Of a stretch of 64,000 bases of DNA, positions 1 to 64,000 are shown piece by piece (position 1 is the first letter of the stretch; each line of letters begins with the position of its first letter). The notes under the pieces were generated by a model. It saw only the letters and a program-made list of their open reading frames with translations, had not been told where the DNA came from and ran no database searches. This stretch comes from Halobacillus amylolyticus (GTDB lineage Bacteria; Bacillota; Bacilli; Bacillales; Halobacillaceae), in assembly GCF_022921115.1 (NCBI RefSeq), contig NZ_CP095075.1:1773501-1837500 (forward strand). The letters are read 5' to 3'. Made by a program: the position numbers and the translations under genes.

Positions 1-1129
1 TTGGTGTTGCTGTTTGGTAGAGTCTAAGTTTTCCTTTTACGTTATCGTTGCTATGAACTTTCGTAAATGTACTATCTTCTTGACCTTGCTCCTTAAATCC
101 TGTTGTTCTATGCGCTTCATCTGACACAATAAAGTCAAATTCAGGATATCCCAGATCTTGTGCTTGCTGGATAACGTCGATTGATTGATAAGTGCTAAAA
201 ATAACGTTCACCGTCACCTTGTCACTCTCATATTTTAATGATTGATAATTTTTTACAACCTCATTTGCATTTGTCGTAGCTGGAAAACCAATATCAGTTG
301 CTAAGATGTCAACATCATCATCATTTGTTTTTTTCTTAGTTGCTTTTCTATCAGATGTAACAGCAAATGAATTAAAATGTAAATCGTCAGAACTATCAGC
401 ATTCCAGCTAAACAATGTTTGTGTTAAAAGTTGAATACTCGGTACAAAATACAATACATTATAAACTTTTTGACCACTGTCTCTGGCAAACTGTTCTACC
501 ATTTTTAGTGAGGTGAATGTCTTACCTGTTCCAGGTGCCATAACAAGCATTCCACGGTCATGCGTCTTAAAATATTCTTTTGCAAGTTCAATCGCTTTAG
601 ATTGATAATCACGTGTGTTCTTGTAAGACTTTACAATAATCTCTTTAGGCTTTTCAAAGTCTACAGTAGACCAATTAACTCTTGAGTGACGCAAATCAGA
701 TAAACCAATCTTTTGAACTTGCTTGGTTTGTGAATCAACTGTGTCAAGTGCATTTTGATTCCATTCATCAGTAGTAGAGACAATCATACCCGCACTATAA
801 TAGCTTTTACCAAGCTCTGCAATAAATGAATTGATTTCAGCCTTGCCAACTTTTCCTTGATAAAACTTGGCTTGGATTGCAGTTAGTTCACCCGTATTGC
901 GGTTTTTGGCAACCAAGTCCACGCCAGTATCCTTCTTGGGAATACCATATTCTTCTGGTACATCTTTTAGTTGCCAAACATCAGAATATAGGTTCTTGTA
1001 GATTGGTTCATTTTGTAAATATATTTGTACTAACTGTTCAAAGTAAGTACCACGATCACGTTGGATAGTACCTGCAGATTCATTGATGATTTTAATGAGA
1101 TGATCAAATGATTGTATAGAAGTATTCAT
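1..1129 (-). CDS. Type ISP restriction-modification enzyme, N-terminal part (runs off window)
   Basis: About 376 residues are visible and the frame is open to the window edge, so the gene continues to the left. An Mrr-like nuclease domain comes first, with the acidic residue in DTGVDLV (about residue 71) and QAK (about 86-88). A RecA-like translocase follows, with Walker A APGTGKT (about 198-204), a DEAH box in VSDEAHR (about 335) and the YQTATP motif III at the edge. This Mrr plus DEAH order is that of LlaGI/LlaBIII-type single-chain enzymes, which carry an N6-adenine methylase and target-recognition domain further on. Those parts lie outside the window, so the full type ISP assignment is inferred. 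An orphan Mrr-helicase is the alternative. The start is set by AGGAG just upstream of 1129. Confidence 0.75.
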   Translation of the reverse strand, partial: MNTSIQSFDHLIKIINESAGTIQRDRGTYFEQLVQIYLQNEPIYKNLYSDVWQLKDVPEEYGIPKKDTGVDLVAKNRNTGELTAIQAKFYQGKVGKAEINSFIAELGKSYYSAGMIVSTTDEWNQNALDTVDSQTKQVQKIGLSDLRHSRVNWSTVDFEKPKEIIVKSYKNTRDYQSKAIELAKEYFKTHDRGMLVMAPGTGKTFTSLKMVEQFARDSGQKVYNVLYFVPSIQLLTQTLFSWNADSSDDLHFNSFAVTSDRKATKKKTNDDDVDILATDIGFPATTNANEVVKNYQSLKYESDKVTVNVIFSTYQSIDVIQQAQDLGYPEFDFIVSDEAHRTTGFKEQGQEDSTFTKVHSNDNVKGKLRLYQTATP

Positions 1130-1515
1130 AAATTATTGCTCCTTATATTTCAAAAACTCTATCTAGAGGCAGAAATTTTCTTTTTTGATAGCAAAAATAT
1201 TTGCTATTTTTATTATATCGTTTTATCGAGATTATTACATTTGATTTTGTATTGTTCTTCCCAATCATTTTGAATGGCATTAGATATACTCTCTTAGCTT
1301 CGAAATTTAAATCTGAAGAATATGGGAATCTTCCAGGTAAACTGGAACATGTTTTAATTTCACAATATGGATTTGTAATATCTTGGCAAATATCAATAAC
1401 ATTCATGAAATTCACTAGTCCGTACAGCTAAGCTAGAAGAGAATTCATTTTTTGAGTCTGAATATACACTAATTGTGCTTTGTCAGTATGGATAATGCTG
1501 CTTGTACTCTAAAGT

Positions 1516-1680
1516 CTAGAAAATATCTTTAAAGCCCTGAATTTCCAGATTAACTTGTTTATCTTCGCCAATATTACTTCTTAAAAGAGGAACAAACCAT
1601 CTTTCAACAAACTTATCAATGACTTCAGGTAGTGTTTTGAAATTGCATGAATCGATAATGAAGGAATCAAGATATATTTT
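1516..1680 (-). pseudogene. Unrecognised gene remnant without a start codon
   Basis: A minus-strand frame of about 54 codons lies between a TAA (1681-1683) and a TAG (1516-1518). It has protein-like composition, including DSFIIDSCNF and LPEVIDKFVERWFVPLL, but no usable start. It is probably the 3' scrap of a lost gene in the debris between the restriction gene and the toprim gene. The rest of 1130-1933 shows nothing I can support. Confidence 0.25.
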
Positions 1681-1933
1681 TTATACAGGAATGCTAAAAG
1701 GATTTAATGAACACTTAAACTTATGTTTAAAATACATTAGTTCCCTCCATACCTAAGGATATCAGTACATGATTTGCTTCTCTTTCTTAGAAAACAATAA
1801 TTTTCTCTGTGAACTTAATTCTTAAAAATTAGGAACAATAAGGGATGGATAACTGTTTATTCAAGAAACAGTAGTACCGGAGGGCATGGTCGAACCGGCA
1901 CTCACGAAGTAACACGATTTTCGGTTGCTCACT

Positions 1934-2839
1934 CTACCTCTCTATTACTAAATCATTTTCTTTCTTAATTTCTCTATTCCAGTCTTTATTTGTAGGTAAA
2001 TCAATTTTAGTTACTTCTTTATTAATTAGCCGTTGATACTTATTAGCAAACTCACGCCCAGCCTTATCATTATCCGTACAAAAAGTTATGTGATTCATCT
2101 TATGACCTTCCTTGCCCATCCGTTTGATTTCATCAATCATGGTCTGACGCTTAAGCCCAGACATGGAAACTAATCGAGTATCTTGTAACTTCCCTTTTTT
2201 AATACTCCAGTAAGACAACGCATCAATCTGGCTCTCAAAAAGATAAATAGAATTAGGCTTACCAATATCCACAGAAAAACCAGCTGATCCATGGCTGTTC
2301 CTATCAATGCCTTTAAACATCCGCCCGTCTTTCATTGGAGAGGTTCCTTGTCGATCCGCTCCAACTATCTCTCCTTTCTGTTTCCACTTAAACACCACAT
2401 TCCCGAGCTTATCCTGTGCGATTAAATCTTTATTATCAAGCCAATGAACAATCTTTGGGTGAATCTTCCGTTCATTCGTAAGATAATCTTTAGCTCTCTT
2501 CCTATCGTTCACTTCATAATGAAAAGGGTATTGATAAGGCTCTTTAGGCTTTTGCTCTTGGACATTGTCTTTCACTTTATAACCTTGCTCATTTAAATCT
2601 AATACCGCCTCTGGAAAGCTCATGCCGTAAAACATTTTGGCAAAGTTAATGACTCCAGCTCCTTTTTCGTCTCTGGAATTCCAGGCATACATTTGGTCTT
2701 TAATCACTAGGCTGTCATGCACTTGATGCCGGTAATACCTTCCTTCTCTATTCAATGGCTCCCCTTTACGCTCCAGATAGTCTATAAGATCCACATTAAG
2801 AGCAACCTCCACTTGGTCCGCGCTTACATGTTTGGCCAT
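1934..2839 (-). CDS. DUF3991/toprim domain protein of conjugative elements
   Basis: A 301-residue protein. The N-terminal half (about 1-90) resembles the zinc-finger-less DUF3991 primase-like module that binds DNA. The C-terminal half holds a toprim fold: the acidic residue in YLFESQIDALSY (about 200-212) and the FCTDNDKAGREFA motif (about 253-265) supply metal-binding acids. Such proteins occur beside relaxase and LtrC genes on Gram-positive plasmids and integrative elements, where a role in priming or processing transferred DNA is assumed. The start has GAGGAGG upstream at about 2848-2854. A terminator separates it from the LtrC-like remnant upstream, so it probably has its own promoter. 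The relaxase itself is absent. Confidence 0.75.
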   Translation of the reverse strand: MAKHVSADQVEVALNVDLIDYLERKGEPLNREGRYYRHQVHDSLVIKDQMYAWNSRDEKGAGVINFAKMFYGMSFPEAVLDLNEQGYKVKDNVQEQKPKEPYQYPFHYEVNDRKRAKDYLTNERKIHPKIVHWLDNKDLIAQDKLGNVVFKWKQKGEIVGADRQGTSPMKDGRMFKGIDRNSHGSAGFSVDIGKPNSIYLFESQIDALSYWSIKKGKLQDTRLVSMSGLKRQTMIDEIKRMGKEGHKMNHITFCTDNDKAGREFANKYQRLINKEVTKIDLPTNKDWNREIKKENDLVIER

Positions 2840-2868
2840 GCAGCACTTCCTCCTCTCTAAAAGTAGAT

Positions 2869-2902
2869 ATAAAAAAAGACAGGGAGAAAACTCCCTGTCT
2901 AC
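2869..2902 (-). terminator. Rho-independent terminator of the LtrC-like gene
   Basis: Perfect 10-bp inverted repeat AGACAGGGAG / CTCCCTGTCT with a 4-nt loop, followed on the minus strand by a run of T. It lies just after the LtrC-like stop and before the toprim gene. Confidence 0.85.
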
Positions 2903-4077
2903 CGTTCAACCTCTACTTTTTCTTTTTGTTTTTCCTTCTGATGAAAATCCCCCTTATTCCCCTTCCCATGCTTCATTTCTGAAGTGGTGCTTTCTTTCTC
3001 TTCATGGAACTCTCGATCTAGCTTACTTTCAATTTGGGATAGTCGTTGTTCTCCACGATCCGATAAAGGCAACTCTTTTAATTCTTGAAGAGATTCCTTT
3101 TTGAATTGATAAACCTCTTCTTTACTGTGAGTTTCTTGAAAAGCACGCATCTGATTTAAGCGTTCTTGCCGATCGTTGTTTTCTTCTTTATCCAACTCTT
3201 TTCCAACTGTTGGTTCAATAAAGTTCATAAGCTCCTTCTTATAAGCATCTTTGAAATCTTGATGGGAATAATCCTCTCCGACCTTTTCTTCCTTACCAAA
3301 TGGCCCGCTATCTTTTTCAACCTTGCTCACCTGGCTTCGGTACATTTCCCGAAGCTTTTCTGAAGGCAAAGTCTCTCTTTCTTGTTTCTCTTCTTCTATT
3401 TCATGTTTTGGTTCTTTAACACTCATTGTTTTCTCCCCTTCCTTTTCTTGACCCATGGATTCTTCAATGGTCGTAATAAATTCTTTAGCTGTTGACTGAA
3501 CTTCTTGTAATAAGCTCTCATGGTCTTTAAATTCATGATCCTTGGTCCAGTGATGCAGATAGTCTAATGAGTAGTCACTGGTATCAATATTGAAATAAGA
3601 AGCAACCGTATAAGCTGTCATTTCCGCCTGAAATTCTTTCTCCGGTTTGGTGTATTCATTTATGTTTTCCTTTGTGTGAAGCTTGGCATGAGTCAGTTCA
3701 TGTAACAGAGTTTTTGTGTTTTGTCGCTCAGAGTTACGGGGATTAAGAGCGACTTCATCTCGCCCGGTGTAACTTACACCTTTAGCTGCTCCTAACTCTT
3801 CATAAGGCTCTACAATTTGTATGTTGTTTTTATCGGCTATAGCCTCCATCCCTTGTCGAAGCTGGGTGTAGTTTTCAACCTCCCCATCGATCCATTTGTT
3901 AGGAAAGATTTGAGGCAGATCTTTTTGAGTTGCTGTTGTCTGGGGAACATCAAACACACTCCCTGTAGAATAAACAAGACGGCCATCTCGTTTGTCGAGT
4001 TGACCGCCTTTGACTTGTTGCTTTTCTGTTTTCGCCGCATATTTAAAAGGTTCCCATTCCCCTTTTGTAATTTTTAT
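2899..4077 (-). pseudogene. LtrC-like protein, 5'-truncated, with zincin domain
   Basis: The open frame runs from an in-frame TGA (4078-4080) to the stop at 2899. A methionine at 3957 gives a 352-residue product. Residues upstream of that methionine (QLDKRDGRLVYSTGSVFDV) still match the conserved middle of LtrC/ArdC-like proteins, so the true start and the N-terminal ssDNA-binding ArdC-type domain are lost. What remains is a zincin-like domain with HELTHAKLH (HExxH) followed by a highly charged Glu/Lys-rich, probably coiled-coil tail. ArdC/LtrC proteins protect or process incoming plasmid DNA. With the toprim gene this marks the remains of a conjugative element. A shortened zincin protein could still be made from 3957. 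Confidence 0.65.
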
Positions 4078-4154
4078 TCAAGCCTTCTTTTCAAAATAAT
4101 GATGCAATCGATACTCCTGTAGAAGTCGTCCTGTATGGAGTTTTATTTCGTTAC

Positions 4155-4478
4155 TCAATCCTGAACCTCAACGAGATAAATTTGTTCTTTAAAGGCTCCT
4201 CTTTTTTCGGCTTTATCCTTACGAATCCTCTCCACCTTATCCATAGATGCCCCATGAACATTTGCCAGGGCATGCATTAATTCAAGTAAATCAGCCATTT
4301 CCTTTAATGCTTCCTCGTCATTTTCCGCTGTGAGGTATTCGTTTAGCTCTTCCTGAAGTTTAGCCTTCAGTGAATTTATGTATTATTTATCATCTAGAAT
4401 CTTCGTTTCAAATTCCTTCCCTGTTTTTTCGATGATATCTGGAATTCTATCGCGTACAAGTTTGTTATAAACCGGCAT
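4155..4478 (-). pseudogene. MazG-like NTP pyrophosphohydrolase with in-frame stop
   Basis: The frame reads MPVYNKLVRDRIPDIIEKTG, then after a stop YINSLKAKLQEELNEY and ALKEMADLLELMHALA. This is the family annotated as phosphoribosyl-ATP pyrophosphohydrolase-like (all-alpha NTP pyrophosphatase), normally about 105 residues. Codon 32 (4383-4385) is TAA, which splits the gene before the EExxE/ExxD metal-binding helices. Everything else is intact (107 codons, GGGAG ribosome-binding site). It could be a recent nonsense mutation or a base-call error. Confidence 0.75.
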
Positions 4479-4558
4479 ATTATTCTCTCCCTGCATATAT
4501 AATGGTTCTGCTTAACTTTATTATAAATCATATATACAATTTCGACATTAGACCTATA

Positions 4559-4601
4559 TAAAAAAACCAAGCCATCGTTTACCCAGAACGACGCTTGGCT
4601 T
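4559..4601 (-). terminator. Terminator of the ycj-like operon
   Basis: On the minus strand AGCCAAGCGTCGTT pairs imperfectly with AACGATGGCTTGG and is followed by TTTTTTT. It lies about 35 bp after the GH13_18 stop and ends the long operon. Confidence 0.85.
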
Positions 4602-4634
4602 TCAAAATATGATTTCTCTAAAATTAGTGGCTTC

Positions 4635-6314
4635 CTATTTTTTAACCCACGTATACCCGTAATCTGAAAGAACAACAGAACCTTCTATTTTTCTATTATC
4701 AAATAAGTTGGTTCCCTTGAATGGCAGCGGTACTTCAACCTCTTCCCTTGACATGTTCACAACAAAGAAAACTTCCTCTCCTGACTTAGGATCCATTCTC
4801 TTCAAGACAAAAAGACGAGGATCTAAATCGAGTACTTGTTGGTCCGCATATGGTGAGAAGGCTGCCTCTTTTTTTCGAATCTCTATCATTTCTTGAAGTC
4901 CTGAAAAAATACCAGACCGACGTGGATCTGCTTGGAGTTCTTCACGAATCGTATCAACTTGGAGCTTTTCTCTATTGATTCGGCGTGGAATCCCTGACTT
5001 CACCATCCCTTCCTCATCATTTTTTGACCCTAGTAAGGAATGATAGTAAATAGCGGGTACACCGATGACGGATAGTAGAACGGAATGGGCCGCTAGCATC
5101 TTTTGAACTTCATCTTCTACGGTAAGGTCTTCTTCCTTATTCTTTAAGGCTTCCGAATAATTGATGTTAAGTTCATAGACAGACTGACTTCCGTCTGGAT
5201 TACTTTTATATGAGACATCTCCGCCGTTAGCTTTTACTTGATCGACGAGCTCCTGCTTTTCGTCTTCATTTAACAACCCCTCTGTCGGGCGCATGCCTAT
5301 GCCATCGTGACTGGCAAGGAAATTGAAATAAGTAGCTTCTTCCGATACGGGTTCAATGGTTTGAGCCCATTGGGTTAGCTTTGATGCATCATGCTTCATG
5401 AAACTATAAAGAACGAGTGGGGGCAGTGTAAACTGGTACACCATGTTCGCTTCATTCGTTCCGCTCCCAAAGTAACTAATATTTTCTTGGTGGGGAACGT
5501 TCGTCTCTGTAATGATCTGGGTATTCGGCTGAAAGGCATTCATGATTGTATTCCATAACTGGATAATGGCATGAGCCTGTGGCAAGTGAATGCAGGACGT
5601 ACCTGATTCCTTCCATATAAAGCCGATTGCATCTAACCGGATACTGGTTGCGCCTTGATGGGCATAGGATAGCAGGATATCTGTCATTTCCATTAATACA
5701 TCAGGATTCGCAAAGTTAACGTCTACTTGATCCTTACTAAAGGTTGTCCAAGCTGTTTTCCCTTCCGTGCCGTACTCATGATAGAGTGGCGAGGTTCTAG
5801 GTCTGACTACTTGCTCACTATTAAACTCTGGATCTTTGGGGATAAAGAAGTCTTTATACGTCGGATCATTTTCAAGATATTTTTGAAACCATTCACTGGA
5901 TTGCGACATATGGTTGGCTACAAAATCAAACATCAGCCGATAATCCTCGGAAAAGTTTTGAATGTCACTCCAGTCCCCTAACTCTGGATGAATCGTTCTA
6001 TAGTCGCTTACGGAAAAGCCGTCATCCGAAGTGTAAGGGAACATCGGTAATAGATGAACATCCGTAATAGTGTCGCCGACTTCTTCCTTCAAAAATTTGT
6101 GCAATGTCGGGAGAGTTGGTTTCCCCTCTTTGTATATGCTGTCACCATATGTAATGAGGTAAATATTCTGTTCTGTCGGAGCAGCTGGGGTTGTCCACTC
6201 TTTTTCGGACCACTGTTCCATCAGCTCTTGAAATTTATTGATCACCTCGCCATCCCTTTTGCCATAAATGTCTTCAAGATGATGGGCAATCTGATCGATG
6301 AGTTCGTCTTTCAT
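4635..6314 (-). CDS. ycjM: GH13_18 sugar phosphorylase, YcjM-like (glucosylglycerate/sucrose phosphorylase family)
   Basis: 559 residues, which I recall as the length of E. coli YcjM. It is a (beta/alpha)8 GH13 enzyme of the sucrose-phosphorylase subfamily. Visible catalytic motifs are the nucleophile Asp in IRLDAIGF, the acid/base Glu in IITETNVPH and the third Asp in FLASHDGIGMRP. Subfamily members phosphorolyse sucrose, glucosylglycerol or 2-O-glucosylglycerate to glucose-1-phosphate, and YcjM acts on glucosylglycerate. No signal peptide, so cytoplasmic. It is the last gene of the operon, 16 bp after the phosphoglucomutase that would take the glucose phosphate onward. In E. coli ycjM is the first gene, so the order differs. 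Exact substrate is inferred. Confidence 0.82.
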   Translation of the reverse strand: MKDELIDQIAHHLEDIYGKRDGEVINKFQELMEQWSEKEWTTPAAPTEQNIYLITYGDSIYKEGKPTLPTLHKFLKEEVGDTITDVHLLPMFPYTSDDGFSVSDYRTIHPELGDWSDIQNFSEDYRLMFDFVANHMSQSSEWFQKYLENDPTYKDFFIPKDPEFNSEQVVRPRTSPLYHEYGTEGKTAWTTFSKDQVDVNFANPDVLMEMTDILLSYAHQGATSIRLDAIGFIWKESGTSCIHLPQAHAIIQLWNTIMNAFQPNTQIITETNVPHQENISYFGSGTNEANMVYQFTLPPLVLYSFMKHDASKLTQWAQTIEPVSEEATYFNFLASHDGIGMRPTEGLLNEDEKQELVDQVKANGGDVSYKSNPDGSQSVYELNINYSEALKNKEEDLTVEDEVQKMLAAHSVLLSVIGVPAIYYHSLLGSKNDEEGMVKSGIPRRINREKLQVDTIREELQADPRRSGIFSGLQEMIEIRKKEAAFSPYADQQVLDLDPRLFVLKRMDPKSGEEVFFVVNMSREEVEVPLPFKGTNLFDNRKIEGSVVLSDYGYTWVKK

Positions 6315-6330
6315 AGAAGTTCCCTCCCCT

Positions 6331-7002
6331 TTACTGTTTGTGTAAGAAAGCTTGCTTTATTTGAGTCCAGGAAAGCTCTGTTGTCTCGTTGACCATCAAA
6401 TCCGCTTGTTCTAGATAGGATCCCACACCTACCGCATACATACCGCTCCCTTGGATCGACTGAACACCAACCTTTGCATCTTCGACCCCAATCGATTGCG
6501 CAGGATCCGCTTCCAGCGCTTCACATACGGTTAGGAAAATTTCCGGATCTGGTTTCGATTGCTTAATTTTAGCTACATCCGCACAGTAATCAAATAAGTG
6601 CTCGATTTCCAAGGCATGCAGGACGGTTTGGGCATTTTTCGATACTGAAGCTAACCCAACCGGAATGGATTCACTTCTAATCTCTTCAATAAGTTCCTTC
6701 ATGCCAGGTAAAATGTCCTCTGGGGTGAGTTGTTGAATCAACTGTTTATAATACTCATTTTTCTGACTAGCTAAATCTTCTATTTCTGAATCCGTATAAG
6801 CATCTGACTGATTTCCATTGGCTAGAATCAGTGTGAGAGACTCGACTCGGCTTACACCTTTAAGGTTTTCATTGAAGTCTTCGTCAAAAGGAATTCCTAA
6901 TTCATCGGCCAGCTGCTTCCAAGCTAAATAATGATAATGGGCGGTATCGGTTATCACCCCATCCAGATCAAAAACGACGGCTTCTATATGTTTTGATGTC
7001 AT
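6331..7002 (-). CDS. pgmB: Beta-phosphoglucomutase, HAD family (YcjU-like)
   Basis: 223 residues, HAD subfamily IA with a C1 cap. The motif I FDLDGVITDTAHYHYLAWK carries the nucleophile Asp and the beta-PGM signature. Motif IV is GVEDAKVGVQSI. The enzyme converts beta-glucose-1-phosphate, the product of inverting GH65 phosphorylases, to glucose-6-phosphate. It lies 3 bp downstream of the GH65 gene, the standard pairing for kojibiose, maltose and trehalose phosphorylases. It corresponds to ycjU. Confidence 0.9.
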   Translation of the reverse strand: MTSKHIEAVVFDLDGVITDTAHYHYLAWKQLADELGIPFDEDFNENLKGVSRVESLTLILANGNQSDAYTDSEIEDLASQKNEYYKQLIQQLTPEDILPGMKELIEEIRSESIPVGLASVSKNAQTVLHALEIEHLFDYCADVAKIKQSKPDPEIFLTVCEALEADPAQSIGVEDAKVGVQSIQGSGMYAVGVGSYLEQADLMVNETTELSWTQIKQAFLHKQ

Positions 7003-7005
7003 CGA

Positions 7006-9255
7006 TTAAGTCCTTTCTTTGTGCAATTCATTATCCTTATGCAGGGGAATTTCAAGATGGTCGATTAACTGATAATGTTGCTTCCCGATTTCCATATCAA
7101 TCGGGTCTCCCCCAACTTTTTCAATACATAACGTATTCTGATTCATCTCCACCGTAATTTCTCTGCCTTTATAATGGAGGGGTAGTTTAAAGGAAGACCA
7201 TGCTTCAGGAAGTGTAGGATTCAGTTTAATCCCTTCCTGTTCAAACGATAAATTCAAGAAACTAAAGACGGCCAACCAGATGGAACCTAATGAGGCCGCA
7301 TGAATCCCTTCATCTGAAGAGTGAGGGTTCGGTCCGAGATCAATTAAGCACGCTTCTTGAAACAGTTGGTAAGCCAGTTCCTCTTGATCACATCTCATCG
7401 CCAAAATGGAATGAATCGCTTTACTTAAGGAAGAATCATGGATCGTTTTATCTTCATAATAGCTAAAGTTCTTCTCCACGACCTCTTTAGAGAATAGATC
7501 TGGGAAGAGATACAACAGCATGACGACATCCGCTTGCTTTAAGATTTGCATCTCGTTTACTTCGCCTCTGGAGTAATCAAGCAGGATCGATTGGCTGCCT
7601 TGATTCTTTTTATACTTGGATAAGTCAATCGCAGGTTTTCCTAAAAACGTATCATCTTGGGGAATAAGCTGGTCAGCATTCTCTTTCGGTAAATACAAAC
7701 GGTTCAGAAAATCTTTCGCTGACTTTCTAAATTCTTCATCCAGCTTATTGAACTTATCTAATACTTGCAGCGTTTGTTTTACAACATAATGGGCCATGTA
7801 ATTTGTATAAGCATTATTATCAATAAACTCCGTATATTCATCTGGACCGATGACGTTTAAAAGGTGCAATTGTCCGTCGCGTTCTGAGGTGCGGCTCAGC
7901 CAAAACTTGCTCGTTTCTTCAAGCATCGTTAACCCTCTCGCTGCCATGAACTCCTCGTCACCCGTTACGTGATAATGATGAAGAACAGCATAGGCGATAT
8001 CAGCGACAATATGATGCTCCGCTAAGGCTGAGGCCACTTTTTGCCGTTCGCCAGTTTTTATATTGATTGCAGCATAAGCTGGGGTCTCTTCCTTGCCCGT
8101 CCGTGCGCTCTCCCAAGGAAACTGGGCCCCTTCATGTCCATTTGCCTTCGCTCGCTCTCTGGCTTCTGGCAGCCTGTTATACCGGTATTCCAGCAATTGT
8201 TTAGCTGCCTTTGGATCATTATAAAGATGATAAGGTAAAATAAAGATTTCCGCATCCCAGAAAACGTGTCCTTTATAGCCTTCACCCGTTAATCCTTTGG
8301 CTGCCACACTGAGATTAGGGTTATGCTTTGGAGCCATAATCTCCAAGTGATATTGAGCAAAATCAATCGCCTGCTGATCCATTGGGTTGCTGGAATGGAT
8401 CTCAATTCGCCGCTCCTGCCAGAAATCCTCCCAGGCGTTTTCTGACTGTTGTAGAATCCGTTCATAGCCTTCTTCGGATAATTGTTTCACCTTTGCTAAG
8501 CCGATCTCAGTTAATCGATCGACCTTTTGATCAATACTCGTGTACACTGCATTGAGTTTTTCCATATGAAACGGTTCGTTTTTCTTTAATGCAGCTGTAG
8601 ATTCACTTAAGAGCTGGCGGTTTTTTGCAAAAAAATGGACATCACAGCTCTTTGAATAGGTGCATGTTGAGAACAAGCCAATAGTTTGATGCGATCGTGT
8701 TGTTGTATACGTACCTTGCATATATGTTTCGTCATGGACTTGAACATGATCTTCCAGCACATGCTGACGGCCAAAGTTCGTTTGTTGCGCATCAATGCCT
8801 GTCCGCAATGTAATCGAGACGTCCCTATTCAAACTTTCAATACTCACTTTTGAAGCTAATACATGGACATCGTGTTTAGCTGCTAGTCTGCGAAACGTAA
8901 ATTGCAGACGTAATCCATCTTCCCTTTCCCACACAACATCCTTCGTTAGTTCTCCTCTATCCATATGGAGTGTTCGGTCATAGGAAATTGTTTTTCCCTT
9001 CAATGAAGAAAAGACTTCTCCATCAATTTCTAGATCCATCCCCATGACATCTGGAAGGTTCACTAATTCCTCGGGGTCTTCTAAGCTTGAATTGTTATAA
9101 ATGCCTGCGACAAATAATCCACGTTTTTGAATCGGGTAGTCTTCCTCATGCGTGCCCCGAATTCCCATGTATCCATTTCCGAGCGTCATGAGCGTCGCAT
9201 ATTTGTTTATTTTTTTGAGATCAAAATGGTCTTCGGAAAGCTTCAAATTCCTCAT
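7006..9255 (-). CDS. ycjT: GH65 disaccharide phosphorylase, YcjT-like (kojibiose phosphorylase type)
   Basis: 749 residues with the GH65 layout: N-terminal beta-sandwich (about 1-270), linker, (alpha/alpha)6 barrel and small C-terminal beta-domain. The general-acid Glu lies in NVIGPDEYTEF, next to the conserved DNNAYTNYMA. The phosphate site is likely in the HDSSLSKAIHS region. GH65 phosphorylases split alpha-glucosides such as kojibiose, maltose or glucosylglycerol with inversion to beta-glucose-1-phosphate. E. coli YcjT is a kojibiose phosphorylase, and synteny suggests the same here, but the residues deciding specificity cannot be judged by eye. It overlaps the oxidoreductase upstream by 4 bp and is translationally coupled to it. 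Confidence 0.85.
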   Translation of the reverse strand: MRNLKLSEDHFDLKKINKYATLMTLGNGYMGIRGTHEEDYPIQKRGLFVAGIYNNSSLEDPEELVNLPDVMGMDLEIDGEVFSSLKGKTISYDRTLHMDRGELTKDVVWEREDGLRLQFTFRRLAAKHDVHVLASKVSIESLNRDVSITLRTGIDAQQTNFGRQHVLEDHVQVHDETYMQGTYTTTRSHQTIGLFSTCTYSKSCDVHFFAKNRQLLSESTAALKKNEPFHMEKLNAVYTSIDQKVDRLTEIGLAKVKQLSEEGYERILQQSENAWEDFWQERRIEIHSSNPMDQQAIDFAQYHLEIMAPKHNPNLSVAAKGLTGEGYKGHVFWDAEIFILPYHLYNDPKAAKQLLEYRYNRLPEARERAKANGHEGAQFPWESARTGKEETPAYAAINIKTGERQKVASALAEHHIVADIAYAVLHHYHVTGDEEFMAARGLTMLEETSKFWLSRTSERDGQLHLLNVIGPDEYTEFIDNNAYTNYMAHYVVKQTLQVLDKFNKLDEEFRKSAKDFLNRLYLPKENADQLIPQDDTFLGKPAIDLSKYKKNQGSQSILLDYSRGEVNEMQILKQADVVMLLYLFPDLFSKEVVEKNFSYYEDKTIHDSSLSKAIHSILAMRCDQEELAYQLFQEACLIDLGPNPHSSDEGIHAASLGSIWLAVFSFLNLSFEQEGIKLNPTLPEAWSSFKLPLHYKGREITVEMNQNTLCIEKVGGDPIDMEIGKQHYQLIDHLEIPLHKDNELHKERT

Positions 9256-10295
9256 AAATAAATACTCTCTCCTATTTCAGCAGATCTGTATAACGATTCA
9301 ACAAGTTTCTGAATTTCATATCCTTCTGCACCGTTTGCAATCCATTCTTCCTGCGATCCTAAGCATTTATGAATAAAAGAATGAATCGAAAGTCGTTCAC
9401 GGTCATCTGTATCGGCAGGGCCTTTTTCAAACAGAGTTACGAGTTCACCATTCTCATCTGTATAAATTTCTAAAGGGTACAAGCTGGCCCCCGCTTGATC
9501 TCCCGCAAACTCAATATTCAGCTTTTTCGCTTGCTTCATATGAAGCGCAAAGGACGTGTCGATATGGATCAATCCACCGTTCTTAAGTTCAATCGAGCCG
9601 AACAGCGAATCTTCTACCTCATATTGATCAGGATTCCATGTGCCAAAAGAACCTTCTGATTTATACGGTCCAATCTTCTGAAACATGTTCGCCGTTACCT
9701 TTTTCACCTCTGGAAATCCCATGATAAAAAATGCGCTATCCAGCATATGTATACCTATATCGATTAAGGGGCCGCCCCCTTGAAGGTCTTTGCTAATAAA
9801 ATTCCCCCAGCCCGGTACACCGGACCTTCTTAAGGCAGAGAGCTTGGTGTAATAGATGTCACCAAGCATCCCCTCTTGAACTTTGTTACGCAGAATAGCC
9901 GTTTCCTCTGAAAAACGATGTTGAAAGTTATAAGCTAGCACCAAGCCTTTCTCTTTCGCTAGGTCATTCATTTCTTTAGCCTCAGAAGCAGCTATACTCG
10001 GAGGTTTTTCACAAAGCACATGACAGTTCGCTTTCAGGGCTTCCATAACATGATGGTAATGATGTTTATTCGGTGTGCAAACACTGACGATATCCGGCTT
10101 TTCCGTACTCAGCATTTCTTCCAGATCCGTGTAGGCATGGGCAATTTGATTGCGCTCAGCGAATGAACAAGCCTTCTCTCCCCTTCTGTTCAGTACAGCA
10201 ACGACTTCAACACCTTCATAACTCCGATAATTCGGAAGGTGTTTCGTCTCGGCTACATCCCCGCCACCAATGATCGCGACCCTCATTGTATTCAA
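9252..10295 (-). CDS. ycjS: Gfo/Idh/MocA NAD(P)-dependent sugar oxidoreductase, YcjS-like
   Basis: 347 residues. The Rossmann motif is VAIIGGGDVAETKHLP at the N-terminus. The family lysine is in LCEKPPS (about 97) and the active-site helix is in LIDIGIHMLD. E. coli YcjS is a D-glucoside 3-dehydrogenase, the last redox step of the guloside-to-glucoside route. The GGAGGG ribosome-binding site fits a TTG start at 10295 better than the ATG nine bases on. Cytoplasmic. Assigning YcjS rather than another Gfo/Idh enzyme rests on the conserved order beside the YcjR- and YcjQ-like genes. Confidence 0.8.
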   Translation of the reverse strand: MNTMRVAIIGGGDVAETKHLPNYRSYEGVEVVAVLNRRGEKACSFAERNQIAHAYTDLEEMLSTEKPDIVSVCTPNKHHYHHVMEALKANCHVLCEKPPSIAASEAKEMNDLAKEKGLVLAYNFQHRFSEETAILRNKVQEGMLGDIYYTKLSALRRSGVPGWGNFISKDLQGGGPLIDIGIHMLDSAFFIMGFPEVKKVTANMFQKIGPYKSEGSFGTWNPDQYEVEDSLFGSIELKNGGLIHIDTSFALHMKQAKKLNIEFAGDQAGASLYPLEIYTDENGELVTLFEKGPADTDDRERLSIHSFIHKCLGSQEEWIANGAEGYEIQKLVESLYRSAEIGESIYL

Positions 10296-10308
10296 TGGAT
10301 TCCCTCCT

Positions 10309-11106
10309 TCAACTATTCAGTAATGACTTTAGATAAGCGATCGATTGCTTATACGCGTCTTCCTGATGCTCGCCTCTGATCCGTCCCTCGATCGTTACAT
10401 AGCCTGCATAGTTATCTTGACGAAGCTGAGCAAAGCATTCCTCGAAATCAATCGATCCAGTACCTGGCTGGTAGCGGTGGTTATCCGCGATATGAACATG
10501 TTCAATTAAGTCCCGATTGGTATGCAATGATCCGACGAGACTGTCCTCTTCAATGTTCATATGATAAAAGTCACCAATGATCTTTGTGTGCTGCAACCCA
10601 TTCTCTTCAATATAGGCTCTAGCATCAGCAATCGTATTGATCATATGATCTTGGTAACGGTTTAAAGGTTCGAGAAAAATCGTCGTATCGGTTTCCTCGG
10701 CTGCTTTTTCTAAATGAAGCAGAGAGTCACTAACAGCTTTCCAGTCCCCTTCCTGGCTTCGCGGTGATTCCATTGGAGGTAAGCGATACGTAAACATTCC
10801 CCAGGCTGCTGGAACGACGATTCCTTTTCCTCCTACATATTGAAGAGCTTTTAAGATTTCTGTGATTTCCTTTAAGCCATTTTGACGTTTCTCTTCAGAG
10901 AAGTCACCTATCCAGCCATCATATCCGCCGCAAGCAGCATTGACGACAACGCCGGTTTCATCGATGGCGTTTTTAATTTCCTCTTTATGATCCACTAATA
11001 GCTTTCCGTCTATCTCAAACGCGTCAAAGCCAAGCTCTTTAATGTACTGAAATTTCTCACTGATTCCTTCAGGAAAAAAGCTCTGATTTTGCGTTGCGAG
11101 TTTCAT
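10309..11106 (-). CDS. ycjR: TIM-barrel sugar epimerase/isomerase, YcjR-like
   Basis: 265 residues from the ATG at 11106, which follows AGGGTGGAG. A longer frame to 11175 would overlap the upstream gene and lacks a ribosome-binding site. The fold is the xylose-isomerase-like barrel. Putative metal ligands are Glu in IFLEPLNRY, Asp/His in IIGDFYHMN, His in HIADNHRY and Glu in VTIEGRI. E. coli YcjR is a 3-keto-D-guloside 4-epimerase working between two 3-dehydrogenases, and here it also lies between genes for two dehydrogenases. Confidence 0.82.
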   Translation of the reverse strand: MKLATQNQSFFPEGISEKFQYIKELGFDAFEIDGKLLVDHKEEIKNAIDETGVVVNAACGGYDGWIGDFSEEKRQNGLKEITEILKALQYVGGKGIVVPAAWGMFTYRLPPMESPRSQEGDWKAVSDSLLHLEKAAEETDTTIFLEPLNRYQDHMINTIADARAYIEENGLQHTKIIGDFYHMNIEEDSLVGSLHTNRDLIEHVHIADNHRYQPGTGSIDFEECFAQLRQDNYAGYVTIEGRIRGEHQEDAYKQSIAYLKSLLNS

Positions 11107-11122
11107 AGTCTCCACCCTTTCT

Positions 11123-12199
11123 TTATCCGTGTTGGACTCCAAGCTTGATACTAAGATTTGGTGATTGATCGACATATTTCATATAAGCCTCTGCACTATC
11201 TTCAAAGCTTACAACCGGATCAATTATTTTTTCACAGTCCAGATGACCGTTCATGAGTAACTGCCAGCACGTTCGTTCGATCCGCTTCCGATCCCAGCGC
11301 GGATAATCACGATTCGGTTCACTCGCTACCCTTGAGAATACAAGGTTGGCATTGTTGAAATGGGCTTCCCGTCCAAAGTTAAGACCCTCTGGAAAAGGCT
11401 TAGCAAATGCGATATAGGAGATCGTGCCAGCATAACCGGTTCCTTTTAACGCATCCTGAAGGGCACTGCTGATCCCGCTTGTCTCAACCCAGGCATCTAC
11501 ACCCTGTTTATCCGTCAGCTTTTTCACTTCAAAACCCGCGTCGCAGCTAGTGGGATCCAGGCACACATCGGCCCCTCCTTCTCTAGCAATCTCTCTTCGA
11601 TGTTCAATAGGATCAACACCTATTACTAAGCTGGCTCCCATCTTTTTCACTAGCTGAATCGCAATTTGGCCAATCGCTCCTAAGCCAGAAACAGCGACAC
11701 AATCCCCTGGTCTAATATGCGCATCTCTCACTGCACCTAACGCAAACTGGGCAGGGTCATAACAAACTGCATTTTGCCACTTTCCATGCTCCGGCATTTT
11801 TAATAGTCTATGGTTGTTACTAGCATTCACAATCACATACTCAGAGATTGGTCCATACGTGCAAACCCGATCCCCTACCGAAACGTCCGTGACCTTATGG
11901 CCAATTTCTACGATTTCACCGACTATCATATTTCCTAGCTTGAACTCACCGAACACAATTCCTTTTTCCGAGGTATCTTCCCTTGGAACAAAGCTTCTCC
12001 ACTCCTCTGAAAACTCTTCATCCATGAAAGGAGTAATTCCCCGAAAGTCCACTACCTCCGTGCCGTGTTTCGGAGCTGAAAATTCAACTTTAATTTTCAC
12101 TTCTTCTTCCCCTAGATTAGGGGCCTCAACGTCCAGCAAGGCTGCTTCTCTTGGTTTTGTAGCGACAAGTGTTTTAATTTGTTCCTCTTTTGCAATCAT
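11123..12199 (-). CDS. ycjQ: Medium-chain (zinc-type) dehydrogenase, YcjQ-like
   Basis: 358 residues, MDR superfamily: GroES-like N-terminal domain, then a Rossmann domain with AVSGLGAIGQIAIQL (about 168-182). In the catalytic region SAPKHGTEVVDF replaces the usual Cys-His zinc site of alcohol dehydrogenases. E. coli YcjQ is a D-guloside 3-dehydrogenase that starts the conversion of gulosides to glucosides. It overlaps the permease stop by 4 bp and precedes the epimerase by 16 bp. Function is inferred from family and synteny. Confidence 0.78.
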   Translation of the reverse strand: MIAKEEQIKTLVATKPREAALLDVEAPNLGEEEVKIKVEFSAPKHGTEVVDFRGITPFMDEEFSEEWRSFVPREDTSEKGIVFGEFKLGNMIVGEIVEIGHKVTDVSVGDRVCTYGPISEYVIVNASNNHRLLKMPEHGKWQNAVCYDPAQFALGAVRDAHIRPGDCVAVSGLGAIGQIAIQLVKKMGASLVIGVDPIEHRREIAREGGADVCLDPTSCDAGFEVKKLTDKQGVDAWVETSGISSALQDALKGTGYAGTISYIAFAKPFPEGLNFGREAHFNNANLVFSRVASEPNRDYPRWDRKRIERTCWQLLMNGHLDCEKIIDPVVSFEDSAEAYMKYVDQSPNLSIKLGVQHG

Positions 12200-13050
12200 C
12201 CTTTAACCCCTCCATCTGTTACATTTCCTTTAATTAAGTTCTCTGATATCGCATACATAATGACGACAGGCAGTGCGGTAATAATCGACGCGGCCATCAT
12301 TCTTCCCCAAACGTAATCAGGGGTACTAAATAATGCATATAACCCTACAGGTAATGTGAAATTCTCTGCGCCCGAGAAGAAAATCGAAGCGAAGAGGAAG
12401 TCATTCCAAGCAACCATAAAGCAATAAACAAAAACGGAAACTATACCTGTGAAAGAGAGCGGAATGATGATGTAAAAAATTACTTTAACTCGATTTAATC
12501 CATCTATTTTTGCCGCTTCCTCTAAATCTTTAGGGATCGTTTCAAAATAACTATTCAACATCAATATGGCCGTTGGCAAAGTCTGAACAATCATTACGAT
12601 AATGAGTGATGTTTTTGTATCGTAAAGACCCAGCCCGGCAATAACTTTAAACAATGGAACAACTAAAAGAATTCCTGAAAACATATAAACGGTGTAAAAG
12701 CTGGCATTGATCGCCAGGCGCCCTCTGAAGTTCAGCCTTGAAAGGGCATAAGCTCCAAATATAGCAATTCCGACAGAGATGACAGATGCTGTTACGGAAA
12801 CGATAAAACTGTTCTGTAAATAATGAAGGTATGGAAAGATCGCTGGATTAAAGATGTCAATAAAGTGCTGGAGCGTCCAATCCTTCGGGAAGAAAGTCTG
12901 ATTTCTTGAAATGGCTTCTTCAGAGCCTTTAAATGCCGTCATTAGCATGATAAAGAACGGAAATAAGCAAATGCATAATAGAACGATGACTCCTATATAG
13001 AAGGACGCTCTTCTGGCCATTTTCGATGATCTTGTCTTAACTGCTGGCAT
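12196..13050 (-). CDS. ycjP: ABC sugar transporter permease, MalG type (YcjP-like)
   Basis: 284 residues with about six membrane helices. The EAA loop EEAAKIDGLNRVKVIFYIIIPLS, which contacts the ATPase, sits in the second half. CUT1 family, partner of the next permease. The operon has no ATP-binding subunit, so a shared MsmX/MsmK-type ATPase encoded elsewhere is expected, as is common in Bacillus. E. coli has ycjV in this position. Confidence 0.88.
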   Translation of the reverse strand: MPAVKTRSSKMARRASFYIGVIVLLCICLFPFFIMLMTAFKGSEEAISRNQTFFPKDWTLQHFIDIFNPAIFPYLHYLQNSFIVSVTASVISVGIAIFGAYALSRLNFRGRLAINASFYTVYMFSGILLVVPLFKVIAGLGLYDTKTSLIIVMIVQTLPTAILMLNSYFETIPKDLEEAAKIDGLNRVKVIFYIIIPLSFTGIVSVFVYCFMVAWNDFLFASIFFSGAENFTLPVGLYALFSTPDYVWGRMMAASIITALPVVIMYAISENLIKGNVTDGGVKG

Positions 13051-13942
13051 TTAAGTTCACCTTCTTCCTAATAGCAATAATTAATGTACTAATCACTAAG
13101 AATAGGATGACAGAAATCGCTGATGCTTTCCCTAAGTCATTAAAGGCAAATGCGGTTTCATATAAATAGACTCCTAGTACATTCACTTTATTTGTTAATA
13201 GATAGACGTCCTCAAACATATAGAACATCCAAATTGTTCTTAACGTGATCACCGTAAGCATGACCGGCATAATGGCAGGTAACGTAACCGCTTTAAACTT
13301 TTGCCAGACGTTCGCGCCATCCATTTCTGCCGCTTCATATAAAGTAGGTGATATCGTTTGAAGAATGGCTAAGAACGCGATAAAGGCGTAAGGAAAGTAC
13401 CTCCAGATCGCAAATAGCACGACAAGAATGAAAGCGCTGGTCGGATCATCAAACCAGAGAGGAGGCTGATTGAAAAGATGTAAAATATCTCCACCAATGT
13501 AATTGATGATCCCGTATCCACTATTGAACATATATTTCCACACAAAGATCAGTGAAATGGACGGAGTGACATAAGATAAAATGATCAGCGAACGTGCAAC
13601 CTTCCTAAATCGAAATGGGCGATTGAACAAGATCGCTACATAAAGACCCAGGCCTGTGCTACCCACTACCACCAACAGGGTGTATAGAAGAGTAATACCA
13701 AGTGATTTATAAAAATCAATATTTGTTAATGTTTCTATGTAGTTTTCAAACCCTACAAACTCTGCGGGAAATTCAGGGTTAATAGGCTGCTCAAAAAAAC
13801 TAATATAGAAGTTTGAGAGCATGGGATAGCCAATTAACAATAGAATTAAAAGGGTGCTCGGTAATAATAAAATCAATGCTAATTTTCCATCTGACGTTTC
13901 TCGTTTGACCTTAAACAATATATGGACCACCTTTCTAAACAA
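13037..13942 (-). CDS. ycjO: ABC sugar transporter permease, MalF type (YcjO-like)
   Basis: 301 residues, six predicted helices beginning LALILLLPSTLLILLLIG. The EAA loop is YEAAEMDGANVWQKFKAVTLP. It overlaps the start of the second permease by 14 bp, a coupled pair. A hairpin in the spacer to the binding-protein gene upstream probably sets the relative expression. Confidence 0.88.
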   Translation of the reverse strand: MFRKVVHILFKVKRETSDGKLALILLLPSTLLILLLIGYPMLSNFYISFFEQPINPEFPAEFVGFENYIETLTNIDFYKSLGITLLYTLLVVVGSTGLGLYVAILFNRPFRFRKVARSLIILSYVTPSISLIFVWKYMFNSGYGIINYIGGDILHLFNQPPLWFDDPTSAFILVVLFAIWRYFPYAFIAFLAILQTISPTLYEAAEMDGANVWQKFKAVTLPAIMPVMLTVITLRTIWMFYMFEDVYLLTNKVNVLGVYLYETAFAFNDLGKASAISVILFLVISTLIIAIRKKVNLNASS

Positions 13943-13952
13943 GATTTAAAGT

Positions 13953-13982
13953 TTGGCTGCGGGAATAATGATCCGCAGCCAA
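13953..13982 (-). promoter_or_regulatory. Intercistronic hairpin between binding-protein and permease genes
   Basis: Perfect 10-bp inverted repeat TTGGCTGCGG / CCGCAGCCAA with a 10-nt loop and no T run. Hairpins here commonly protect the 3' end of the binding-protein message or attenuate the permeases, giving excess binding protein. That role is inferred. Confidence 0.7.
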
Positions 13983-14003
13983 CCATTTCAGAAGAGACCA
14001 CCC

Positions 14004-15301
14004 TTATTCAAGAACTTTCTCCAACTGTTCTTGGGCCGCTTCCATCCCTTCTTCCACACTCGCATCACCAACGGTTACTTGATTCACCATGATAGGAATC
14101 GCATTAGAACTTGAAATTTGGCCCATTTTCACAAAGTTCTTATTATCTACTAAACCGAATACTTGAATTTCATTAAAGGATTCGGCAATCTCAGTAGATA
14201 GATCACCAAAAGCGTTAATGACTTTGTTAGATTGATAGGCTTCACTTACTACGACACTCTTATGAACTGGCTGAGCACCACCTGGAGCCATGAGAATCCA
14301 TTCTGTTGCATTTTCAGTTTTGGAAAGGAACTTCACAAACTTTTTCGCCGCTTCTTTCTTTTGCTCTTTTAGCCCAGTGGGAATCGTTAAAGAACTAACT
14401 GTTCCAAAGACAGCCTCTTGTTCTTTCTTCGGAATGGCGTACCCAAGGTTACTAGGATCACCTTGTGCATAAACAGCGGGTAAAATGTACGTAGAATAGA
14501 TGGCCATTGGGGCTGTCCCATTCATGAATGCATCTCTTACCTCAGTTACACCATTTGAGCCTGGCATCGTATATTGCGACAATTTCTTATAATACTCCAA
14601 GGCTTCTTTCATCTCGGGAGTGTTAAGGGTGATTTCACCATTAGCATTTAAGATGTTAGCCTTATTGGATAGGGCAAACTGTGAGAAGGCTTGCTCTGAC
14701 ATTCCGGTCTCTACAGTTGGCATGGCAATCCCATACTTCTGATTGGCCTTGTCCGTAAATGCTTTCGCAACCTCTAGCAGCTCCTCCCAGTTCTGTGGTT
14801 CATCAAAACCTTTAGAAGCGAGCATTTCTTTGTTATACCATATACCTTGTACCCACCCGCTGATCGGGATGCCTCTAAAGCCTTCCCCGTCCTCAGTACG
14901 AACGAGTTTCAATGCCCCGTCAAAGTACTCATCTTTACCAATGTCACTAATGACGCTTTTCAAAGCTTCCGTATCGACAAGAGCATTTCTATCCAGCATC
15001 TTTGCGTGCTGCTGCCCCACCTCAATAACCTCTGGTAACTCGCTAGCTTGGGCTAGGGTAATGATTTTGGTCGATAGACTGCCCTCCTCAACAACTACTG
15101 GATCAATGGCGATGTTAGGATTAGCCTCTTCAAATTCCTCTATTAACCCGTTTACTACCTTTAGGCGTTCCTGCTCTACAGAAGTATGCATAAATTCAAT
15201 TGTTACTTTCCCCCCTTTGATTGGCCGGTTTCACTAGAGCAGCCGATTAAAGCTGCTGAGAGTACAATGAACGCAAGTATTCCAAACAATTTTAGTTTCA
15301 T
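14004..15301 (-). pseudogene. ycjN: Sugar ABC transporter substrate-binding lipoprotein, YcjN-like, with one-base frameshift
   Basis: The natural start is the ATG at 15301 behind AGGAGG. It gives the lipoprotein signal MKLKLFGILAFIVLSAALIG with lipobox Cys, then SSETGQSKGGK and a stop. The mature CUT1 binding protein (VTIEFMHTSVEQERLKVVNG onward, about 400 residues) is in another frame. Adding one G to the six-G run at 15210-15215 joins them as SKGGKVTIEF, and the 1298-bp span is exactly one base short. Translated as it stands, only an untethered protein from the internal ATG at 15191 could be made, without signal peptide. Either a base-calling error or a real lesion that would disable import. 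Confidence 0.85.
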
Positions 15302-15410
15302 GTGTCAGCCTCCTGAATAGTTTTTGCTGATTTTACCTCCGAGGAATCCATGTCCCTTTTTTCTATTGGACGCACTTTTAGGGACCGCTCCCAAAAACTT
15401 TCAAAAAATA

Positions 15411-15424
15411 TGACAGCGTTACCA
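15411..15424 (-). promoter_or_regulatory. Candidate LacI-family operator upstream of the ycj-like operon
   Basis: On the minus strand TGGTAACGCTGTCA has a central CG and starts 9 bp after the putative -10 box. Its outer bases resemble the site before the regulator gene. Binding here would block transcription start. Similarity is partial. Confidence 0.5.
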
Positions 15425-15433
15425 TTTGTGAAG

Positions 15434-15463
15434 ATCATAATATACATTTTGTTTTGCTGTCAA
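15434..15463 (-). promoter_or_regulatory. SigA-type promoter of the ycj-like operon
   Basis: Minus strand TTGACA (15458-15463), 18-bp spacer, TATGAT (15434-15439). It is about 130 bp upstream of the binding-protein start, leaving a leader that contains the candidate operator. Confidence 0.7.
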
Positions 15464-15605
15464 CATAATCTTTCATTCAAAACCCTTATTTTACGCAAAC
15501 TTAAACCATCATAACCCCTACCTAATCCGAAGTGTTTTTCCTTTTTTAAAAAATTTAGAAAAAATTTATTGAATGACATATTTTAATATATTTGATACTA
15601 TAAAA

Positions 15606-15619
15606 TGGAACCGGTACCA
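15606..15619 (+). promoter_or_regulatory. LacI-family operator before the regulator gene
   Basis: TGGAACCGGTACCA is a near-palindrome with central CG, typical of LacI/GalR sites, 14 bp before the regulator start cluster and just after TATAAA. It suggests autoregulation. Confidence 0.6.
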
Positions 15620-15632
15620 AATAAAGAGGTGA

Positions 15633-16667
15633 ATGATGATGAATCCGACGATCTACGATATAGCAAAGGCTGCGAACGTGTCAAAGTCGACTGTATCTAG
15701 AGTATTAAATAATAACCCTAACATATCTGCTAAGAGTAAGGAGAAGGTACAAAAAGCGATCGAAGAATTGAACTACCAGCCAAGTAAAATTGCACGGGGA
15801 CTTTCTTCGGGCTTCGATGCTATTCTTGTCGTTTCAAGGTCAACGACCACAACTAAAAACAACCCTTTCTTCTCTGAAATTCTTCACGTCATATCGAAGT
15901 TTTCTGACGAGGAAGATTATGATGTTATCCTTCAGACCTCCCAAAATGACGTGGAAGAAATCAAACGTTGTATAGCAAAAACTGCATCCAAAATTGTAAA
16001 GGGCATTATTATGCTAAGCTCCCCATCCGATGAAGATTACTTTAAGGAAATCGATAAGTTTAACATTCCGACGATTGTCATCGGGAAAGTTGTCGGGGAG
16101 TATCAAAACATATACTCTGTCGATACGAATAACTTTTTAGACAGCTATAACCTCGTCCAATATATGATCGACTTAGGGCATAAAGATGTTGCATGTCTGT
16201 ATTCACCACAAGAATATCATGTGTCGATTGATCGATTAGAAGGCTATAAACAATGTCTTAAAGATAACAACCTCCCAGTTCGAGATGAGCTCATGATCAA
16301 CTGTGGTTTTACAATGAACGAAGCTTACGAAAATTCCCAAAAGCTTTTCGATAATTACAGACTCCCGACAGCCATCTTTGCTACAGATGATCTGAAACTG
16401 CTGAGCTTATATAAGAGTTTAGATAAGCATGCCATTTCGACCCCCTCGGGTATTCTTGTTGGTGGCTACAGCAATACAGAGATTACATCTTTCCTATTCC
16501 CATCTATTATACAGATAGAAAACCCAACAAATGATCTTGGAGAAGTTGCGACAAAACACTTGTTTAAGATTATTAAAAACAACGATGTAACTGGCCGCAA
16601 GGTTATAATTCCTACAACAAGGACTGTCCAAGGCTCGAAATATAGAACGCAGTCGTTTCCGAAGTAG
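15633..16667 (+). CDS. LacI/GalR family regulator of the ycj-like operon (YcjW-like)
   Basis: 344 residues. The N-terminal helix-turn-helix TIYDIAKAANVSKSTVSRVL is followed by the hinge helix in NYQPSKIARGLSSG and a periplasmic-binding-protein-like sensor domain (about 65-330). Three tandem ATG codons start at 15633; the third (15639) is best spaced from AGAGGTG. It is divergent from the transport and phosphorylase operon, as E. coli YcjW belongs to its own ycj locus, so it is probably the local repressor responding to the imported glycoside or a pathway intermediate. The inducer cannot be told from sequence. Confidence 0.85.
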   Translation: MMMNPTIYDIAKAANVSKSTVSRVLNNNPNISAKSKEKVQKAIEELNYQPSKIARGLSSGFDAILVVSRSTTTTKNNPFFSEILHVISKFSDEEDYDVILQTSQNDVEEIKRCIAKTASKIVKGIIMLSSPSDEDYFKEIDKFNIPTIVIGKVVGEYQNIYSVDTNNFLDSYNLVQYMIDLGHKDVACLYSPQEYHVSIDRLEGYKQCLKDNNLPVRDELMINCGFTMNEAYENSQKLFDNYRLPTAIFATDDLKLLSLYKSLDKHAISTPSGILVGGYSNTEITSFLFPSIIQIENPTNDLGEVATKHLFKIIKNNDVTGRKVIIPTTRTVQGSKYRTQSFPK

Positions 16668-16718
16668 GATTGATCAGCTATATATATTACTGAACATTTT
16701 TATAAAGCCTTATTAAAA

Positions 16719-16766
16719 GCCTCCCAGGATATCCTTTTATTAGATACCTGTGAGGCTCCTATTTTT
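16719..16766 (+). terminator. Terminator after the LacI-type gene
   Basis: GCCTCCCAGG pairs with CCTGTGAGGC across an 18-20 nt loop, followed by CTCCTATTTTT. The remaining bases to 17129 contain no feature I can support. Confidence 0.7.
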
Positions 16767-17129
16767 AAATTCCTTCTTATTATTCCGATCCTCCCGCGAT
16801 TTCGTTTTATCCATACAGAAGGTTCTATACTTAGAAACACTGCGATATATGCAGATTTTCTTTACTAAAGTATTCTTCCCTGCCATTAAGTAATGTCTGG
16901 TGAACCTGCTGTCCCAGTCATACTAACTTTATCATAGAATGCATTTACGGTAAGCAGCTTCTAATCCTCCAAAAATAATGACCATAAATTAGGACGCCGT
17001 CTCACAGCCAGTGGATGGTAAGCCACTGCTGTCTGCTGTCTGATAACCTTTTTACATTGTGGACTTTGCCGCGCAACGATTATACGTCAACGTCGGTGTT
17101 TCAAAGAAAAGATTGGACCGCGCCATTAC

Positions 17130-17571
17130 CTAAACAAAACATGAGAGAGGGTTGTTTGGCTTGAAGCTGTCGGTGAAGGTGTACCATACAGATTCGACGA
17201 GCGGCCTCTTTATCATATTTGCGAACGGTTTTCCTTTTAGATTAAATGTCACGTATAGATCATTCATTGTTAATCCAGCTTCATTGGCAGCCTGTTGTAA
17301 TGCTTGTCTCGTCCCGCACACAAATGGATTTCCTTCCCGATCTTCACGTGCTTCCGGGTTATCAAGAATAATGATAATAGGCGCTTCCAGCAGGTCGCCT
17401 TCTCCCCATACCATTCTCGATCCGTGTTCATATTGGCCGAAAGTCCGTACATTTTATCTGGTTTTCAGAGGGAGGATCTTCCAGACAAAGCATGGTACAA
17501 AAATCAGGCAATGCTTTCTCCTCCTACATAAACTTTCTAACCTTAGGATATCCATTTGCAGCTTTTCTTAC
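17130..17571 (-). pseudogene. Degraded uracil-DNA glycosylase-family gene
   Basis: The central segment APIIIILDNPEAREDREGNP followed by FVCGTRQALQQAA is a UDG-superfamily nucleotide-binding and water-activating region (canonical form GEAPGxxEDxxGxPFVGxxG). The N-terminal part is broken: GQYEHGSRMVWGE is out of frame with the upstream QIKCTDF, and a TAG interrupts KVRKFM. The C-terminal end after YVTFNLKGKP no longer resembles the family. Several lesions argue for a true pseudogene rather than one sequencing error. Confidence 0.6.
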
Positions 17572-17658
17572 TAATGTAACAAGGTTGTACCTCCAAGTTC
17601 CTGTTTAATAAATCCCTAAATGGGAGAAAGTAAGAGAAACAAAAAGGAGATGCTTTTT

Positions 17659-17865
17659 ATGAAGGAAAACGATAACCTTACCGCAGCAGGTACAAATATC
17701 GATGAGGTAAAAAGGAAAAATGCGCACTCTGGTATGTCATACAATGAAGCCAAAGAATTTATGGCTAAAACAACGCGGGGACATGGTACCGAAACTTATA
17801 GTGATACCAACATTGATGATGTTAAAAGAAAGAATCAACAGCTCAAAGGAAATCAGGAACAATAG
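17659..17865 (+). CDS. Gamma-type small acid-soluble spore protein
   Basis: 68 residues from the ATG at 17659, which follows AAGGAG (an upstream in-frame ATG at 17620 lacks a site). Two similar units, TNIDEVKRKNAHSG and TNIDDVKRKNQQ, flank a Gly/Thr-rich middle. This is the repeat logic of gamma SASP, an amino-acid store in the spore core degraded at germination. No typical GPR protease site is obvious. Expression from SigG is expected, but I did not identify the promoter. Confidence 0.75.
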   Translation: MKENDNLTAAGTNIDEVKRKNAHSGMSYNEAKEFMAKTTRGHGTETYSDTNIDDVKRKNQQLKGNQEQ

Positions 17866-17872
17866 AAATGGG

Positions 17873-17907
17873 ATCCGCTGGTGAATTCAAACCAGCGGAT
17901 TTTTTTA
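17873..17907. terminator. Bidirectional terminator between two spore-protein genes
   Basis: Perfect 10-bp repeat ATCCGCTGGT / ACCAGCGGAT, 8-nt loop, then TTTTTTATTTTTT on the plus strand. It sits between converging gamma and alpha/beta SASP genes. Confidence 0.88.
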
Positions 17908-18174
17908 TTTTTTCGTCATTTTTTCTTGAGCCATCTTGACCATTTCCTTGACCATATTTCCGCCAATTGGCCCTCCAACTTTTCCAGCTTGTTCTGAAGT
18001 GATTTGACCGTTATATCCTTTTTTTAATGGAATTCCTTGTTCTTTTGCGACCTCGTATTTTACGTCATTCGGGGTTGTCATGTTGGCATCATAGCCTTTT
18101 CCTTTCATGACCCGTGCTTTTAACAGATCTAAATCTTTTCGGGCTTCCGGAACTAATATTTTATTCCTCGCCAT
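17905..18174 (-). CDS. Alpha/beta-type small acid-soluble spore protein
   Basis: 89 residues. After a Lys/Arg-rich start (MARNKILVPEARKDLDLLKA) comes the conserved SASP body: VKYEVAKEQGIPLKKGYNG, with a GPR-cleavage-like EVAKE, and ITSEQAGKVGGPIGGNMVKE. These proteins coat DNA in the spore core and protect against UV and heat. It converges on the gamma SASP gene. The N-terminal extension is longer than in SspA/SspB, so it may be an SspF/minor-type member. Confidence 0.85.
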   Translation of the reverse strand: MARNKILVPEARKDLDLLKARVMKGKGYDANMTTPNDVKYEVAKEQGIPLKKGYNGQITSEQAGKVGGPIGGNMVKEMVKMAQEKMTKK

Positions 18175-18266
18175 TTTATCGCCTCCTTCATCTGATATGA
18201 TTTACTTAAAAAGGTGTTTTTATATAAAAAAGAAACCACCTTGTCGAACGGGGGCTTCTTCTTCAT

Positions 18267-18575
18267 TTAAAATGTCGGTAAATGATCGAGGTTGTTGCTC
18301 TTGATGCCATCTGGCTCGCTTCGCAAAATATCGCGCCCGTATTTATGAAAAACGTCCACATGTGCCAGATGACCTTGCTTCGCTTCCTCTAAAGCGGAAA
18401 CATAATCAAGCTCCCGCCCTTTGCTCGTTTGAACCGCAATGATGTCGTCTTCTTCGTTTTTTCGTACCGCTACAATCTCTTCTCGCCCATCAGCAGTAGT
18501 GTTCTGACTCTCTTGAGACGCCTGTTGTTCTCCGTCTTGCTTATACTGGTTATAAATTTGCTCAAAATCCGACAA
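18267..18575 (-). CDS. DUF3892 family protein
   Basis: 102 residues. A Gln/Glu-rich head is followed by the DUF3892 module: EEIVAVRKNEEDDIIAVQTS, LDYVSALEEAKQG and a C-terminal ILRSEPDGIKSNNLDHLPTF. The family is common in spore-formers and uncharacterised. Soluble, no signal peptide. It has GAGGGACG just upstream. Confidence 0.8.
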   Translation of the reverse strand: MSDFEQIYNQYKQDGEQQASQESQNTTADGREEIVAVRKNEEDDIIAVQTSKGRELDYVSALEEAKQGHLAHVDVFHKYGRDILRSEPDGIKSNNLDHLPTF

Positions 18576-18841
18576 TGGTCGTCCCTCCTTCTCTGTTTAT
18601 TCTTCTCTAAAAAGGGAAAAATATAGGTGGAAAACCCTTCTGCCGCTGCTTATTTTTTTAACTCGCGATAGCGGCTATTTTCCACCAGTGATTCCTTAAT
18701 TAAATGGGTTCCTATAGAACCGATCCTTTTAAAATTAACTTCATTAAAGGCTGCTTATGTCAAACTCCTTCATCGCTTGACAAAAGCCTAATCTGCCAGT
18801 ATGATCACTATCAATTCGAACTTATTTACGGAGAGATCAAG

Positions 18842-19282
18842 ATGAAAATTTATGTTGATGCAGATGCTTGTCCAGTAAAAGATATTATTATTTCTGAAGG
18901 TACGAATGAGGATATTCCTGTTATCCTCGTCACTAGTTTTTCTCATTATTCTAATGCAGAACCACAATCAGGAGTGGAAACCATTTATGTTGATTCTGGC
19001 CCAGAAGCCGCAGATTATCGGATTATGAAGTTAGTAGAAATGGGAGACATCATTGTTACCCAAGATTATGGTCTTGCTTCGCTAGGCTTAGCAAAAGGGT
19101 GTACGGTCCTTCACCATAAAGGGTTTAGCTATACACAGGACAACATTGACCAATTATTACAAACACGTTATTTGAGTGCAATGGCACGAAAAAGCGGAAA
19201 GCGTACAAAGGGTCCAAAGCCATTCACTTTAGAAGATAAGGAGAATTTTAGGGGAGCTTTTAAAAAAGCCATTTCCCATTAA
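18842..19282 (+). CDS. YaiI/YqxD (UPF0178) family protein
   Basis: 146 residues from the ATG at 18842 behind GGAGA. The N-terminal [16 protein letters not shown] and the [15 protein letters not shown] motif are the signature of this PIN-like nuclease-fold family. Conserved Asp residues ([22 protein letters not shown]) would bind metal. Molecular function is not established. It marks the plus-strand edge just before the minus-strand array. Confidence 0.85.
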
Positions 19283-19324
19283 AAAATAATCGTCCAATTT
19301 CACTAGAAAAAAGTGAGTACATTA

Positions 19325-19783
19325 TCAAAGCGGTAGATGTATTTCCCTTGTTGGGTTATAAACTTTAAGCCAATTTTCTGTTTCCGCCTTTATCCAACTT
19401 CCAAAGCGATCCAAGAATTTCAATATTTCTTCTGAATTTGATAAAGGGTTGATTGCGTACCAAAGCGCTGTTCTCATCTCTTGCTCTTTTTCAGGATAAT
19501 GCTTCGAAAATAGTTTAAAGGCTGGGAATAGATCCCTTGTGTACGACTGTTCTTGAACAATGACAAGCGCAAGACCAGCCCTCACAATAATTCTCATGAT
19601 TCATGAACAGCAATCCTTAATGTCCTCAATGTCGTCATTTCCCGTTAAATCATGCTTGGCTTTATCAATCAGAGATGTTAAATGAATGAGGTGTTCATTC
19701 GCCAAGGAGCTGTCGGGTTTATAATCAGGGAGCTTACTTATTAGGTTTTCACCAATACTAATAACCGTATGTATCCCCTTCAT
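19325..19783 (-). pseudogene. Hypothetical cassette gene interrupted by TGA
   Basis: Two parts lie in one frame: MKGIHTVISIGENLISKLPD to EDIKDCCS, a TGA at 19601-19603, then MRIIVRAGLALVIVQEQS to NPTREIHLPL. Together they would make about 152 residues, soluble and helical. I do not recognise the family. The simplest reading is one gene with a nonsense mutation. A separate 90-residue protein starting at 19597 is possible, but no ribosome-binding site is evident there. It overlaps the end of the DUF5412 gene upstream by 26 bp. Confidence 0.55.
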
Positions 19784-20293
19784 CTAAATTCAATATATGA
19801 TTATTTATCGACACAGTATCATTACTTTCCCATTCAACATCAACGTTCTCTGTTCTTTCCTGATAATAGATTCGTTTTTTAAACCAAAGTGGTCCATTTA
19901 GTTCCCCCTTATTCCAAATGTGCCTGCTGCTCCTGCATCCCAACGGTAAAAATCAATTGTATAGTTATCATTAGGGGAATGTATTGTTTTAATTTGTTTA
20001 TTCGCTCCCATTGAAGAAGCAAAAATCGATAATGAAAACGCTAGAAAAAGGACAATGGATAGTAACAAAGACAAAATGACCGTCAACGAATTTCCTAATT
20101 TTTCCAACCAATTCGTTTTATCTTTAAAACCTTTAATTCCTAAAATAAAAGCTATGATGGAAAATAGAAAGATAATGTAAATCGGTGGTGCGATTAACCA
20201 AGTGTTGTTTATATTTGAATACAAGGAATACAAAGAAATCCCTAAACAAAGTAGTAATAAATAAAATGACCATAAATTATATTTTATTTCCAA
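19758..20293 (-). pseudogene. DUF5412-like membrane protein with one-base frameshift
   Basis: The N-terminal part (131 codons from 20293) has three to four hydrophobic helices, then TIHSPNDNYTIDFYRWDAGA and AGTFGIRGN and a stop. The adjoining frame continues GELNGPLWFKKRIYYQERTE to NLDEGDTYGY. One extra G in the five-G run at 19904-19908 restores FGIRGGELNGPLW and a protein of about 178 residues. The family is uncharacterised: a membrane anchor plus a small extracytoplasmic domain. First of the cassette-like genes read from the low-coordinate side. Confidence 0.7.
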
Positions 20294-20411
20294 ATTATAC
20301 TCCTCCTTGATGAAATCACTTCTTCAATTCATGCTATTTCTATTGTCTACTACCGATTATTTCAAAACCATGTAATTAACTCAATCCTTGCTCCAACAAA
20401 AAAAGACACCT

Positions 20412-20448
20412 ATCTTATTCCAGATAAGCGTCCGTTTGCGGAAATGAG
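20412..20448 (-). repeat. GC-core inverted repeat element 1
   Basis: Plus strand CTTATTCCAGATAAGCGTCC with right arm GTTTGCGGAA. Divergent core GCGTCC. It lies after the small gene at 20472-20678. Confidence 0.5.
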
Positions 20449-20471
20449 AGATAACTTATGAGTTCTTACAA

Positions 20472-20678
20472 TCAATCAACAAATATCGAAATCAAGAAAC
20501 TGATTCCAAAGAGGCCAAATGCAATCTGAATGATTATGTACATTGTAAATTCAAAGGCTAAAAGTTTTCTTTGCTTTTTAGTTTTTTCCAAGTGTCGTAA
20601 AAAGAAACCAGCACTAATAATAAGTATTACGTAAGAAATTGCACGTAATACTTCTGCAAAAATGACCAAGGATATCAA
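20472..20678 (-). CDS. Small two-helix membrane protein
   Basis: 68 residues, two hydrophobic segments (VILIISAGFF and MYIIIQIAFGLFGISFLISI) separated by a basic loop HLEKTKKQRK. Not recognised. AAGGGGGAGG precedes the start. Lies alone between two repeat elements. Confidence 0.5.
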   Translation of the reverse strand: MISLVIFAEVLRAISYVILIISAGFFLRHLEKTKKQRKLLAFEFTMYIIIQIAFGLFGISFLISIFVD

Positions 20679-20728
20679 ATCCTCCCCCTTGAACTATATA
20701 CCTACAATCTGATTCCCAATGGTCTGGA

Positions 20729-20781
20729 CCTTATCTTCAATTTAGGCGCTAATACTGAACTGCGCTCCTTTAATGGAATAA
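20729..20781 (-). repeat. GC-core inverted repeat element 2 (two adjacent cores)
   Basis: Plus strand CTTATCTTCAATTTAGGCGC and then AACTGCGCTCCTTTAATGGA. Two degenerate cores back to back, ending just before the stop of the next gene. Confidence 0.55.
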
Positions 20782-20786
20782 AATAG

Positions 20787-20981
20787 TTACCTTTTATTTT
20801 TATCAAATTTGACCCAAGCATAAAAGATAACTATAGCAATGATAGGGAGAAAAGAAGGGATCCAATGATACTCTATTGGTAAAGGAAAAAATAGTATTCC
20901 TGATAGTATGATTACAGGAAGCACCCCTATAAACCATATTCTTACACGTTTATTTTTAAAGCTAAGTTCGAATGCCTCCAT
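20787..20981 (-). CDS. Small two-helix membrane protein
   Basis: 64 residues with helices at about 14-34 (WFIGVLPVIILSGILFFP) and 41-58 (WIPSFLPIIAIVIFYAWV), basic C-terminus KFDKNKR. Not recognised. GAGGGGGAATG provides the ribosome-binding site. Followed directly by element 2. Confidence 0.5.
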   Translation of the reverse strand: MEAFELSFKNKRVRIWFIGVLPVIILSGILFFPLPIEYHWIPSFLPIIAIVIFYAWVKFDKNKR

Positions 20982-21056
20982 TACTCATTCCCCCTCTTGA
21001 AGTAACCTGCACCGATAGCTGTAAAAACAATAAGGCAGACTGAACATAGGCAGCTA

Positions 21057-21101
21057 GTTATTCAATTTTTGCGCCCCTTAAGACTCGATATCAAGATAAT
21101 G
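21057..21101 (-). repeat. GC-core element 3 with GACTCG/TCAAGATAAT module
   Basis: Plus strand TTATTCAATTTTTGCGCCCC then TTAAGACTCGATATCAAGAT. Canonical core plus the second conserved module found again at 31.7-31.8 and 35.9 kb. It immediately follows the lipoprotein gene. Confidence 0.75.
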
Positions 21102-21103
21102 TC

Positions 21104-22393
21104 CTACTTGTCTAGATTTGTAAGCTCAAATGATCGAACGACTTTTAAATAACTTTCTAACAATTCGTCATACTTTGGGGCATCAAAAGCAATATCAAAA
21201 GTGACTTCATACACATGACCGTCAACTTCCGTTAAAAACCAGTATTCTTCATAGCCATCAAATTCGACTCGAACGCCAGTCGTGAACACACCTGTTTCGA
21301 AACCTTCCTTTTCGTGTAAATACGTGATCGACCGAGCGTAGTCATGCTGATAGGCAACAAAATCACTAAGCTGCTTCGTTCGCATCTCCTCTTCCCGGTT
21401 TCTGGCATTTTCCTGCTTTGCGACGCGGACAATTAATTCCGAACTGTTTAAGCTAAAATGCTCTCTTTCTATGGATTCTTCATAAATCGTGTCAAACGTA
21501 TAACGGTAGGTATGGAAGGTTGGAAATGAGTACCTGAAAGTGGCAGCTTCCGGTATTTCAAAGGAATAACCTACTTCGGGATAGCTCACTTTAAGATTCT
21601 CTGCAGGTTCATAGGACAATTGGGTAGGTTCATCTAGAACTGGGTTATTTTTAAACTCTTCCTCTTTGTATGTCATTGTTTTTACAGAAGCCAGCATAGG
21701 CTCAAACAGCTTTTCTTTCATTTTTGGGGGGATCGACAAGGTAGCTTGAACATAAGCCTTATCAAGTTTCCCAAACAATTCGTAATAAATGACGCCTTGT
21801 TCCGATTCGTGTTCAACCATATAGGTGAAAGGTTTGAGATCATAGTCTTTATTGGTGTAAACAGTAGGATCGCCCTCCAACCTCTCTATTGAATTATCTT
21901 TCATTTCTTCAATATGCTCTTCAGACTTTTCTTCTACCTTTTGCGTTACATCTTCCGTGATCTCTTGGATTTCAGCTTCTGTAAAATCCTCACCCAAAGA
22001 GAAATATTCTTGCATATAGACATAACTATTTTTATTCATCGGTCTAATATCAATCGTCGGCACTTCTTTTTGAAGACTTTCTGTAGTTGTCTCAAGTGTA
22101 AATTGAAATTCGTTTGCTGAGGGCTGATGCCAAAAAAACATTCTTTCTTCGGTCGTACTTATTACATATTTTGAAATCCTTTCGAAAGAATCATCAACCG
22201 TTAGCTGATAAGTATGTGGAGCTAACCAATTTCTTTTGTCCTGTGTATCCTGTTCTTGTTTGAACTCATAAGTTGTTATGGTTGTTTCATCATTCTCGCT
22301 AGTCTTTTCTGTGTCATCTGTTTCCACTTTCTCAGCTGTAGAACAAGCACATAGAAATAATAGTCCCAAAAAAATAAGTCTGGTCTTTTTCAT
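21104..22393 (-). CDS. Putative lipoprotein of unknown function
   Basis: 429 residues from the ATG at 22393, behind AGGAG. The signal MKKTRLIFLGLLFLCAC ends in a lipobox Cys, then a Thr/Glu-rich spacer and a mainly beta extracytoplasmic domain rich in aromatic residues (YEPAENLKVSYPEVGYSFEI, HTYRYTFDTIYEESIEREHF). I do not recognise a named domain. Predicted anchored to the outer face of the membrane. It is among the longest genes of the array and, like most others there, is followed by a GC-core element. Confidence 0.7.
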   Translation of the reverse strand: MKKTRLIFLGLLFLCACSTAEKVETDDTEKTSENDETTITTYEFKQEQDTQDKRNWLAPHTYQLTVDDSFERISKYVISTTEERMFFWHQPSANEFQFTLETTTESLQKEVPTIDIRPMNKNSYVYMQEYFSLGEDFTEAEIQEITEDVTQKVEEKSEEHIEEMKDNSIERLEGDPTVYTNKDYDLKPFTYMVEHESEQGVIYYELFGKLDKAYVQATLSIPPKMKEKLFEPMLASVKTMTYKEEEFKNNPVLDEPTQLSYEPAENLKVSYPEVGYSFEIPEAATFRYSFPTFHTYRYTFDTIYEESIEREHFSLNSSELIVRVAKQENARNREEEMRTKQLSDFVAYQHDYARSITYLHEKEGFETGVFTTGVRVEFDGYEEYWFLTEVDGHVYEVTFDIAFDAPKYDELLESYLKVVRSFELTNLDK

Positions 22394-22471
22394 AATTACA
22401 CTCCTACACATATAGTCCTATTATTGTAACATCTCTCTCTAAACGTTGGTTAAAAGAAAGAGGCGACTATC

Positions 22472-22505
22472 TATTACTGGATAATCGCGCTCCGTTTGCT
22501 TAATC
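22472..22505 (-). repeat. GC-core element 4
   Basis: Plus strand TATTACTGGATAATCGCGCT then CCGTTTGCTTAATC. Core GCGCTCC, arms imperfect. Lies between the HAD and lipoprotein genes. Confidence 0.55.
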
Positions 22506-22583
22506 TACAACGTCTTTTATGTTCTTTTTACGTTAGAACCATTTTGAATACCACGTTGGAGTCCGAAACTCCAGGGTTGCTTA

Positions 22584-23258
22584 CTATGTAAAATAACTTA
22601 ATAGCCTATCAAAAGAATTAATCTCGGCATATGGTTTTAATACAGTATCATTCTTGATCATGTGAGGATTGAACCATATGCCGTTTATATTTGCATTTTG
22701 ACAACCACCAATATCCTTTTCTATGTTATCTCCAACGAATAATGCAGATTCCGGTTGCACATCAAGCTTATTTAATGCTAATTCAAATATACGTTTGTCA
22801 GGTTTACTAAATCCAACTTCTTCAGAAATAATTATTATATCAAAACAACTATTTAAATTAGTATTCATTATTTTGGCTTTTTGTCTCTGAGTTGAGCCGT
22901 TTGTTATAACTGCAACTTTAACTTGCTTCTTTATAGCATTTACGACACTCATAGTACTTTGGCTTATAGTAAAACATTGAGGGAAATTATTATTCCAAAA
23001 ATCCTGAATGTAATTGCGTGGCAATCTATATTTTGGTGGAAATTCATCAAAAAATGATTCCAAAACCTTGGTTTTATCACCATAGCCATAGCCTCTACTA
23101 TCATATTCCTTGAATTTTTGCAGCATTTCATTTTTCACTGAATGCTTAACATCCCCATAACACTTTTCTAAAATAATTAAAAACATTTTATCTACTGCCT
23201 CATCCCTATCAAGTAAGGTATCATCTAAATCGAATAGCATTGCCTTATAACCTCTCAA
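22584..23258 (-). CDS. HAD-family phosphatase
   Basis: 224 residues, subfamily IA. Motif I is MLFDLDDTLLDRDEAV (nucleophile Asp 10 and acid/base Asp 12), motif II AVITNGSTQ, motif III Lys in GFSKPDKRIFE, motif IV FVGDNIEKDIGG. A helical cap lies between motifs I and II. A cytoplasmic small-molecule phosphatase of the YjjG/YsaA kind; substrate unknown. A stand-alone gene of the array, codon use AT-rich. Confidence 0.85.
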   Translation of the reverse strand: MRGYKAMLFDLDDTLLDRDEAVDKMFLIILEKCYGDVKHSVKNEMLQKFKEYDSRGYGYGDKTKVLESFFDEFPPKYRLPRNYIQDFWNNNFPQCFTISQSTMSVVNAIKKQVKVAVITNGSTQRQKAKIMNTNLNSCFDIIIISEEVGFSKPDKRIFELALNKLDVQPESALFVGDNIEKDIGGCQNANINGIWFNPHMIKNDTVLKPYAEINSFDRLLSYFT

Positions 23259-23340
23259 ATAACTTCACAGCCTTTCTCACATTGTTTAAATAATCTCTAG
23301 TTTGCACCAAGGAAGTTGTTCCACACTCTGTCCCTATACA

Positions 23341-23390
23341 GAAGGACCCGTTATTCGATAAACGCGACCGATTGTTTTACAATGCGCCCC
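23341..23390 (-). repeat. GC-core element 5 (double)
   Basis: Plus strand CCCGTTATTCGATAAACGCG then ACCGATTG and ACAATGCGCCCC. The second core encodes the last codons (GGC GCA TTG) and stop of the membrane gene upstream on the minus strand. Confidence 0.6.
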
Positions 23391-23697
23391 TATCCCGATA
23401 TAAAAACAACGTAAGTGCATTTAATAAAATGGTAACAATGACAAGTACTGTTGAAGCAACAGCTACACCACGCATTGTATCCATCAGAGCAGCCCAGTCT
23501 TCAATTTTTACCAAGTGAAGGTTATAAAAAATTTGTAAACATATTGCGATAGCGCAAGCGCTGAAACTGATAATAGAAAGAGCAATCCATTTCATATTCT
23601 TCTGTTTTTTATCTCCCGCAAGATTAATAATAGGAATTATCCAAGCTACTAACCCAAGTATCAAACTGCCGACGTTAAGCCAACCAGCATCAATCAT
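23377..23697 (-). CDS. Three-helix membrane protein, unknown
   Basis: 106 residues. Helices at about 6-24, 36-58 and 74-98 with a short charged loop after the first (GDKKQKNMK). Not recognised. Its C-terminus DRGAL is encoded inside repeat element 5, which suggests the gene end was remodelled when the element was joined. Confidence 0.55.
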   Translation of the reverse strand: MIDAGWLNVGSLILGLVAWIIPIINLAGDKKQKNMKWIALSIISFSACAIAICLQIFYNLHLVKIEDWAALMDTMRGVAVASTVLVIVTILLNALTLFLYRDRGAL

Positions 23698-23737
23698 ATT
23701 TCATACCACCTTCATTTTTTCTTTCTGAATTTCCCCT

Positions 23738-23786
23738 CAACAATATGGCCCGATTCAAAAAGGACGCCTTGTTCAACAAGCGACCA
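23738..23786 (-). repeat. GC-core element 6
   Basis: Plus strand CAACAATATGGCCCGATTCA then AGGACGCCTTGTTCAACAAG. Core GGCCCG. The ATATGGCCC variant recurs at element 8. Confidence 0.55.
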
Positions 23787-23803
23787 ATATCTATAAATTG
23801 GAT

Positions 23804-24064
23804 TTAAGGATTTCCATCAGTTATGTAACTAACAAAGTACCCTACAAACATAAATATAAAAAAGCTAAAGAACATAAAAGTATTAGCCACAATTAGCCAA
23901 CGTTTCTTCATAAGCGCCGCGAATACTATCCCAATTGGAGCAATAACAAAAGTCATCATCCATAGTTGACTTGGGATTTGAAAAACTATGTTCGGGATCC
24001 AAACAAGTACACAAATAAATAAACAAACCAAAGATAATACTTTAAACCTCTTTTTCTTACCCAT
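23804..24064 (-). CDS. Three-helix membrane protein, unknown
   Basis: 86 residues, basic start MGKKKRFK, then helices at about 9-30, 35-50 and 54-80. Not recognised. Preceded by AAGGGGGAG and followed by repeat element 6. Confidence 0.55.
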   Translation of the reverse strand: MGKKKRFKVLSLVCLFICVLVWIPNIVFQIPSQLWMMTFVIAPIGIVFAALMKKRWLIVANTFMFFSFFIFMFVGYFVSYITDGNP

Positions 24065-24101
24065 CTTAACACTCCCCCTTTATTTACTAAGAAGAAAAGA
24101 T

Positions 24102-24445
24102 TCATCTAAATTTACGTATGTACCTCATATAATTTAAGCCGCCATAAACCACTGTGACACTAATACCACTTATAAGAAAGCTAGAAAAATCATTCGAGAA
24201 TATAACTATTTGCACAGTAAATAGTATAAAATTGGCTGAGATTAATTCAATAGCAGTTCTTTTCATAAATCCTGCATTCTTCTTTTCTAACCAACTTTGC
24301 CCCCCCAAGCAATTACACCTATGAATGGGACAAAAGCAGTGCCAACTAAAGACATAACCAAGCCTTTCTGCAATATTATGTAACAGGTATAAAACACAAC
24401 TGCGGTTAAAACGAGATACATAATGACGTTTATAGGTGAGACCAT
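24102..24445 (-). pseudogene. Small membrane protein with one-base frameshift
   Basis: From the ATG at 24445 the frame reads MVSPINVIMYLVLTAVVFYT to FIGVIAWGGKVG and stops. Inserting one G in the seven-G run (24300-24306) reads IAWGGQSWLEKKNAGFMKRT and continues through two more helices to NYMRYIRKFR, about 114 residues with four helices. The overlap of two otherwise orphan hydrophobic frames supports a single gene. Family not recognised. Confidence 0.6.
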
Positions 24446-24575
24446 AATTAACCCTTTGCTATTAATAAGATGGTACACCCTCTAATGATACGAAGGAATA
24501 AAGAGATTCGTTTCACCAAAGTACAAAATGGAAAGTCATCCTTATTCGCCCTACACATAAAGAAAGAGCACAATT

Positions 24576-24608
24576 CATTATTTCAGAATCGCGCCCGATT
24601 ATGGAATT
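24576..24608 (-). repeat. GC-core element 7
   Basis: Plus strand ATTATTTCAGAATCGCGCCC then GATTATGGAAT. Canonical core. Arms ATTTCAGAAT and ATTATGGAAT are complementary at 8 of 10 positions. Confidence 0.7.
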
Positions 24609-24711
24609 TTACAATTTTAGATATTAATAAAACTTGCTTATTTAAGGAACTAATCATTTTTCACTTAGTAGATATCAACGATTGAAAATAGTGCAAGGTT
24701 ATAGGATCCAC

Positions 24712-25836
24712 TTAAGTTGATGGCGTATTTTCTTGGGGGTATTTTTCCAAGTAATATTTAATCGTATCAGGAAAGCCATTTGATTGCTTCATATTTGATT
24801 GCATTTTTATAACCCTTACTTTTGTAGATTGTCCCATTTTGGGAAAGTCATCTAACGCAAAACGATCACCTAGCGAAAGTATGGGATCAACATCTTCAGT
24901 ACTATCCTGATTAGTTACTATTCTTTTAAAATCGCTAACAGACCCACTCATGATCAGTTCGTCATTAAAATAGAATTCTAATTGAGTTTCTGGCCTTCTA
25001 TTTTCCTTATCTGTAATAGTTATACTTGGATGATTACGCAAATCTGTTAATGCTTCTTGAATTATTCCTATGTCAACAGGCATCGCTGTAAATTCACCTA
25101 CTCTATATTTTTCTTCGCTTTCAAACTTAATAAAAACGGGTGGTTTTTTTTCAGCTTTTTTAACTAAGGTGTCGGTGTACTCGATTACTTCAACAAGTTT
25201 TGCTGAAAAATCATATATACATTTTTCAAAAAGATGTTTAATACACATTTGCATAAACTCTACATGAGGCTCTAACCTTATGTTGTCAGGCATTCTTTCT
25301 ATATCGCTTCTCACATGTTTCCACTTTTTAAATTGTAAAAGTGCATTTTTTGTAGAAAAGAGTCCTGAAGGGGCCTTCAAACTTCTTACATATGTGTGTA
25401 AAGGAAAGCCGTAATGAACGGCATAATTTCTCATTAAGTCCATAAAACGATAAGAGATAATAGAATCATATAAGCGACTGGTTTCCTTTTGAAAATCAAT
25501 TCTGTATTTCTTCCCAAGCGCCTTGCCTAGCTCTTTTTCTCCGTAATCTATAAACATGCCAGCAGAAGTTAGATAATTTATTAATAGGCGATTTCCTTCT
25601 AACACAGCAGATTCATCATTTGATTTAGCATTACCTTTTTTTACCGAAGCCATATACTGAAGAAAAGAATTACTGTTACTTTCTGCTAAGGTAAAAATTT
25701 GTTTTAATCGAACATAGTATCTCATGAATTCTATATTCTTTATATGTTTATCATACTCAGCCTTTGGAAAATGCTCAATAATAGTTATTTGATGCTTTCC
25801 ATTAATATATTCCCTATAGCCAAACCCAAATTGCAA
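24712..25836 (-). CDS. Hypothetical protein with HEPN-like RX4H motif
   Basis: 374 residues, soluble, not matched to a named family by eye. The helical middle contains LMRNYAVHYG, with Arg136 and His141 spaced as the RX4H catalytic motif of HEPN ribonucleases. HEPN toxins cut RNA in toxin-antitoxin and phage-defence systems. The N-terminal about 100 residues are charged and the C-terminal about 140 mixed alpha/beta. The motif alone is weak evidence; a structure prediction showing a four-helix HEPN bundle would be needed. It lies between element 7 and element 8, beside intron copy 1. Confidence 0.55.
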   Translation of the reverse strand: MQFGFGYREYINGKHQITIIEHFPKAEYDKHIKNIEFMRYYVRLKQIFTLAESNSNSFLQYMASVKKGNAKSNDESAVLEGNRLLINYLTSAGMFIDYGEKELGKALGKKYRIDFQKETSRLYDSIISYRFMDLMRNYAVHYGFPLHTYVRSLKAPSGLFSTKNALLQFKKWKHVRSDIERMPDNIRLEPHVEFMQMCIKHLFEKCIYDFSAKLVEVIEYTDTLVKKAEKKPPVFIKFESEEKYRVGEFTAMPVDIGIIQEALTDLRNHPSITITDKENRRPETQLEFYFNDELIMSGSVSDFKRIVTNQDSTEDVDPILSLGDRFALDDFPKMGQSTKVRVIKMQSNMKQSNGFPDTIKYYLEKYPQENTPST

Positions 25837-25887
25837 TTGACCCCTCTCCTTTAGCTTTCTTTTATAGTACCAAATCTTTAATTATAG

Positions 25888-25947
25888 TTATTAAACAATA
25901 TGGCCCTTATATGCGATATTAGCGCTATTCCTTATTAAAGAACAGTT
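25888..25947 (-). repeat. GC-core element 8, 3' flank of intron copy 1
   Basis: Plus strand AACAATATGGCCCTTATATG then AGCGCTATTCCTTATTAAAG and AACAGTT. The last part is one arm of the element split by the intron; the other arm is at 28589. Confidence 0.6.
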
Positions 25948-28588
25948 AGCAATAGGTAAGCGTTTGATGTTATCTCCGGCTTTTCCCCTGCTCCACACCG
26001 AACGTGCTAGTTTCCCAGCATTCGGCGCTCCATCTAACGATATGTACTAGATTATAAGTTCCTTGTTACTCTTCGAGACGGGATGATTCAATTTGATCCA
26101 GCTCACATACCTTTCGGTATTGGTTGATCTTCTCGAGCTTAAATTGATTAACCCCTAACTTGTAGAGGAAAAACTTAATCCTTTTAGCATCCTTCATATG
26201 AATTAATTGATGAACATCTTCATGGAGGATTCGAAGGTTACGGAACTGGTCGCTTCCTCCAAGATGTTTCGGTATGTAATGGTGACAATGGACATTATAG
26301 GAGTACAAGTATTGTCCTGTAATTTCACATTTCCCCATCTTCATACTGTATCGACTAATCCTGTTATCCAAGTATTCAACACTTCGATTTGGTAGGGTAG
26401 CCTTCATTAAGAAACTAACTTCCTTTTGAATATCGGGTCGCAGTTTCTTATACAAGTTTTCCCTACCCTTCTTTGTATAAAGCGAAAGCTTTGGACTGAA
26501 GTTCATAGTATTGACCGTTTTAACACCGCCAATGGGAAAAAGATACATATCTCTTATTCTAAACGTTTTCGTCCCTAAGCTAAAAAGCTTTTTATAAATC
26601 GGGGGTGGATTAAATGGATGCTCCTGTTTTCCAACTGGTCGAAGACGGTTATACAGGAATGGTTTAAGATCGAATGCAAGACGTGAGAACTCCAGGTTTA
26701 CATGTGTCGCTCGGTTGAAGTAGTGATGGATTCCTAAAACAAAACTATTATAACGGTGTACATTTTCGGCGGTTGGAGAAGCCTTCATTCTTCGAATGAG
26801 TTTTTTGGCTTCCTGTTTCATTTTTTCTCTTTTTGAAGAAATGATGCCTGTATGTGCCACCCGTTTCTTACCCTTTTTATTCGCACGAATAGTGAAACCT
26901 AAGAACTCAGATTCTCGTTTTCTCAAGTTTACAATTTGAGATTTCTCAGGAGAGATGTCCAGCTTTAAGCGCTCTTTTAAGTAAAGTCGTACCGCATGGT
27001 ACCACCGTTGAGCAATCTTTCCATCTCGACATAGGATTTTGAAATCATCGGCGTACCTAACCAAGTATCCCTCTTTCAAATTTGTTCGTTTTCTAGCCTG
27101 CCTTTTAGAATCATCAGAACTGTATGATTTGGTAAGAGGAAATACCTCCCATTGGCCTGCAACCCATTGGTCCAGGTCATTTAAAACCACGTTTGATAGT
27201 AGAGGGGATAAAATTCCACCTTGCGGGGATCCTTTCTCTGGTACGCCTTCTCCATCAATTTCTGACTTTATCATTTTCGAGATACAAGTAAGAACCTTGC
27301 GGTCATGAATACCCATATTCCAAAGCTGTTTATTTAACAATGAGTGATTTACATTATCAAAGAAGCTCTTAATATCTATATCAACCACAAAATGAAATTG
27401 CGCTTGATTAATCAAGTATTGTATCCTAGCCATAGCATGATGAGCAGACCGGAGAGGTCTGAACCCGTAGCTATGCTTGAAAAACTGAGATTCTACAATA
27501 GGTTCGAGAACTTGTTTGAAACATTGTTGGATGATTCTATCCAAGATACATGGAATCCCAAGAGGTCTCCATTTACCATTTTCTTTTTCAGTCCATTCTC
27601 TGCGAACTTTCTTCGGGTGATAATTTCTTAGTTTGGTCCGTACTTCTGTAACGAGTTCATTTTCTGATAGTTCTTTCATGTCGTCGATGGTTTTCCCATC
27701 GGTACCTGGTGTTTTAGAACCTTTATTGGTTTTTATCATGCGAAAAGCGAGGAGGATGTTTTCTCTTGATATGATGGTGTCATAGAGATGAGAAAATACT
27801 TGTACTCGGCTCGCTTTTTCGTATAGTTCTGTAAATGTCTCCGTCATATTGTAATAATCCCAGTTTCGTAACGTTGGCACTGTGGCATCCCTCCTTATGG
27901 AGTAATGTTCCCACGTTCCTACCCGATCGGTGCCATTCACATTAGGAAAATAATCGTTTCATTCATTAGACTTGGGGTTGTTCCTCCACTCCCGTTACAG
28001 GAGGTTCATCAGTCATACCCCTACCCTCACAAGGATAAATGCTTTTCAGCATAACTTTATAGCAAACGTTTCGGGTGACAGCCCTTGATTCAACGTTCCT
28101 TGCTTTCCAAGTCCCTTACAACGTAGCTATCCTTACTAACATAGGTGCTTCCTTTAAGCCTGTGAGCTAGATACCGCCATGGTTCGGTATAGCGTCTTTC
28201 AGAGGGCGCAATTTTACTCCACACCACTCACCCCATCGTGAGATGGGACATAAGTTTCCTTATGTTCGAATCTTTAGACCCTTACATTCGGAAGTTCGTC
28301 AGTTCCTATTTCAAAGAACTATTCTCACCTTATCCAGTTTTTCAGCCGTGCGGCATATCCGTTAGCATACCTTTTCATAAGAATGGCTTCAGCCTTCGTT
28401 CTGCCGAATCCACCTGTGCTTCATACCCTAAGACCTGTCAGCCTTAACGCATGCAGGAGTATTGACGGGATGGTTTCAGGAAACATGGTTCCGTCATTCC
28501 CATCCTCCGTTGCAAAGTTGAAATTTTAAATGCTTAAAACTTCCTGTATTTTCACGCTGAAAAGCGTTTATAACAGAACTTGTCGCGC
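25948..28588 (-). mobile_element. Group II intron, copy 1 (2641 bp)
   Basis: RNA reads on the minus strand from about 28588 (GCGCGACAAG) to about 25948. Boundaries are where the three copies stop matching each other, so they are accurate to a few bases. About 650 nt of structural 5' region precedes the intron-encoded protein. After the protein gene, GCGCCGAATGC, GGAAA and GCACGTTCGG fit a domain V hairpin, and a short domain VI follows. It appears identical to copy 2, including length. The canonical GTGCG start appears as GCGCG here. Confidence 0.85.
26066..27880 (-). CDS. ltrA: Group II intron reverse transcriptase/maturase (copy 1)
   Basis: 604 residues from a GTG at 27880 that follows AAGGAGG; a longer frame to 27940 lacks a site, and the diverged copy 3 uses the same GTG. 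Domains: RT fingers and palm with LVRYADDFKIL (YADD active site) and the GSPQGGILSPLLSN block, then a maturase/X thumb, then a C-terminal HNH-type endonuclease (CEITGQYLYS, VHCHHYIPKHLGGSDQFRNL, VHQLIH). It splices its own intron RNA and drives retrohoming. Complete and probably active. Confidence 0.92.
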   Translation of the reverse strand: MPTLRNWDYYNMTETFTELYEKASRVQVFSHLYDTIISRENILLAFRMIKTNKGSKTPGTDGKTIDDMKELSENELVTEVRTKLRNYHPKKVRREWTEKENGKWRPLGIPCILDRIIQQCFKQVLEPIVESQFFKHSYGFRPLRSAHHAMARIQYLINQAQFHFVVDIDIKSFFDNVNHSLLNKQLWNMGIHDRKVLTCISKMIKSEIDGEGVPEKGSPQGGILSPLLSNVVLNDLDQWVAGQWEVFPLTKSYSSDDSKRQARKRTNLKEGYLVRYADDFKILCRDGKIAQRWYHAVRLYLKERLKLDISPEKSQIVNLRKRESEFLGFTIRANKKGKKRVAHTGIISSKREKMKQEAKKLIRRMKASPTAENVHRYNSFVLGIHHYFNRATHVNLEFSRLAFDLKPFLYNRLRPVGKQEHPFNPPPIYKKLFSLGTKTFRIRDMYLFPIGGVKTVNTMNFSPKLSLYTKKGRENLYKKLRPDIQKEVSFLMKATLPNRSVEYLDNRISRYSMKMGKCEITGQYLYSYNVHCHHYIPKHLGGSDQFRNLRILHEDVHQLIHMKDAKRIKFFLYKLGVNQFKLEKINQYRKVCELDQIESSRLEE

Positions 28589-28605
28589 GCGCCCGATTGC
28601 TTAAG
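28589..28605 (-). repeat. GC-core element 9, 5' flank of intron copy 1
   Basis: Plus strand GCGCCCGATTGCTTAA abuts the intron. Rejoined with the arm at 25941-25947, it recreates a canonical element, so the intron sits in the loop. Confidence 0.75.
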
Positions 28606-28643
28606 ATGCTTGACTAACGCTTTAGTGAAAGAAGGAGAAAATA

Positions 28644-29873
28644 TTAAAAGGCTTTTGTAATCATAGGTTTACTATCAGTTTGAAAAAGTGAATTTATTAC
28701 TTTTATATAACTTACATCTGAAATCTCCATCAATCCCCATTTTAAATAGGAATTAGCATTATCGACTCCCATCACCAAAGAAGAAAACACTGCTATATTC
28801 ATTCTTAATTCTACATCGGCTGGGCCATCTTCTTTTATGTCTACAATTCTTCCTCCTTTAATGTCCAAAATAAAGGGCAAAGAATTAATGGGAAAGAAAT
28901 CATCTTCAATTGCAAGTTTAACTGAAATTGTAATACTAGGGTTAAAAATGTGATTGCTTTCCTTAAGTTCTTCAAAAAAGCCAGAACAATTAATAATCCT
29001 ATACATTATCCCGGTTCCCACATTTGCGATGTGTTTATAGTCAGGGGAGGAAGTAAAATCAACCATTGTTGTTTCTCCACTTTCTGGAGAGTCTAAAAAA
29101 TGTAAAATTTCGTCAAAATTAGAGTTAATTATTACTCGCTTAATTTGATCTGATTGACTATTGAGGAAAGTTGAAAACTCTCTTATCACATCTGGAGACT
29201 CAAAGAACAGTTCGTGAATATGCAAATCTTTTTCCTTGATACTATACACAAAATAACCCTTAACTTCTCCCTCGATTACATAACCAATTACCCTACCAAA
29301 CCAAAAAGGTCTATTCAATTCTCTTTCAAAAGGAAATCTCTTCGTCATACCGTGCGTTCGGGAATAAACCCTATTATAACAATCAAGAATTTGTCCTCTT
29401 TCATCAACAGTTAACTCCACCAAGTGGCTCTTTTCTTTATAGTTAGGAAACTCATTTGGATCTAAGTAGAATTGATAGTTCTTTGTACCGATACCAAATC
29501 CCATTTTTTTATAGAAACTAACTTTAAATGGGTTTAACATAACAAGATTGACTTTTGCGTCTGAATTTAAATTTAAAAAATACTGCAATAATTGATAAGC
29601 ATTTTTTTCTTTCTTATGTAACATATCAACAGCCAACATTCCGACTCCTCCAACGCGTATGGGAGTTGAGGAATAATTCATTTCAAAATCAAAAGTCCTC
29701 ATACCTGCTAATAAATTCTTGTCTTTAAATACGCCATATAAATTTTCTTTTGTGGTTTCTTCAATGTGGTTTTCGAGTCATTTATCAGCATTTAAGCCTT
29801 CGAATGCTGAATTTGCTATTTTATTAAACTTTTCATAATCGCTTCCAGTTATCTTTCTAATATGTTTTTCCAT
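28644..29873 (-). pseudogene. Eis-like GNAT acetyltransferase with in-frame TGA
   Basis: Full frame of 410 codons from the ATG at 29873 behind GGAGG. The start MEKHIRKITGSDYEKFNKIA is typical of Eis-type proteins, but codon 32 (29778-29780) is TGA, probably from TGG. Downstream are two GNAT domains (VGMLAVDMLHKK, NPFKVSFYKKMGFGIGTKNY) and a C-terminal sterol-carrier-like domain. Eis proteins acetylate amines on aminoglycosides, peptides or polyamines as hexamers. A product from the internal ATG at 29702 would lack the first 57 residues of the acetyltransferase fold. Confidence 0.8.
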
Positions 29874-29892
29874 CGAAACCTCCAAAATAATT

Positions 29893-29926
29893 TCTTATTC
29901 AATTCTTGCGCCCGATAATTGAACAG
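29893..29926 (-). repeat. GC-core element 10 (model copy)
   Basis: Plus strand TTATTCAATTCTTGCGCCCG then ATAATTGAACAG. Perfect 7-bp arms TTCAATT / AATTGAA around the core. It directly abuts the stop codon (29927) of the gene before it. Confidence 0.8.
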
Positions 29927-30334
29927 TCATTTATACCTATTCTTGTCGCATTCTATAGCTTTCTTGTGGGCATCCTCGATGGAAAGATGATAGAAATCTG
30001 GTTCTTCGGATTGCTTTGTTTTAGTTACAGAATAAATAGAATCCGATTTTTGCTCCATCTCGTAATTTAGATATCGAATACTTTCCCATACTTCATTTTC
30101 ATAAGGTCTATCTCCCGGAAATGGCACTGGGTGATATCCTCTATAAGGTTTAAAGTAAATTTTGTTATTCTCACAATTACTCTTGGTCGTTTCGTATCTT
30201 TTTACTGTATAAGCCTTTCCTCCATTAAATTGTATAGTGTCACCAACACCAATTACATCAAATTTCCCTTTTTTTAGTAAGTTACTTTTTAACTTACGAA
30301 ACACGTCACTGCTCCTTCTGTTCATCCTGTTCAA
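29927..30334 (-). CDS. Hypothetical cassette protein
   Basis: 135 residues, basic N-terminus (MNRMNRRSSDVFRKLKSNLL), a small beta-rich centre (FDVIGVGDTIQFNGGKAYTV) and an acidic helical tail. Soluble, not recognised. The stop touches element 10 and the gene is preceded by element 11, so it forms a minimal gene-plus-repeat unit. Confidence 0.55.
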   Translation of the reverse strand: MNRMNRRSSDVFRKLKSNLLKKGKFDVIGVGDTIQFNGGKAYTVKRYETTKSNCENNKIYFKPYRGYHPVPFPGDRPYENEVWESIRYLNYEMEQKSDSIYSVTKTKQSEEPDFYHLSIEDAHKKAIECDKNRYK

Positions 30335-30383
30335 CTCTTCTTCCCTACTTCACCAAGAATCACAATGGACTGCTGACGGCCCA

Positions 30384-30418
30384 TCTTGTTCAATTCTTGC
30401 GCCCGTTAATTGAATAAC
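30384..30418 (-). repeat. GC-core element 11 (model copy)
   Basis: Plus strand CTTGTTCAATTCTTGCGCCC then GTTAATTGAATAAC. Perfect TTCAATT / AATTGAA arms as in element 10, with the same core. Confidence 0.8.
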
Positions 30419-30427
30419 ACATCAATT

Positions 30428-31258
30428 TTAATCAATCGGAAAAATGTACACTAAATAATTTAAATAATTCTCTAATCCTATATTTTTAGCAATTATATTA
30501 GAAGGCTTATTTGTCTCCTCACAATCCCAATATGGAATCATACCCTTACTCACACAATCTTTCACAACATAGTGGGCTGCTTTCTGACCTAATTTATTCC
30601 CCTGATGATCCTCTATTGTTTCTATATCTATACCGTGGACATTTTCAGCTAAAAAACCTGTAAAACATAAACTCACAATCTTATTTTGGCAGGCAATACA
30701 GTAACCAATACCCTTACGAAAAAAATCCTCAGGAGAAGACCAGAATTCTGATATTTTTGAGCGTAAAAATCCTATGTTTTCAAGTGAATTGTACTTATTC
30801 TCAAAAAGTTCTTTGTTGATTTTTAATACGTTATAATCCCCTTTAATTGAAGGTTCATTATTCTCTTTATAATGACCTTTTTCCAACTTATAAACAATTT
30901 GATTAGATTTCTGCACGTGACGATGTTCAAAGATCCTCTCTATCGTCTTATCCCATCCTGAATGATTGCCAATGGCTATAAAATTATTTAATCTCAACTT
31001 CTTTGATTCAGGGAAAATTACCTTATCAATGAATTCATTTATATGGTTATTAAATACCTCATTTTCCTCATCTCCAATAAAGAAAAAACCATCATTATTG
31101 CCCAACCAGATAAGTCCTGTTTTAGGAGAATGGATATGATCTACAAAAATTCGCCCCGGGTTATTACCTTCTATTACCGCTTTAACTTCTAAATGTCCCG
31201 CATCATTTATTAACTTTTCGCATTTATAGAATTTAGTTTTATCAAGTTCACGAATCAT
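30428..31258 (-). CDS. GNAT acetyltransferase (PF12746-like)
   Basis: 276 residues from the ATG at 31258, which follows AGGAGGG; a longer frame has no site. The C-terminal half resembles the GNAT_acetyltran family: GIGYCIACQNKIVSLCFTGF, then the CoA-loop-like ETIEDHQGNKLGQKAAHYVV and the closing SNIIAKNIGLENYLNYLVYI. The acceptor is unknown. Cytoplasmic. Stand-alone cassette gene between elements 11 and 12. Confidence 0.78.
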   Translation of the reverse strand: MIRELDKTKFYKCEKLINDAGHLEVKAVIEGNNPGRIFVDHIHSPKTGLIWLGNNDGFFFIGDEENEVFNNHINEFIDKVIFPESKKLRLNNFIAIGNHSGWDKTIERIFEHRHVQKSNQIVYKLEKGHYKENNEPSIKGDYNVLKINKELFENKYNSLENIGFLRSKISEFWSSPEDFFRKGIGYCIACQNKIVSLCFTGFLAENVHGIDIETIEDHQGNKLGQKAAHYVVKDCVSKGMIPYWDCEETNKPSNIIAKNIGLENYLNYLVYIFPID

Positions 31259-31351
31259 TTTTAACCCTCCTACCGAAATAACATTGTAACTTAAATCCAT
31301 CCAGACTTTTCCAACATTTATGCTTGGCTATCACAACTAATGATAACCACT

Positions 31352-31385
31352 GTGGAGCTATCGCCCCCTATACTGGTTCATCTAT
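31352..31385 (-). repeat. GC-core element 12 (weak)
   Basis: Plus strand GTGGAGCTATCGCCCCCTAT then ACTGGTTC. Core CGCCCCC; arms degenerate. Called mostly from position between genes. Confidence 0.35.
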
Positions 31386-31389
31386 TGAC

Positions 31390-31593
31390 TCATAAAAATT
31401 CTAGACTTAGTCCTACATAAATTAAAACTGAAACAACCGCAAAGCCAGAAAAGAATAATCCTTTCTGAAACTTTGTCCAATTTTTCATCCACCCCCAACG
31501 TTTTCGATCTACATCCAACCAAAAGAAATCGAATAATACTGCTAATATCACAATCAATAAAGCTGCGAAGGTACCCAAAGAACAGTCCTCCAC
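31390..31593 (-). CDS. Small two-helix membrane protein
   Basis: 67 residues: helix at about 7-25 (FAALLIVILAVLFDFFWL), a basic loop DRKRWGWMKNWTK, helix at about 46-66 (GLFFSGFAVVSVLIYVGLSL). Not recognised; ribosome-binding site GGAGGA. Confidence 0.5.
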   Translation of the reverse strand: MEDCSLGTFAALLIVILAVLFDFFWLDVDRKRWGWMKNWTKFQKGLFFSGFAVVSVLIYVGLSLEFL

Positions 31594-31664
31594 TTTTATT
31601 CTTATTTTAACTATACCATTATTAAACCAAATAATTCCAAGTGAATTGAGTAGTCTTTTTATTG

Positions 31665-31825
31665 AGTTATCTCGAAATCAAGTCTTCAAGATAATGGCCC
31701 TTAAATGTAAAAAGGACGCGTTATTCGAGAACCGCGCCCCTTATCATGAAGACTCGACTTCAAAATAATATTAAAACGATCTTCCATTTTTGCCCCCTTT
31801 AACGGAAGACTCGAAATCAAGGTAT
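31665..31825 (-). repeat. Triple GC-core element 13
   Basis: Three units in a row: TATCTCGAAATCAAG with TCAAGATAATGGCCC; CGTTATTCGAGAACCGCGCC with GAAGACTCGACTTCAAAATA; and TTTGCCCCCTTTAACGGAAG with ACTCGAAATCAAGG. It shows the second module (GAAGACTCGA..TCAAGATAAT) best. Tandem copies suggest loss of the genes once between them. Confidence 0.7.
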
Positions 31826-31931
31826 GTAATTTAATATTTCTTTTTTGTTCTATTTTGAAATAAGTCTATAGCTCATACATTTGATTAAGATATCAGAGTT
31901 ATGAACCCTGTAAGTTAAGCCTTACTAAGCT

Positions 31932-32840
31932 TTACATTACACCCGAATCAATCACCAATTTGGGTGGAGACGTTGTAAGTTTCACATTTACGCCCAGCGG
32001 TACACCATAATTTGGCTGGCAATGACCAAAGGGAAAATTCTCAACAACAGGAAAAGGAGAACTAGCGAAGAAGTTTTTAAGCACTTTTCTTAATTTCAAT
32101 TCTTCGTCCGAATCCACTTGGAAGTTACCTAAGACTACACCTTGAACCTCATCGAACACCCCTGCCTGTTTGAGATGAGTAAGCTTCAAATCCACAAGAA
32201 ACGCTGGTTCTGCAACTTCCTCTATTAGTAGGATTGCTCCATTTGTATCTACTTGATAAGGTGTGCCCAATCCATTAGTTAGCAGTGTTAAATTCCCTCC
32301 CACTAATTGCCCTTCTCCTGTACCATGAGCTAGCGTGTTGAGAGACGATTTATGAGAATCATAGGTCATAAATTCTCTTGTGAACAGAGATGAAAACGAG
32401 CATTCCGTCTCCATCGTTCTTTGTTCGTCATTCAGATCGGATGCCACCATCGGACCGTGGAAGGTAACCATTTCACTTGATTTCTGAATGGCATTAAGCA
32501 GATATGTAATGTCGCTGTACCCCCAAAATATTTTAGGATTACTTTGTATCTTTTCGTAATCAATCATATCAGCAATTTTTGCTGTCCCAAATCCTCCATT
32601 TGCGCAAAAAATTCCACGGATAGTAGGATCACAAAAAGCCTCATATAAGTCAGTAAGTCGCTTTCGATCGACAGTTGCAAGATCTTCCTCAATATCGAAC
32701 ACGTGTCGTCCAATGACCACATCTAGCCCCATTTCTTCTAATACACGTTTTCCCTGAATCAGGTGCTCTCTGTCTGGTGGCCCGGCCGGTGCAATAACTG
32801 CTACCCGATCACCCTCTTTTAAAGCAAGTGGTTTAATCAT
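31932..32840 (-). CDS. LD-carboxypeptidase (S66 family, LdcA/MccF-like)
   Basis: 302 residues. The S66 serine nucleophile lies in FWGYSDITYLLNA, and the Glu and His of the Ser-Glu-His triad in AILLIEEVAEPA and FPFGHCQPNYGVPLG. Family members trim L,D-bonds of murein tetrapeptides or hydrolyse microcin C-type antibiotics (MccF, self-immunity). No signal peptide, hence cytoplasmic peptidoglycan recycling or detoxification. Being a lone array gene, a resistance role is plausible but not shown. Confidence 0.88.
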   Translation of the reverse strand: MIKPLALKEGDRVAVIAPAGPPDREHLIQGKRVLEEMGLDVVIGRHVFDIEEDLATVDRKRLTDLYEAFCDPTIRGIFCANGGFGTAKIADMIDYEKIQSNPKIFWGYSDITYLLNAIQKSSEMVTFHGPMVASDLNDEQRTMETECSFSSLFTREFMTYDSHKSSLNTLAHGTGEGQLVGGNLTLLTNGLGTPYQVDTNGAILLIEEVAEPAFLVDLKLTHLKQAGVFDEVQGVVLGNFQVDSDEELKLRKVLKNFFASSPFPVVENFPFGHCQPNYGVPLGVNVKLTTSPPKLVIDSGVM

Positions 32841-32929
32841 AAGCTTTCCTCACTTTCCTTAGTTCTGAAATTTGAATGTTGTTGTCGGACTATTTCAGCG
32901 TGAAATAATTTATTAAATAATAGTTCCCT

Positions 32930-32965
32930 TTATTGAAAACGTAATTTCAAGATAATAAAATAAGT
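32930..32965 (-). repeat. Degenerate GC-core element remnant
   Basis: Plus strand TTATTGAAAACGTAATTTCA and AGATAATA keep the outer arm and the TCAAGATAAT module but have lost the GCGCCC core. Located between the carboxypeptidase and the HEPN-like gene. Confidence 0.35.
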
Positions 32966-32986
32966 ATTTCTTACGATAAACTCACA

Positions 32987-34270
32987 CTATTTCCATGGAA
33001 GAGAATCGTATTCGCCTTCCCACAAAGGAAATTTAAGACGATTAGAGAATTCACCTTCGTATCCAATTAAGTATAAAAGAAGCATTTCAGTATAATACAA
33101 TCCCAACTGATTTATTAAGAACTTATCATGTATAAAGTAACTATCTATACTTGAATTACGTTTTGGATGAGCTATATGATTTCTGTAATTTACTAGTAAA
33201 TGGGGGCCGGAATCAAAATGAGTACTGAATTTCTTATGTTCACCACTGAGAACAGTTTTTATTGAAATTTCATCTAATATAGTTTCTAGATTTATTTGAA
33301 AATTGTTTTTATCGAACTTTGATTTACTAATGATTTGCTGTGTCTGTTGGGTTAGTAAAACAAAAGATAGTTTTTCTAAAGCAATTTGGGAATTGATTGT
33401 TTTATTCTCTATAAATGTTGCGTTTAATGATTCAACATACCAGTGTATAGTTTCTTTTATAGTTCTCCTTAAAAACTTGTCCTTAAACCTAGAAGCAAAA
33501 TTTTGAAACAGACTTTCAATAACTTTGCCTTTTTGCTTAGGAAACCAGTTAGGAATTTCTCCATAGGGGCTCATTAAAGGTACTGAAAATTCCTTGTGTA
33601 CCTCCCCCTCTTTGTTCTTGCAAATTTTTATTAGCATACCTATATGCCTACCTGCACACAGTGTAAAAATCCATACAAGTATCTCTTCTACATCAGTAAC
33701 GTCTGATTTCTTAAACTTACTCCCATCTTTTTTGTCAATTTTTATAATGTGGGTAATACCGTGTCCATTACTATCCTTTAAGTTCGAAAAGATCCTCTTA
33801 TCTTTATAATCATGACGATGTTGCAATTCTATGTTCCAGTTTTCATGTTCTATAGTAACTCCACCTCGATAGTGAAAGTTATCTTTTGTGATGTTGTCAC
33901 CGAGATATTTTACGAAATTATTTACATGAATGTAGTAGCTGTCCATATAAAAATCTTTATCATCCTGTAATTTGTATAACACTATACCTTTAGCAACATG
34001 ATTATTTTGAACAGAATCTAAACTTGCTTTAGTTGGTATCATCCCAGGAACTTCTAAAATGATTTCTTTCTTATCCATGAGTGATAGAATATCTACTTTT
34101 TCAGTTTTTCCAAAAAATCTTATAGCTGGTTTTGAATAAAAGTTAAACTCAACAGTTCCGTTTAGTTGGATTAACTGACTATCACTTATTAAACTGTAAT
34201 TACCTTCATAATTTGTAAATTTCTCATCAACATTAAAAAATCTAGAACCAATAGCTCTAGTTGAATTCAA
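32987..34270 (-). CDS. ApeA-like HEPN protein, candidate phage defence
   Basis: 427 residues. The first about 230 form a beta-rich region with LQHRHDYKDKRIFSNLKD, and the last about 170 are helical. LVNYRNHIAHPKRN places Arg363 and His368 in the RX4H pattern of HEPN ribonucleases. The architecture (beta-rich N-terminal domain plus HEPN) is that of ApeA-type abortive-infection proteins. I recognise the general type but not the exact subfamily. Single-gene defence systems are common passengers of cassette arrays and islands. It lies next to the recombinase remnant. Confidence 0.6.
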   Translation of the reverse strand: MNSTRAIGSRFFNVDEKFTNYEGNYSLISDSQLIQLNGTVEFNFYSKPAIRFFGKTEKVDILSLMDKKEIILEVPGMIPTKASLDSVQNNHVAKGIVLYKLQDDKDFYMDSYYIHVNNFVKYLGDNITKDNFHYRGGVTIEHENWNIELQHRHDYKDKRIFSNLKDSNGHGITHIIKIDKKDGSKFKKSDVTDVEEILVWIFTLCAGRHIGMLIKICKNKEGEVHKEFSVPLMSPYGEIPNWFPKQKGKVIESLFQNFASRFKDKFLRRTIKETIHWYVESLNATFIENKTINSQIALEKLSFVLLTQQTQQIISKSKFDKNNFQINLETILDEISIKTVLSGEHKKFSTHFDSGPHLLVNYRNHIAHPKRNSSIDSYFIHDKFLINQLGLYYTEMLLLYLIGYEGEFSNRLKFPLWEGEYDSLPWK

Positions 34271-34296
34271 ATTATCACTTCCTTAATAAGAAAACA

Positions 34297-34325
34297 TAAA
34301 AAGCACGCCCTCTAAAGAGCGTACT
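34297..34325 (-). terminator. Terminator after the recombinase remnant
   Basis: Minus strand AGTACGCTCT pairs with AGGGCGTGCT and is followed by TTTTTA. Array genes mostly lack such terminators. Confidence 0.7.
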
Positions 34326-34327
34326 AA

Positions 34328-35076
34328 CTAAAAGTATTTGCTATATAAATCCTGCCTCAACTTACCACTAAGTTGGGCATATATTTTCGTAGTCTCACTC
34401 TTCTCATGACCAAGTAAACTCGACTAGATATACGCTTAATGATGTATCTCATAAGGTCGATACTCATCCTTCTTTTAGGCTTTCTCTCCGTTATAAATAA
34501 GCAGGGATCATGGTCATCACGTTCGTCTACGTAACGCTTCAACCAAAGGGAGCAACGAGTATTGAAGTACACTTCCCGTTCCTTATCCCCTTTTCCATGT
34601 ACAATAACAGAGTTTGTGGTGAAGTTAATATCATTACGATTAAGCTTTACAACTTCTCCAATGCGACAACCGGTTGAATAAATGAATTCAAATAATGCGT
34701 TTTCCATAGAGTTTTGGCAAGCTTCTCTAAGGTGTTCAATTTCGAGTTCGGAAAGAAACTTTGGAATTCTCTTCCCTAGCTTTGGTTTTTTCAACTTAGC
34801 TGCAGGATTTTTATGAATGAATCCCTCATCAAATGTCCATTTGAATATAGATCGAATACACCGAACGCGGTGCCCTAAACTGGAGGGCTTTAAATGGTTT
34901 CCTAACTCAATAAGATAACCTTTTAACTGGTCTGTAGTTATGTCATTCATAAGCACATCACCAAAATAGCCTAGTAACAGGTTGTACTGAAAACCATACG
35001 TTTTCAAGGTTTGAGGTGAATAGCCCTCAATCTTTTTATCAAGTTGGTATTTCTCCCAAGCTTCTGATAATAACAT
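34328..35076 (-). pseudogene. Tyrosine recombinase/integrase lacking its HxxR box
   Basis: N-terminal SAM-like core-binding domain (residues 1-105, MLLSEAWEKYQLDKKIEGYS), then catalytic domain with Arg I in YSTGCRIGEVVKL and Lys in VHGKGDKEREVYF. After YIIKRISS the frame breaks. The following frame resumes at SLLGHEKSETTKIYAQLSG (box II His and the nucleophile Tyr) and ends RQDLYSKYF. The segment that should carry HxLRHxxAT, about 30-35 residues, is missing, with a net frameshift. Intact relatives are about 290-residue XerC/D-like integrases common in Bacillaceae. Catalytically dead as it stands. Confidence 0.82.
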
Positions 35077-35230
35077 TTCGCTTCACTCTCCTAAGGTTAT
35101 GAACCAAGTAATCTTGATTCTATTATTATCAGGAGGAGTAAATTTCATACTAGAGTTATTCAACAATCTAATAGTTTCACTTAATTTGTAAAGCTAAGAG
35201 TCGTTGGTACACTTGAAACGGGCTGCTCTC

Positions 35231-35261
35231 TCTAATCTGAACTGCACCTCGTTTGTTTAAC
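35231..35261 (-). repeat. GC-core element 14
   Basis: Plus strand CTAATCTGAACTGCACCTCG then TTTGTTTAAC. Divergent core GCACCTC, same variant class as element 15. Confidence 0.45.
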
Positions 35262-35291
35262 TTTCAAAAGTTTAAAACGGCAGCTTATTGG

Positions 35292-35768
35292 CTACCAAGT
35301 ATCTCCGCCAGAAGGGGGTGGCCATTCTCCTATTATTCGTCGGGTTGATGCTACCTGACCAGTATGATAACTATTGTGGTTTACAAGCATGACTAAAAAG
35401 TCACCACGAGTACCTTCGGATTTCCCGAATCCCCGTTCCTCCAGTTCCTTTTTTGCTTCGTTTTCAGCTTCCTTTAACCCTTCACTGAACTTAAAAACAG
35501 CGTCATTCCACTCGGTTTCATTTGATGGAGATGTTCCACCGGGCCAAGATTCTTCTGCATGATCTGGGAAATTGGGTACCGTTCCTTTAAGGTAATCAAG
35601 AATAAAGTCCTGCCAAAAAATCATATGATTGAGAATTTGCCAAACCGAATGCGGACATTCCTCTGGTTTTTTACCAACCACTTCCCACTGTAAACCCTCA
35701 AAGACCGATAGGGGATCAACATGGGCGTCTTCTCCATGTAGTCCATTTTGAAAGAAATAAGATGACAA
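35292..35768 (-). CDS. DinB-family protein
   Basis: 158 residues, four-helix DinB/YfiT-like fold. The putative metal site uses His in QILNHMIFW and two His in LVNHNSYHTGQV. DinB proteins include thiol transferases and stress-induced proteins of mostly unknown substrate. Cytoplasmic. Stands between elements 14 and 15. Confidence 0.82.
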   Translation of the reverse strand: MSSYFFQNGLHGEDAHVDPLSVFEGLQWEVVGKKPEECPHSVWQILNHMIFWQDFILDYLKGTVPNFPDHAEESWPGGTSPSNETEWNDAVFKFSEGLKEAENEAKKELEERGFGKSEGTRGDFLVMLVNHNSYHTGQVASTRRIIGEWPPPSGGDTW

Positions 35769-35790
35769 AAATAACCCTCCCTATCATTAT

Positions 35791-35835
35791 TGAATAAAGT
35801 TTTTATTCGGGTACCGCGCCTCGTTTGTTGAACTG
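35791..35835 (-). repeat. GC-core element 15
   Basis: Plus strand TTTTTATTCGGGTACCGCGC then CTCGTTTGTTGAACTG. Core GCGCCTC. It touches the stop codon of the glyoxalase remnant. Confidence 0.55.
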
Positions 35836-35905
35836 CTAAGGTGCTACAAGTTCCACTTTTATTCTGTCAGGGTCTTCAAAATAAACAGCAAGCGCAAATC
35901 CTTTA
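35836..35905 (-). pseudogene. VOC/glyoxalase-family 3' fragment
   Basis: About 23 codons, NKGFALAVYFEDPDRIKVEL then VAP and a stop, which is the last beta-strand and metal-ligand Glu region of VOC (glyoxalase/bleomycin-resistance) proteins. The rest of the gene is absent and element 16 lies directly upstream, so the cassette was cut at the repeat. Confidence 0.6.
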
Positions 35906-35952
35906 TTCCGGAAATGCTCTCCTTATACGGAAGACTCGATTTCAAGATAATC
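35901..35952 (-). repeat. GC-core element 16 with second module
   Basis: Plus strand TTATTCCGGAAATGCTCTCC then TTATACGGAAGACTCGATTT and CAAGATAATC. The module matches elements 3 and 13; the core has drifted to GCTCTCC. Confidence 0.6.
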
Positions 35953-36037
35953 TTAAATACATAGCCATTTGCTGTTTTGCTTTCCTAATTTGGAATATCA
36001 ACAAACTCCTATTAGCTGGTATTCCGGAATAGTGTAT

Positions 36038-36553
36038 TTACAACACCTCTGTTACAATTCCTTCTTCAACTCCAAATTGGATAAGGCCTTCGTAAGGGTC
36101 ACCAGGAATGTCTAACAGTGTACAAAATGCTGGTTCGGTCTTGTATCCTTGCATTTTAAGATTTATCACTTTCTCTTTAAGAATGGGGTCTTTTTTTAAT
36201 AGTTTGTATTCTATTAACATATGGAGATATGCATTTTGTTTCTGTACAGGTTGAGATTGACCAAACAACTCAAACTCAAAATTACTGAAGAAAAAATTTG
36301 CTTTAACGACCTGGTTACCTCTTATAGTTGCTCTTTTCAGCGTGAAATTGTCTTTATTATTGTATAGAGTTTGTAGCCGTTCTTCAAAATGATCTAAATC
36401 TTGTACTTCCATAACAATGTCTAGGTCTGATCCTACTACATCTATACCGATGGGCAGAGTTCCGCATAGAACTGGATTGTATGTACTTAAGTCATTACAA
36501 ATATCCAGTTCCTTGATTGCTGCATAAGCTTTTTGCTGCTTTTTACTTCCCAT
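36038..36553 (-). CDS. DUF4269 family nucleotidyltransferase-like protein
   Basis: 171 residues from the ATG at 36553 (GAGGGG six bases upstream). A longer frame to 36691 would begin inside intron copy 2 and is artificial. The motif VLCGTLPIGIDVVGSDLDIV is the GT/S..DxD pattern of the nucleotidyltransferase fold seen in DUF4269. Substrate unknown. The intron sits just upstream of this gene, so its transcription may depend on readthrough or splicing. Confidence 0.78.
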   Translation of the reverse strand: MGSKKQQKAYAAIKELDICNDLSTYNPVLCGTLPIGIDVVGSDLDIVMEVQDLDHFEERLQTLYNNKDNFTLKRATIRGNQVVKANFFFSNFEFELFGQSQPVQKQNAYLHMLIEYKLLKKDPILKEKVINLKMQGYKTEPAFCTLLDIPGDPYEGLIQFGVEEGIVTEVL

Positions 36554-36618
36554 TTTCATCCCCTCAAATAAATTAATCAATGCAGCACCTTCCTCACTTG
36601 AAGATATAACCTTTAGGC

Positions 36619-36640
36619 CGTTTCTTGTTCCAGAAAAGTT
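36619..36640 (-). repeat. GC-core element 17, 3' flank of intron copy 2
   Basis: Plus strand CGTTTCTTGTTCCAGAAAAG then TT. Left arm of the element split by the intron; the right arm is at 39282. Confidence 0.6.
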
Positions 36641-39281
36641 AGCAATAGGTAAGCGTTTGATGTTATCTCCGGCTTTTCCCCTGCTCCACACCGAACGTGC
36701 TAGTTTCCCAGCATTCGGCGCTCCATCTAACGATATGTACTAGATTATAAGTTCCTTGTTACTCTTCGAGACGGGATGATTCAATTTGATCCAGCTCACA
36801 TACCTTTCGGTATTGGTTGATCTTCTCGAGCTTAAATTGATTAACCCCTAACTTGTAGAGGAAAAACTTAATCCTTTTAGCATCCTTCATATGAATTAAT
36901 TGATGAACATCTTCATGGAGGATTCGAAGGTTACGGAACTGGTCGCTTCCTCCAAGATGTTTCGGTATGTAATGGTGACAATGGACATTATAGGAGTACA
37001 AGTATTGTCCTGTAATTTCACATTTCCCCATCTTCATACTGTATCGACTAATCCTGTTATCCAAGTATTCAACACTTCGATTTGGTAGGGTAGCCTTCAT
37101 TAAGAAACTAACTTCCTTTTGAATATCGGGTCGCAGTTTCTTATACAAGTTTTCCCTACCCTTCTTTGTATAAAGCGAAAGCTTTGGACTGAAGTTCATA
37201 GTATTGACCGTTTTAACACCGCCAATGGGAAAAAGATACATATCTCTTATTCTAAACGTTTTCGTCCCTAAGCTAAAAAGCTTTTTATAAATCGGGGGTG
37301 GATTAAATGGATGCTCCTGTTTTCCAACTGGTCGAAGACGGTTATACAGGAATGGTTTAAGATCGAATGCAAGACGTGAGAACTCCAGGTTTACATGTGT
37401 CGCTCGGTTGAAGTAGTGATGGATTCCTAAAACAAAACTATTATAACGGTGTACATTTTCGGCGGTTGGAGAAGCCTTCATTCTTCGAATGAGTTTTTTG
37501 GCTTCCTGTTTCATTTTTTCTCTTTTTGAAGAAATGATGCCTGTATGTGCCACCCGTTTCTTACCCTTTTTATTCGCACGAATAGTGAAACCTAAGAACT
37601 CAGATTCTCGTTTTCTCAAGTTTACAATTTGAGATTTCTCAGGAGAGATGTCCAGCTTTAAGCGCTCTTTTAAGTAAAGTCGTACCGCATGGTACCACCG
37701 TTGAGCAATCTTTCCATCTCGACATAGGATTTTGAAATCATCGGCGTACCTAACCAAGTATCCCTCTTTCAAATTTGTTCGTTTTCTAGCCTGCCTTTTA
37801 GAATCATCAGAACTGTATGATTTGGTAAGAGGAAATACCTCCCATTGGCCTGCAACCCATTGGTCCAGGTCATTTAAAACCACGTTTGATAGTAGAGGGG
37901 ATAAAATTCCACCTTGCGGGGATCCTTTCTCTGGTACGCCTTCTCCATCAATTTCTGACTTTATCATTTTCGAGATACAAGTAAGAACCTTGCGGTCATG
38001 AATACCCATATTCCAAAGCTGTTTATTTAACAATGAGTGATTTACATTATCAAAGAAGCTCTTAATATCTATATCAACCACAAAATGAAATTGCGCTTGA
38101 TTAATCAAGTATTGTATCCTAGCCATAGCATGATGAGCAGACCGGAGAGGTCTGAACCCGTAGCTATGCTTGAAAAACTGAGATTCTACAATAGGTTCGA
38201 GAACTTGTTTGAAACATTGTTGGATGATTCTATCCAAGATACATGGAATCCCAAGAGGTCTCCATTTACCATTTTCTTTTTCAGTCCATTCTCTGCGAAC
38301 TTTCTTCGGGTGATAATTTCTTAGTTTGGTCCGTACTTCTGTAACGAGTTCATTTTCTGATAGTTCTTTCATGTCGTCGATGGTTTTCCCATCGGTACCT
38401 GGTGTTTTAGAACCTTTATTGGTTTTTATCATGCGAAAAGCGAGGAGGATGTTTTCTCTTGATATGATGGTGTCATAGAGATGAGAAAATACTTGTACTC
38501 GGCTCGCTTTTTCGTATAGTTCTGTAAATGTCTCCGTCATATTGTAATAATCCCAGTTTCGTAACGTTGGCACTGTGGCATCCCTCCTTATGGAGTAATG
38601 TTCCCACGTTCCTACCCGATCGGTGCCATTCACATTAGGAAAATAATCGTTTCATTCATTAGACTTGGGGTTGTTCCTCCACTCCCGTTACAGGAGGTTC
38701 ATCAGTCATACCCCTACCCTCACAAGGATAAATGCTTTTCAGCATAACTTTATAGCAAACGTTTCGGGTGACAGCCCTTGATTCAACGTTCCTTGCTTTC
38801 CAAGTCCCTTACAACGTAGCTATCCTTACTAACATAGGTGCTTCCTTTAAGCCTGTGAGCTAGATACCGCCATGGTTCGGTATAGCGTCTTTCAGAGGGC
38901 GCAATTTTACTCCACACCACTCACCCCATCGTGAGATGGGACATAAGTTTCCTTATGTTCGAATCTTTAGACCCTTACATTCGGAAGTTCGTCAGTTCCT
39001 ATTTCAAAGAACTATTCTCACCTTATCCAGTTTTTCAGCCGTGCGGCATATCCGTTAGCATACCTTTTCATAAGAATGGCTTCAGCCTTCGTTCTGCCGA
39101 ATCCACCTGTGCTTCATACCCTAAGACCTGTCAGCCTTAACGCATGCAGGAGTATTGACGGGATGGTTTCAGGAAACATGGTTCCGTCATTCCCATCCTC
39201 CGTTGCAAAGTTGAAATTTTAAATGCTTAAAACTTCCTGTATTTTCACGCTGAAAAGCGTTTATAACAGAACTTGTCGCGC
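36641..39281 (-). mobile_element. Group II intron, copy 2 (2641 bp)
   Basis: Same length and, wherever I compared, same sequence as copy 1, including the intron-encoded protein and its frames. Boundaries by comparison with copies 1 and 3. Identity implies very recent movement or gene conversion. The 5' flank (17 bases) is also the same as at copy 1, consistent with recognition of the element's arm by exon-binding sequences. Confidence 0.87.
36759..38573 (-). CDS. ltrA: Group II intron reverse transcriptase/maturase (copy 2)
   Basis: Protein identical to copy 1: RT domain with RYADDFKIL, maturase region, C-terminal HNH endonuclease. Start taken at the GTG 38573 behind AAGGAGG. Intact, so either copy could mobilise both. 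Confidence 0.92.
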   Translation of the reverse strand: MPTLRNWDYYNMTETFTELYEKASRVQVFSHLYDTIISRENILLAFRMIKTNKGSKTPGTDGKTIDDMKELSENELVTEVRTKLRNYHPKKVRREWTEKENGKWRPLGIPCILDRIIQQCFKQVLEPIVESQFFKHSYGFRPLRSAHHAMARIQYLINQAQFHFVVDIDIKSFFDNVNHSLLNKQLWNMGIHDRKVLTCISKMIKSEIDGEGVPEKGSPQGGILSPLLSNVVLNDLDQWVAGQWEVFPLTKSYSSDDSKRQARKRTNLKEGYLVRYADDFKILCRDGKIAQRWYHAVRLYLKERLKLDISPEKSQIVNLRKRESEFLGFTIRANKKGKKRVAHTGIISSKREKMKQEAKKLIRRMKASPTAENVHRYNSFVLGIHHYFNRATHVNLEFSRLAFDLKPFLYNRLRPVGKQEHPFNPPPIYKKLFSLGTKTFRIRDMYLFPIGGVKTVNTMNFSPKLSLYTKKGRENLYKKLRPDIQKEVSFLMKATLPNRSVEYLDNRISRYSMKMGKCEITGQYLYSYNVHCHHYIPKHLGGSDQFRNLRILHEDVHQLIHMKDAKRIKFFLYKLGVNQFKLEKINQYRKVCELDQIESSRLEE

Positions 39282-39298
39282 GCGCCCGATTGCTTAAC
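39282..39298 (-). repeat. GC-core element 17, 5' flank of intron copy 2
   Basis: Plus strand GCGCCCGATTGCTTAAC. On the minus strand GTTAAGCAATCGGGCGC joined across the intron to TTGCTAAC restores an 8-bp-arm inverted repeat. Confidence 0.78.
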
Positions 39299-39302
39299 AG
39301 GC

Positions 39303-39713
39303 TCATTGTATTTTATATTCACATAAAAACCGTTCCACACTTGGATACTTTTCACCCAAGCTTGTTATATTAAATCCATAATTCTCATAAAACTCTACTG
39401 CGTCCAAATCCGTTTCAGCAAAAATACTACTTAATAAGTGTTTATCGCAAACGAAGTCAATCATTTTACTACCTATCTTACTTCCTCTTTCAAGTGGAGA
39501 GACAGCAATATGTTTAATTTCACAAATGTTTGCACTAACAAAGTCAATACCAATACATCCAACTATCACTCCATTGAGTTCAATTACATACAACTTTCTA
39601 TTAGTTGATTGAATGTACTTTTCATATTCTTGTTCAATTCTTTTTTCAGAAGTGGCATGGGATAACAGCTCTCTTATTTTTGGGTGGATGGTCATTGAAT
39701 CAATCTTTTTCAT
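39303..39713 (-). CDS. GNAT-family N-acetyltransferase
   Basis: 136 residues from the ATG at 39713. Typical GNAT core: strand VIVGCIGIDF, ICEIKHIAVSPLERGSKIGS (motif A, pyrophosphate loop in variant form) and AVEFYENYGFNITSLGEKY (motif B). Substrate unknown. The stop lies 4 bp from the element that houses intron copy 2. Confidence 0.8.
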   Translation of the reverse strand: MKKIDSMTIHPKIRELLSHATSEKRIEQEYEKYIQSTNRKLYVIELNGVIVGCIGIDFVSANICEIKHIAVSPLERGSKIGSKMIDFVCDKHLLSSIFAETDLDAVEFYENYGFNITSLGEKYPSVERFLCEYKIQ

Positions 39714-39786
39714 AATCACCGGCCTTTTTAATAATTAATTAATTCTAAGCGAAAGGCATTTCTCCTTCTTCAATTAAATGGCACTT

Positions 39787-39827
39787 TAAATAATTCTGCA
39801 GAATCGCGCCCCTATTCTCGAATAAGG
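39787..39827 (-). repeat. GC-core element 18
   Basis: Plus strand TAATTCTGCAGAATCGCGCC then CCTATTCTCGAATAAGG. Core GCGCCCC, outer arms TTATTC-like on both sides. Between two GNAT genes. Confidence 0.7.
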
Positions 39828-39845
39828 AATATGTCAGCAGACATT

Positions 39846-40280
39846 TCATTTAATTAAAGTTTTATAAAAACCAGTAGATTTCCCTTTATACCCTCTCCGT
39901 TTATAAAACTCGTGTGCTGCTTTCCTTTCTTCTCGATTTCCACTATTTAAAACAACGGTTGTTATACCTTTCCTTTCACACCAATCTTCTGCTTGTTGAA
40001 TAAGTTGTTCTCCTATCCCCTTATTTCGATAGTTTGAATGAACAACCATCGCTATAATTCTCCCAACATCATCATCGGAAACATAGGAATATTCTATATG
40101 CATTCCAAGCATACCTATGATTTCACCTTCTATTTCTGCCACCAAAGTATTGTAATAACAATTAGCTATGATTTTTGACATTCGTTTTTCCATCTTTTCA
40201 TATGTAGTTGAATACCCAAATTCCCCTACAATATCTGTTAATCCTTCAATATCTTCAGTGGTTGCTTTCCTTATAATCAA
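39846..40280 (-). CDS. GNAT-family N-acetyltransferase
   Basis: 144 residues from a TTG at 40280 that follows GGGGGAG; the ATG at 40319 is not preceded by a site. Starts LIIRKATTEDIEGLTDIVGE, motif A IIAMVVHSNYRNKGIGEQLI (RxxGxG loop), motif B TVVLNSGNREERKAAHEFYK with the RRGY tail. Acceptor unknown. Confidence 0.83.
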   Translation of the reverse strand: MIIRKATTEDIEGLTDIVGEFGYSTTYEKMEKRMSKIIANCYYNTLVAEIEGEIIGMLGMHIEYSYVSDDDVGRIIAMVVHSNYRNKGIGEQLIQQAEDWCERKGITTVVLNSGNREERKAAHEFYKRRGYKGKSTGFYKTLIK

Positions 40281-40391
40281 AAAATCTCCCCCATCTATTA
40301 GCTTGAATTTATATGCCACTTATTTTAGAAACTTATTTTGCAATTCTGTCCTTTAGATCAATAACAATTATTTCAAATTCCTTTCAATTGC

Positions 40392-40414
40392 ACAATACGT
40401 TATTCCAGAATAGT
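40392..40414 (-). repeat. GC-core element 19, 3' flank of intron copy 3
   Basis: Plus strand ACAATACGTTATTCCAGAAT then AGT. It matches the ACGTTATTC arm of elements 5 and 13. The other half is at 43048. Confidence 0.6.
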
Positions 40415-43047
40415 AGCAATAGGTAAGCCTTTGAGGTTATCGCCAGCTTTTCCCCTGCTCCACACGGAGCGTGCAGGTTTCCCCGCACTCCGCGTTCCAT
40501 CTAACAAAATATACTAAGTCATAAGTTCCTCGTTACTTTTTGTTTGGGATTTTTAAATCGTTTCAAGCTCACATTTCCTTCGGAAACGGTTAACCTTATT
40601 TATCATATCACCAGTAAGCTGAAACTCCTGTATAAGTTCATCAATCATCTTTATATTAGTGGCATGAATTAGCTTGTGTATCCCTTTGTGCAGGATACGA
40701 AGGTTATTAAATTGGTCGCTTCCACCAAGACTTAACGGTACATAATGGTGACAATGGACATCTGTCGCAAGCAATTCTAGGCCTGTAATTTCACATCTCC
40801 CCATTTTCATACTGTACCGACTGATGCGATTATCCATGTATTCCACACTTCGGTTTGGAAGTGTGGATTTCATTAGTGTACCTATTTCACTTTGGATGTC
40901 CGAACGTAACTTTTTGTGTATCATGTTTCTGCCTTCTTCGGTGAAAGGCGTCATTTTTGGAGTGAATCCTAAGGTCTTCACCGTTTTAACATCCGCGATT
41001 GGAAATAGATAAATACCAGCGATTTTAAATGTTTTAAAGTTATGATAATACATCTTTTTATAAGTCGGTGGTGGTTGGAACGGGTGACCATATTTACCAA
41101 CTGGTCTAAGATGGTTATAGATGAACGCACTTAAGTCATAGGCAAGACGTGAAAACTCCAAATTAACCTTGGTAGCCCTTTTGAAATACTGATGAATTCC
41201 TAAAACAAAACTGTTAAAGAGCAATGCATTCATTGCCGAAGGCGAAGCTTTGATTCTTCGAACCAGTTTCTTCGTTTCTTTCTTGATTTTGTGCTTTTTA
41301 TCTTCTTTAACACCGGTGCGGGCAACTCGCCTTTTGCCCTTTTTATCGGCACGGATAGTAAATCCTAAAAACTCTGACTCCCGTTTTCGCAAATTTACTA
41401 TTTGCGATTTTTTCGGCGAAATATCAAGATTCAGACGGTCCTTGAGGTATAGTCTTGCAGCATGATACCACTTTTGTGCCGTTTTTCCATCCTTGCAAAG
41501 AATTTTAAAGTCGTCCGCATAACGGACGATGTAGCCTTCTTTGAGGGAAGAACGCTTTTTGGCGTATCTTTCGCCAACTTTGGATTGATAAGGTTTAGTC
41601 AAAGGGAAGAACTCCCATTGTCCAGCAATCCATTGGTCAAGGTCATTAAGCACAATGTTTGCCAATAAAGTTGATAAGATGCCGCCTTGCGGCACACCTT
41701 CATTGGGCACTCCTTCATTGTCTATTTCAGCTTTCAACATTCTGCCAATACAAGCCAATACCTTTCGGTCTTGAATTCCCATGTTCCATAGTTGCTTTAT
41801 AAGCAATGTATGATTAATATGGTCAAAGAACCCTTTGATATCAACATCCACTACAAAATGAAAAGAAGATAAATTGATAAGCTGTTGAACTCTCGCCATT
41901 GCGTGGTGAGCCGAACGAAGGGGCCTAAATCCATAACTGTGGTTGTAAAATTTAGCTTCAGCAATCGGCTCAAGTACCTGTTTAAAACTTTGTTGGATGA
42001 CTCGATCCAGAATACAAGGTATACCAAGTGGCCTTTGCTTGCCATTACCTTTATCAATCCATTCTCGTCTGACTTTCTTGGGGCAGTAATTTTCCAGTTG
42101 CCTCCGGATTTTCATCACCAGTTTTTCTTCGGACCACTTTTTCAGGTCATTTATCGTTTTTCCGTCAGTTCCAGGTGTTTTGGAACCTTTATTGGATTTG
42201 ATAGTACGATAGGCGAGCAATATATTTTCTCTGCATATAATGACATCGTAAAGATGTGAAAAAGATTGTTGGTTCCCACTCTTATCATACAAATCAGTAA
42301 ACGTCTTAGTCATATCGTAATAATCCCAATATCGTAAAGCTTGCACTGTGGCATCCCCCTATAGGAGTGATGTTCCCACGTTCCTACCCGACCGGTGCAA
42401 TGCACGTATGGAAAATAACTTTTCATTTCATTAGACTTGGGGCTGTTCCTCCATTCCCATTACAGGAAATTCATCAGTCATGCCCCTACCCTCACAAGGA
42501 TAAATGTCTTTCGGCATAAGCCTTATGGCAAACGTTTCGGATGACAGTCCTTGTTTCAACGTTCCTTGCTTTCCAAGTCCCTTACAACCTAGCTATACAT
42601 ACTGAACTTAGGTGTCCCCTGGAAGCCTGTGAGCTGGATACCGCCTTTGTCCGGTATAGCGTGTTTCATAGGGCCAATTCTTACTATACACCACTCACCC
42701 CATCGTTGGATGGGACATAAGTTTCCCTATGTTCAAACTCTAGACCTGTATATTCGGTTATTCGTCAGTTTCATTTCTTAGAAACCATTCTCACCATATC
42801 CAGTTTTTCAGCCGTTGGGCATATCCGTTGGCATACCTTCTCCGAAGGAGTGGCTTCAGCCTTCGTTCTGCCTAATCTACCTGTACTTCAGACCCTGTAA
42901 CCTGTCAGTCACAACGCATGCAGGAGTATTGACGGGATAGTTTCGGGAAACATGGTTCCGTCATTCCCATCCTCGGTTGTAAAGTTGGAATCCATCTGAT
43001 TCCCCGCAGTTCACGTCATGGGACGTTTATAGCGGAACTTGTCGCGC
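40415..43047 (-). mobile_element. Group II intron, copy 3, diverged (about 2633 bp)
   Basis: Clearly homologous to copies 1 and 2 over its whole length, with the same GCGCGACAAG 5' end and ACCTATTGCT 3' end, but many substitutions. It belongs to the same lineage and, like them, splits a GC-core element, so target choice is conserved over time. Confidence 0.85.
40553..42346 (-). CDS. ltrA: Group II intron reverse transcriptase/maturase (copy 3, diverged)
   Basis: 597 residues, GTG start at 42346. RT active site VRYADDFKILC, block VPQGGILSTLLANIVLNDLD, maturase region, and HNH tail CEITGLELLATDVHCHHYVP. Substitutions are spread through the protein without stops, so selection has kept it functional. 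Confidence 0.9.
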   Translation of the reverse strand: MQALRYWDYYDMTKTFTDLYDKSGNQQSFSHLYDVIICRENILLAYRTIKSNKGSKTPGTDGKTINDLKKWSEEKLVMKIRRQLENYCPKKVRREWIDKGNGKQRPLGIPCILDRVIQQSFKQVLEPIAEAKFYNHSYGFRPLRSAHHAMARVQQLINLSSFHFVVDVDIKGFFDHINHTLLIKQLWNMGIQDRKVLACIGRMLKAEIDNEGVPNEGVPQGGILSTLLANIVLNDLDQWIAGQWEFFPLTKPYQSKVGERYAKKRSSLKEGYIVRYADDFKILCKDGKTAQKWYHAARLYLKDRLNLDISPKKSQIVNLRKRESEFLGFTIRADKKGKRRVARTGVKEDKKHKIKKETKKLVRRIKASPSAMNALLFNSFVLGIHQYFKRATKVNLEFSRLAYDLSAFIYNHLRPVGKYGHPFQPPPTYKKMYYHNFKTFKIAGIYLFPIADVKTVKTLGFTPKMTPFTEEGRNMIHKKLRSDIQSEIGTLMKSTLPNRSVEYMDNRISRYSMKMGRCEITGLELLATDVHCHHYVPLSLGGSDQFNNLRILHKGIHKLIHATNIKMIDELIQEFQLTGDMINKVNRFRRKCELETI

Positions 43048-43064
43048 TGGCCCTTTAACGTAAC
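43048..43064 (-). repeat. GC-core element 19, 5' flank of intron copy 3
   Basis: Plus strand TGGCCCTTTAACGTAAC. With the ACGTTATTCC half at 40396 it gives outer arms ACGTTA / TAACGT around a GGCCC core. It marks the high-coordinate edge of the array. Confidence 0.65.
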
Positions 43065-43350
43065 AATATTTTGTGGATTCTGATTAAACGACATAATCGA
43101 TCTTTTATTTAATTCTACAGTTTTTCAAGCTGCTTAAAAATTAACAATGAATTGCAATTTATTACTTTTGCCACAGTCCGATACCTTCATCCTAGTTTCT
43201 GTCAAACCACTAGAGCTAGATAACAGTCAAATTTCCTATCTATCAGTGAGCTGCATAGTCATATGTATTGGTCTTTACTCAATTAAAGAGGAAACAGCTC
43301 TGATAGTGTAGAAGATTGGAAAATAGAGAAGTATGAAAGGAGATATGTAA

Positions 43351-45699
43351 ATGAAAAAACTAGGAATTCAGCTATTCATGTTAACTTTAATCAGTATTCT
43401 CCCCTTCACTTTCCTAACAGAAAAAGTGTCGGCGGATGAGCAGCAGCAAGAACAGAGCCCGTTTAATTCAGAGCATTATGATTATACGACTTATCAGGAA
43501 ATCGAGGAAAAATTGCAAAGTCTCGATAAAAACAGTAATCGTGTAACACTGGATGTTATTGGAGAATCAACGCGTGGCAATAACATTTACTCTGTTATCG
43601 TCAGTGACCCGCAAGCCAAAGGGAAATACGGGAAGATCCAGGCATTAAGAAATAAGATGTTCAAGCATCCGGGCAAGGCACAAGAATGGGTGGACAAACA
43701 TCCGGATTTTAAAGTGCCCGTCATGATTAATGGTTCTATCCACGGCAATGAGTTTGTCGGTTCTGATGCTGTCTTAAAACTAATCGAGCGATTTGCCTTC
43801 GAGGATGATGAGATGACGAAGAACATTCTTGAGAAAAACATTTTGATCTTTAATGTCACCGTCAATCCAGATGGACGAATCAATGCAACAAGATTTAACG
43901 GAAAAGGGATTGATTTAAACCGTGATTATATTACCCAATCACAACCGGAAACTCAAGCATCTGTTGAGATGATTACGGAATGGAATCCGATGGTGTTTCT
44001 TGACTTACACGGATATGTTCAATACTCTAGCGAAAAACCTGGATTAATTGAACCAACTACGCCGCCACATAATCCAAATTATGAGTATGATTTATATTCC
44101 AAATGGGCGCTCGATCAGGCAGAGGCTATGGAAAAAGAGATTGTGACCCATAAAGAAGACTATAGTTCAGATCTGTATAAAAATTTAGAGGGTGTACATA
44201 TTCCTCGTCGTGATGCTCAATATGGCTGGGATGATTACCCACCAATTTTTGCACCAATGTATGCGATGTACCACGGTGCTTACGGTGCGACCATCGAAGC
44301 TCCGACAAACACTTGGGATGGGGTGGAATGGCAAATTAATGCGGTTATGGGAGCATTGAAATTTGCAACGAACCATAAAAACGAAATGATTAAAGACCAA
44401 ATTGAAATTTTTGAAAGAGGGATCAACTTTCATCACCCCACTCACGAGGATGGATTTTTCCCTCACGCTTATGTGCTCCCGGTAGATGACAAGGATCCAA
44501 CAGCTACTCATAAAGCCGTGAAGCACTTGAAAGCTAATGACATTGATGTCGTAACAGCCAAACAACCGTTTACGGTTAATGGGGTACAGTACGATGCAGG
44601 AACCTTTATTGTCCAAATGGACCAGGCAAAGGCTGGTCTCGCCAACACAATGCTCTGGGATGGCGAGGATATTAGTAACGATACGCCGGCCATGTATGAC
44701 ATTTCCGCTTGGAGCTTACCTGAACTATGGGGATTTGAAGCCATTCCCGTCAATGAAAATCTTGATGTCCAGACTGCTAAAGTAAACAAGATAAATCATA
44801 ACGGTGAGTTAGACGGAAAAGGACCTTACCACATTCCTAACAGCTCGGTTAAGGCCGTCGCTCTTGTAAACCAATTACTTCAAAACGGTATTCCAGTACT
44901 TCAGGACGATAACGGTGAATTTTATGTAGAAAGCCAACCTGGAAATGACCTTCGAAAGGCTGTTACACAATCCGGACTCACTCTAACTACGAGTGAAGTT
45001 CCTAGTAATGCAAAAACACTCGAAAGTCTTAAGGTCGCGATCTTAAAGGACGGTGGCATGTGGAAATCGCAGTCCCACTCAGGGACTAAGATCGCACTTG
45101 AACGACTCGGTTTCGATGTAGAAGAAGTCCATCCACGACAAGTTGCTCAATATGGATTAGAGGATTATGATGTCTTTATTTACAGCGGTACAGACCATTT
45201 AATTTCCTATAACCTGTCTGAAGCAAACCAGCCGTTTGGTTTAAAAAATAAACAACAATTTGAGAACTTCAAACGCCACATCAATACGTTTGCCACAAAC
45301 GGCGGACAATATATTGCTATCGGGGCAGGTGCATCCTTAGCCACGGAAACACTTGGCTTAACAGATGTAAACATCAACCGTGGACAGTCGAACAGCAATG
45401 GAATTGTTCATGTTAATTACGGTAACACGCCCCTAACAGCAGGCTATGACACTACGGACATCGGTTTTGTGTATAGTCCTGTATGGTATACGAACATAAC
45501 GGATCAAACGATTGCAGCCTCTTTCGAAGAGGAAGACTTTTTCAAAGCCGGCTTCTGGAAGAATCGCGAAGATGCTCGCGGGAAGGCAGTCATTATTCAA
45601 GAGAATGAAAAAGACGTAACCTTGATCGGATTAGAAGCAGGTTTTCGGGATCATACAGATTATTTGTACCGATTGATTTCTAACGCTATTTTCGAATAA
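43351..45699 (+). CDS. Secreted M14-family zinc carboxypeptidase
   Basis: 782 residues. Sec signal peptide of about 30 residues (MKKLGIQLFMLTLISILPFT, cleavage near VSADEQ). The M14 domain has the zinc motif NGSIHGNEFVGSD (HxxE), substrate-binding NPDGR...FNGKGIDLNRD, the third zinc ligand His in FLDLHGYV and a catalytic Glu candidate in GATIEAPT. A C-terminal region of about 350 residues resembles a glutamine-amidotransferase-like domain (DYDVFIYSGTDHL, GGQYIAIGAGASL). Exported nutrient-scavenging or wall-associated peptidase. Strong AAAGGAG site; first plus-strand gene after the array. Confidence 0.87.
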   Translation: MKKLGIQLFMLTLISILPFTFLTEKVSADEQQQEQSPFNSEHYDYTTYQEIEEKLQSLDKNSNRVTLDVIGESTRGNNIYSVIVSDPQAKGKYGKIQALRNKMFKHPGKAQEWVDKHPDFKVPVMINGSIHGNEFVGSDAVLKLIERFAFEDDEMTKNILEKNILIFNVTVNPDGRINATRFNGKGIDLNRDYITQSQPETQASVEMITEWNPMVFLDLHGYVQYSSEKPGLIEPTTPPHNPNYEYDLYSKWALDQAEAMEKEIVTHKEDYSSDLYKNLEGVHIPRRDAQYGWDDYPPIFAPMYAMYHGAYGATIEAPTNTWDGVEWQINAVMGALKFATNHKNEMIKDQIEIFERGINFHHPTHEDGFFPHAYVLPVDDKDPTATHKAVKHLKANDIDVVTAKQPFTVNGVQYDAGTFIVQMDQAKAGLANTMLWDGEDISNDTPAMYDISAWSLPELWGFEAIPVNENLDVQTAKVNKINHNGELDGKGPYHIPNSSVKAVALVNQLLQNGIPVLQDDNGEFYVESQPGNDLRKAVTQSGLTLTTSEVPSNAKTLESLKVAILKDGGMWKSQSHSGTKIALERLGFDVEEVHPRQVAQYGLEDYDVFIYSGTDHLISYNLSEANQPFGLKNKQQFENFKRHINTFATNGGQYIAIGAGASLATETLGLTDVNINRGQSNSNGIVHVNYGNTPLTAGYDTTDIGFVYSPVWYTNITDQTIAASFEEEDFFKAGFWKNREDARGKAVIIQENEKDVTLIGLEAGFRDHTDYLYRLISNAIFE

Positions 45700-45729
45700 A
45701 TAGCCTCATCCTTTTATGGAAGGTCTCAG

Positions 45730-45767
45730 CTTGTAGAGAAACCCCGGTTTTTCTACAAGTTTTTTCT
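45730..45767 (+). terminator. Terminator of the M14 peptidase gene
   Basis: CTTGTAGAGAAACC pairs with GGTTTTTCTACAAG, followed by TTTTTTCT. Confidence 0.9.
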
Positions 45768-46400
45768 ATGTCCATAAAAAGTATTCCCACAACTCAAAAG
45801 TGATTCGAACCGCTTATAGTAAAAAACATACTCATCACCATAAGGACCACCCCCTCTCGAAAACGATGCTTCGATTCCTCAGCCACCGGCCGCCTCCTTC
45901 CTCCCACTCCCCCATCTCCTTACATCTCCCCATAAAACGGCTTAAGCATTCTGTTCCCTAAAAATTTTTGTAGATATCCCCCACTACTACTACTTTTTAT
46001 TTAGTTTTGTTTTGTTTAAATAATGTGCCAGTAAAGTGGTCAGATGACTAGTCACTAAGGTGGGCGCTAGGGTGGTCAGTACTGTGGTCGGTTTTCGACG
46101 GCAGTGGAACCACTTGGTAAACCGGAACCTGATTTAAATTTATCAATTTCCTTACAGGTCTTTAGAACCATTAATGCTTTCTGTGTTGGGGCTATCTGGT
46201 AGGCTGATCTCTGTTTTACCTCTCCTTGTTTAGGGATAATATTTACTTTTTTTTACTAGGTAGGTGCTTAAAAGTTGCCCCCTTAGAATGTGATGAAGGG
46301 GTTTCTCTTCTTTCGATTCGAAAAATAGACTCCTTCGTTTCTATAATCGTTGGCCATCGTTATAAGGTGTCTACATCATCTTCGTTTTTTTATTTGTACA
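45768..46400. other. Gene-free stretch
   Basis: No coding frame I can support. It contains a pyrimidine-rich part (45.84-45.95 kb) and a short cluster of GTGGTCAG-like words at about 46.03-46.10 kb. Possibly decayed sequence. Confidence 0.4.
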
Positions 46401-46438
46401 TAAAAAAACTGCTCTCCTCTGGCAAGAGAACAGTAGCC
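46400..46438 (-). terminator. Orphan minus-strand hairpin with T run
   Basis: Minus strand CTGTTCTC pairs with GAGAGCAG and is followed by TTTTTTTAT. No supported minus-strand gene ends here. Confidence 0.5.
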
Positions 46439-46600
46439 TTCTTGTTCGTAAAGGGATCTGAAAAGTAATTTTCCGTGAATCCATGATGTTAGACTGATTG
46501 AAAACACGATGATCCTCAGTTATAATTTTCTTAGATCCAGATGATAAGACCAAGTGCGCGATTGATCGAAGCAGTTCCATACCGTAAAAGCCCAATAGCA

Positions 46601-46640
46601 ATAGTCACCTTCCTTTGCCGAGCAGGTGACTATTTTTTTT
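46601..46640 (+). terminator. Orphan plus-strand terminator
   Basis: Perfect 9-bp repeat ATAGTCACC / GGTGACTAT with a 15-nt loop and TTTTTTTT. No supported gene lies upstream for 900 bp; it may end a small RNA or a lost gene. Confidence 0.65.
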
Positions 46641-46783
46641 ATTATGGGAAACGATATCGTCTTTAAAATTAGTAGAGAACCCTTGTATAAGAAAAGCACC
46701 CCCTCAAGTTCTGACAGAGGAAGGTACTCACAACAAACATGCAGAAATAGGCGTGTTTTTATTTTTGTCAAAGGAGGATTAGA

Positions 46784-47656
46784 ATGTTTCTTGTTCCCAT
46801 AACGCCAAGCAGAAAAGCTGCCGCTGCCATGATTATGATTTCATTTATACTGATGGGGTGTGCTCCCCCAGCGGAGGAACCGTCAAGTTCAGAGGGCAAC
46901 GCTAACGCTGAACAAGTGGACCAAGGGAGTAAACAAGATGAAACAAATCAGGAGATCGCCGAGCAAGAGACAGGCGGGGGAACTTCACCAGATGAAGCCA
47001 CTGAAACTGCTAGTAAGGAACCCGAAAAGCAAACAAACGCCACCGTTACCCGCGTCATTGACGGTGATACACTTGAAGTCTCCATGAATGGTCAAACAGA
47101 AGATGTTCGCCTGCTCCTGATCGATACGCCCGAGACCGTCCACCCGTCAGAGCCTGTGCAGCCATTCGGTGCTGAGGCCTCACAGTTTGTAAAAGAAAAG
47201 CTTAGTGGTGAAAAAGTAAGGGTGAAAGTCGGCCAAGAAAAGCGTGATCACTATGGGCGTTTGCTCGCATATGTATTTATAGATGGTGAAACGATCCAGG
47301 AAATGCTTCTAAGAGAAGGGCTTGCCAGAACGGCATATTTGTACAATGACTTGACGATGCTAGATGAATTCCACGAGGCGCAAAAGCCAGCGAGAACGTC
47401 AGAAATCGGTGTATGGTCGATACCTGGTTATGCGCATGTCGATCATAATCACGGCTATCACTACCAGGAAGAACCTGAATCTGAGCAAGGATCGAATATA
47501 GAATTGAAATACGATCCGGCTGGGCCTGACAGAGACTGTGGGGATTTTAGCACCCAGCAACAGGCACAAGTGTTTTTTGAAGCCGCTGGAGGCCCCGCTT
47601 CTGATCCCCACCGGTTAGATGGTGATGGAAACGGTCTGGTTTGTGAAAGTTTGTAA
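46784..47656 (+). CDS. Thermonuclease-like lipoprotein with Excalibur domain
   Basis: 290 residues. Signal with lipobox SFILMGC, then an acidic Glu/Gln-rich spacer (about 25-85). SNase domain (about 86-205): ATVTRVIDGDTLEVSM, VRLLLIDTPETVHP, KRDHYGRLLAYVF and LLREGLAR carry the calcium-binding Asp and catalytic Arg/Glu positions. The C-terminal Excalibur calcium-binding motif (about 245-290) has DRDCGDF and DGDGNGLVCESL. A surface-anchored, calcium-dependent nuclease likely used for DNA scavenging. AAAGGAGG ribosome-binding site. Confidence 0.88.
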   Translation: MFLVPITPSRKAAAAMIMISFILMGCAPPAEEPSSSEGNANAEQVDQGSKQDETNQEIAEQETGGGTSPDEATETASKEPEKQTNATVTRVIDGDTLEVSMNGQTEDVRLLLIDTPETVHPSEPVQPFGAEASQFVKEKLSGEKVRVKVGQEKRDHYGRLLAYVFIDGETIQEMLLREGLARTAYLYNDLTMLDEFHEAQKPARTSEIGVWSIPGYAHVDHNHGYHYQEEPESEQGSNIELKYDPAGPDRDCGDFSTQQQAQVFFEAAGGPASDPHRLDGDGNGLVCESL

Positions 47657-47670
47657 CTAAGTATAGGTTA

Positions 47671-47718
47671 ATAAGGCTTATCTTCCAGCGTGCTTTAGTC
47701 TGGGGGACAAGCCTTTTA
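47671..47718 (+). terminator. Terminator of the nuclease gene
   Basis: AAGGCTT pairs with AAGCCTT across a long loop, then TTATTCTT. Nothing else is evident from here to 48100. Confidence 0.6.
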
Positions 47719-48121
47719 TTCTTAGAAATGGAGTCTGTCCCCCATGCTTTAAAAACTAAGAGCACAGACCGCAAAATTAAATTATCCTGGTATGGTAGGG
47801 CTAGCGTTTCCTCTGTAGAACCTGCAGCCCTATAAAGAACTCTAATTACCTAATATAAGCAAATAGACAAGTTGTAGAATAACAGTACGAATCAACTTCA
47901 AATATAGTGGTAATAACCCCATACCTGTAAATCCACGAAAAGGATTGCTTTACTCTTACTTTTTATTCATCTCCCACCTGAAGAGGAATGGGGGCATTCT
48001 AGGTCCTTAGCGATAAAATTGGTGATTTGCCTTATAACAAATACACGTTACGGGAAGTGTCCATACAGCATATGGTAACTACGAATAGGTAGCTAACTAT
48101 ATGAAGGAGGACATTGATGTC

Positions 48122-49087
48122 ATGAACACCCAATCACCAGAACAAGAATGGCTTCATCGTTTTATAAATTGGAGTCAAAATTATGAGCAATATCTTGACT
48201 CATTGCGTTCAAGATCTGACATGAGCCCGGATGAGGGAAATCAAATAGAAAAATGGGTAAACGAGTTCAACCAGTTACGTCAAACTGCTGAAAGTTATAG
48301 TGAACGCTCTTCACAAAATGAAGGGGCATCTAATCATTCGCCAGATATCTCCTCCATTTACACAAAAGCTAATCATCTTCATGAGAATTTCCTGGAGTTT
48401 TTGCAAGAAAAATCGGTTGACTCATCAGATCAACCTGAAGAGCACAGGAAGGAAAATCAGGCAGTTCCGATTGGCGAACACACCCTCCCCCCGCTTCCCT
48501 ACAACTACGATGCCTTAGAGCCATATATCAGTGAGAAAATAATGCGCCTGCATCACGATGAGCATCACAAAGGGTATGTAGAAGGATTAAACAAGGCTGA
48601 GAAAGAGATGAAAAAGGCAAGACGAACCGGCGACTACTCCCTGATCCGACATTGGGAAGTGGAAGCGGCATTTAATGGAGCCGGACATTATCTTCACACT
48701 ATTTTTTGGGATAACATGAGTCCTTATGGCGGTGGTAAACCAAGCGGTCCGCTCGAACAGGAAATCAAACATACTTTTGGTGGCTTCGAGAAGTTTAAAG
48801 AGCATTTTTCAAATGCTGCTGAAAAAGTACAAAGTGTCGGCTGGGCAATGCTTGTATGGTCACCACGTTCATGGCGAACCGAAATTCTCCAAGCAGAAAA
48901 GCACCAAAATCTTTCTCAACAGGATATGATTCCTTTATTAGTACTGGATGTATGGGAACATGCGTATTATTTACAATATACCAATAACCGTAGTGACTAT
49001 ATTGACGCATGGTGGAATGTTGTGAATTGGGATAATGTTAACAGGCGTTATCAAGAGGCAAAGAAAGTTAAATGGCAGCCATTTTAA
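48122..49087 (+). CDS. Fe/Mn superoxide dismutase with N-terminal extension
   Basis: 321 residues from the ATG at 48122 (AAGGAGG upstream). The first about 115 residues are a polar helical extension (NQIEKWVNEFNQLRQTAESY) absent from ordinary SodA of about 200 residues. The catalytic part follows: LPPLPYNYDALEPYI, metal His in MRLHHDEHHKGYV and GAGHYLHTIFWD, Asp/His in LVLDVWEHAYYLQY, closing WWNVVNWDNV. It dismutates superoxide. The extended form resembles the Bacillus SodF type. Metal preference cannot be told. Confidence 0.87.
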   Translation: MNTQSPEQEWLHRFINWSQNYEQYLDSLRSRSDMSPDEGNQIEKWVNEFNQLRQTAESYSERSSQNEGASNHSPDISSIYTKANHLHENFLEFLQEKSVDSSDQPEEHRKENQAVPIGEHTLPPLPYNYDALEPYISEKIMRLHHDEHHKGYVEGLNKAEKEMKKARRTGDYSLIRHWEVEAAFNGAGHYLHTIFWDNMSPYGGGKPSGPLEQEIKHTFGGFEKFKEHFSNAAEKVQSVGWAMLVWSPRSWRTEILQAEKHQNLSQQDMIPLLVLDVWEHAYYLQYTNNRSDYIDAWWNVVNWDNVNRRYQEAKKVKWQPF

Positions 49088-49138
49088 CCTACATTTATTA
49101 GGAGGGTGAAGGTTAGCTCAGAGAGGATCGTTCCATCG

Positions 49139-49182
49139 CAAAAAGCTCCCTTATCTTGTAACAAAGATAAGGGAGCTTTTTT
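49139..49182. terminator. Strong bidirectional terminator
   Basis: AAAAGCTCCCTTATCTT pairs with AAGATAAGGGAGCTTTT across a short loop, with A and T runs outside. It separates the dismutase from the convergent zinc-ribbon gene. Confidence 0.93.
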
Positions 49183-49266
49183 GATTCGTGAGTCTGGCCA
49201 CTGAAAACAGCAGAGCCCCCATTTTTAGGTTCCTTTTAACAAACAGGAACCCCTTTATTTGTAAAG

Positions 49267-49458
49267 TTATTTATCTACAACTTCATCTTGTGGGATCAGC
49301 TCATCATCATTCATCCCACACTCTGGACACTGACACCAGAGAATGACGGCACTTTTCTCCTTAAATTCTCTTCGTTCCACTTTCATAACTTTTGCTTCAT
49401 CATGGAAGCATTTCATACAACGTTTCTGTATTAAATCCCCTGCCTGATATTGACTCAT
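49267..49458 (-). CDS. Small zinc-ribbon protein
   Basis: 63 residues with two Cys pairs, KRCMKCFHD and WCQCPECGM, making a likely single zinc ribbon, and an acidic C-terminus. Not assigned to a named family. GGAGGGG precedes the start. Confidence 0.65.
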   Translation of the reverse strand: MSQYQAGDLIQKRCMKCFHDEAKVMKVERREFKEKSAVILWCQCPECGMNDDELIPQDEVVDK

Positions 49459-49637
49459 TCTACCCCTCCAAGATTATTTGGATTGAGTATCATACTAACA
49501 TAGATTGGTAGAAGAGGACATGTCGGTCTCCTAACATTATCATTACAACCTTTAAGAAAAGCAGTTAAAAAGATTAACCCCCAGGAAAAAAGGGGTATAG
49601 GGGGAAATATACATCATGTTTATGGAGGAGCGACAAA

Positions 49638-51035
49638 ATGAAGAACCCGAATAAACTCCAAGCAAAAATCATGAAATACAAAAATATGTCGAAAAGAGAG
49701 AAATGGCACCAGATCTACTCAAATCTTTGGGTAACGCCCATTATTTATGCAGCGTTATCCCTGCTGCTCTTTGCCGTAACGGTGTGGGCCGATCTGAAGA
49801 TGGAGTTTGGCAACATGATCCCTTCTATTCTCAGTGTCAATTATCAGTTGACCCAAACGATTTTAAGCACCTTAACAGGGGGACTTCTATCATTAAACGT
49901 CTTTACCTTTTATGGTGTGTTAACAGCTTTAACTACCTTCGCCGGCCAGTTTTCACCAAGAATCTTAAAGAATTTTATGATGACCAAAGTGACACAGCGA
50001 ACGCTAGGGATTTTTAACGGGAGTTTCCTTTATGTATTGTTTTGTCTATTGTTTCTTAATGGGGAAACAGCCTCCCAATATTGTTTGATCCCGGTCACAG
50101 CAACATTACTAACTGCTTTATGTATAGGGGCTTTTGCAATTTTTATTAACCACATTGTCACTTGGCTTCAAGTGTCGAATATGACGGGTGATATGAAAGA
50201 AGAATCCGTCGATATTATTGAAAATTCCTTGCTTAGTGAACTTGAACCTTACAGGGTAGATGATGAAGCAACAATAAACGGCCAAATCCCGGAAGATCAG
50301 GGACATCAGATAAGCCTTGATCATTCGGGTTATTTACAAACCATTGATTTTGTTCCATTGATTGAGGAAGCTTGTAAGGATGACCTGATTATTCGGTTAG
50401 AATACAAAGTTGGGAATTTCGTCTTTGGCTCAACGCCATTGTTAACCTATTGGAAGAAAGACACAACTACCATTGATGAATTTAAATATAAAAATATGTT
50501 TCATACAGGAAATAGTCAAACCGAAATTCAGGATATTGAATTCAGTATCAATAAATTTGTTGAAATTGCGATTCGTGCCCTGGGGAATGATGACCCTAAA
50601 ACAGCCACAGGCACCATTTATGAGATTGGCGATTTACTTATCAACATTTCTCAGAAGGCAAAGTTCACACCCTATTTAACTGATAAAGATGATAACCTTC
50701 GTCTAATTTTACAGAATCTCGACTTTGATGATTATTTATATATTGGCTTTGCCTCTATACGTCATTATGCAAGGGATAACGTAGTGATTACCATTGAATT
50801 TTTAAAAGTATTGGACGCGATTGCACAAGGAGTGAGCAAACGAGATCACCAAGCCGTCTGGGATTTTGCCGTATATACGGCAAGTGGATTCGAATATGAA
50901 TATATGCACTTTCTAGATAACAGGAAGTTTTATTATGCGCTTTTTAATATCGCAAAAACAACGGGGAATGAGGAAGGTTACAACAACCTCACTAAAAAAT
51001 TATCAAAGCACTTAGAACTATCCTTTAAAGAATAA
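49638..51035 (+). CDS. DUF2254 membrane protein
   Basis: 465 residues. Four N-terminal helices (about 32-50, 75-97, 120-140, 145-170) are followed by a large cytoplasmic domain. The segments SILSVNYQLTQTILSTLTGG and LTTFAGQFSPRILKNFM with FMMTKVTQRTLGIF are typical of DUF2254. Function unknown. Followed 51 bp later by the antiporter gene; the shared direction suggests a two-gene unit concerned with ion or envelope stress. Confidence 0.82.
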   Translation: MKNPNKLQAKIMKYKNMSKREKWHQIYSNLWVTPIIYAALSLLLFAVTVWADLKMEFGNMIPSILSVNYQLTQTILSTLTGGLLSLNVFTFYGVLTALTTFAGQFSPRILKNFMMTKVTQRTLGIFNGSFLYVLFCLLFLNGETASQYCLIPVTATLLTALCIGAFAIFINHIVTWLQVSNMTGDMKEESVDIIENSLLSELEPYRVDDEATINGQIPEDQGHQISLDHSGYLQTIDFVPLIEEACKDDLIIRLEYKVGNFVFGSTPLLTYWKKDTTTIDEFKYKNMFHTGNSQTEIQDIEFSINKFVEIAIRALGNDDPKTATGTIYEIGDLLINISQKAKFTPYLTDKDDNLRLILQNLDFDDYLYIGFASIRHYARDNVVITIEFLKVLDAIAQGVSKRDHQAVWDFAVYTASGFEYEYMHFLDNRKFYYALFNIAKTTGNEEGYNNLTKKLSKHLELSFKE

Positions 51036-51086
51036 CCCTTCATAAATTAGTATTTAATCGGGGCCGGAAGGTGGGCGAGAATTAAA

Positions 51087-52297
51087 ATGGCTACAACACC
51101 AATCCTGATCTTATTGTTTATCGGCTACATCATCTTCACCATTGATAAAAAGAAAGAGAACTTCCCTGTGCCATTAATCCTAATCCTCGTCGGTATCGGG
51201 CTCTCTTTTATCCCTTATTTTTCTTCTATTGAAGTTACGAAGGACATGATCTATCATGTCTTTCTTCCTGGGCTGCTGTTCACTTCAGCCTATCAGTTTT
51301 CTCCCAATGCCCTTAAGAAGAATGCTGGAATTATAAGCTTCTTAGCGACCATAGGTATCATGCTCACTGTCCTTCTATTAGGTTGGACAATTTATGTGAT
51401 CAGTGGCCTATTTGTATCGTTATCCTTTGTTGGATCTCTATTGGTTGCTTCGATGCTGACACCGACAGATCCTGTCTCCGTTGTCTCGATTCTTAAGAAG
51501 TCTTCGGGAGATAAGATGATGGCTGATGTAGTCGAAGGCGAATCGCTCATTAACGATGGCACAAGCATTGTCATCTTCACAGTCATTGTAGGTATCTATC
51601 TTCAGGATAAGACTTTTTCTATAGGTTCTTTCTTCGGTGAATTTTTATTGGTATCTGTCGGAGGAGTGGTGGTCGGCTTAGGATTTGGGTGGCTGTTTAG
51701 TAAGGCCATACACATCACTCATCATAAAGAATATCAAGTGATGCTAAGTATTATCCTTGCTTATGGAATTTTTAATATAGCAGAGCATTTTGGTTTGTCT
51801 GGGGTATTAGCAACCGTTTTTGCCGGTATCATGCTGTCATTTGAATTTAACCGTTCCCCCACGAAGACCATCTCCGTGAATCACTGGACGGTTTCTGGGG
51901 CGTTGTAGAGATCTCAATCCTATCTTTATTATTTTTACTGATTGGGGTTGAATCTACTAGCTATCTTGCTTTTGACAATTGGGGACTGGCCTTCCTAATA
52001 TTTGTCGCGTCTTTACTGGTCAGATTTCTTATAATCACTGGTGCAACTCAATCCTTTCCAGTGTGGAGAGATAAAATCAGTTGGAGAGAATCCCTCCTCC
52101 TTAGCTGGTCAGGTTTGAAAGGCTCTATGTCTGTCTTCTTGATCCTAAATCTCCATTCTAAAGAAGCTCAAGGCACTGAATTAATACTCTCTCTAGCATT
52201 TTCTGCTGTCTTACTTTCTTTAGTGGTCCAAAGTGTAGGAATACACCCTTTGTCAAAAAAGTTACTCAATCGTGGCGAGAATAACACTATACGATAG
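51087..52297 (+). pseudogene. CPA1 Na+(K+)/H+ antiporter (NhaP/NhaK-like) with one-base frameshift
   Basis: The first frame (273 codons) covers helices 1 to about 9, with the ion-binding segment ASMLTPTDPVSVVSIL and EGESLINDGTSIVIFTV of CPA1 antiporters, and breaks at NHWTVSGAL. The next frame gives DGFWGVVEISILSLLFLLIG and continues through LSWSGLKGSMSVFLILNL to the stop at 52297. Adding one G at the GG of 51886-51887 reads NHWDGFWGVVEIS and restores about 404 residues. The start ATG at 51087 has a weak upstream site. A real break would remove the last three to four helices and inactivate transport. Confidence 0.83.
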
Positions 52298-52331
52298 AAA
52301 CTCAACAAAAAATAATCTAGGAGGGTTAACC

Positions 52332-53843
52332 TTGAGTCACATTCCAAACACATCTAACTCCCTTTGGAGAGATTTACAAGTAGACACGTTTCCAGCACTC
52401 TCTGAAGATAGGCAAGCTGACGTTACCGTAATAGGAGCAGGGATTACTGGAATCACGACGGCTTATTTACTTACAAAACAAGGGTACAACGTCATTTTAT
52501 TAGAAGCCGGCAAAATCATGGAAGGCACTACAGGTTATACAACCGCTAAGATCACCTCGCAACATGGATTAATCTATGCTCATCTGCTTAAGACTATAGG
52601 TGAGAAAAAATCTAAGCTCTACTATCAAGCCAATCAGGAAGCTTTAACGTTGATAGATGAAATAAGAACCGATAATGGCATCGACTGTGACTTTTCTTAT
52701 CAGGATGCTTATGTATACGGCGAGACTTCACAATCAAAGAGAGAAATAGAAGAAGAAGCAAAGGCTTATGAGAGATTAGGCATAGATGGCGGCTTAATAA
52801 AGGAGACTCCTCTTCCCTTCCCAGTTGCTTCTGCTGTTAAGATAAACGATCAAGCACAATTTCATCCATACTTGAGGTTCTTAGTTCATGACCTTATAAA
52901 AAGAAACACCCCTATCTTTGAAAATACTAGAGCAGTGGATGTCGAAAAAGATAGACAGCCTAAAGTAACCACACAGGAGGGGTATTCCGTTACTTCTGAT
53001 CATGTGGTCATGGCTACACATTTTCCTTTTAAAGATTTAGAGAATTTATATTTTGCCCGTCTTCATGTGGAACGTTCCTATTCTATTGCTGTCGAGCCAG
53101 CTAAAAAGATCCCTGAGGAAATGTATTTGAGTGCAGACCAACCCAAACGTTCTCTGCGCTATACAGTAAACGACCTAGGAGAGCCACTCCTTTTAGTTGG
53201 TGGCAATGGTCATACTAGCGGCCAGGTTGAGGATACGCTAGTTCATTATAGAAACTTACGCTCGTTTGCACATCATCATTTTACGGTTGAGGAAATATCT
53301 TACCGATGGTCAGCCCAAGATCTAAGCACGATGGATATGGTGCCTTATATCGGGCCAATTACTGAAAAGCAATCAAACATTTATGTGGCTACAGGTTTCG
53401 CAAAATGGGGAATGACGAATGGGACCATTGCCGCAAGATTGATTAGTGACTTGATCAATCAAAAGGATAACCCTTACACAGACCTGTTTTCCCCCTCCCG
53501 CTTTCATCTCAAGCAAGATATGAAGAATCTCACCAAAGAAAACGCCGATGTAGCTAAAGAGTTTGTAAAAGGAAAACTAAATAGACAAAATAAAAAACTA
53601 GAAGAACTCGACCACGACGAAGGCGCAGTGGTCCATCACAACGGGAAAAGAGCTGGTGCCTATAAAGATTCAGCCGGCAACCTCAGCCTTGTCGATACGG
53701 CATGTACGCATATGGGATGTGAGCTTTCATGGAACACAGCAGAGAGGTCATGGGATTGTCCCTGTCATGGGTCAAGGTTTACTACAGGGGGCAAAGTCAT
53801 AGAGGGCCCTGCAACTAAACCTTTGAAAAAGTTATCGGAATAA
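52332..53843 (+). CDS. FAD-dependent oxidoreductase with C-terminal Rieske domain
   Basis: 503 residues from a TTG at 52332, set by AGGAGGG. The DAO-type FAD domain has VTVIGAGITGITTAYLL (about 32-48) and the closing YVATGFAKWGMTNGTIAARL. The C-terminal Rieske [2Fe-2S] domain (about 415-503) has CTHMGCEL and CPCHGSRF (Cys-x-His, Cys-x2-His). This fusion is widespread in Bacillaceae. The electron donor and substrate are unknown, with amine oxidation by relatives of this fold being the usual guess. Cytoplasmic. Confidence 0.87.
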   Translation: MSHIPNTSNSLWRDLQVDTFPALSEDRQADVTVIGAGITGITTAYLLTKQGYNVILLEAGKIMEGTTGYTTAKITSQHGLIYAHLLKTIGEKKSKLYYQANQEALTLIDEIRTDNGIDCDFSYQDAYVYGETSQSKREIEEEAKAYERLGIDGGLIKETPLPFPVASAVKINDQAQFHPYLRFLVHDLIKRNTPIFENTRAVDVEKDRQPKVTTQEGYSVTSDHVVMATHFPFKDLENLYFARLHVERSYSIAVEPAKKIPEEMYLSADQPKRSLRYTVNDLGEPLLLVGGNGHTSGQVEDTLVHYRNLRSFAHHHFTVEEISYRWSAQDLSTMDMVPYIGPITEKQSNIYVATGFAKWGMTNGTIAARLISDLINQKDNPYTDLFSPSRFHLKQDMKNLTKENADVAKEFVKGKLNRQNKKLEELDHDEGAVVHHNGKRAGAYKDSAGNLSLVDTACTHMGCELSWNTAERSWDCPCHGSRFTTGGKVIEGPATKPLKKLSE

Positions 53844-54099
53844 TAAACCTCCATAAAAATTATTACGTGGAGCTTATAATCCCCCTAAACTGGATAATTT
53901 CATTTAATAATCAAGAACTCTCTATTTTAAAAAACTCCATATTAAGGATATTTCTACGTTTAGTTTGGTCTCTCTCACGGGAATCAGCTTTGTAAGGACA
54001 ATCCCACTCATACCCCTATTCCCTTCTTCGTAATGATGTGATCGACTAGAAGAGGAATGTAAGTGGAAACCAAATTTTTTAAACAGGAGGAGAGACACG

Positions 54100-54462
54100 C
54101 TGGGTCATGTAAAAGCACTTTCGATCAAAGGAATTATGACACTTGTAGTCCTGTATGTAATCCTTAGTTTAGGGTTTGGAATTTCTTTTATTAACACACT
54201 CATTTTAACTATCGTCTTAGGCGCTGCTTCCTATGTTCTTGGGGATCTCTATATTTTACCTAAAACCAATAACATTACAGCTACTATGGCAGACTTTGGA
54301 GTTACGTTCTTAATTATCTGGTTACTTGGGATAGCTCTAACAGGTATGGAACTGGGAACAATGGCAGGAGCAGCAGCTATTACAGCGGTAGTCATCGCGC
54401 TAGGTGAATATTTCTTCCATTTTTATATTTCAAAAAAACTCTTGGCGCCAACAAAAGATTAA
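54100..54462 (+). CDS. DUF2512 membrane protein (YndM-like), apparent CTG start
   Basis: Four hydrophobic helices, [18 protein letters not shown] onward, ending [15 protein letters not shown]. Relatives begin (M)GHxKALxIKxIMTLVV, and the sequence encodes [16 protein letters not shown] with CTG at the initiator position. AGGAGG lies 9 bp before this CTG, whereas the internal ATG at 54136 has no site. Start at CTG gives 120 residues. Small sporulation-associated membrane protein of unknown function. Confidence 0.78.
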
Positions 54463-54490
54463 GAACTTCATATAGTCATTAAAAATGCGT

Positions 54491-54524
54491 GGTGTAGCTC
54501 CTAACAGGGGCTACACCTTTTTTA
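54491..54524 (+). terminator. Terminator of the DUF2512 gene
   Basis: GGTGTAGCTCC pairs with GGGGCTACACC, then TTTTTT. The stretch from here to 54831 shows no gene. Confidence 0.9.
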
Positions 54525-54831
54525 AATAAACCCACTAAAGAAGTTTTTCTTTCTGATAAATACAAAATACCCCTTAATTATCCAATGAAAATTCTTCAAA
54601 AAATGCTATTTTTAATTAACTGTTCATAGTTGAACCTAAGAATCATTCCCCAAATGCGTCCGTTCTTTAAAGCATAGGAATGATTTAACTAATTATATTC
54701 AAGCTGCGCCAAGTGTTAATAAACACTCTCCCTTTGTGGGAATTATCCCCTTAGCTTTTCACAGCATATAGCTGAATAAGAACTATTTTACAAGCTAAAG
54801 CTAAAACAAGGATAGTTTTCGGGGGATTGTT

Positions 54832-55401
54832 ATGAGTGAAACAAAGCTTTATCACAAAATTTATGAACAAAAGGAACAGCTTAGCAGCCTAATAACTGAG
54901 CATTGGAACCTGTACTCAGGTATAGATACATGGTACTTTTGGTTTAATATAGCGAGTGTTTTGATCCCACTCCTCGTCCTATACTTCAAAATAGACAAGA
55001 CTAGACTATTCGAAATTTGCTTCTTTGGTTACACAACACATATATTATGGTCATATGCAGATAGCGCTTTAAATCAAAGTAATTACCTCGTTCATCCGCA
55101 CAGCCTCACCCATTTGTTCCCGGTTGGTGTTAACGTTACGGCTGTTTTATTCCCCGTTACATTTATGCTGTTATATCAGTATTGTATGAATAGGGAAAAA
55201 AACTTCTACATTCATGCTATTATTTTATCCCTTATTTTTGCATACGGATTTGGCGGACTATCTGATGCTGTAAATTTGTTGAAAATGCATAAGAATATGA
55301 ACCTAACCTATTTATTCTTGATTGATATAGCTGTTGTCTTCATTGCTCTTTGGATGACGAAACTTTTCCGCAAATTTAAGGGAATGAAAATAAAAGCGTA
55401 A
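54832..55401 (+). CDS. Multi-pass membrane protein, CBO0543-like
   Basis: 189 residues, five predicted helices after a polar head with EHWNLYSGIDTWYFWFNIAS. The aromatic-rich first helix and the YLVHPHSLTHLFPVGVNVTA segment resemble the CBO0543 family of spore-former membrane proteins, an assignment I hold loosely. Basic tail FRKFKGMKIKA. Function unknown. Own upstream region, GGGGG site. Confidence 0.55.
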   Translation: MSETKLYHKIYEQKEQLSSLITEHWNLYSGIDTWYFWFNIASVLIPLLVLYFKIDKTRLFEICFFGYTTHILWSYADSALNQSNYLVHPHSLTHLFPVGVNVTAVLFPVTFMLLYQYCMNREKNFYIHAIILSLIFAYGFGGLSDAVNLLKMHKNMNLTYLFLIDIAVVFIALWMTKLFRKFKGMKIKA

Positions 55402-55520
55402 GTTCCTCTGTATGGAGATCCTATACAAGGAAGTACTAATAGAAAAACATCATGCCTTTCATATTATAATTTATTAAGGAGAACCTATCTAATACAAAAT
55501 AAGTTGAAGGTGGGTACCCA

Positions 55521-56525
55521 ATGGAGACAGAACATAATATAAGGCTAACATCAGCAGAAATGTCCTATCTATGGACTACTTATCAGGCCGACACCATGTC
55601 TATTTGTATGGTTAATCATTTTCTTCAGCATATTGATGATATGGAAATTAAAAGGGTTGCAACACATGCTTTAGACATATCACAGCAGCATGTTGAGATT
55701 ATAAGACAAATTTTTACGGATGAAGCCATTCAAATACCTCAAGCCTTTGGTGATCAAGATGTAAATTTAAAGGCAAAACGTCTTTTTTCAGACGATTTTT
55801 ATTTACAATATATTAAACATATGTCTAAAGGGGGGCTAGCTACTTTTTCTAGGGCATTGCCCAATATCTATCGTCAAGATATTCTTTCCTTTTTTTCAAA
55901 ATGCATGACATCAACTATGGAATTGAATAATGAGGTAACCCAACTGCTTTTAGAAAAAGGAATAGCTGTTAGACCACCATATATTCCAAGTCCGAAGGGT
56001 GTCGACTTTGTTCAAAAGCAATCCTTTATGTTAGAAGGGCTGGGAAATGGCCGTGCACTGACAGGGATTGAAATTTCAGACCTATATTCAAACATTCAAA
56101 CGAATCAATTAGGTGTAGCTTTAGCAACCGGATTTAGTCAAGTGGTTGAGTCAAATAAAGTGCGTAAATATATCTTAAGGGGAAAGGACATAGCGTTAAA
56201 ACACATAAAAGTATTTAGTGATTATTTAAGCTATAATTCACTACCAGTTCCTACATCATTAGCACAGGGAATTACCGAGTCTAAAGAATCTCCCTTTTCA
56301 GATAAATTAATAATGTACCACTTCAGCCTTATGATGTATTCGGGGATTGGCAACTATGGAGTAGCTATTTCCGAAAGTCAAAAAAGTGACTTAGCTATTG
56401 ACTATTCGCGTTTACTAACAGAAACACTAAAATATGCAGAAGACGGTGTAAATATAATGATTGCAAACAAATGGTTAGAAAAGCCGCCAACTGCTTCTAA
56501 TCGAAAAGACTTGGCAAAAGATTAA
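55521..56525 (+). CDS. DUF3231 family protein
   Basis: 334 residues, tandem four-helix bundles of the ferritin-like kind. Starts LTSAEMSYLWTTYQADTMSI, second repeat ALTGIEISDLYSNIQTNQLG. The two halves align in pattern (entry helix with Ser/Trp/Tyr, then MxxHFLxHxxD), typical of DUF3231. No obvious diiron Glu/His set. Seen in spore-forming Bacilli; role unknown. AAGGTGGGTACCC precedes the ATG. Confidence 0.85.
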   Translation: METEHNIRLTSAEMSYLWTTYQADTMSICMVNHFLQHIDDMEIKRVATHALDISQQHVEIIRQIFTDEAIQIPQAFGDQDVNLKAKRLFSDDFYLQYIKHMSKGGLATFSRALPNIYRQDILSFFSKCMTSTMELNNEVTQLLLEKGIAVRPPYIPSPKGVDFVQKQSFMLEGLGNGRALTGIEISDLYSNIQTNQLGVALATGFSQVVESNKVRKYILRGKDIALKHIKVFSDYLSYNSLPVPTSLAQGITESKESPFSDKLIMYHFSLMMYSGIGNYGVAISESQKSDLAIDYSRLLTETLKYAEDGVNIMIANKWLEKPPTASNRKDLAKD

Positions 56526-56629
56526 AAATGTATAATCATGAGATATCTAAAAGCTATTGCCTTTAGGCTCGCATAATATATTTTTTCTTACTTTAAAGAG
56601 GTTCTTTTTCATATTCATCTAATTAAAAT

Positions 56630-56678
56630 TAAAAAGTATCTGGGGAAGAACTCACTTCTTTGACCAGGTACTTTTAAT
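56630..56678 (+). terminator. Terminator after the DUF3231 gene
   Basis: AAAAGTATCTGGGGAAGAA pairs imperfectly with TTCTTTGACCAGGTACTTTT. Its sequence is a close relative of the hairpin at 58006. Confidence 0.75.
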
Positions 56679-56785
56679 AAAAAAATCCATTAATACTTCT
56701 TGAAGAATGCTATACCACGTTATTGCAATAAGCATAGGCTTTGTCTTCTTGAATTGTTGCGCCCATTAGTGTTTACCTTCACAAA
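56679..56785 (-). repeat. Direct repeat A (about 107 bp) with GC-core element 21
   Basis: Matches 63308-63424 with few changes. Contains the start of a lost gene on the minus strand (ATGGATTTTTTTATT) and, at 56741-56777, CTTCTTGAATTGTTGCGCCC with ATTAGTGTTTACC. It follows directly the stop of the kinase pseudogene. Confidence 0.8.
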
Positions 56786-56787
56786 CC

Positions 56788-57380
56788 CTAATTTTGAAAG
56801 ACCAAATCAGCTTTCCTCTTCGGAGTTTCTATCTCCATATAATATTCCTCTGCCTTCCAGTATCTATTTCTAAATTTTTTTAAGTTTCTCTGTGTGACAT
56901 TACTTTCACGATTAAACCTCTTATCTCTTGGACAATCCAAATAAACCATATAATTCTAGAACATTCTCCACTCCCTGCGTTGCAAAAATACCCCTTCAAT
57001 TATCATTAGACAAGTATCCGGTATTTTAACTACTTCTGTTTTTTGTGTATCGGAGTGATTATCGTAAGTCAGTAGAGGTAATTCCTGGCCGTCTTCAGTT
57101 TCTTAAACAAATTATCTTTTAACCACTCCACATCCCATTGTAAATGGTAATACTCATACCACTCTTCAAATCCAGTATTATAACGTCTTTTTCTATCCAC
57201 AATGTAGTCATCTATATGAAGAATACAAACCGTAACGTTATTTTCTTGTAGAAACTGATTAACCTCTTTGGCAAATGTTGTTTTACCTGAACGGCTTAAC
57301 CCGTCTATCCCAAGAACAAGTTTTTGACCTCTCTCAACTTTTGGAATTTCTTTAAATATAGTAAGTATCTCATTTTTCAA
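56788..57380 (-). pseudogene. Uridine-kinase-like P-loop kinase with frameshift and stop
   Basis: N-terminal part is good: KLVLGIDGLSRSGKTTFAKE (Walker A GLSRSGKT), ILHIDDYIVDRKRRYNTGFE and EEWYEYYHLQWDVEWL. After FKKLKTARN the frame shifts by one base and continues LPLLTYDNHSDTQKTEVVKI to IIEGVFLQRREWRMF. A TAG follows, then NYMVYLDCPRDKRFNRESNV to KADLVFQN. About 198 codons in all. Similar kinases phosphorylate nucleosides or small sugars. Two independent lesions make it a real pseudogene. A lone minus-strand cassette with repeat element 21 at its 3' end. Confidence 0.78.
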
Positions 57381-57544
57381 AACAGTGCCCCCTCCCCTAA
57401 AAGTTTTATGATATAGTTTATTGTTCCTGTGTCATCCGTCTATATAAAATTGATCTAAAGAAAATGTATTTTTTTACTATGTAACCTATCCAATCTAATT
57501 CCTCTTAACTATCATACTATGAAAGTATAGAAAGGGGGTATCTT

Positions 57545-57712
57545 ATGTGTTATTACGATCCTTGTAAAAAGAAAGAGTATTATTATGGTCCTTGTGACTA
57601 TTATGATCCTTGTAAAAAGAAAGATGATTGTTATGATCCTTGTGACTATTATGATCCTTGTAAAAAGAAAAATAAGAAGAAATATTGTTGCTGTTGCTGC
57701 AGGTATTATTAA
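57545..57712 (+). CDS. Cys/Tyr-rich repeat protein, spore-coat-like
   Basis: 55 residues behind GGGGGT. Built from near-identical YYDPCKKK units (three full, alternating with partial CDYYDPC/DDCYDPC units) and ending KKKYCCCCCRYY. Tyr, Cys, Asp and Lys make up nearly all of it. Such low-complexity Cys/Tyr/Lys-rich proteins are typical of spore coat or crust, where they are cross-linked by disulfide and dityrosine or lysine bridges. No homologue recognised; the role is inferred from composition. A strong terminator follows. Confidence 0.7.
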   Translation: MCYYDPCKKKEYYYGPCDYYDPCKKKDDCYDPCDYYDPCKKKNKKKYCCCCCRYY

Positions 57713-57776
57713 GGAAAGCTTCTATAATCTAAAAGGGGTATAGTAACGATTTCCGATCTATCCGACCATTTTAGCC

Positions 57777-57815
57777 AATTCCGCCGGTAACACTAGTTAT
57801 CGGCGGAATTTTTAG
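57777..57815 (+). terminator. Terminator of the Cys-rich gene
   Basis: AATTCCGCCGGTAAC pairs with GTTATCGGCGGAATT, 4-nt loop, then TTT. Confidence 0.9.
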
Positions 57816-58005
57816 ATAATGTAGTTATAGACAAACTCGCTGTAACAAGATTTGTCATTAAGTCTAGTTTCCCAGTAGGAGTCCATGAGCACTTCCTGTA
57901 CTCTCACTACGCCCTCCTAACACCCAATATCCATTATTGATACACCCTTCTACATTAAATTCTAAGATTTCATCCATATCTACTTCCCTTAAAACCAATT
58001 TAAAA

Positions 58006-58051
58006 AAGTACCTGGAGGAAGAACTCACCTCTTCCTCCAGGTACTTTCACA
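58006..58051 (-). terminator. Terminator of the YjzC-like gene
   Basis: Minus strand AAAGTACCTGGAGGAAGAG pairs with CTTCCTCCAGGTACTTTT and is followed by TTTT. Nearly the same hairpin as at 56630. Confidence 0.88.
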
Positions 58052-58064
58052 TCTTTTTAAATAA

Positions 58065-58253
58065 TTATGAGACTTTCACCCAGTGTGCGGCTTCATTGCT
58101 TGACGGAGAAGGGGGAAGCTGCTCTCCTTCCTCTATCTTGACTTCCGTGTCATCTTGATTAGAAGAACCGCCGCTGACTAAACTCTTAACCTTGTACTTG
58201 CCGCTTTCTGGTGCTTTTTCACCTGTTTTGTACGTCTGATTATTTGTAGCCAT
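58065..58253 (-). CDS. YjzC-like small protein
   Basis: 62 residues. MATNNQTYKTGEKAPESGKY matches the start of B. subtilis YjzC-type proteins, followed by a Ser/Asp/Glu-rich middle and an AAHWVKVS end. Short, soluble; function unknown. GGAGGTGGAG ribosome-binding site. Confidence 0.75.
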   Translation of the reverse strand: MATNNQTYKTGEKAPESGKYKVKSLVSGGSSNQDDTEVKIEEGEQLPPSPSSNEAAHWVKVS

Positions 58254-58411
58254 CTTACTCCACCTCCGCTATAAATTTTAGAAAAGAAATAGGCTTATTT
58301 TCTTTTCTACAGAACTTGTTCCCAGTACTCAAGTGATTAAACGCATTTAATCCTAAGTTTACTATTTGTAAAAAACTTGTAACTGTATTGTAGTGTTCTG
58401 AACTATATTAA

Positions 58412-58447
58412 AAAGAGACTGACTATAGTTAAAGGTCAGTCTCTTTG
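58412..58447. terminator. Hairpin terminator in spacer
   Basis: AAAGAGACTGAC pairs with GTCAGTCTCTTT. No gene is evident immediately on either side; it may insulate the PTS region. Confidence 0.7.
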
Positions 58448-58540
58448 ATCTATTATTCATCTAGTGGAGGCGTTCCCTGTACATAGGAAGGTGCTAGGAG
58501 GGTTAATTCATTCCCATTTCGGGGGCAAGCACTGGCAACA

Positions 58541-58586
58541 AAAATAGCTTGATTTCTCTGAATAAGAAACCAAGCTTATATTTATA
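58541..58586 (-). terminator. Terminator of the GntR regulator gene
   Basis: Minus strand AAGCTTGGTTTCTT pairs with AGAAATCAAGCT, then ATTTTTGTTG. Confidence 0.7.
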
Positions 58587-58589
58587 TTT

Positions 58590-59300
58590 TCATAAAAAAT
58601 GACTAGTCGCTTGGAAGAGAAAATGTGACTGTTCATAGTTATAGGAGATTTTCGAAAAGTCAAATGGTTGGCCATTGGTTAAATGAAAAATGGTTTCAAC
58701 GTAAATTTTAGGATCCCCTTCTTGCAAGCCTAAATACTCCGCTTCTTCCTCTTTAAGTTTGTCAGCGCGAAGATATAAATCTGAAAAACCTACCTTCAAT
58801 CCTAATCCTTCACTAATATAATTAAATATGGAGTCAGAGATAATTTCCTTATTCAAATAGGTGACGATGGATTTATTGTAAAACGATTCTTCTAAACATA
58901 ATGTTTGCCCATTAATATATCGAACCCTCTTTACATAATAGACATCGTCATCGAGGTCAATATTTAAATTATGAGCCGCTTCTTTTGTTGGTTTCCTCAC
59001 TTCTAATTCAATCGCTTCAGACGTTAAATGATTGCCCTCAAGCTCCTTTTTAAACCCTTGATTTGAAAATAAACTAATGTATCCTTTTCTCTTATGCCTT
59101 CTAACAAAAATTCCACTACCTCTGACTTGATAGACGACCCCTTTTCTCTCTAATAGATCTAAAGACTTAGTAATCGTACTCTTACTTGCTTCAAACTGAG
59201 TCATTAAAGTTTCTAATATTGGCAGCTTATCTCCTTGTTGAAGTTCGTTATCTTCAATATACTTTTCAATTTCATCTGAGATTTCCTGATACTTTAACAT
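58590..59300 (-). CDS. GntR-family regulator (UTRA domain) of the beta-glucoside operon
   Basis: 236 residues from the ATG at 59300. Winged helix-turn-helix (about 1-68): MLKYQEISDEIEKYIEDNEL, KLPILETLMTQFEASKSTIT, LERKGVVYQVRGSGIFV. The UTRA ligand-binding domain (about 85-236) has YVKRVRYINGQTLCLEESFY. The HutC/TreR/YydK type senses phosphorylated sugars. Divergent from the PTS operon across a spacer with a perfect palindrome in the promoter, so probably its repressor, released by a phospho-beta-glucoside. Confidence 0.87.
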   Translation of the reverse strand: MLKYQEISDEIEKYIEDNELQQGDKLPILETLMTQFEASKSTITKSLDLLERKGVVYQVRGSGIFVRRHKRKGYISLFSNQGFKKELEGNHLTSEAIELEVRKPTKEAAHNLNIDLDDDVYYVKRVRYINGQTLCLEESFYNKSIVTYLNKEIISDSIFNYISEGLGLKVGFSDLYLRADKLKEEEAEYLGLQEGDPKIYVETIFHLTNGQPFDFSKISYNYEQSHFLFQATSHFL

Positions 59301-59409
59301 AAACATTCCTCTTTACTTTATTTATCCACTACAATATCAGAATTATATCATAAACCTTTCAGGAGCTCATCCTATAAAATTGTGCAATAACAATACAATT
59401 GTTTAGGTA

Positions 59410-59438
59410 TTGATTAATTGTACCGATACAATTATAAT
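59410..59438 (+). promoter_or_regulatory. SigA-type promoter of the PTS operon
   Basis: TTGATT (59410-59415), 17-bp spacer, TATAAT (59433-59438), about 40 bp before the TTG start. Confidence 0.85.
59416..59433. promoter_or_regulatory. GntR-type operator in the promoter spacer
   Basis: AATTGTACCGATACAATT: perfect 7-bp arms with a 4-bp centre, filling the space between -35 and -10. Binding would exclude RNA polymerase. A second half-site TACAATTG lies at about 59394-59401. Confidence 0.75.
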
Positions 59439-59451
59439 GTAAGCGTATTAA
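59438..59451 (+). promoter_or_regulatory. Possible cre (CcpA) site
   Basis: TGTAAGCGTATTAA shares TGxAAxCG with the cre consensus but lacks the closing CA. Location right after the -10 box suits carbon catabolite repression. Weak. Confidence 0.35.
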
Positions 59452-59476
59452 AAAATAAATAAAGGGGTGTGTAAAC

Positions 59477-61384
59477 TTGGCAGAAAAGGTTAGAGATTAT
59501 CCCAAACTTGCTAAAGATATTCTAGAAGCTGTTGGCGGAGAAGAGAATGTCATTGGAGCTACACGTTGTGCAACTAGACTTAGATTAGTACTTAAGCGGT
59601 CTAAACCAAAGGCCAAAGAAAAAGTATCATCTATGCCTGGGGTCATTACAGCCGTAGAAAATAACGGACAATTCCAGGTTGTTATTGGTCAACACGTAGG
59701 AGAAGTTTATGATGAATTTGCAAGTTTAGTAAACGTTGACACTTCGGAAGGAGAGAGTGGAAACAAAGGAAGGATCTTAAACCGTGTCATTGCAACCATG
59801 TCAGCCGTTTTTGCACCGTTTGTGTATATTTTAGCTGCAGCTGGTATTTTACAAGGTTCATTAATATTAATTAATTTATTCTCAGATAGCTTTATAGAAA
59901 CGGGAACCTATCAAGTTTTAAGCTTTATCTCATGGGCACCTTTTACTTTTTTGCCTATTTTTATTGCCATAACAGCATCCCAACATTTTAGGACAAACAC
60001 GTATATAGCCGTAGCCTGTTGCGCTGCATTAGTTAGTCCGACATGGGCAGGAATGGCAGCACAAATTGCAGCAGGAAACAGCATTACTTTCTTAGGTATT
60101 GCATTATCTGAAACCGTATATACCTCTTCGGTTTTGCCGCCACTCTTTTTAGTTTGGATTCTGTCCTATCTTGAAAGATTTTTAAATAGGAACATGAATG
60201 AAGTGATTCGCCCGTTATTTGTCCCATTTTTATGTATGATCATCATGATTCCTTTAACGATTTTATTAATTGGTCCTGCTTCAACCATTGGAGCAAACGG
60301 GATTGCTGATGGTTATAATTTCTTAGCAGAAAACGCACCTGCTGTAGCTGGAGCTATTATTGGCGGGCTATGGCAAATCCTAGTTATTTTTGGTGTACAT
60401 TGGGGCGTCACCCCTATGGTATTAGCGAACTTTGATTTATACGGTCGAGATTCTTTCCAAGCGTATCAAACGATTGCCGTTGTGGCACAAGTTGGTGCGG
60501 TATTGGGGGTTTTTCTAAAAGCAAAAAGTCAAGAAGTACGAAAAGTCAGTGCCTCAGCTGGTATAACTGGATTATTTGGCATTACAGAGCCAGCCATTTA
60601 CGGGGTGACTTTGAGATTTAAGAAACCGTTTATATTTGGATGTATTTCAGGTGCTGTGGGTGCCATCGCCGCGAGTATCTTTAATCCCTATTACTTTGCC
60701 TATGCTGGATTACCAGGACCTCTAACCATTGTAAATGGGATCGATGCAGATTATCCCTTGTCTATATGGGGAATTTTATTAGGTGTTGTCATTGCAGTTA
60801 TTCTTCCTGTCGTTTTAATTCAAATCTTCGGTTATGGGGAAGATAAAGCGAAAAAGGCTGGTAATGAAAACTTAGTAGATGAGCAAGGGCAGCGGGGGAC
60901 TGAGTTCCAGCAAAACCATCCTGAGAATAATGAAGAAACCATAGTTGCCCCACTTATTGGGAAGGTGATGTCGCTTTCAGAGGTCCCCGATGAAGTATTT
61001 AGCTCAGGTGCTATGGGACAGGGAGTAGCGATAGAGCCATCAGCTAACGGAATATATGCCCCGTTTGATGGAACGGTCGTTATGATTGCACATACAAAGC
61101 ATGCGATCGGTTTACGTTCAAAAGCTGGTGTGGAGTTACTCGTGCATATTGGTTTAGATACAGTTAAATTAAATGGAAAACCTTTCACTTTAAATATTGA
61201 AGATGGCAATGAATTCCAGCAAGGTGATGTACTAGTCGAATTTGATAGAGAAATAATCCACAATGAAGGACTAGAGACGATTACACCTATTATCATAACG
61301 AACTCAGGTGACTATGAAGAAATTATCATCGAAGAGCGTAAAGATAGTACATTAAATGAGAAATTGATGACGGTAGTAAAATAA
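59477..61384 (+). CDS. bglP: Beta-glucoside PTS transporter, EIIBCA
   Basis: 635 residues, TTG start behind AAAGGGG. EIIB (about 1-90) with the phosphocysteine in IGATRCATRLRLV, EIIC (about 105-460) with ten or so helices and GLFGITEPAIYGVTLRF, EIIA (about 485-635) with phosphohistidine in LLVHIGLDTVKLNG preceded by FDGTVVMIAHTKHAIGL. Imports and phosphorylates aryl-beta-glucosides or cellobiose-type sugars. 14 bp before the 6-phospho-beta-glucosidase gene. No LicT antiterminator is nearby; control appears to be by the GntR regulator. Confidence 0.92.
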   Translation: MAEKVRDYPKLAKDILEAVGGEENVIGATRCATRLRLVLKRSKPKAKEKVSSMPGVITAVENNGQFQVVIGQHVGEVYDEFASLVNVDTSEGESGNKGRILNRVIATMSAVFAPFVYILAAAGILQGSLILINLFSDSFIETGTYQVLSFISWAPFTFLPIFIAITASQHFRTNTYIAVACCAALVSPTWAGMAAQIAAGNSITFLGIALSETVYTSSVLPPLFLVWILSYLERFLNRNMNEVIRPLFVPFLCMIIMIPLTILLIGPASTIGANGIADGYNFLAENAPAVAGAIIGGLWQILVIFGVHWGVTPMVLANFDLYGRDSFQAYQTIAVVAQVGAVLGVFLKAKSQEVRKVSASAGITGLFGITEPAIYGVTLRFKKPFIFGCISGAVGAIAASIFNPYYFAYAGLPGPLTIVNGIDADYPLSIWGILLGVVIAVILPVVLIQIFGYGEDKAKKAGNENLVDEQGQRGTEFQQNHPENNEETIVAPLIGKVMSLSEVPDEVFSSGAMGQGVAIEPSANGIYAPFDGTVVMIAHTKHAIGLRSKAGVELLVHIGLDTVKLNGKPFTLNIEDGNEFQQGDVLVEFDREIIHNEGLETITPIIITNSGDYEEIIIEERKDSTLNEKLMTVVK

Positions 61385-61395
61385 AGGAGGAATAA

Positions 61396-62838
<1,443 letters not shown>

Positions 62839-62867
62839 TGAATTAAAAATCTACTAACCAAAGTGGT

Positions 62868-62909
62868 GAACTATCCCCGAATAAGTATTCCTTATTCGGG
62901 GATAGTTCG
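62868..62909 (+). terminator. Hairpin after the PTS operon
   Basis: AACTATCCCCGAATAAG pairs with CTTATTCGGGGATAGTT, 5-nt loop, no long T run. Very stable; terminator or 3' protector. Confidence 0.75.
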
Positions 62910-62971
62910 TAATATGAATGCCTCTTTAATTGAAGGTCCAACAAACTAATGTTGGAGACTTTTTACTAATT

Positions 62972-63321
62972 TTACGGAATTTCTAATTCTTCCTTTGATA
63001 CAACACGCCAACCGTGCGCTTCAAGTTTCTTTATATACGTTTCTAGTCTAGTTTCCCCGACTTCTATCGCAAGTGGTTCAAAGAAACCCAGCATTCATCA
63101 GAAGCATAGGTAATAGTAACTTTTGCAACTTCATATCCATTGTGGAATTGCGGATGAAATCCCGGATCATCTATTATATCCCCTTCAACAGGGCGAATAT
63201 TAGATTCAAATGTTTTCATCACTACTTCTTGTAAATTCTTTTCTTCTTTTACTGATGATAGAAAAGCATTAAATTTATTTTCAATGTAGTCTCCGGTTAC
63301 ACCCCTAATCAAAAAATCCAT
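62972..63321 (-). pseudogene. Small hypothetical cassette protein with one-base frameshift
   Basis: Frame 1 from 63321: MDFLIRGVTGDYIENKFNAF to TITYASDECWVSLNHLR. One extra G in the GGG at 63087-63089 reads DECWGFFEPLAIEVGETRLE and continues to HGWRVVSKEELEIP, giving 116 residues. Soluble alpha/beta; family not recognised. The 5' end of a second copy of this gene lies in direct repeat A at 56.7 kb. Confidence 0.6.
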
Positions 63322-63424
63322 TAATACTTCTTAAAGAATACTATACCACGTTATTGCACTAAACAAAGGCTCTGTCTTCTTGAATTGTTGCACCCATTAG
63401 TGTTTAATATTTACCTTCACAAAT
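63308..63424 (-). repeat. Direct repeat B with GC-core element 22
   Basis: Counterpart of 56679-56785, about 6.6 kb away. Contains TCTTCTTGAATTGTTGCACC with CATTAGTGTTTAA at 63371-63406 (core drifted to GCACCC) and the first codons of the gene at 62972-63321. Confidence 0.8.
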
Positions 63425-63595
63425 AAAAGTTTTATTGTATAGTATATTCCTGTTTCACCCGTCCTCAGTTCTTAGCCCATATCATAAAATTCCTTAAATA
63501 TCGATATAATTAAAAGGCTTATTATTTTACTCACTTGGCATGATAAATTAAAGTTTAATTATTATATTTCCTACGTCAAAGAGTGCTAAGAGAAA

Positions 63596-63736
63596 ATGCG
63601 ACTACATGTACAACAGCTATACAATGATTTAAAAAATGAATCCGAACAAAAATTAGAACGTGGATTAAGAGAAGAAGAAAAACGACTTATTCAATGGATG
63701 GTTGAAAAAACCCTGTTACATAAGAATGCAAAATAA
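63596..63736 (+). CDS. Small charged helical protein
   Basis: 46 residues: MRLHVQQLYNDLKNESEQKL then a Glu/Arg-rich helix ending KTLLHKNAK. Upstream bases GCTAAGAGAAA give a weak site. The terminator that follows supports expression. No family recognised. Confidence 0.5.
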   Translation: MRLHVQQLYNDLKNESEQKLERGLREEEKRLIQWMVEKTLLHKNAK

Positions 63737-63752
63737 TAGCTAGGTTGATGCA

Positions 63753-63776
63753 ATTTAGATTAAGCCTTGCTAAAAG
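63753..63776 (+). terminator. Terminator after the small helical gene
   Basis: AAGCCTTGC / AAAAGGCTT hairpin followed by TTTTA. Confidence 0.7.
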
Positions 63777-63920
63777 GCTTTTTACTCATTAAATAAACTA
63801 AAGGATATCTCAAAAAAAGGACAAACCTTTCAGTCTTCTCGCATAAACTAATTTCTAGTGGAAAATCTATACTCCACCCTGAAGCAAGTTTAAAAGGAAG
63901 ACAGCCAGGAGGGAATGTTC

Positions 63921-64000
63921 ATGTGGCTCTTTGTAGAGAAAGCAATTTTAGCAATGGTTATACTTCGCCTTATTTCCGGTTTTATTGAAATTACTGCTGC
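63921..64000 (+). CDS. YqhV-like (DUF2619) membrane protein, partial
   Basis: The window ends after 26 full codons: MWLFVEKAILAMVILRLISG then FIEITA. This is a first membrane helix ending in the SGFIEITAA motif of the YqhV/DUF2619 family of spore-formers (about 90 residues when complete). AGGAGGG lies 7 bp upstream. Confidence 0.75.
   Translation, partial: MWLFVEKAILAMVILRLISGFIEITA

Follow-up and report, generated by a model that had tools for sequence, protein, structure and literature searches.

A probable decayed gene-cassette array with a dedicated tyrosine recombinase and its own short sites in Halobacillus amylolyticus

A block of the chromosome of Halobacillus amylolyticus quite probably represents a decayed array from a gene-cassette system that Bacillaceae share with their relatives and that has a dedicated recombinase and short sites of its own. 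The sites, their lock to one strand, the association with the recombinase and the scrambled cassettes ending at sites were all computed. In the proposed scheme, most cassettes would comprise a single gene together with half-sites. The inverted arms, each about 13 bp long, would be bound by a dedicated 280-aa Xer-like tyrosine recombinase, with strand exchange inside a short asymmetric spacer, the asymmetry of which would give every cassette the same direction. Recombination between two direct sites would yield a circle of one gene and one site, and this circle could enter a matching site. Arm binding, the position of cleavage, the circular intermediate and capture are predicted from the sequences. 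The recombinase gene sits inside the array, near sites in many loci, co-directional with them in one group of loci and opposed in the other, and group II introns parasitise the sites.

In the window (the whole stretch of 64 kb that was analysed), 25 ORFs between 19325 and 42346 were taken as genes; all 25 are minus-strand and most units have just one, as claimed in the first-pass annotation of this DNA, which had described a one-directional array of unrelated short genes (Table 1). Shorter plus-strand ORFs overlapping these genes also exist. The array within the supposed 24-kb cassette block proved real, and about 8 kb of the block turned out to be three group II introns, each located inside an element; three array ORFs are intron reverse transcriptases. 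The supported gene identities are four GNAT genes, HAD, DinB, LD-carboxypeptidase, DUF4269 and DUF5412. From the cargo suggested earlier, the acetyltransferases, HAD and DinB were thereby retained, and two items were lost: VOC had no Pfam match among the window ORFs tested, and the putative defence genes found no backing, as PADLOC recognized only the intron reverse transcriptase and no defence system among 10 window proteins, and the one HEPN-like Pfam match in the window scored under its cutoff. A genome of the same genus (G006) lacks the array at this locus: about 150 nt separate its counterparts of the flanks 16952-18631 and 43165-45771. As a whole, the earlier array-like observation was partly confirmed and its interpretation partly supported.

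The inverted-repeat element described earlier is present: TTCAATTnTTGCGCCC with at most 3 mismatches matches 7 times in the window, 5 times inside the block, compared with a mean of 2.3 in shuffled sequences, none of 100 of which reached 7. A weight matrix trained on other genomes (threshold 11.64, chance rate of about 1 match per 50 kb per strand) gave 10 minus-strand and 2 plus-strand matches on the 64 kb, all within 24.6 to 43.1 kb; the match at 30856 falls within a gene and is probably due to chance. The reported abutment of an element on a stop codon was seen at 29927, and the drift of other copies was also borne out, with five good copies (30419, 28609, 39302, 29928 and 24611, the top-scoring ones in the window) and several elements recognized by eye (21055-21090, 20748-20783, 31722-31757) under the threshold.

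Table 1. Features of the array and its flanks in the window.
Feature	Position	Strand	Score or basis
Cassette array: single-gene units, core sites between many	19325..43068	-	ORF lists, Pfam, weight-matrix scan
DUF188 gene, flank of array	18704-19282	+	
M14 peptidase gene, other flank of array	43351-45699	+	
Drifted element after 20787-20981	20748..20783	-	by eye; score 11.1, threshold 11.64
Element TTAAGGGGCGCAAAAATTGAATAAC after 21104-22411	21055..21090	-	repeat family D12, by eye; under matrix threshold
Core site after 24712-25836	24576..24611	-	score 18.6
Group II intron 1, reverse transcriptase-HNH ORF 26066-27940	25945..28588	-	Rfam RF02004 + RF00029
Left half core site CTTAAGCAATCGGGCGC, then intron 1; right half at 25944-25927	28589..28609	-	score 21.0
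Core site TTCAATTATCGGGCGCAAGAATTGAATAAG, abuts stop of 29927-30334	29894..29928	-	score 18.9
Core site, top copy in window, after GNAT gene 30428-31300	30384..30419	-	score 23.6
Element, GGGGCGC core then TTCTCGAATAACG	31722..31757	-	GCGCCC at 31734, by eye; under matrix threshold
Core site, drifted	31780..31812	-	score 16.2
Tyrosine recombinase gene, broken	34357..35076	-	PF00589
Core site in gap between 36038-36691 and 35292-35768	35800..35837	-	score 12.5
Group II intron 2, near-identical to intron 1	36638..39281	-	Rfam, sequence repeat
Left half core site GTTAAGCAATCGGGCGC, then intron 2; right half at 36637-36620	39282..39302	-	score 19.7
Core site after GNAT gene 39846-40319	39790..39827	-	score 17.5
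Group II intron 3, diverged copy	40413..43047	-	Rfam, sequence repeat
Left half core site GTTACGTTAAAGGGCCA, then intron 3; right half at 40412-40395	43048..43068	-	score 16.0

It had been stated that no integron integrase is present. This agrees with the integron integrase model TIGR02249, against which three recombinases of the family scored 104, 99.5 and 101.9 bits (cutoff 265), but a tyrosine recombinase gene does occur in the array, in a broken form. Its similarity to intact relatives stops near residue 221, and the stretch with HPHQLRH is missing. A second copy in the same genome (C1:904012-904692) contains stops, further matches there are about 26-33% identical, and no intact recombinase of the family was found in this genome. 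Because both copies found are broken, the array in the window is probably immobile at present. The relatives, 280 aa long and 65-100% identical to P0001, were located at 79 loci in Bacillaceae and related families (from the best 80 of 510 relatives), with an open frame in 67. Residues R138, K162, H229, R232, H255 and Y264, which we take to be the catalytic residues of a tyrosine recombinase, are invariant in 14 of 14 aligned proteins. The distribution of the recombinase among genera is patchy, and it is sometimes broken or present in several copies per genome. In viral contigs, 72 relatives with 36-63% identity were found, accompanied by few elements by count. A conserved hairpin 5' of the start codon, plausible by eye, was rejected, since RNAalifold gave 0 pairs on 28 sequences.

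Among 348 genomes, the 72 with the recombinase (cutoff E<=1e-70) have a mean of 15.9 elements and the 276 without it 5.6 (p=8.6e-13); at least 18 elements were found in 15 of the 72 versus 5 of the 276. The profile search of related genomes and the search for a recombinase that tracks high element counts, both proposed earlier, were productive, the elements being found in Bacillaceae and relatives and locked in strand to the recombinase. Two results count against our reading, namely the five genomes with at least 18 elements and no recombinase at this cutoff, and the presence of at least one element match in 335 of 348 genomes, at low number in most of them. When the loci were split by identity to P0001, the 56 loci of the first group contained 413 forward versus 102 reverse elements (forward prevailing in 49, reverse in 2, with 5 ties), a contrast somewhat inflated by a matrix trained on forward matches of these same loci. 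The 23 loci of the second group had 30 forward versus 224 reverse elements, reverse prevailing in 21 and forward in 2. On the recombinase tree, where 63 of 67 rows were labelled, orientation changes 3 times compared with 18.5 after shuffling. At 2 bits below the threshold, a site lies within 320 nt upstream of the recombinase in 33/56 loci of the first group and 12/23 of the second, and within 250 nt downstream in 16/55 and 17/22, respectively, the random control being 158/1120. These rates count against the main reading, as do 141 of 249 pairwise recombinase alignments of the first group that end at the stop codon instead of a site. In the search for a counterpart of attI, the main insertion point next to the integrase of integrons, several loci of the first group were seen to share a short core just behind the recombinase, similar as far as CGGG and variable beyond it.

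Alternatively, the sites might be served by XerC/XerD of the host, as Acinetobacter dif modules are, with the extra recombinase a mere passenger. In favour of this view, the sites do have two arms around a short centre, XerA/XerC/XerD are the nearest sequence relatives of the recombinase, and five element-rich genomes lack it. However, element counts and strand track the dedicated recombinase, and dif modules, of alternating C and D types, need inversely oriented alternating sites, as described in an excerpt of PMC13141974, whereas the sites here are one-way. We regard this explanation as unlikely.

Over 120 kb of another genome (G216), 149 spacer-filtered sites are on one strand and 4 on the opposite one, the majority strand also carries 122 of 138 ORFs of at least 80 aa, and 66 of 114 units contain exactly one ORF (22 contain none), which corresponds to a one-directional array of single-gene cassettes. 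Parts of this array and that of G280, from the same genus, have 19 segments in common, which are non-colinear, and 42 of 76 homology ends fall no more than 25 nt from a site (the null gave a mean of 5.7 and a maximum of 14 in 2000), although alignments that reach a site extend through it, sites being alike, and this favours ends at sites. Between loci L117 and L120, a 2.8-kb block with the recombinase is 98.8% identical and both its ends lie within core-like sequence; the sequence that adjoins it on the left in L117 is matched in L120 by a homologue 4 kb away. The elements are clustered in G216 and G280, and in G304 clusters and single copies occur among the matches listed. The comparison of loci for clean gain or loss of single units, also proposed earlier, had a negative outcome: four candidate gaps among the fetched loci, mostly from one genome per species, included none at sites. 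A search for near-identical array plasmids gave no useful strain pair; two plasmids of P. frigoritolerans are alike by annotation tables and match counts, which is against the main reading. The same applies to the 290-aa GNAT gene of the window, 13 copies of which elsewhere include only two (L251, L253) with site-like sequence at both ends, as judged by eye, and to G375, where two of the window's genes occur in unchanged order with about 1 kb between them.

The site resembles an ordinary tyrosine-recombinase core, with two inverted arms, about 13 bp each (TTRTTsAACtAAC or TTATTCAACAATC, plus the mirrored arm), around a short asymmetric spacer, which is 6 bp in the best arrays and of the GGCGC, GGGCA or GGGCC type. 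The left arm is common to different genera, and the spacer preference differs by array (TGG 86/GAG 23 versus GAG 45/TGG 6). A terminator-like hairpin with a T run can be seen by eye within or after many copies, and long copies read as arm-hairpin-arm. In 310 sites, picked by their inner letters with at most 4 mismatches, so that the inner conservation is partly a result of this choice, the outer arms have 1386 complementary positions versus 1333 +/- 13 in 2000 shuffles (maximum 1379). Because this covariation is weak, the data favour a double-stranded core with reassorted halves rather than the folded element postulated as the recombination site in the first-pass annotation. A site acting only in folded form is not favoured; some role for folding may exist, as the excess is small yet beyond all 2000 shuffles.

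Could this be a true but divergent integron (IntI + attC), missed by existing tools? The layout is the same, and the long copies, the covariation above all shuffles and the introns that target sites, as IIC-attC introns target attC, are consistent with it. NF040815, a model of XerA type described as 'site-specific tyrosine recombinase/integron integrase', is passed by two of three recombinases (221.9, 224.7 and 216.2 versus a cutoff of 220). Against it stand the TIGR02249 scores, by which a classical integron is unsupported, and the arm sequence shared by different genera, attC sites being known for little sequence conservation and a conserved foldable structure; the covariation test, too, leans weakly against a classical integron. 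The closest solved relatives by sequence are XerA/XerC/XerD (4a8e, 1a0p, 5hxy), and the best aligned stretch with IntI4 from PDB covers only residues 202-267. In our opinion, a divergent integron is most improbable.

The introns are inserted at a fixed point, directly after the left half of a site, and in the window their direction is that of the array. For one intron, eight copies were found in the H. amylolyticus genome, and all eight sit directly after GGGCGC or GGGCCA left halves. According to an excerpt of PMC7923331, group IIC-attC introns use cassette recombination sites (attC) as targets; the introns here are similar in targeting such sites and differ in being inserted after the left half of the Bacillaceae core site. 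Where this genome's two arrays have blocks in common, the blocks stop at intron copies and could therefore have arisen by homologous recombination. Together with the terminator-like hairpins and the low number of elements in most genomes of the order, the intron data are compatible with elements that are nothing but terminators or REP-like hairpins dispersed over old islands, where introns and homologous recombination shuffle genes. However, the strand asymmetry over 120 kb, the association with the recombinase and the array-specific spacer bases disagree with this, and in G216/G280 and L117/L120, where the start of the same intron, the one searched for, was not found, homology stops at sites. 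We rejected a simple terminator or REP repeat because the elements are strand-locked, clustered and associated with the recombinase, and consider the whole explanation very unlikely.

A cassette system with its own recombinase is preferred. The earlier proposal of an unfamiliar cassette-capture system of Bacillaceae is well supported by recombinase co-occurrence, strand lock and scrambled units ending at elements, its folded site excepted. Like the integrons of Gram-negative bacteria, the system has arrays that are long, run in one direction and consist mostly of single-gene cassettes; it also has a tyrosine recombinase dedicated to them, sites that resemble each other within an array, and group II introns in the sites. 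It differs in an Xer-like recombinase under the IntI model cutoff, located inside the array, and in a short two-arm core with weak arm covariation. With Acinetobacter plasmid dif (pdif) modules, moved by host XerCD, it shares genes between short Xer-type sites and module shuffling, whereas here the recombinase is dedicated, the sites are one-way and chromosomal arrays exceed 100 kb. Unlike XerA/XerC/XerD, the 280-aa recombinase is patchy, sometimes broken or multicopy, and tied to cassette arrays.

In our reading, integrons and dif modules are joined by this system as a third cassette platform. No literature on a Bacillaceae cassette system was found among the matches listed, and an earlier description is possible in subscription papers and preprints, which were outside the scope of the search. 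We lean towards a platform of Bacillaceae and related Firmicutes independent of integrons, in which an Xer-derived recombinase, itself carried as a cassette, would act on double-stranded sites in arrays of more than 100 kb, with cassettes moving between genera. A published survey encountered hardly any integrons in Firmicutes; an excerpt of it reports one complete case found by IntegronFinder 2.0 (Limnochorda pilosa) and a few CALINs (PMC9024848). If our reading is true, a separate platform would explain large stores of small accessory genes in Bacillaceae, a simple recombinase-and-site pair would become testable in Bacillus subtilis, and the integron lifestyle would seem to have arisen more than once.

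The one-direction array proposed in the first-pass annotation is borne out, as all 25 ORFs accepted as genes in positions 19325-43068 of the window lie on the minus strand and many of the gaps between them carry short elements. The acetyltransferases, HAD and DinB proteins listed there as cargo were likewise found with Pfam (four GNAT acetyltransferases, a HAD hydrolase, a DinB-family protein), together with an LD-carboxypeptidase, DUF4269 and DUF5412; several small ORFs had no Pfam family. Individual window genes turn up elsewhere, with matches in 80 of 199 genomes, some of them to the recombinase. Part of the array content is old or site-less, because site-like ends, judged by eye, are clearly kept in only 2 of the 13 copies of a GNAT gene found elsewhere and another genome (G375) has two window genes in unchanged order. 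Outside the array, a 101-nt repeat with 92% identical copies was found at 56675-56775 and 63306-63406, the former containing the element-like TTGAATTGTTGCGCCC on the plus strand, and three coding-like 48-nt tandem repeats with many Tyr, Lys and Cys codons occupy 57551-57694.

Recombinase and introns in the array (introns about 8 kb in all)
Feature	Positions in the window
Group II intron	25945-28588
Group II intron	36638-39281
Group II intron	40413-43047
Tyrosine recombinase	34357-35076

The recombinase copy of the window ceases to resemble its relatives around residue 221. The genome holds another copy, which is interrupted by stops. Relatives (the best 120 of 1107) are mostly 280 aa long and at most 85% identical to the window copy; 13 are 75-88% identical to P0001, the reference recombinase, and the residues that we take to be catalytic are invariant in 14 of 14 aligned rows. 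When one genome per species was scanned, the best 80 of 510 relatives were kept; they lie in 79 loci, in 67 of which the frame is uninterrupted across the match. Among proteins of solved structure, XerC-like, XerD and XerA proteins come closest. A hidden true integron is one rival explanation, and the first-pass annotation, which missed the tyrosine recombinase, had stated that no integron integrase is present: three recombinases scored 104, 99.5 and 101.9 bits with the NCBI integron-integrase model TIGR02249 (cutoff 265) and 221.9, 224.7 and 216.2 with the XerA-type model NF040815 (cutoff 220). Such scores point to a Xer-like enzyme rather than IntI; NCBI naming touches both, the description of NF040815 reading 'site-specific tyrosine recombinase/integron integrase'.

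Another rival explanation, that host XerCD acts on the sites, has to be weighed against the relation of the sites to this recombinase. In the 79 loci, the recombinase strand has 85 copies of the pattern CAATCGGGC and the opposite strand 9 (Markov-1 shuffles: 7, 2 and 1). A weight matrix (consensus tnTTaTTCAACAAtCGGGc) trained on the forward matches of loci L046-L099 gave 388 forward and 94 reverse matches and 18 in shuffles. Loci were divided by identity to P0001 into a first group of 56, with 413 forward versus 102 reverse matches, a contrast somewhat inflated by training, and a second group of 23, outside the training set as is the window, with 30 forward versus 224 reverse; part of the minority-strand matches are mirrored arms of the same sites. 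In a phylogeny of 67 recombinases, site orientation needs 3 changes versus 18.5 in shuffles, and 20 opposed rows group in a single clade with good support; the exceptions to a clean split are L100, L106, L098 and L092, the last two with only 3 and 5 matches.

Co-occurrence of a recombinase with high element counts, suggested as a check in the first-pass annotation, was found in 348 genomes of the order searched with TTRTTSAACWAWCGGG (one mismatch allowed). Copies are more numerous in the 72 genomes with the recombinase (median 8, mean 15.9) than in the 276 without it (median 5, mean 5.6; p = 8.6e-13), and at least 18 copies are present in 15 of the former versus 5 of the latter; relatedness was ignored in both comparisons. 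Low numbers are common, at least one match occurring in 335 of the 348. In one genome (G304, contig C1), among the matches listed, elements are mostly minus over about 0-2.5 Mb and mostly plus beyond 2.7 Mb, a pattern suggestive of orientation with respect to replication.

In first-group loci, a conserved stretch like CATACTAGAATCAA...TTGATTCATAGTATGGGAG lies about 60 nt upstream of the recombinase start, adjoining the ribosome-binding site, and RNAalifold found no consensus pairs in it. A plasmid labelled Arthrobacter citreus NEB 577 (L199, CP053689.1) carries a group II intron and a recombinase of the second group that faces an extended series of small genes in the opposite orientation; the label may be wrong, since the plasmid closely matches Peribacillus, Niallia and their relatives.

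The clearest site architecture was met in genome G216, where 120 kb searched with AACTAAC-N6-GTTAGTT (up to 4 mismatches) gave 276 merged matches on one strand. A spacer filter derived from forward copies passed 149 of these and 4 of 295 unmerged matches on the opposite strand, a count that measures spacer direction, because the arms mirror each other. The commonest spacers are TGGCGC (84), TGGCAG (19) and GAGAGC (14). Units between first-type sites have a median of 687 bp; of 114 such units, 66 contain a single ORF of 80 aa or more and 22 contain none, and 122 of 138 ORFs of this size are co-directional with the sites. In 21 cases another core, with a GGCA spacer, lies about 58 nt downstream, with a terminator-like hairpin, seen by eye, between the paired cores. 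Some units of the L072, L082 and G216 arrays show a core with a GGCGC-type spacer, a hairpin and, about 58 nt on, a core with a GGCAG-type spacer; on visual inspection, the recombinase gene sits where this hairpin would be.

If folding were the recognised feature, as the first-pass annotation proposed, strong arm covariation would be expected, while crossover in the spacer would join halves of different cassettes and covariation would be lost. The outer arms of 310 sites of G216 and G280, another genome of the same genus, pair only slightly above shuffled arms (1386 versus 1333 +/- 13; maximum of 2000 shuffles 1379), and inner-arm conservation is no evidence, because the inner letters served to collect the sites. 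This weak covariation favours a core site that is double-stranded rather than folded, although folding may play some part.

Comparison of 8 stretches of G216 with 12 of G280 gave 193 alignments, 19 of which pass 200 nt and 75% identity and are not colinear. Of their 76 ends, 42 are no more than 25 nt from a site (expected 5.7, maximum 14 in 2000 random placements), a count helped by alignments extending through sites that resemble each other. Dominant spacer bases are array-specific (TGG 86 versus GAG 23 in G216 contig C11; GAG 45 versus TGG 6 in G280 contig C26). Loci L117 and L120 share a 98.8% identical 2.8-kb block including the recombinase, both ends of which are inside core-like sequence; among six further alignments (E<=1e-3), 0.45 kb left of the L117 block has a homologue 4 kb away in L120 (77.5% identity), and another aligns the recombinase to an additional, diverged copy in L120. 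In the second group, inter-genome alignments of the recombinase begin 120-61 nt upstream of the gene in 44 of 60 cases and end 60-99 nt past it in 37 of 60; a pattern search of 12 such loci gave a core-like match upstream in 7 and one 50-61 nt downstream in 8. First-group alignments are mixed, 141 of 249 ending at the stop codon. Judging from these alignments, the cassettes apparently move.

Repeats combined with homologous recombination, a further rival explanation, have to be considered for the genome of the window itself. Its second array (C1:887000-924000; L226, L227), in which the recombinase is broken and the intron occurs twice, has most of window 25932-36638 in common (8.4 kb at 99.5% and 2.2 kb at 99.1%, separated by deletions). 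Outer ends of the common blocks coincide with sites, but with intron copies too, and may therefore be due to homologous recombination between introns. This array may reach beyond these limits, as another intron copy lies at C1:931796. In all 8 intron copies found in the genome (L233-L240), one on contig C2, the intron start immediately follows the left half of a core site, and the targeting of this intron looks locked to cassette sites.

In a genome of the same genus (G006), about 150 nt separate window segments 16952-18631 and 43165-45771; the array is absent there, and the matrix gave no match within 20 kb; the DUF188 gene is located elsewhere. The locus may not be a virgin site, because the 150 nt replacing the array (near C1:754000, L230) hold, by eye, several right-arm-like motifs, e.g. 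GATTGTTAAATAACG.

The system works in a way like that of integrons and is not filed as one, because the integrase scores stay below the TIGR02249 cutoff and the evidence for attC-like sites is ambiguous. Site type is close to that of Acinetobacter dif modules, which differ in inversely oriented, alternating sites and the use of host XerCD (PMC13141974). Among the titles of open-access journal papers listed, none shows a Bacillaceae cassette system of this kind. In our opinion, these arrays probably represent a gene-cassette system with a dedicated recombinase. With less confidence in each step, this enzyme would act on double-stranded core sites, gene circles would be excised, and the circles would be inserted into matching sites in one orientation.
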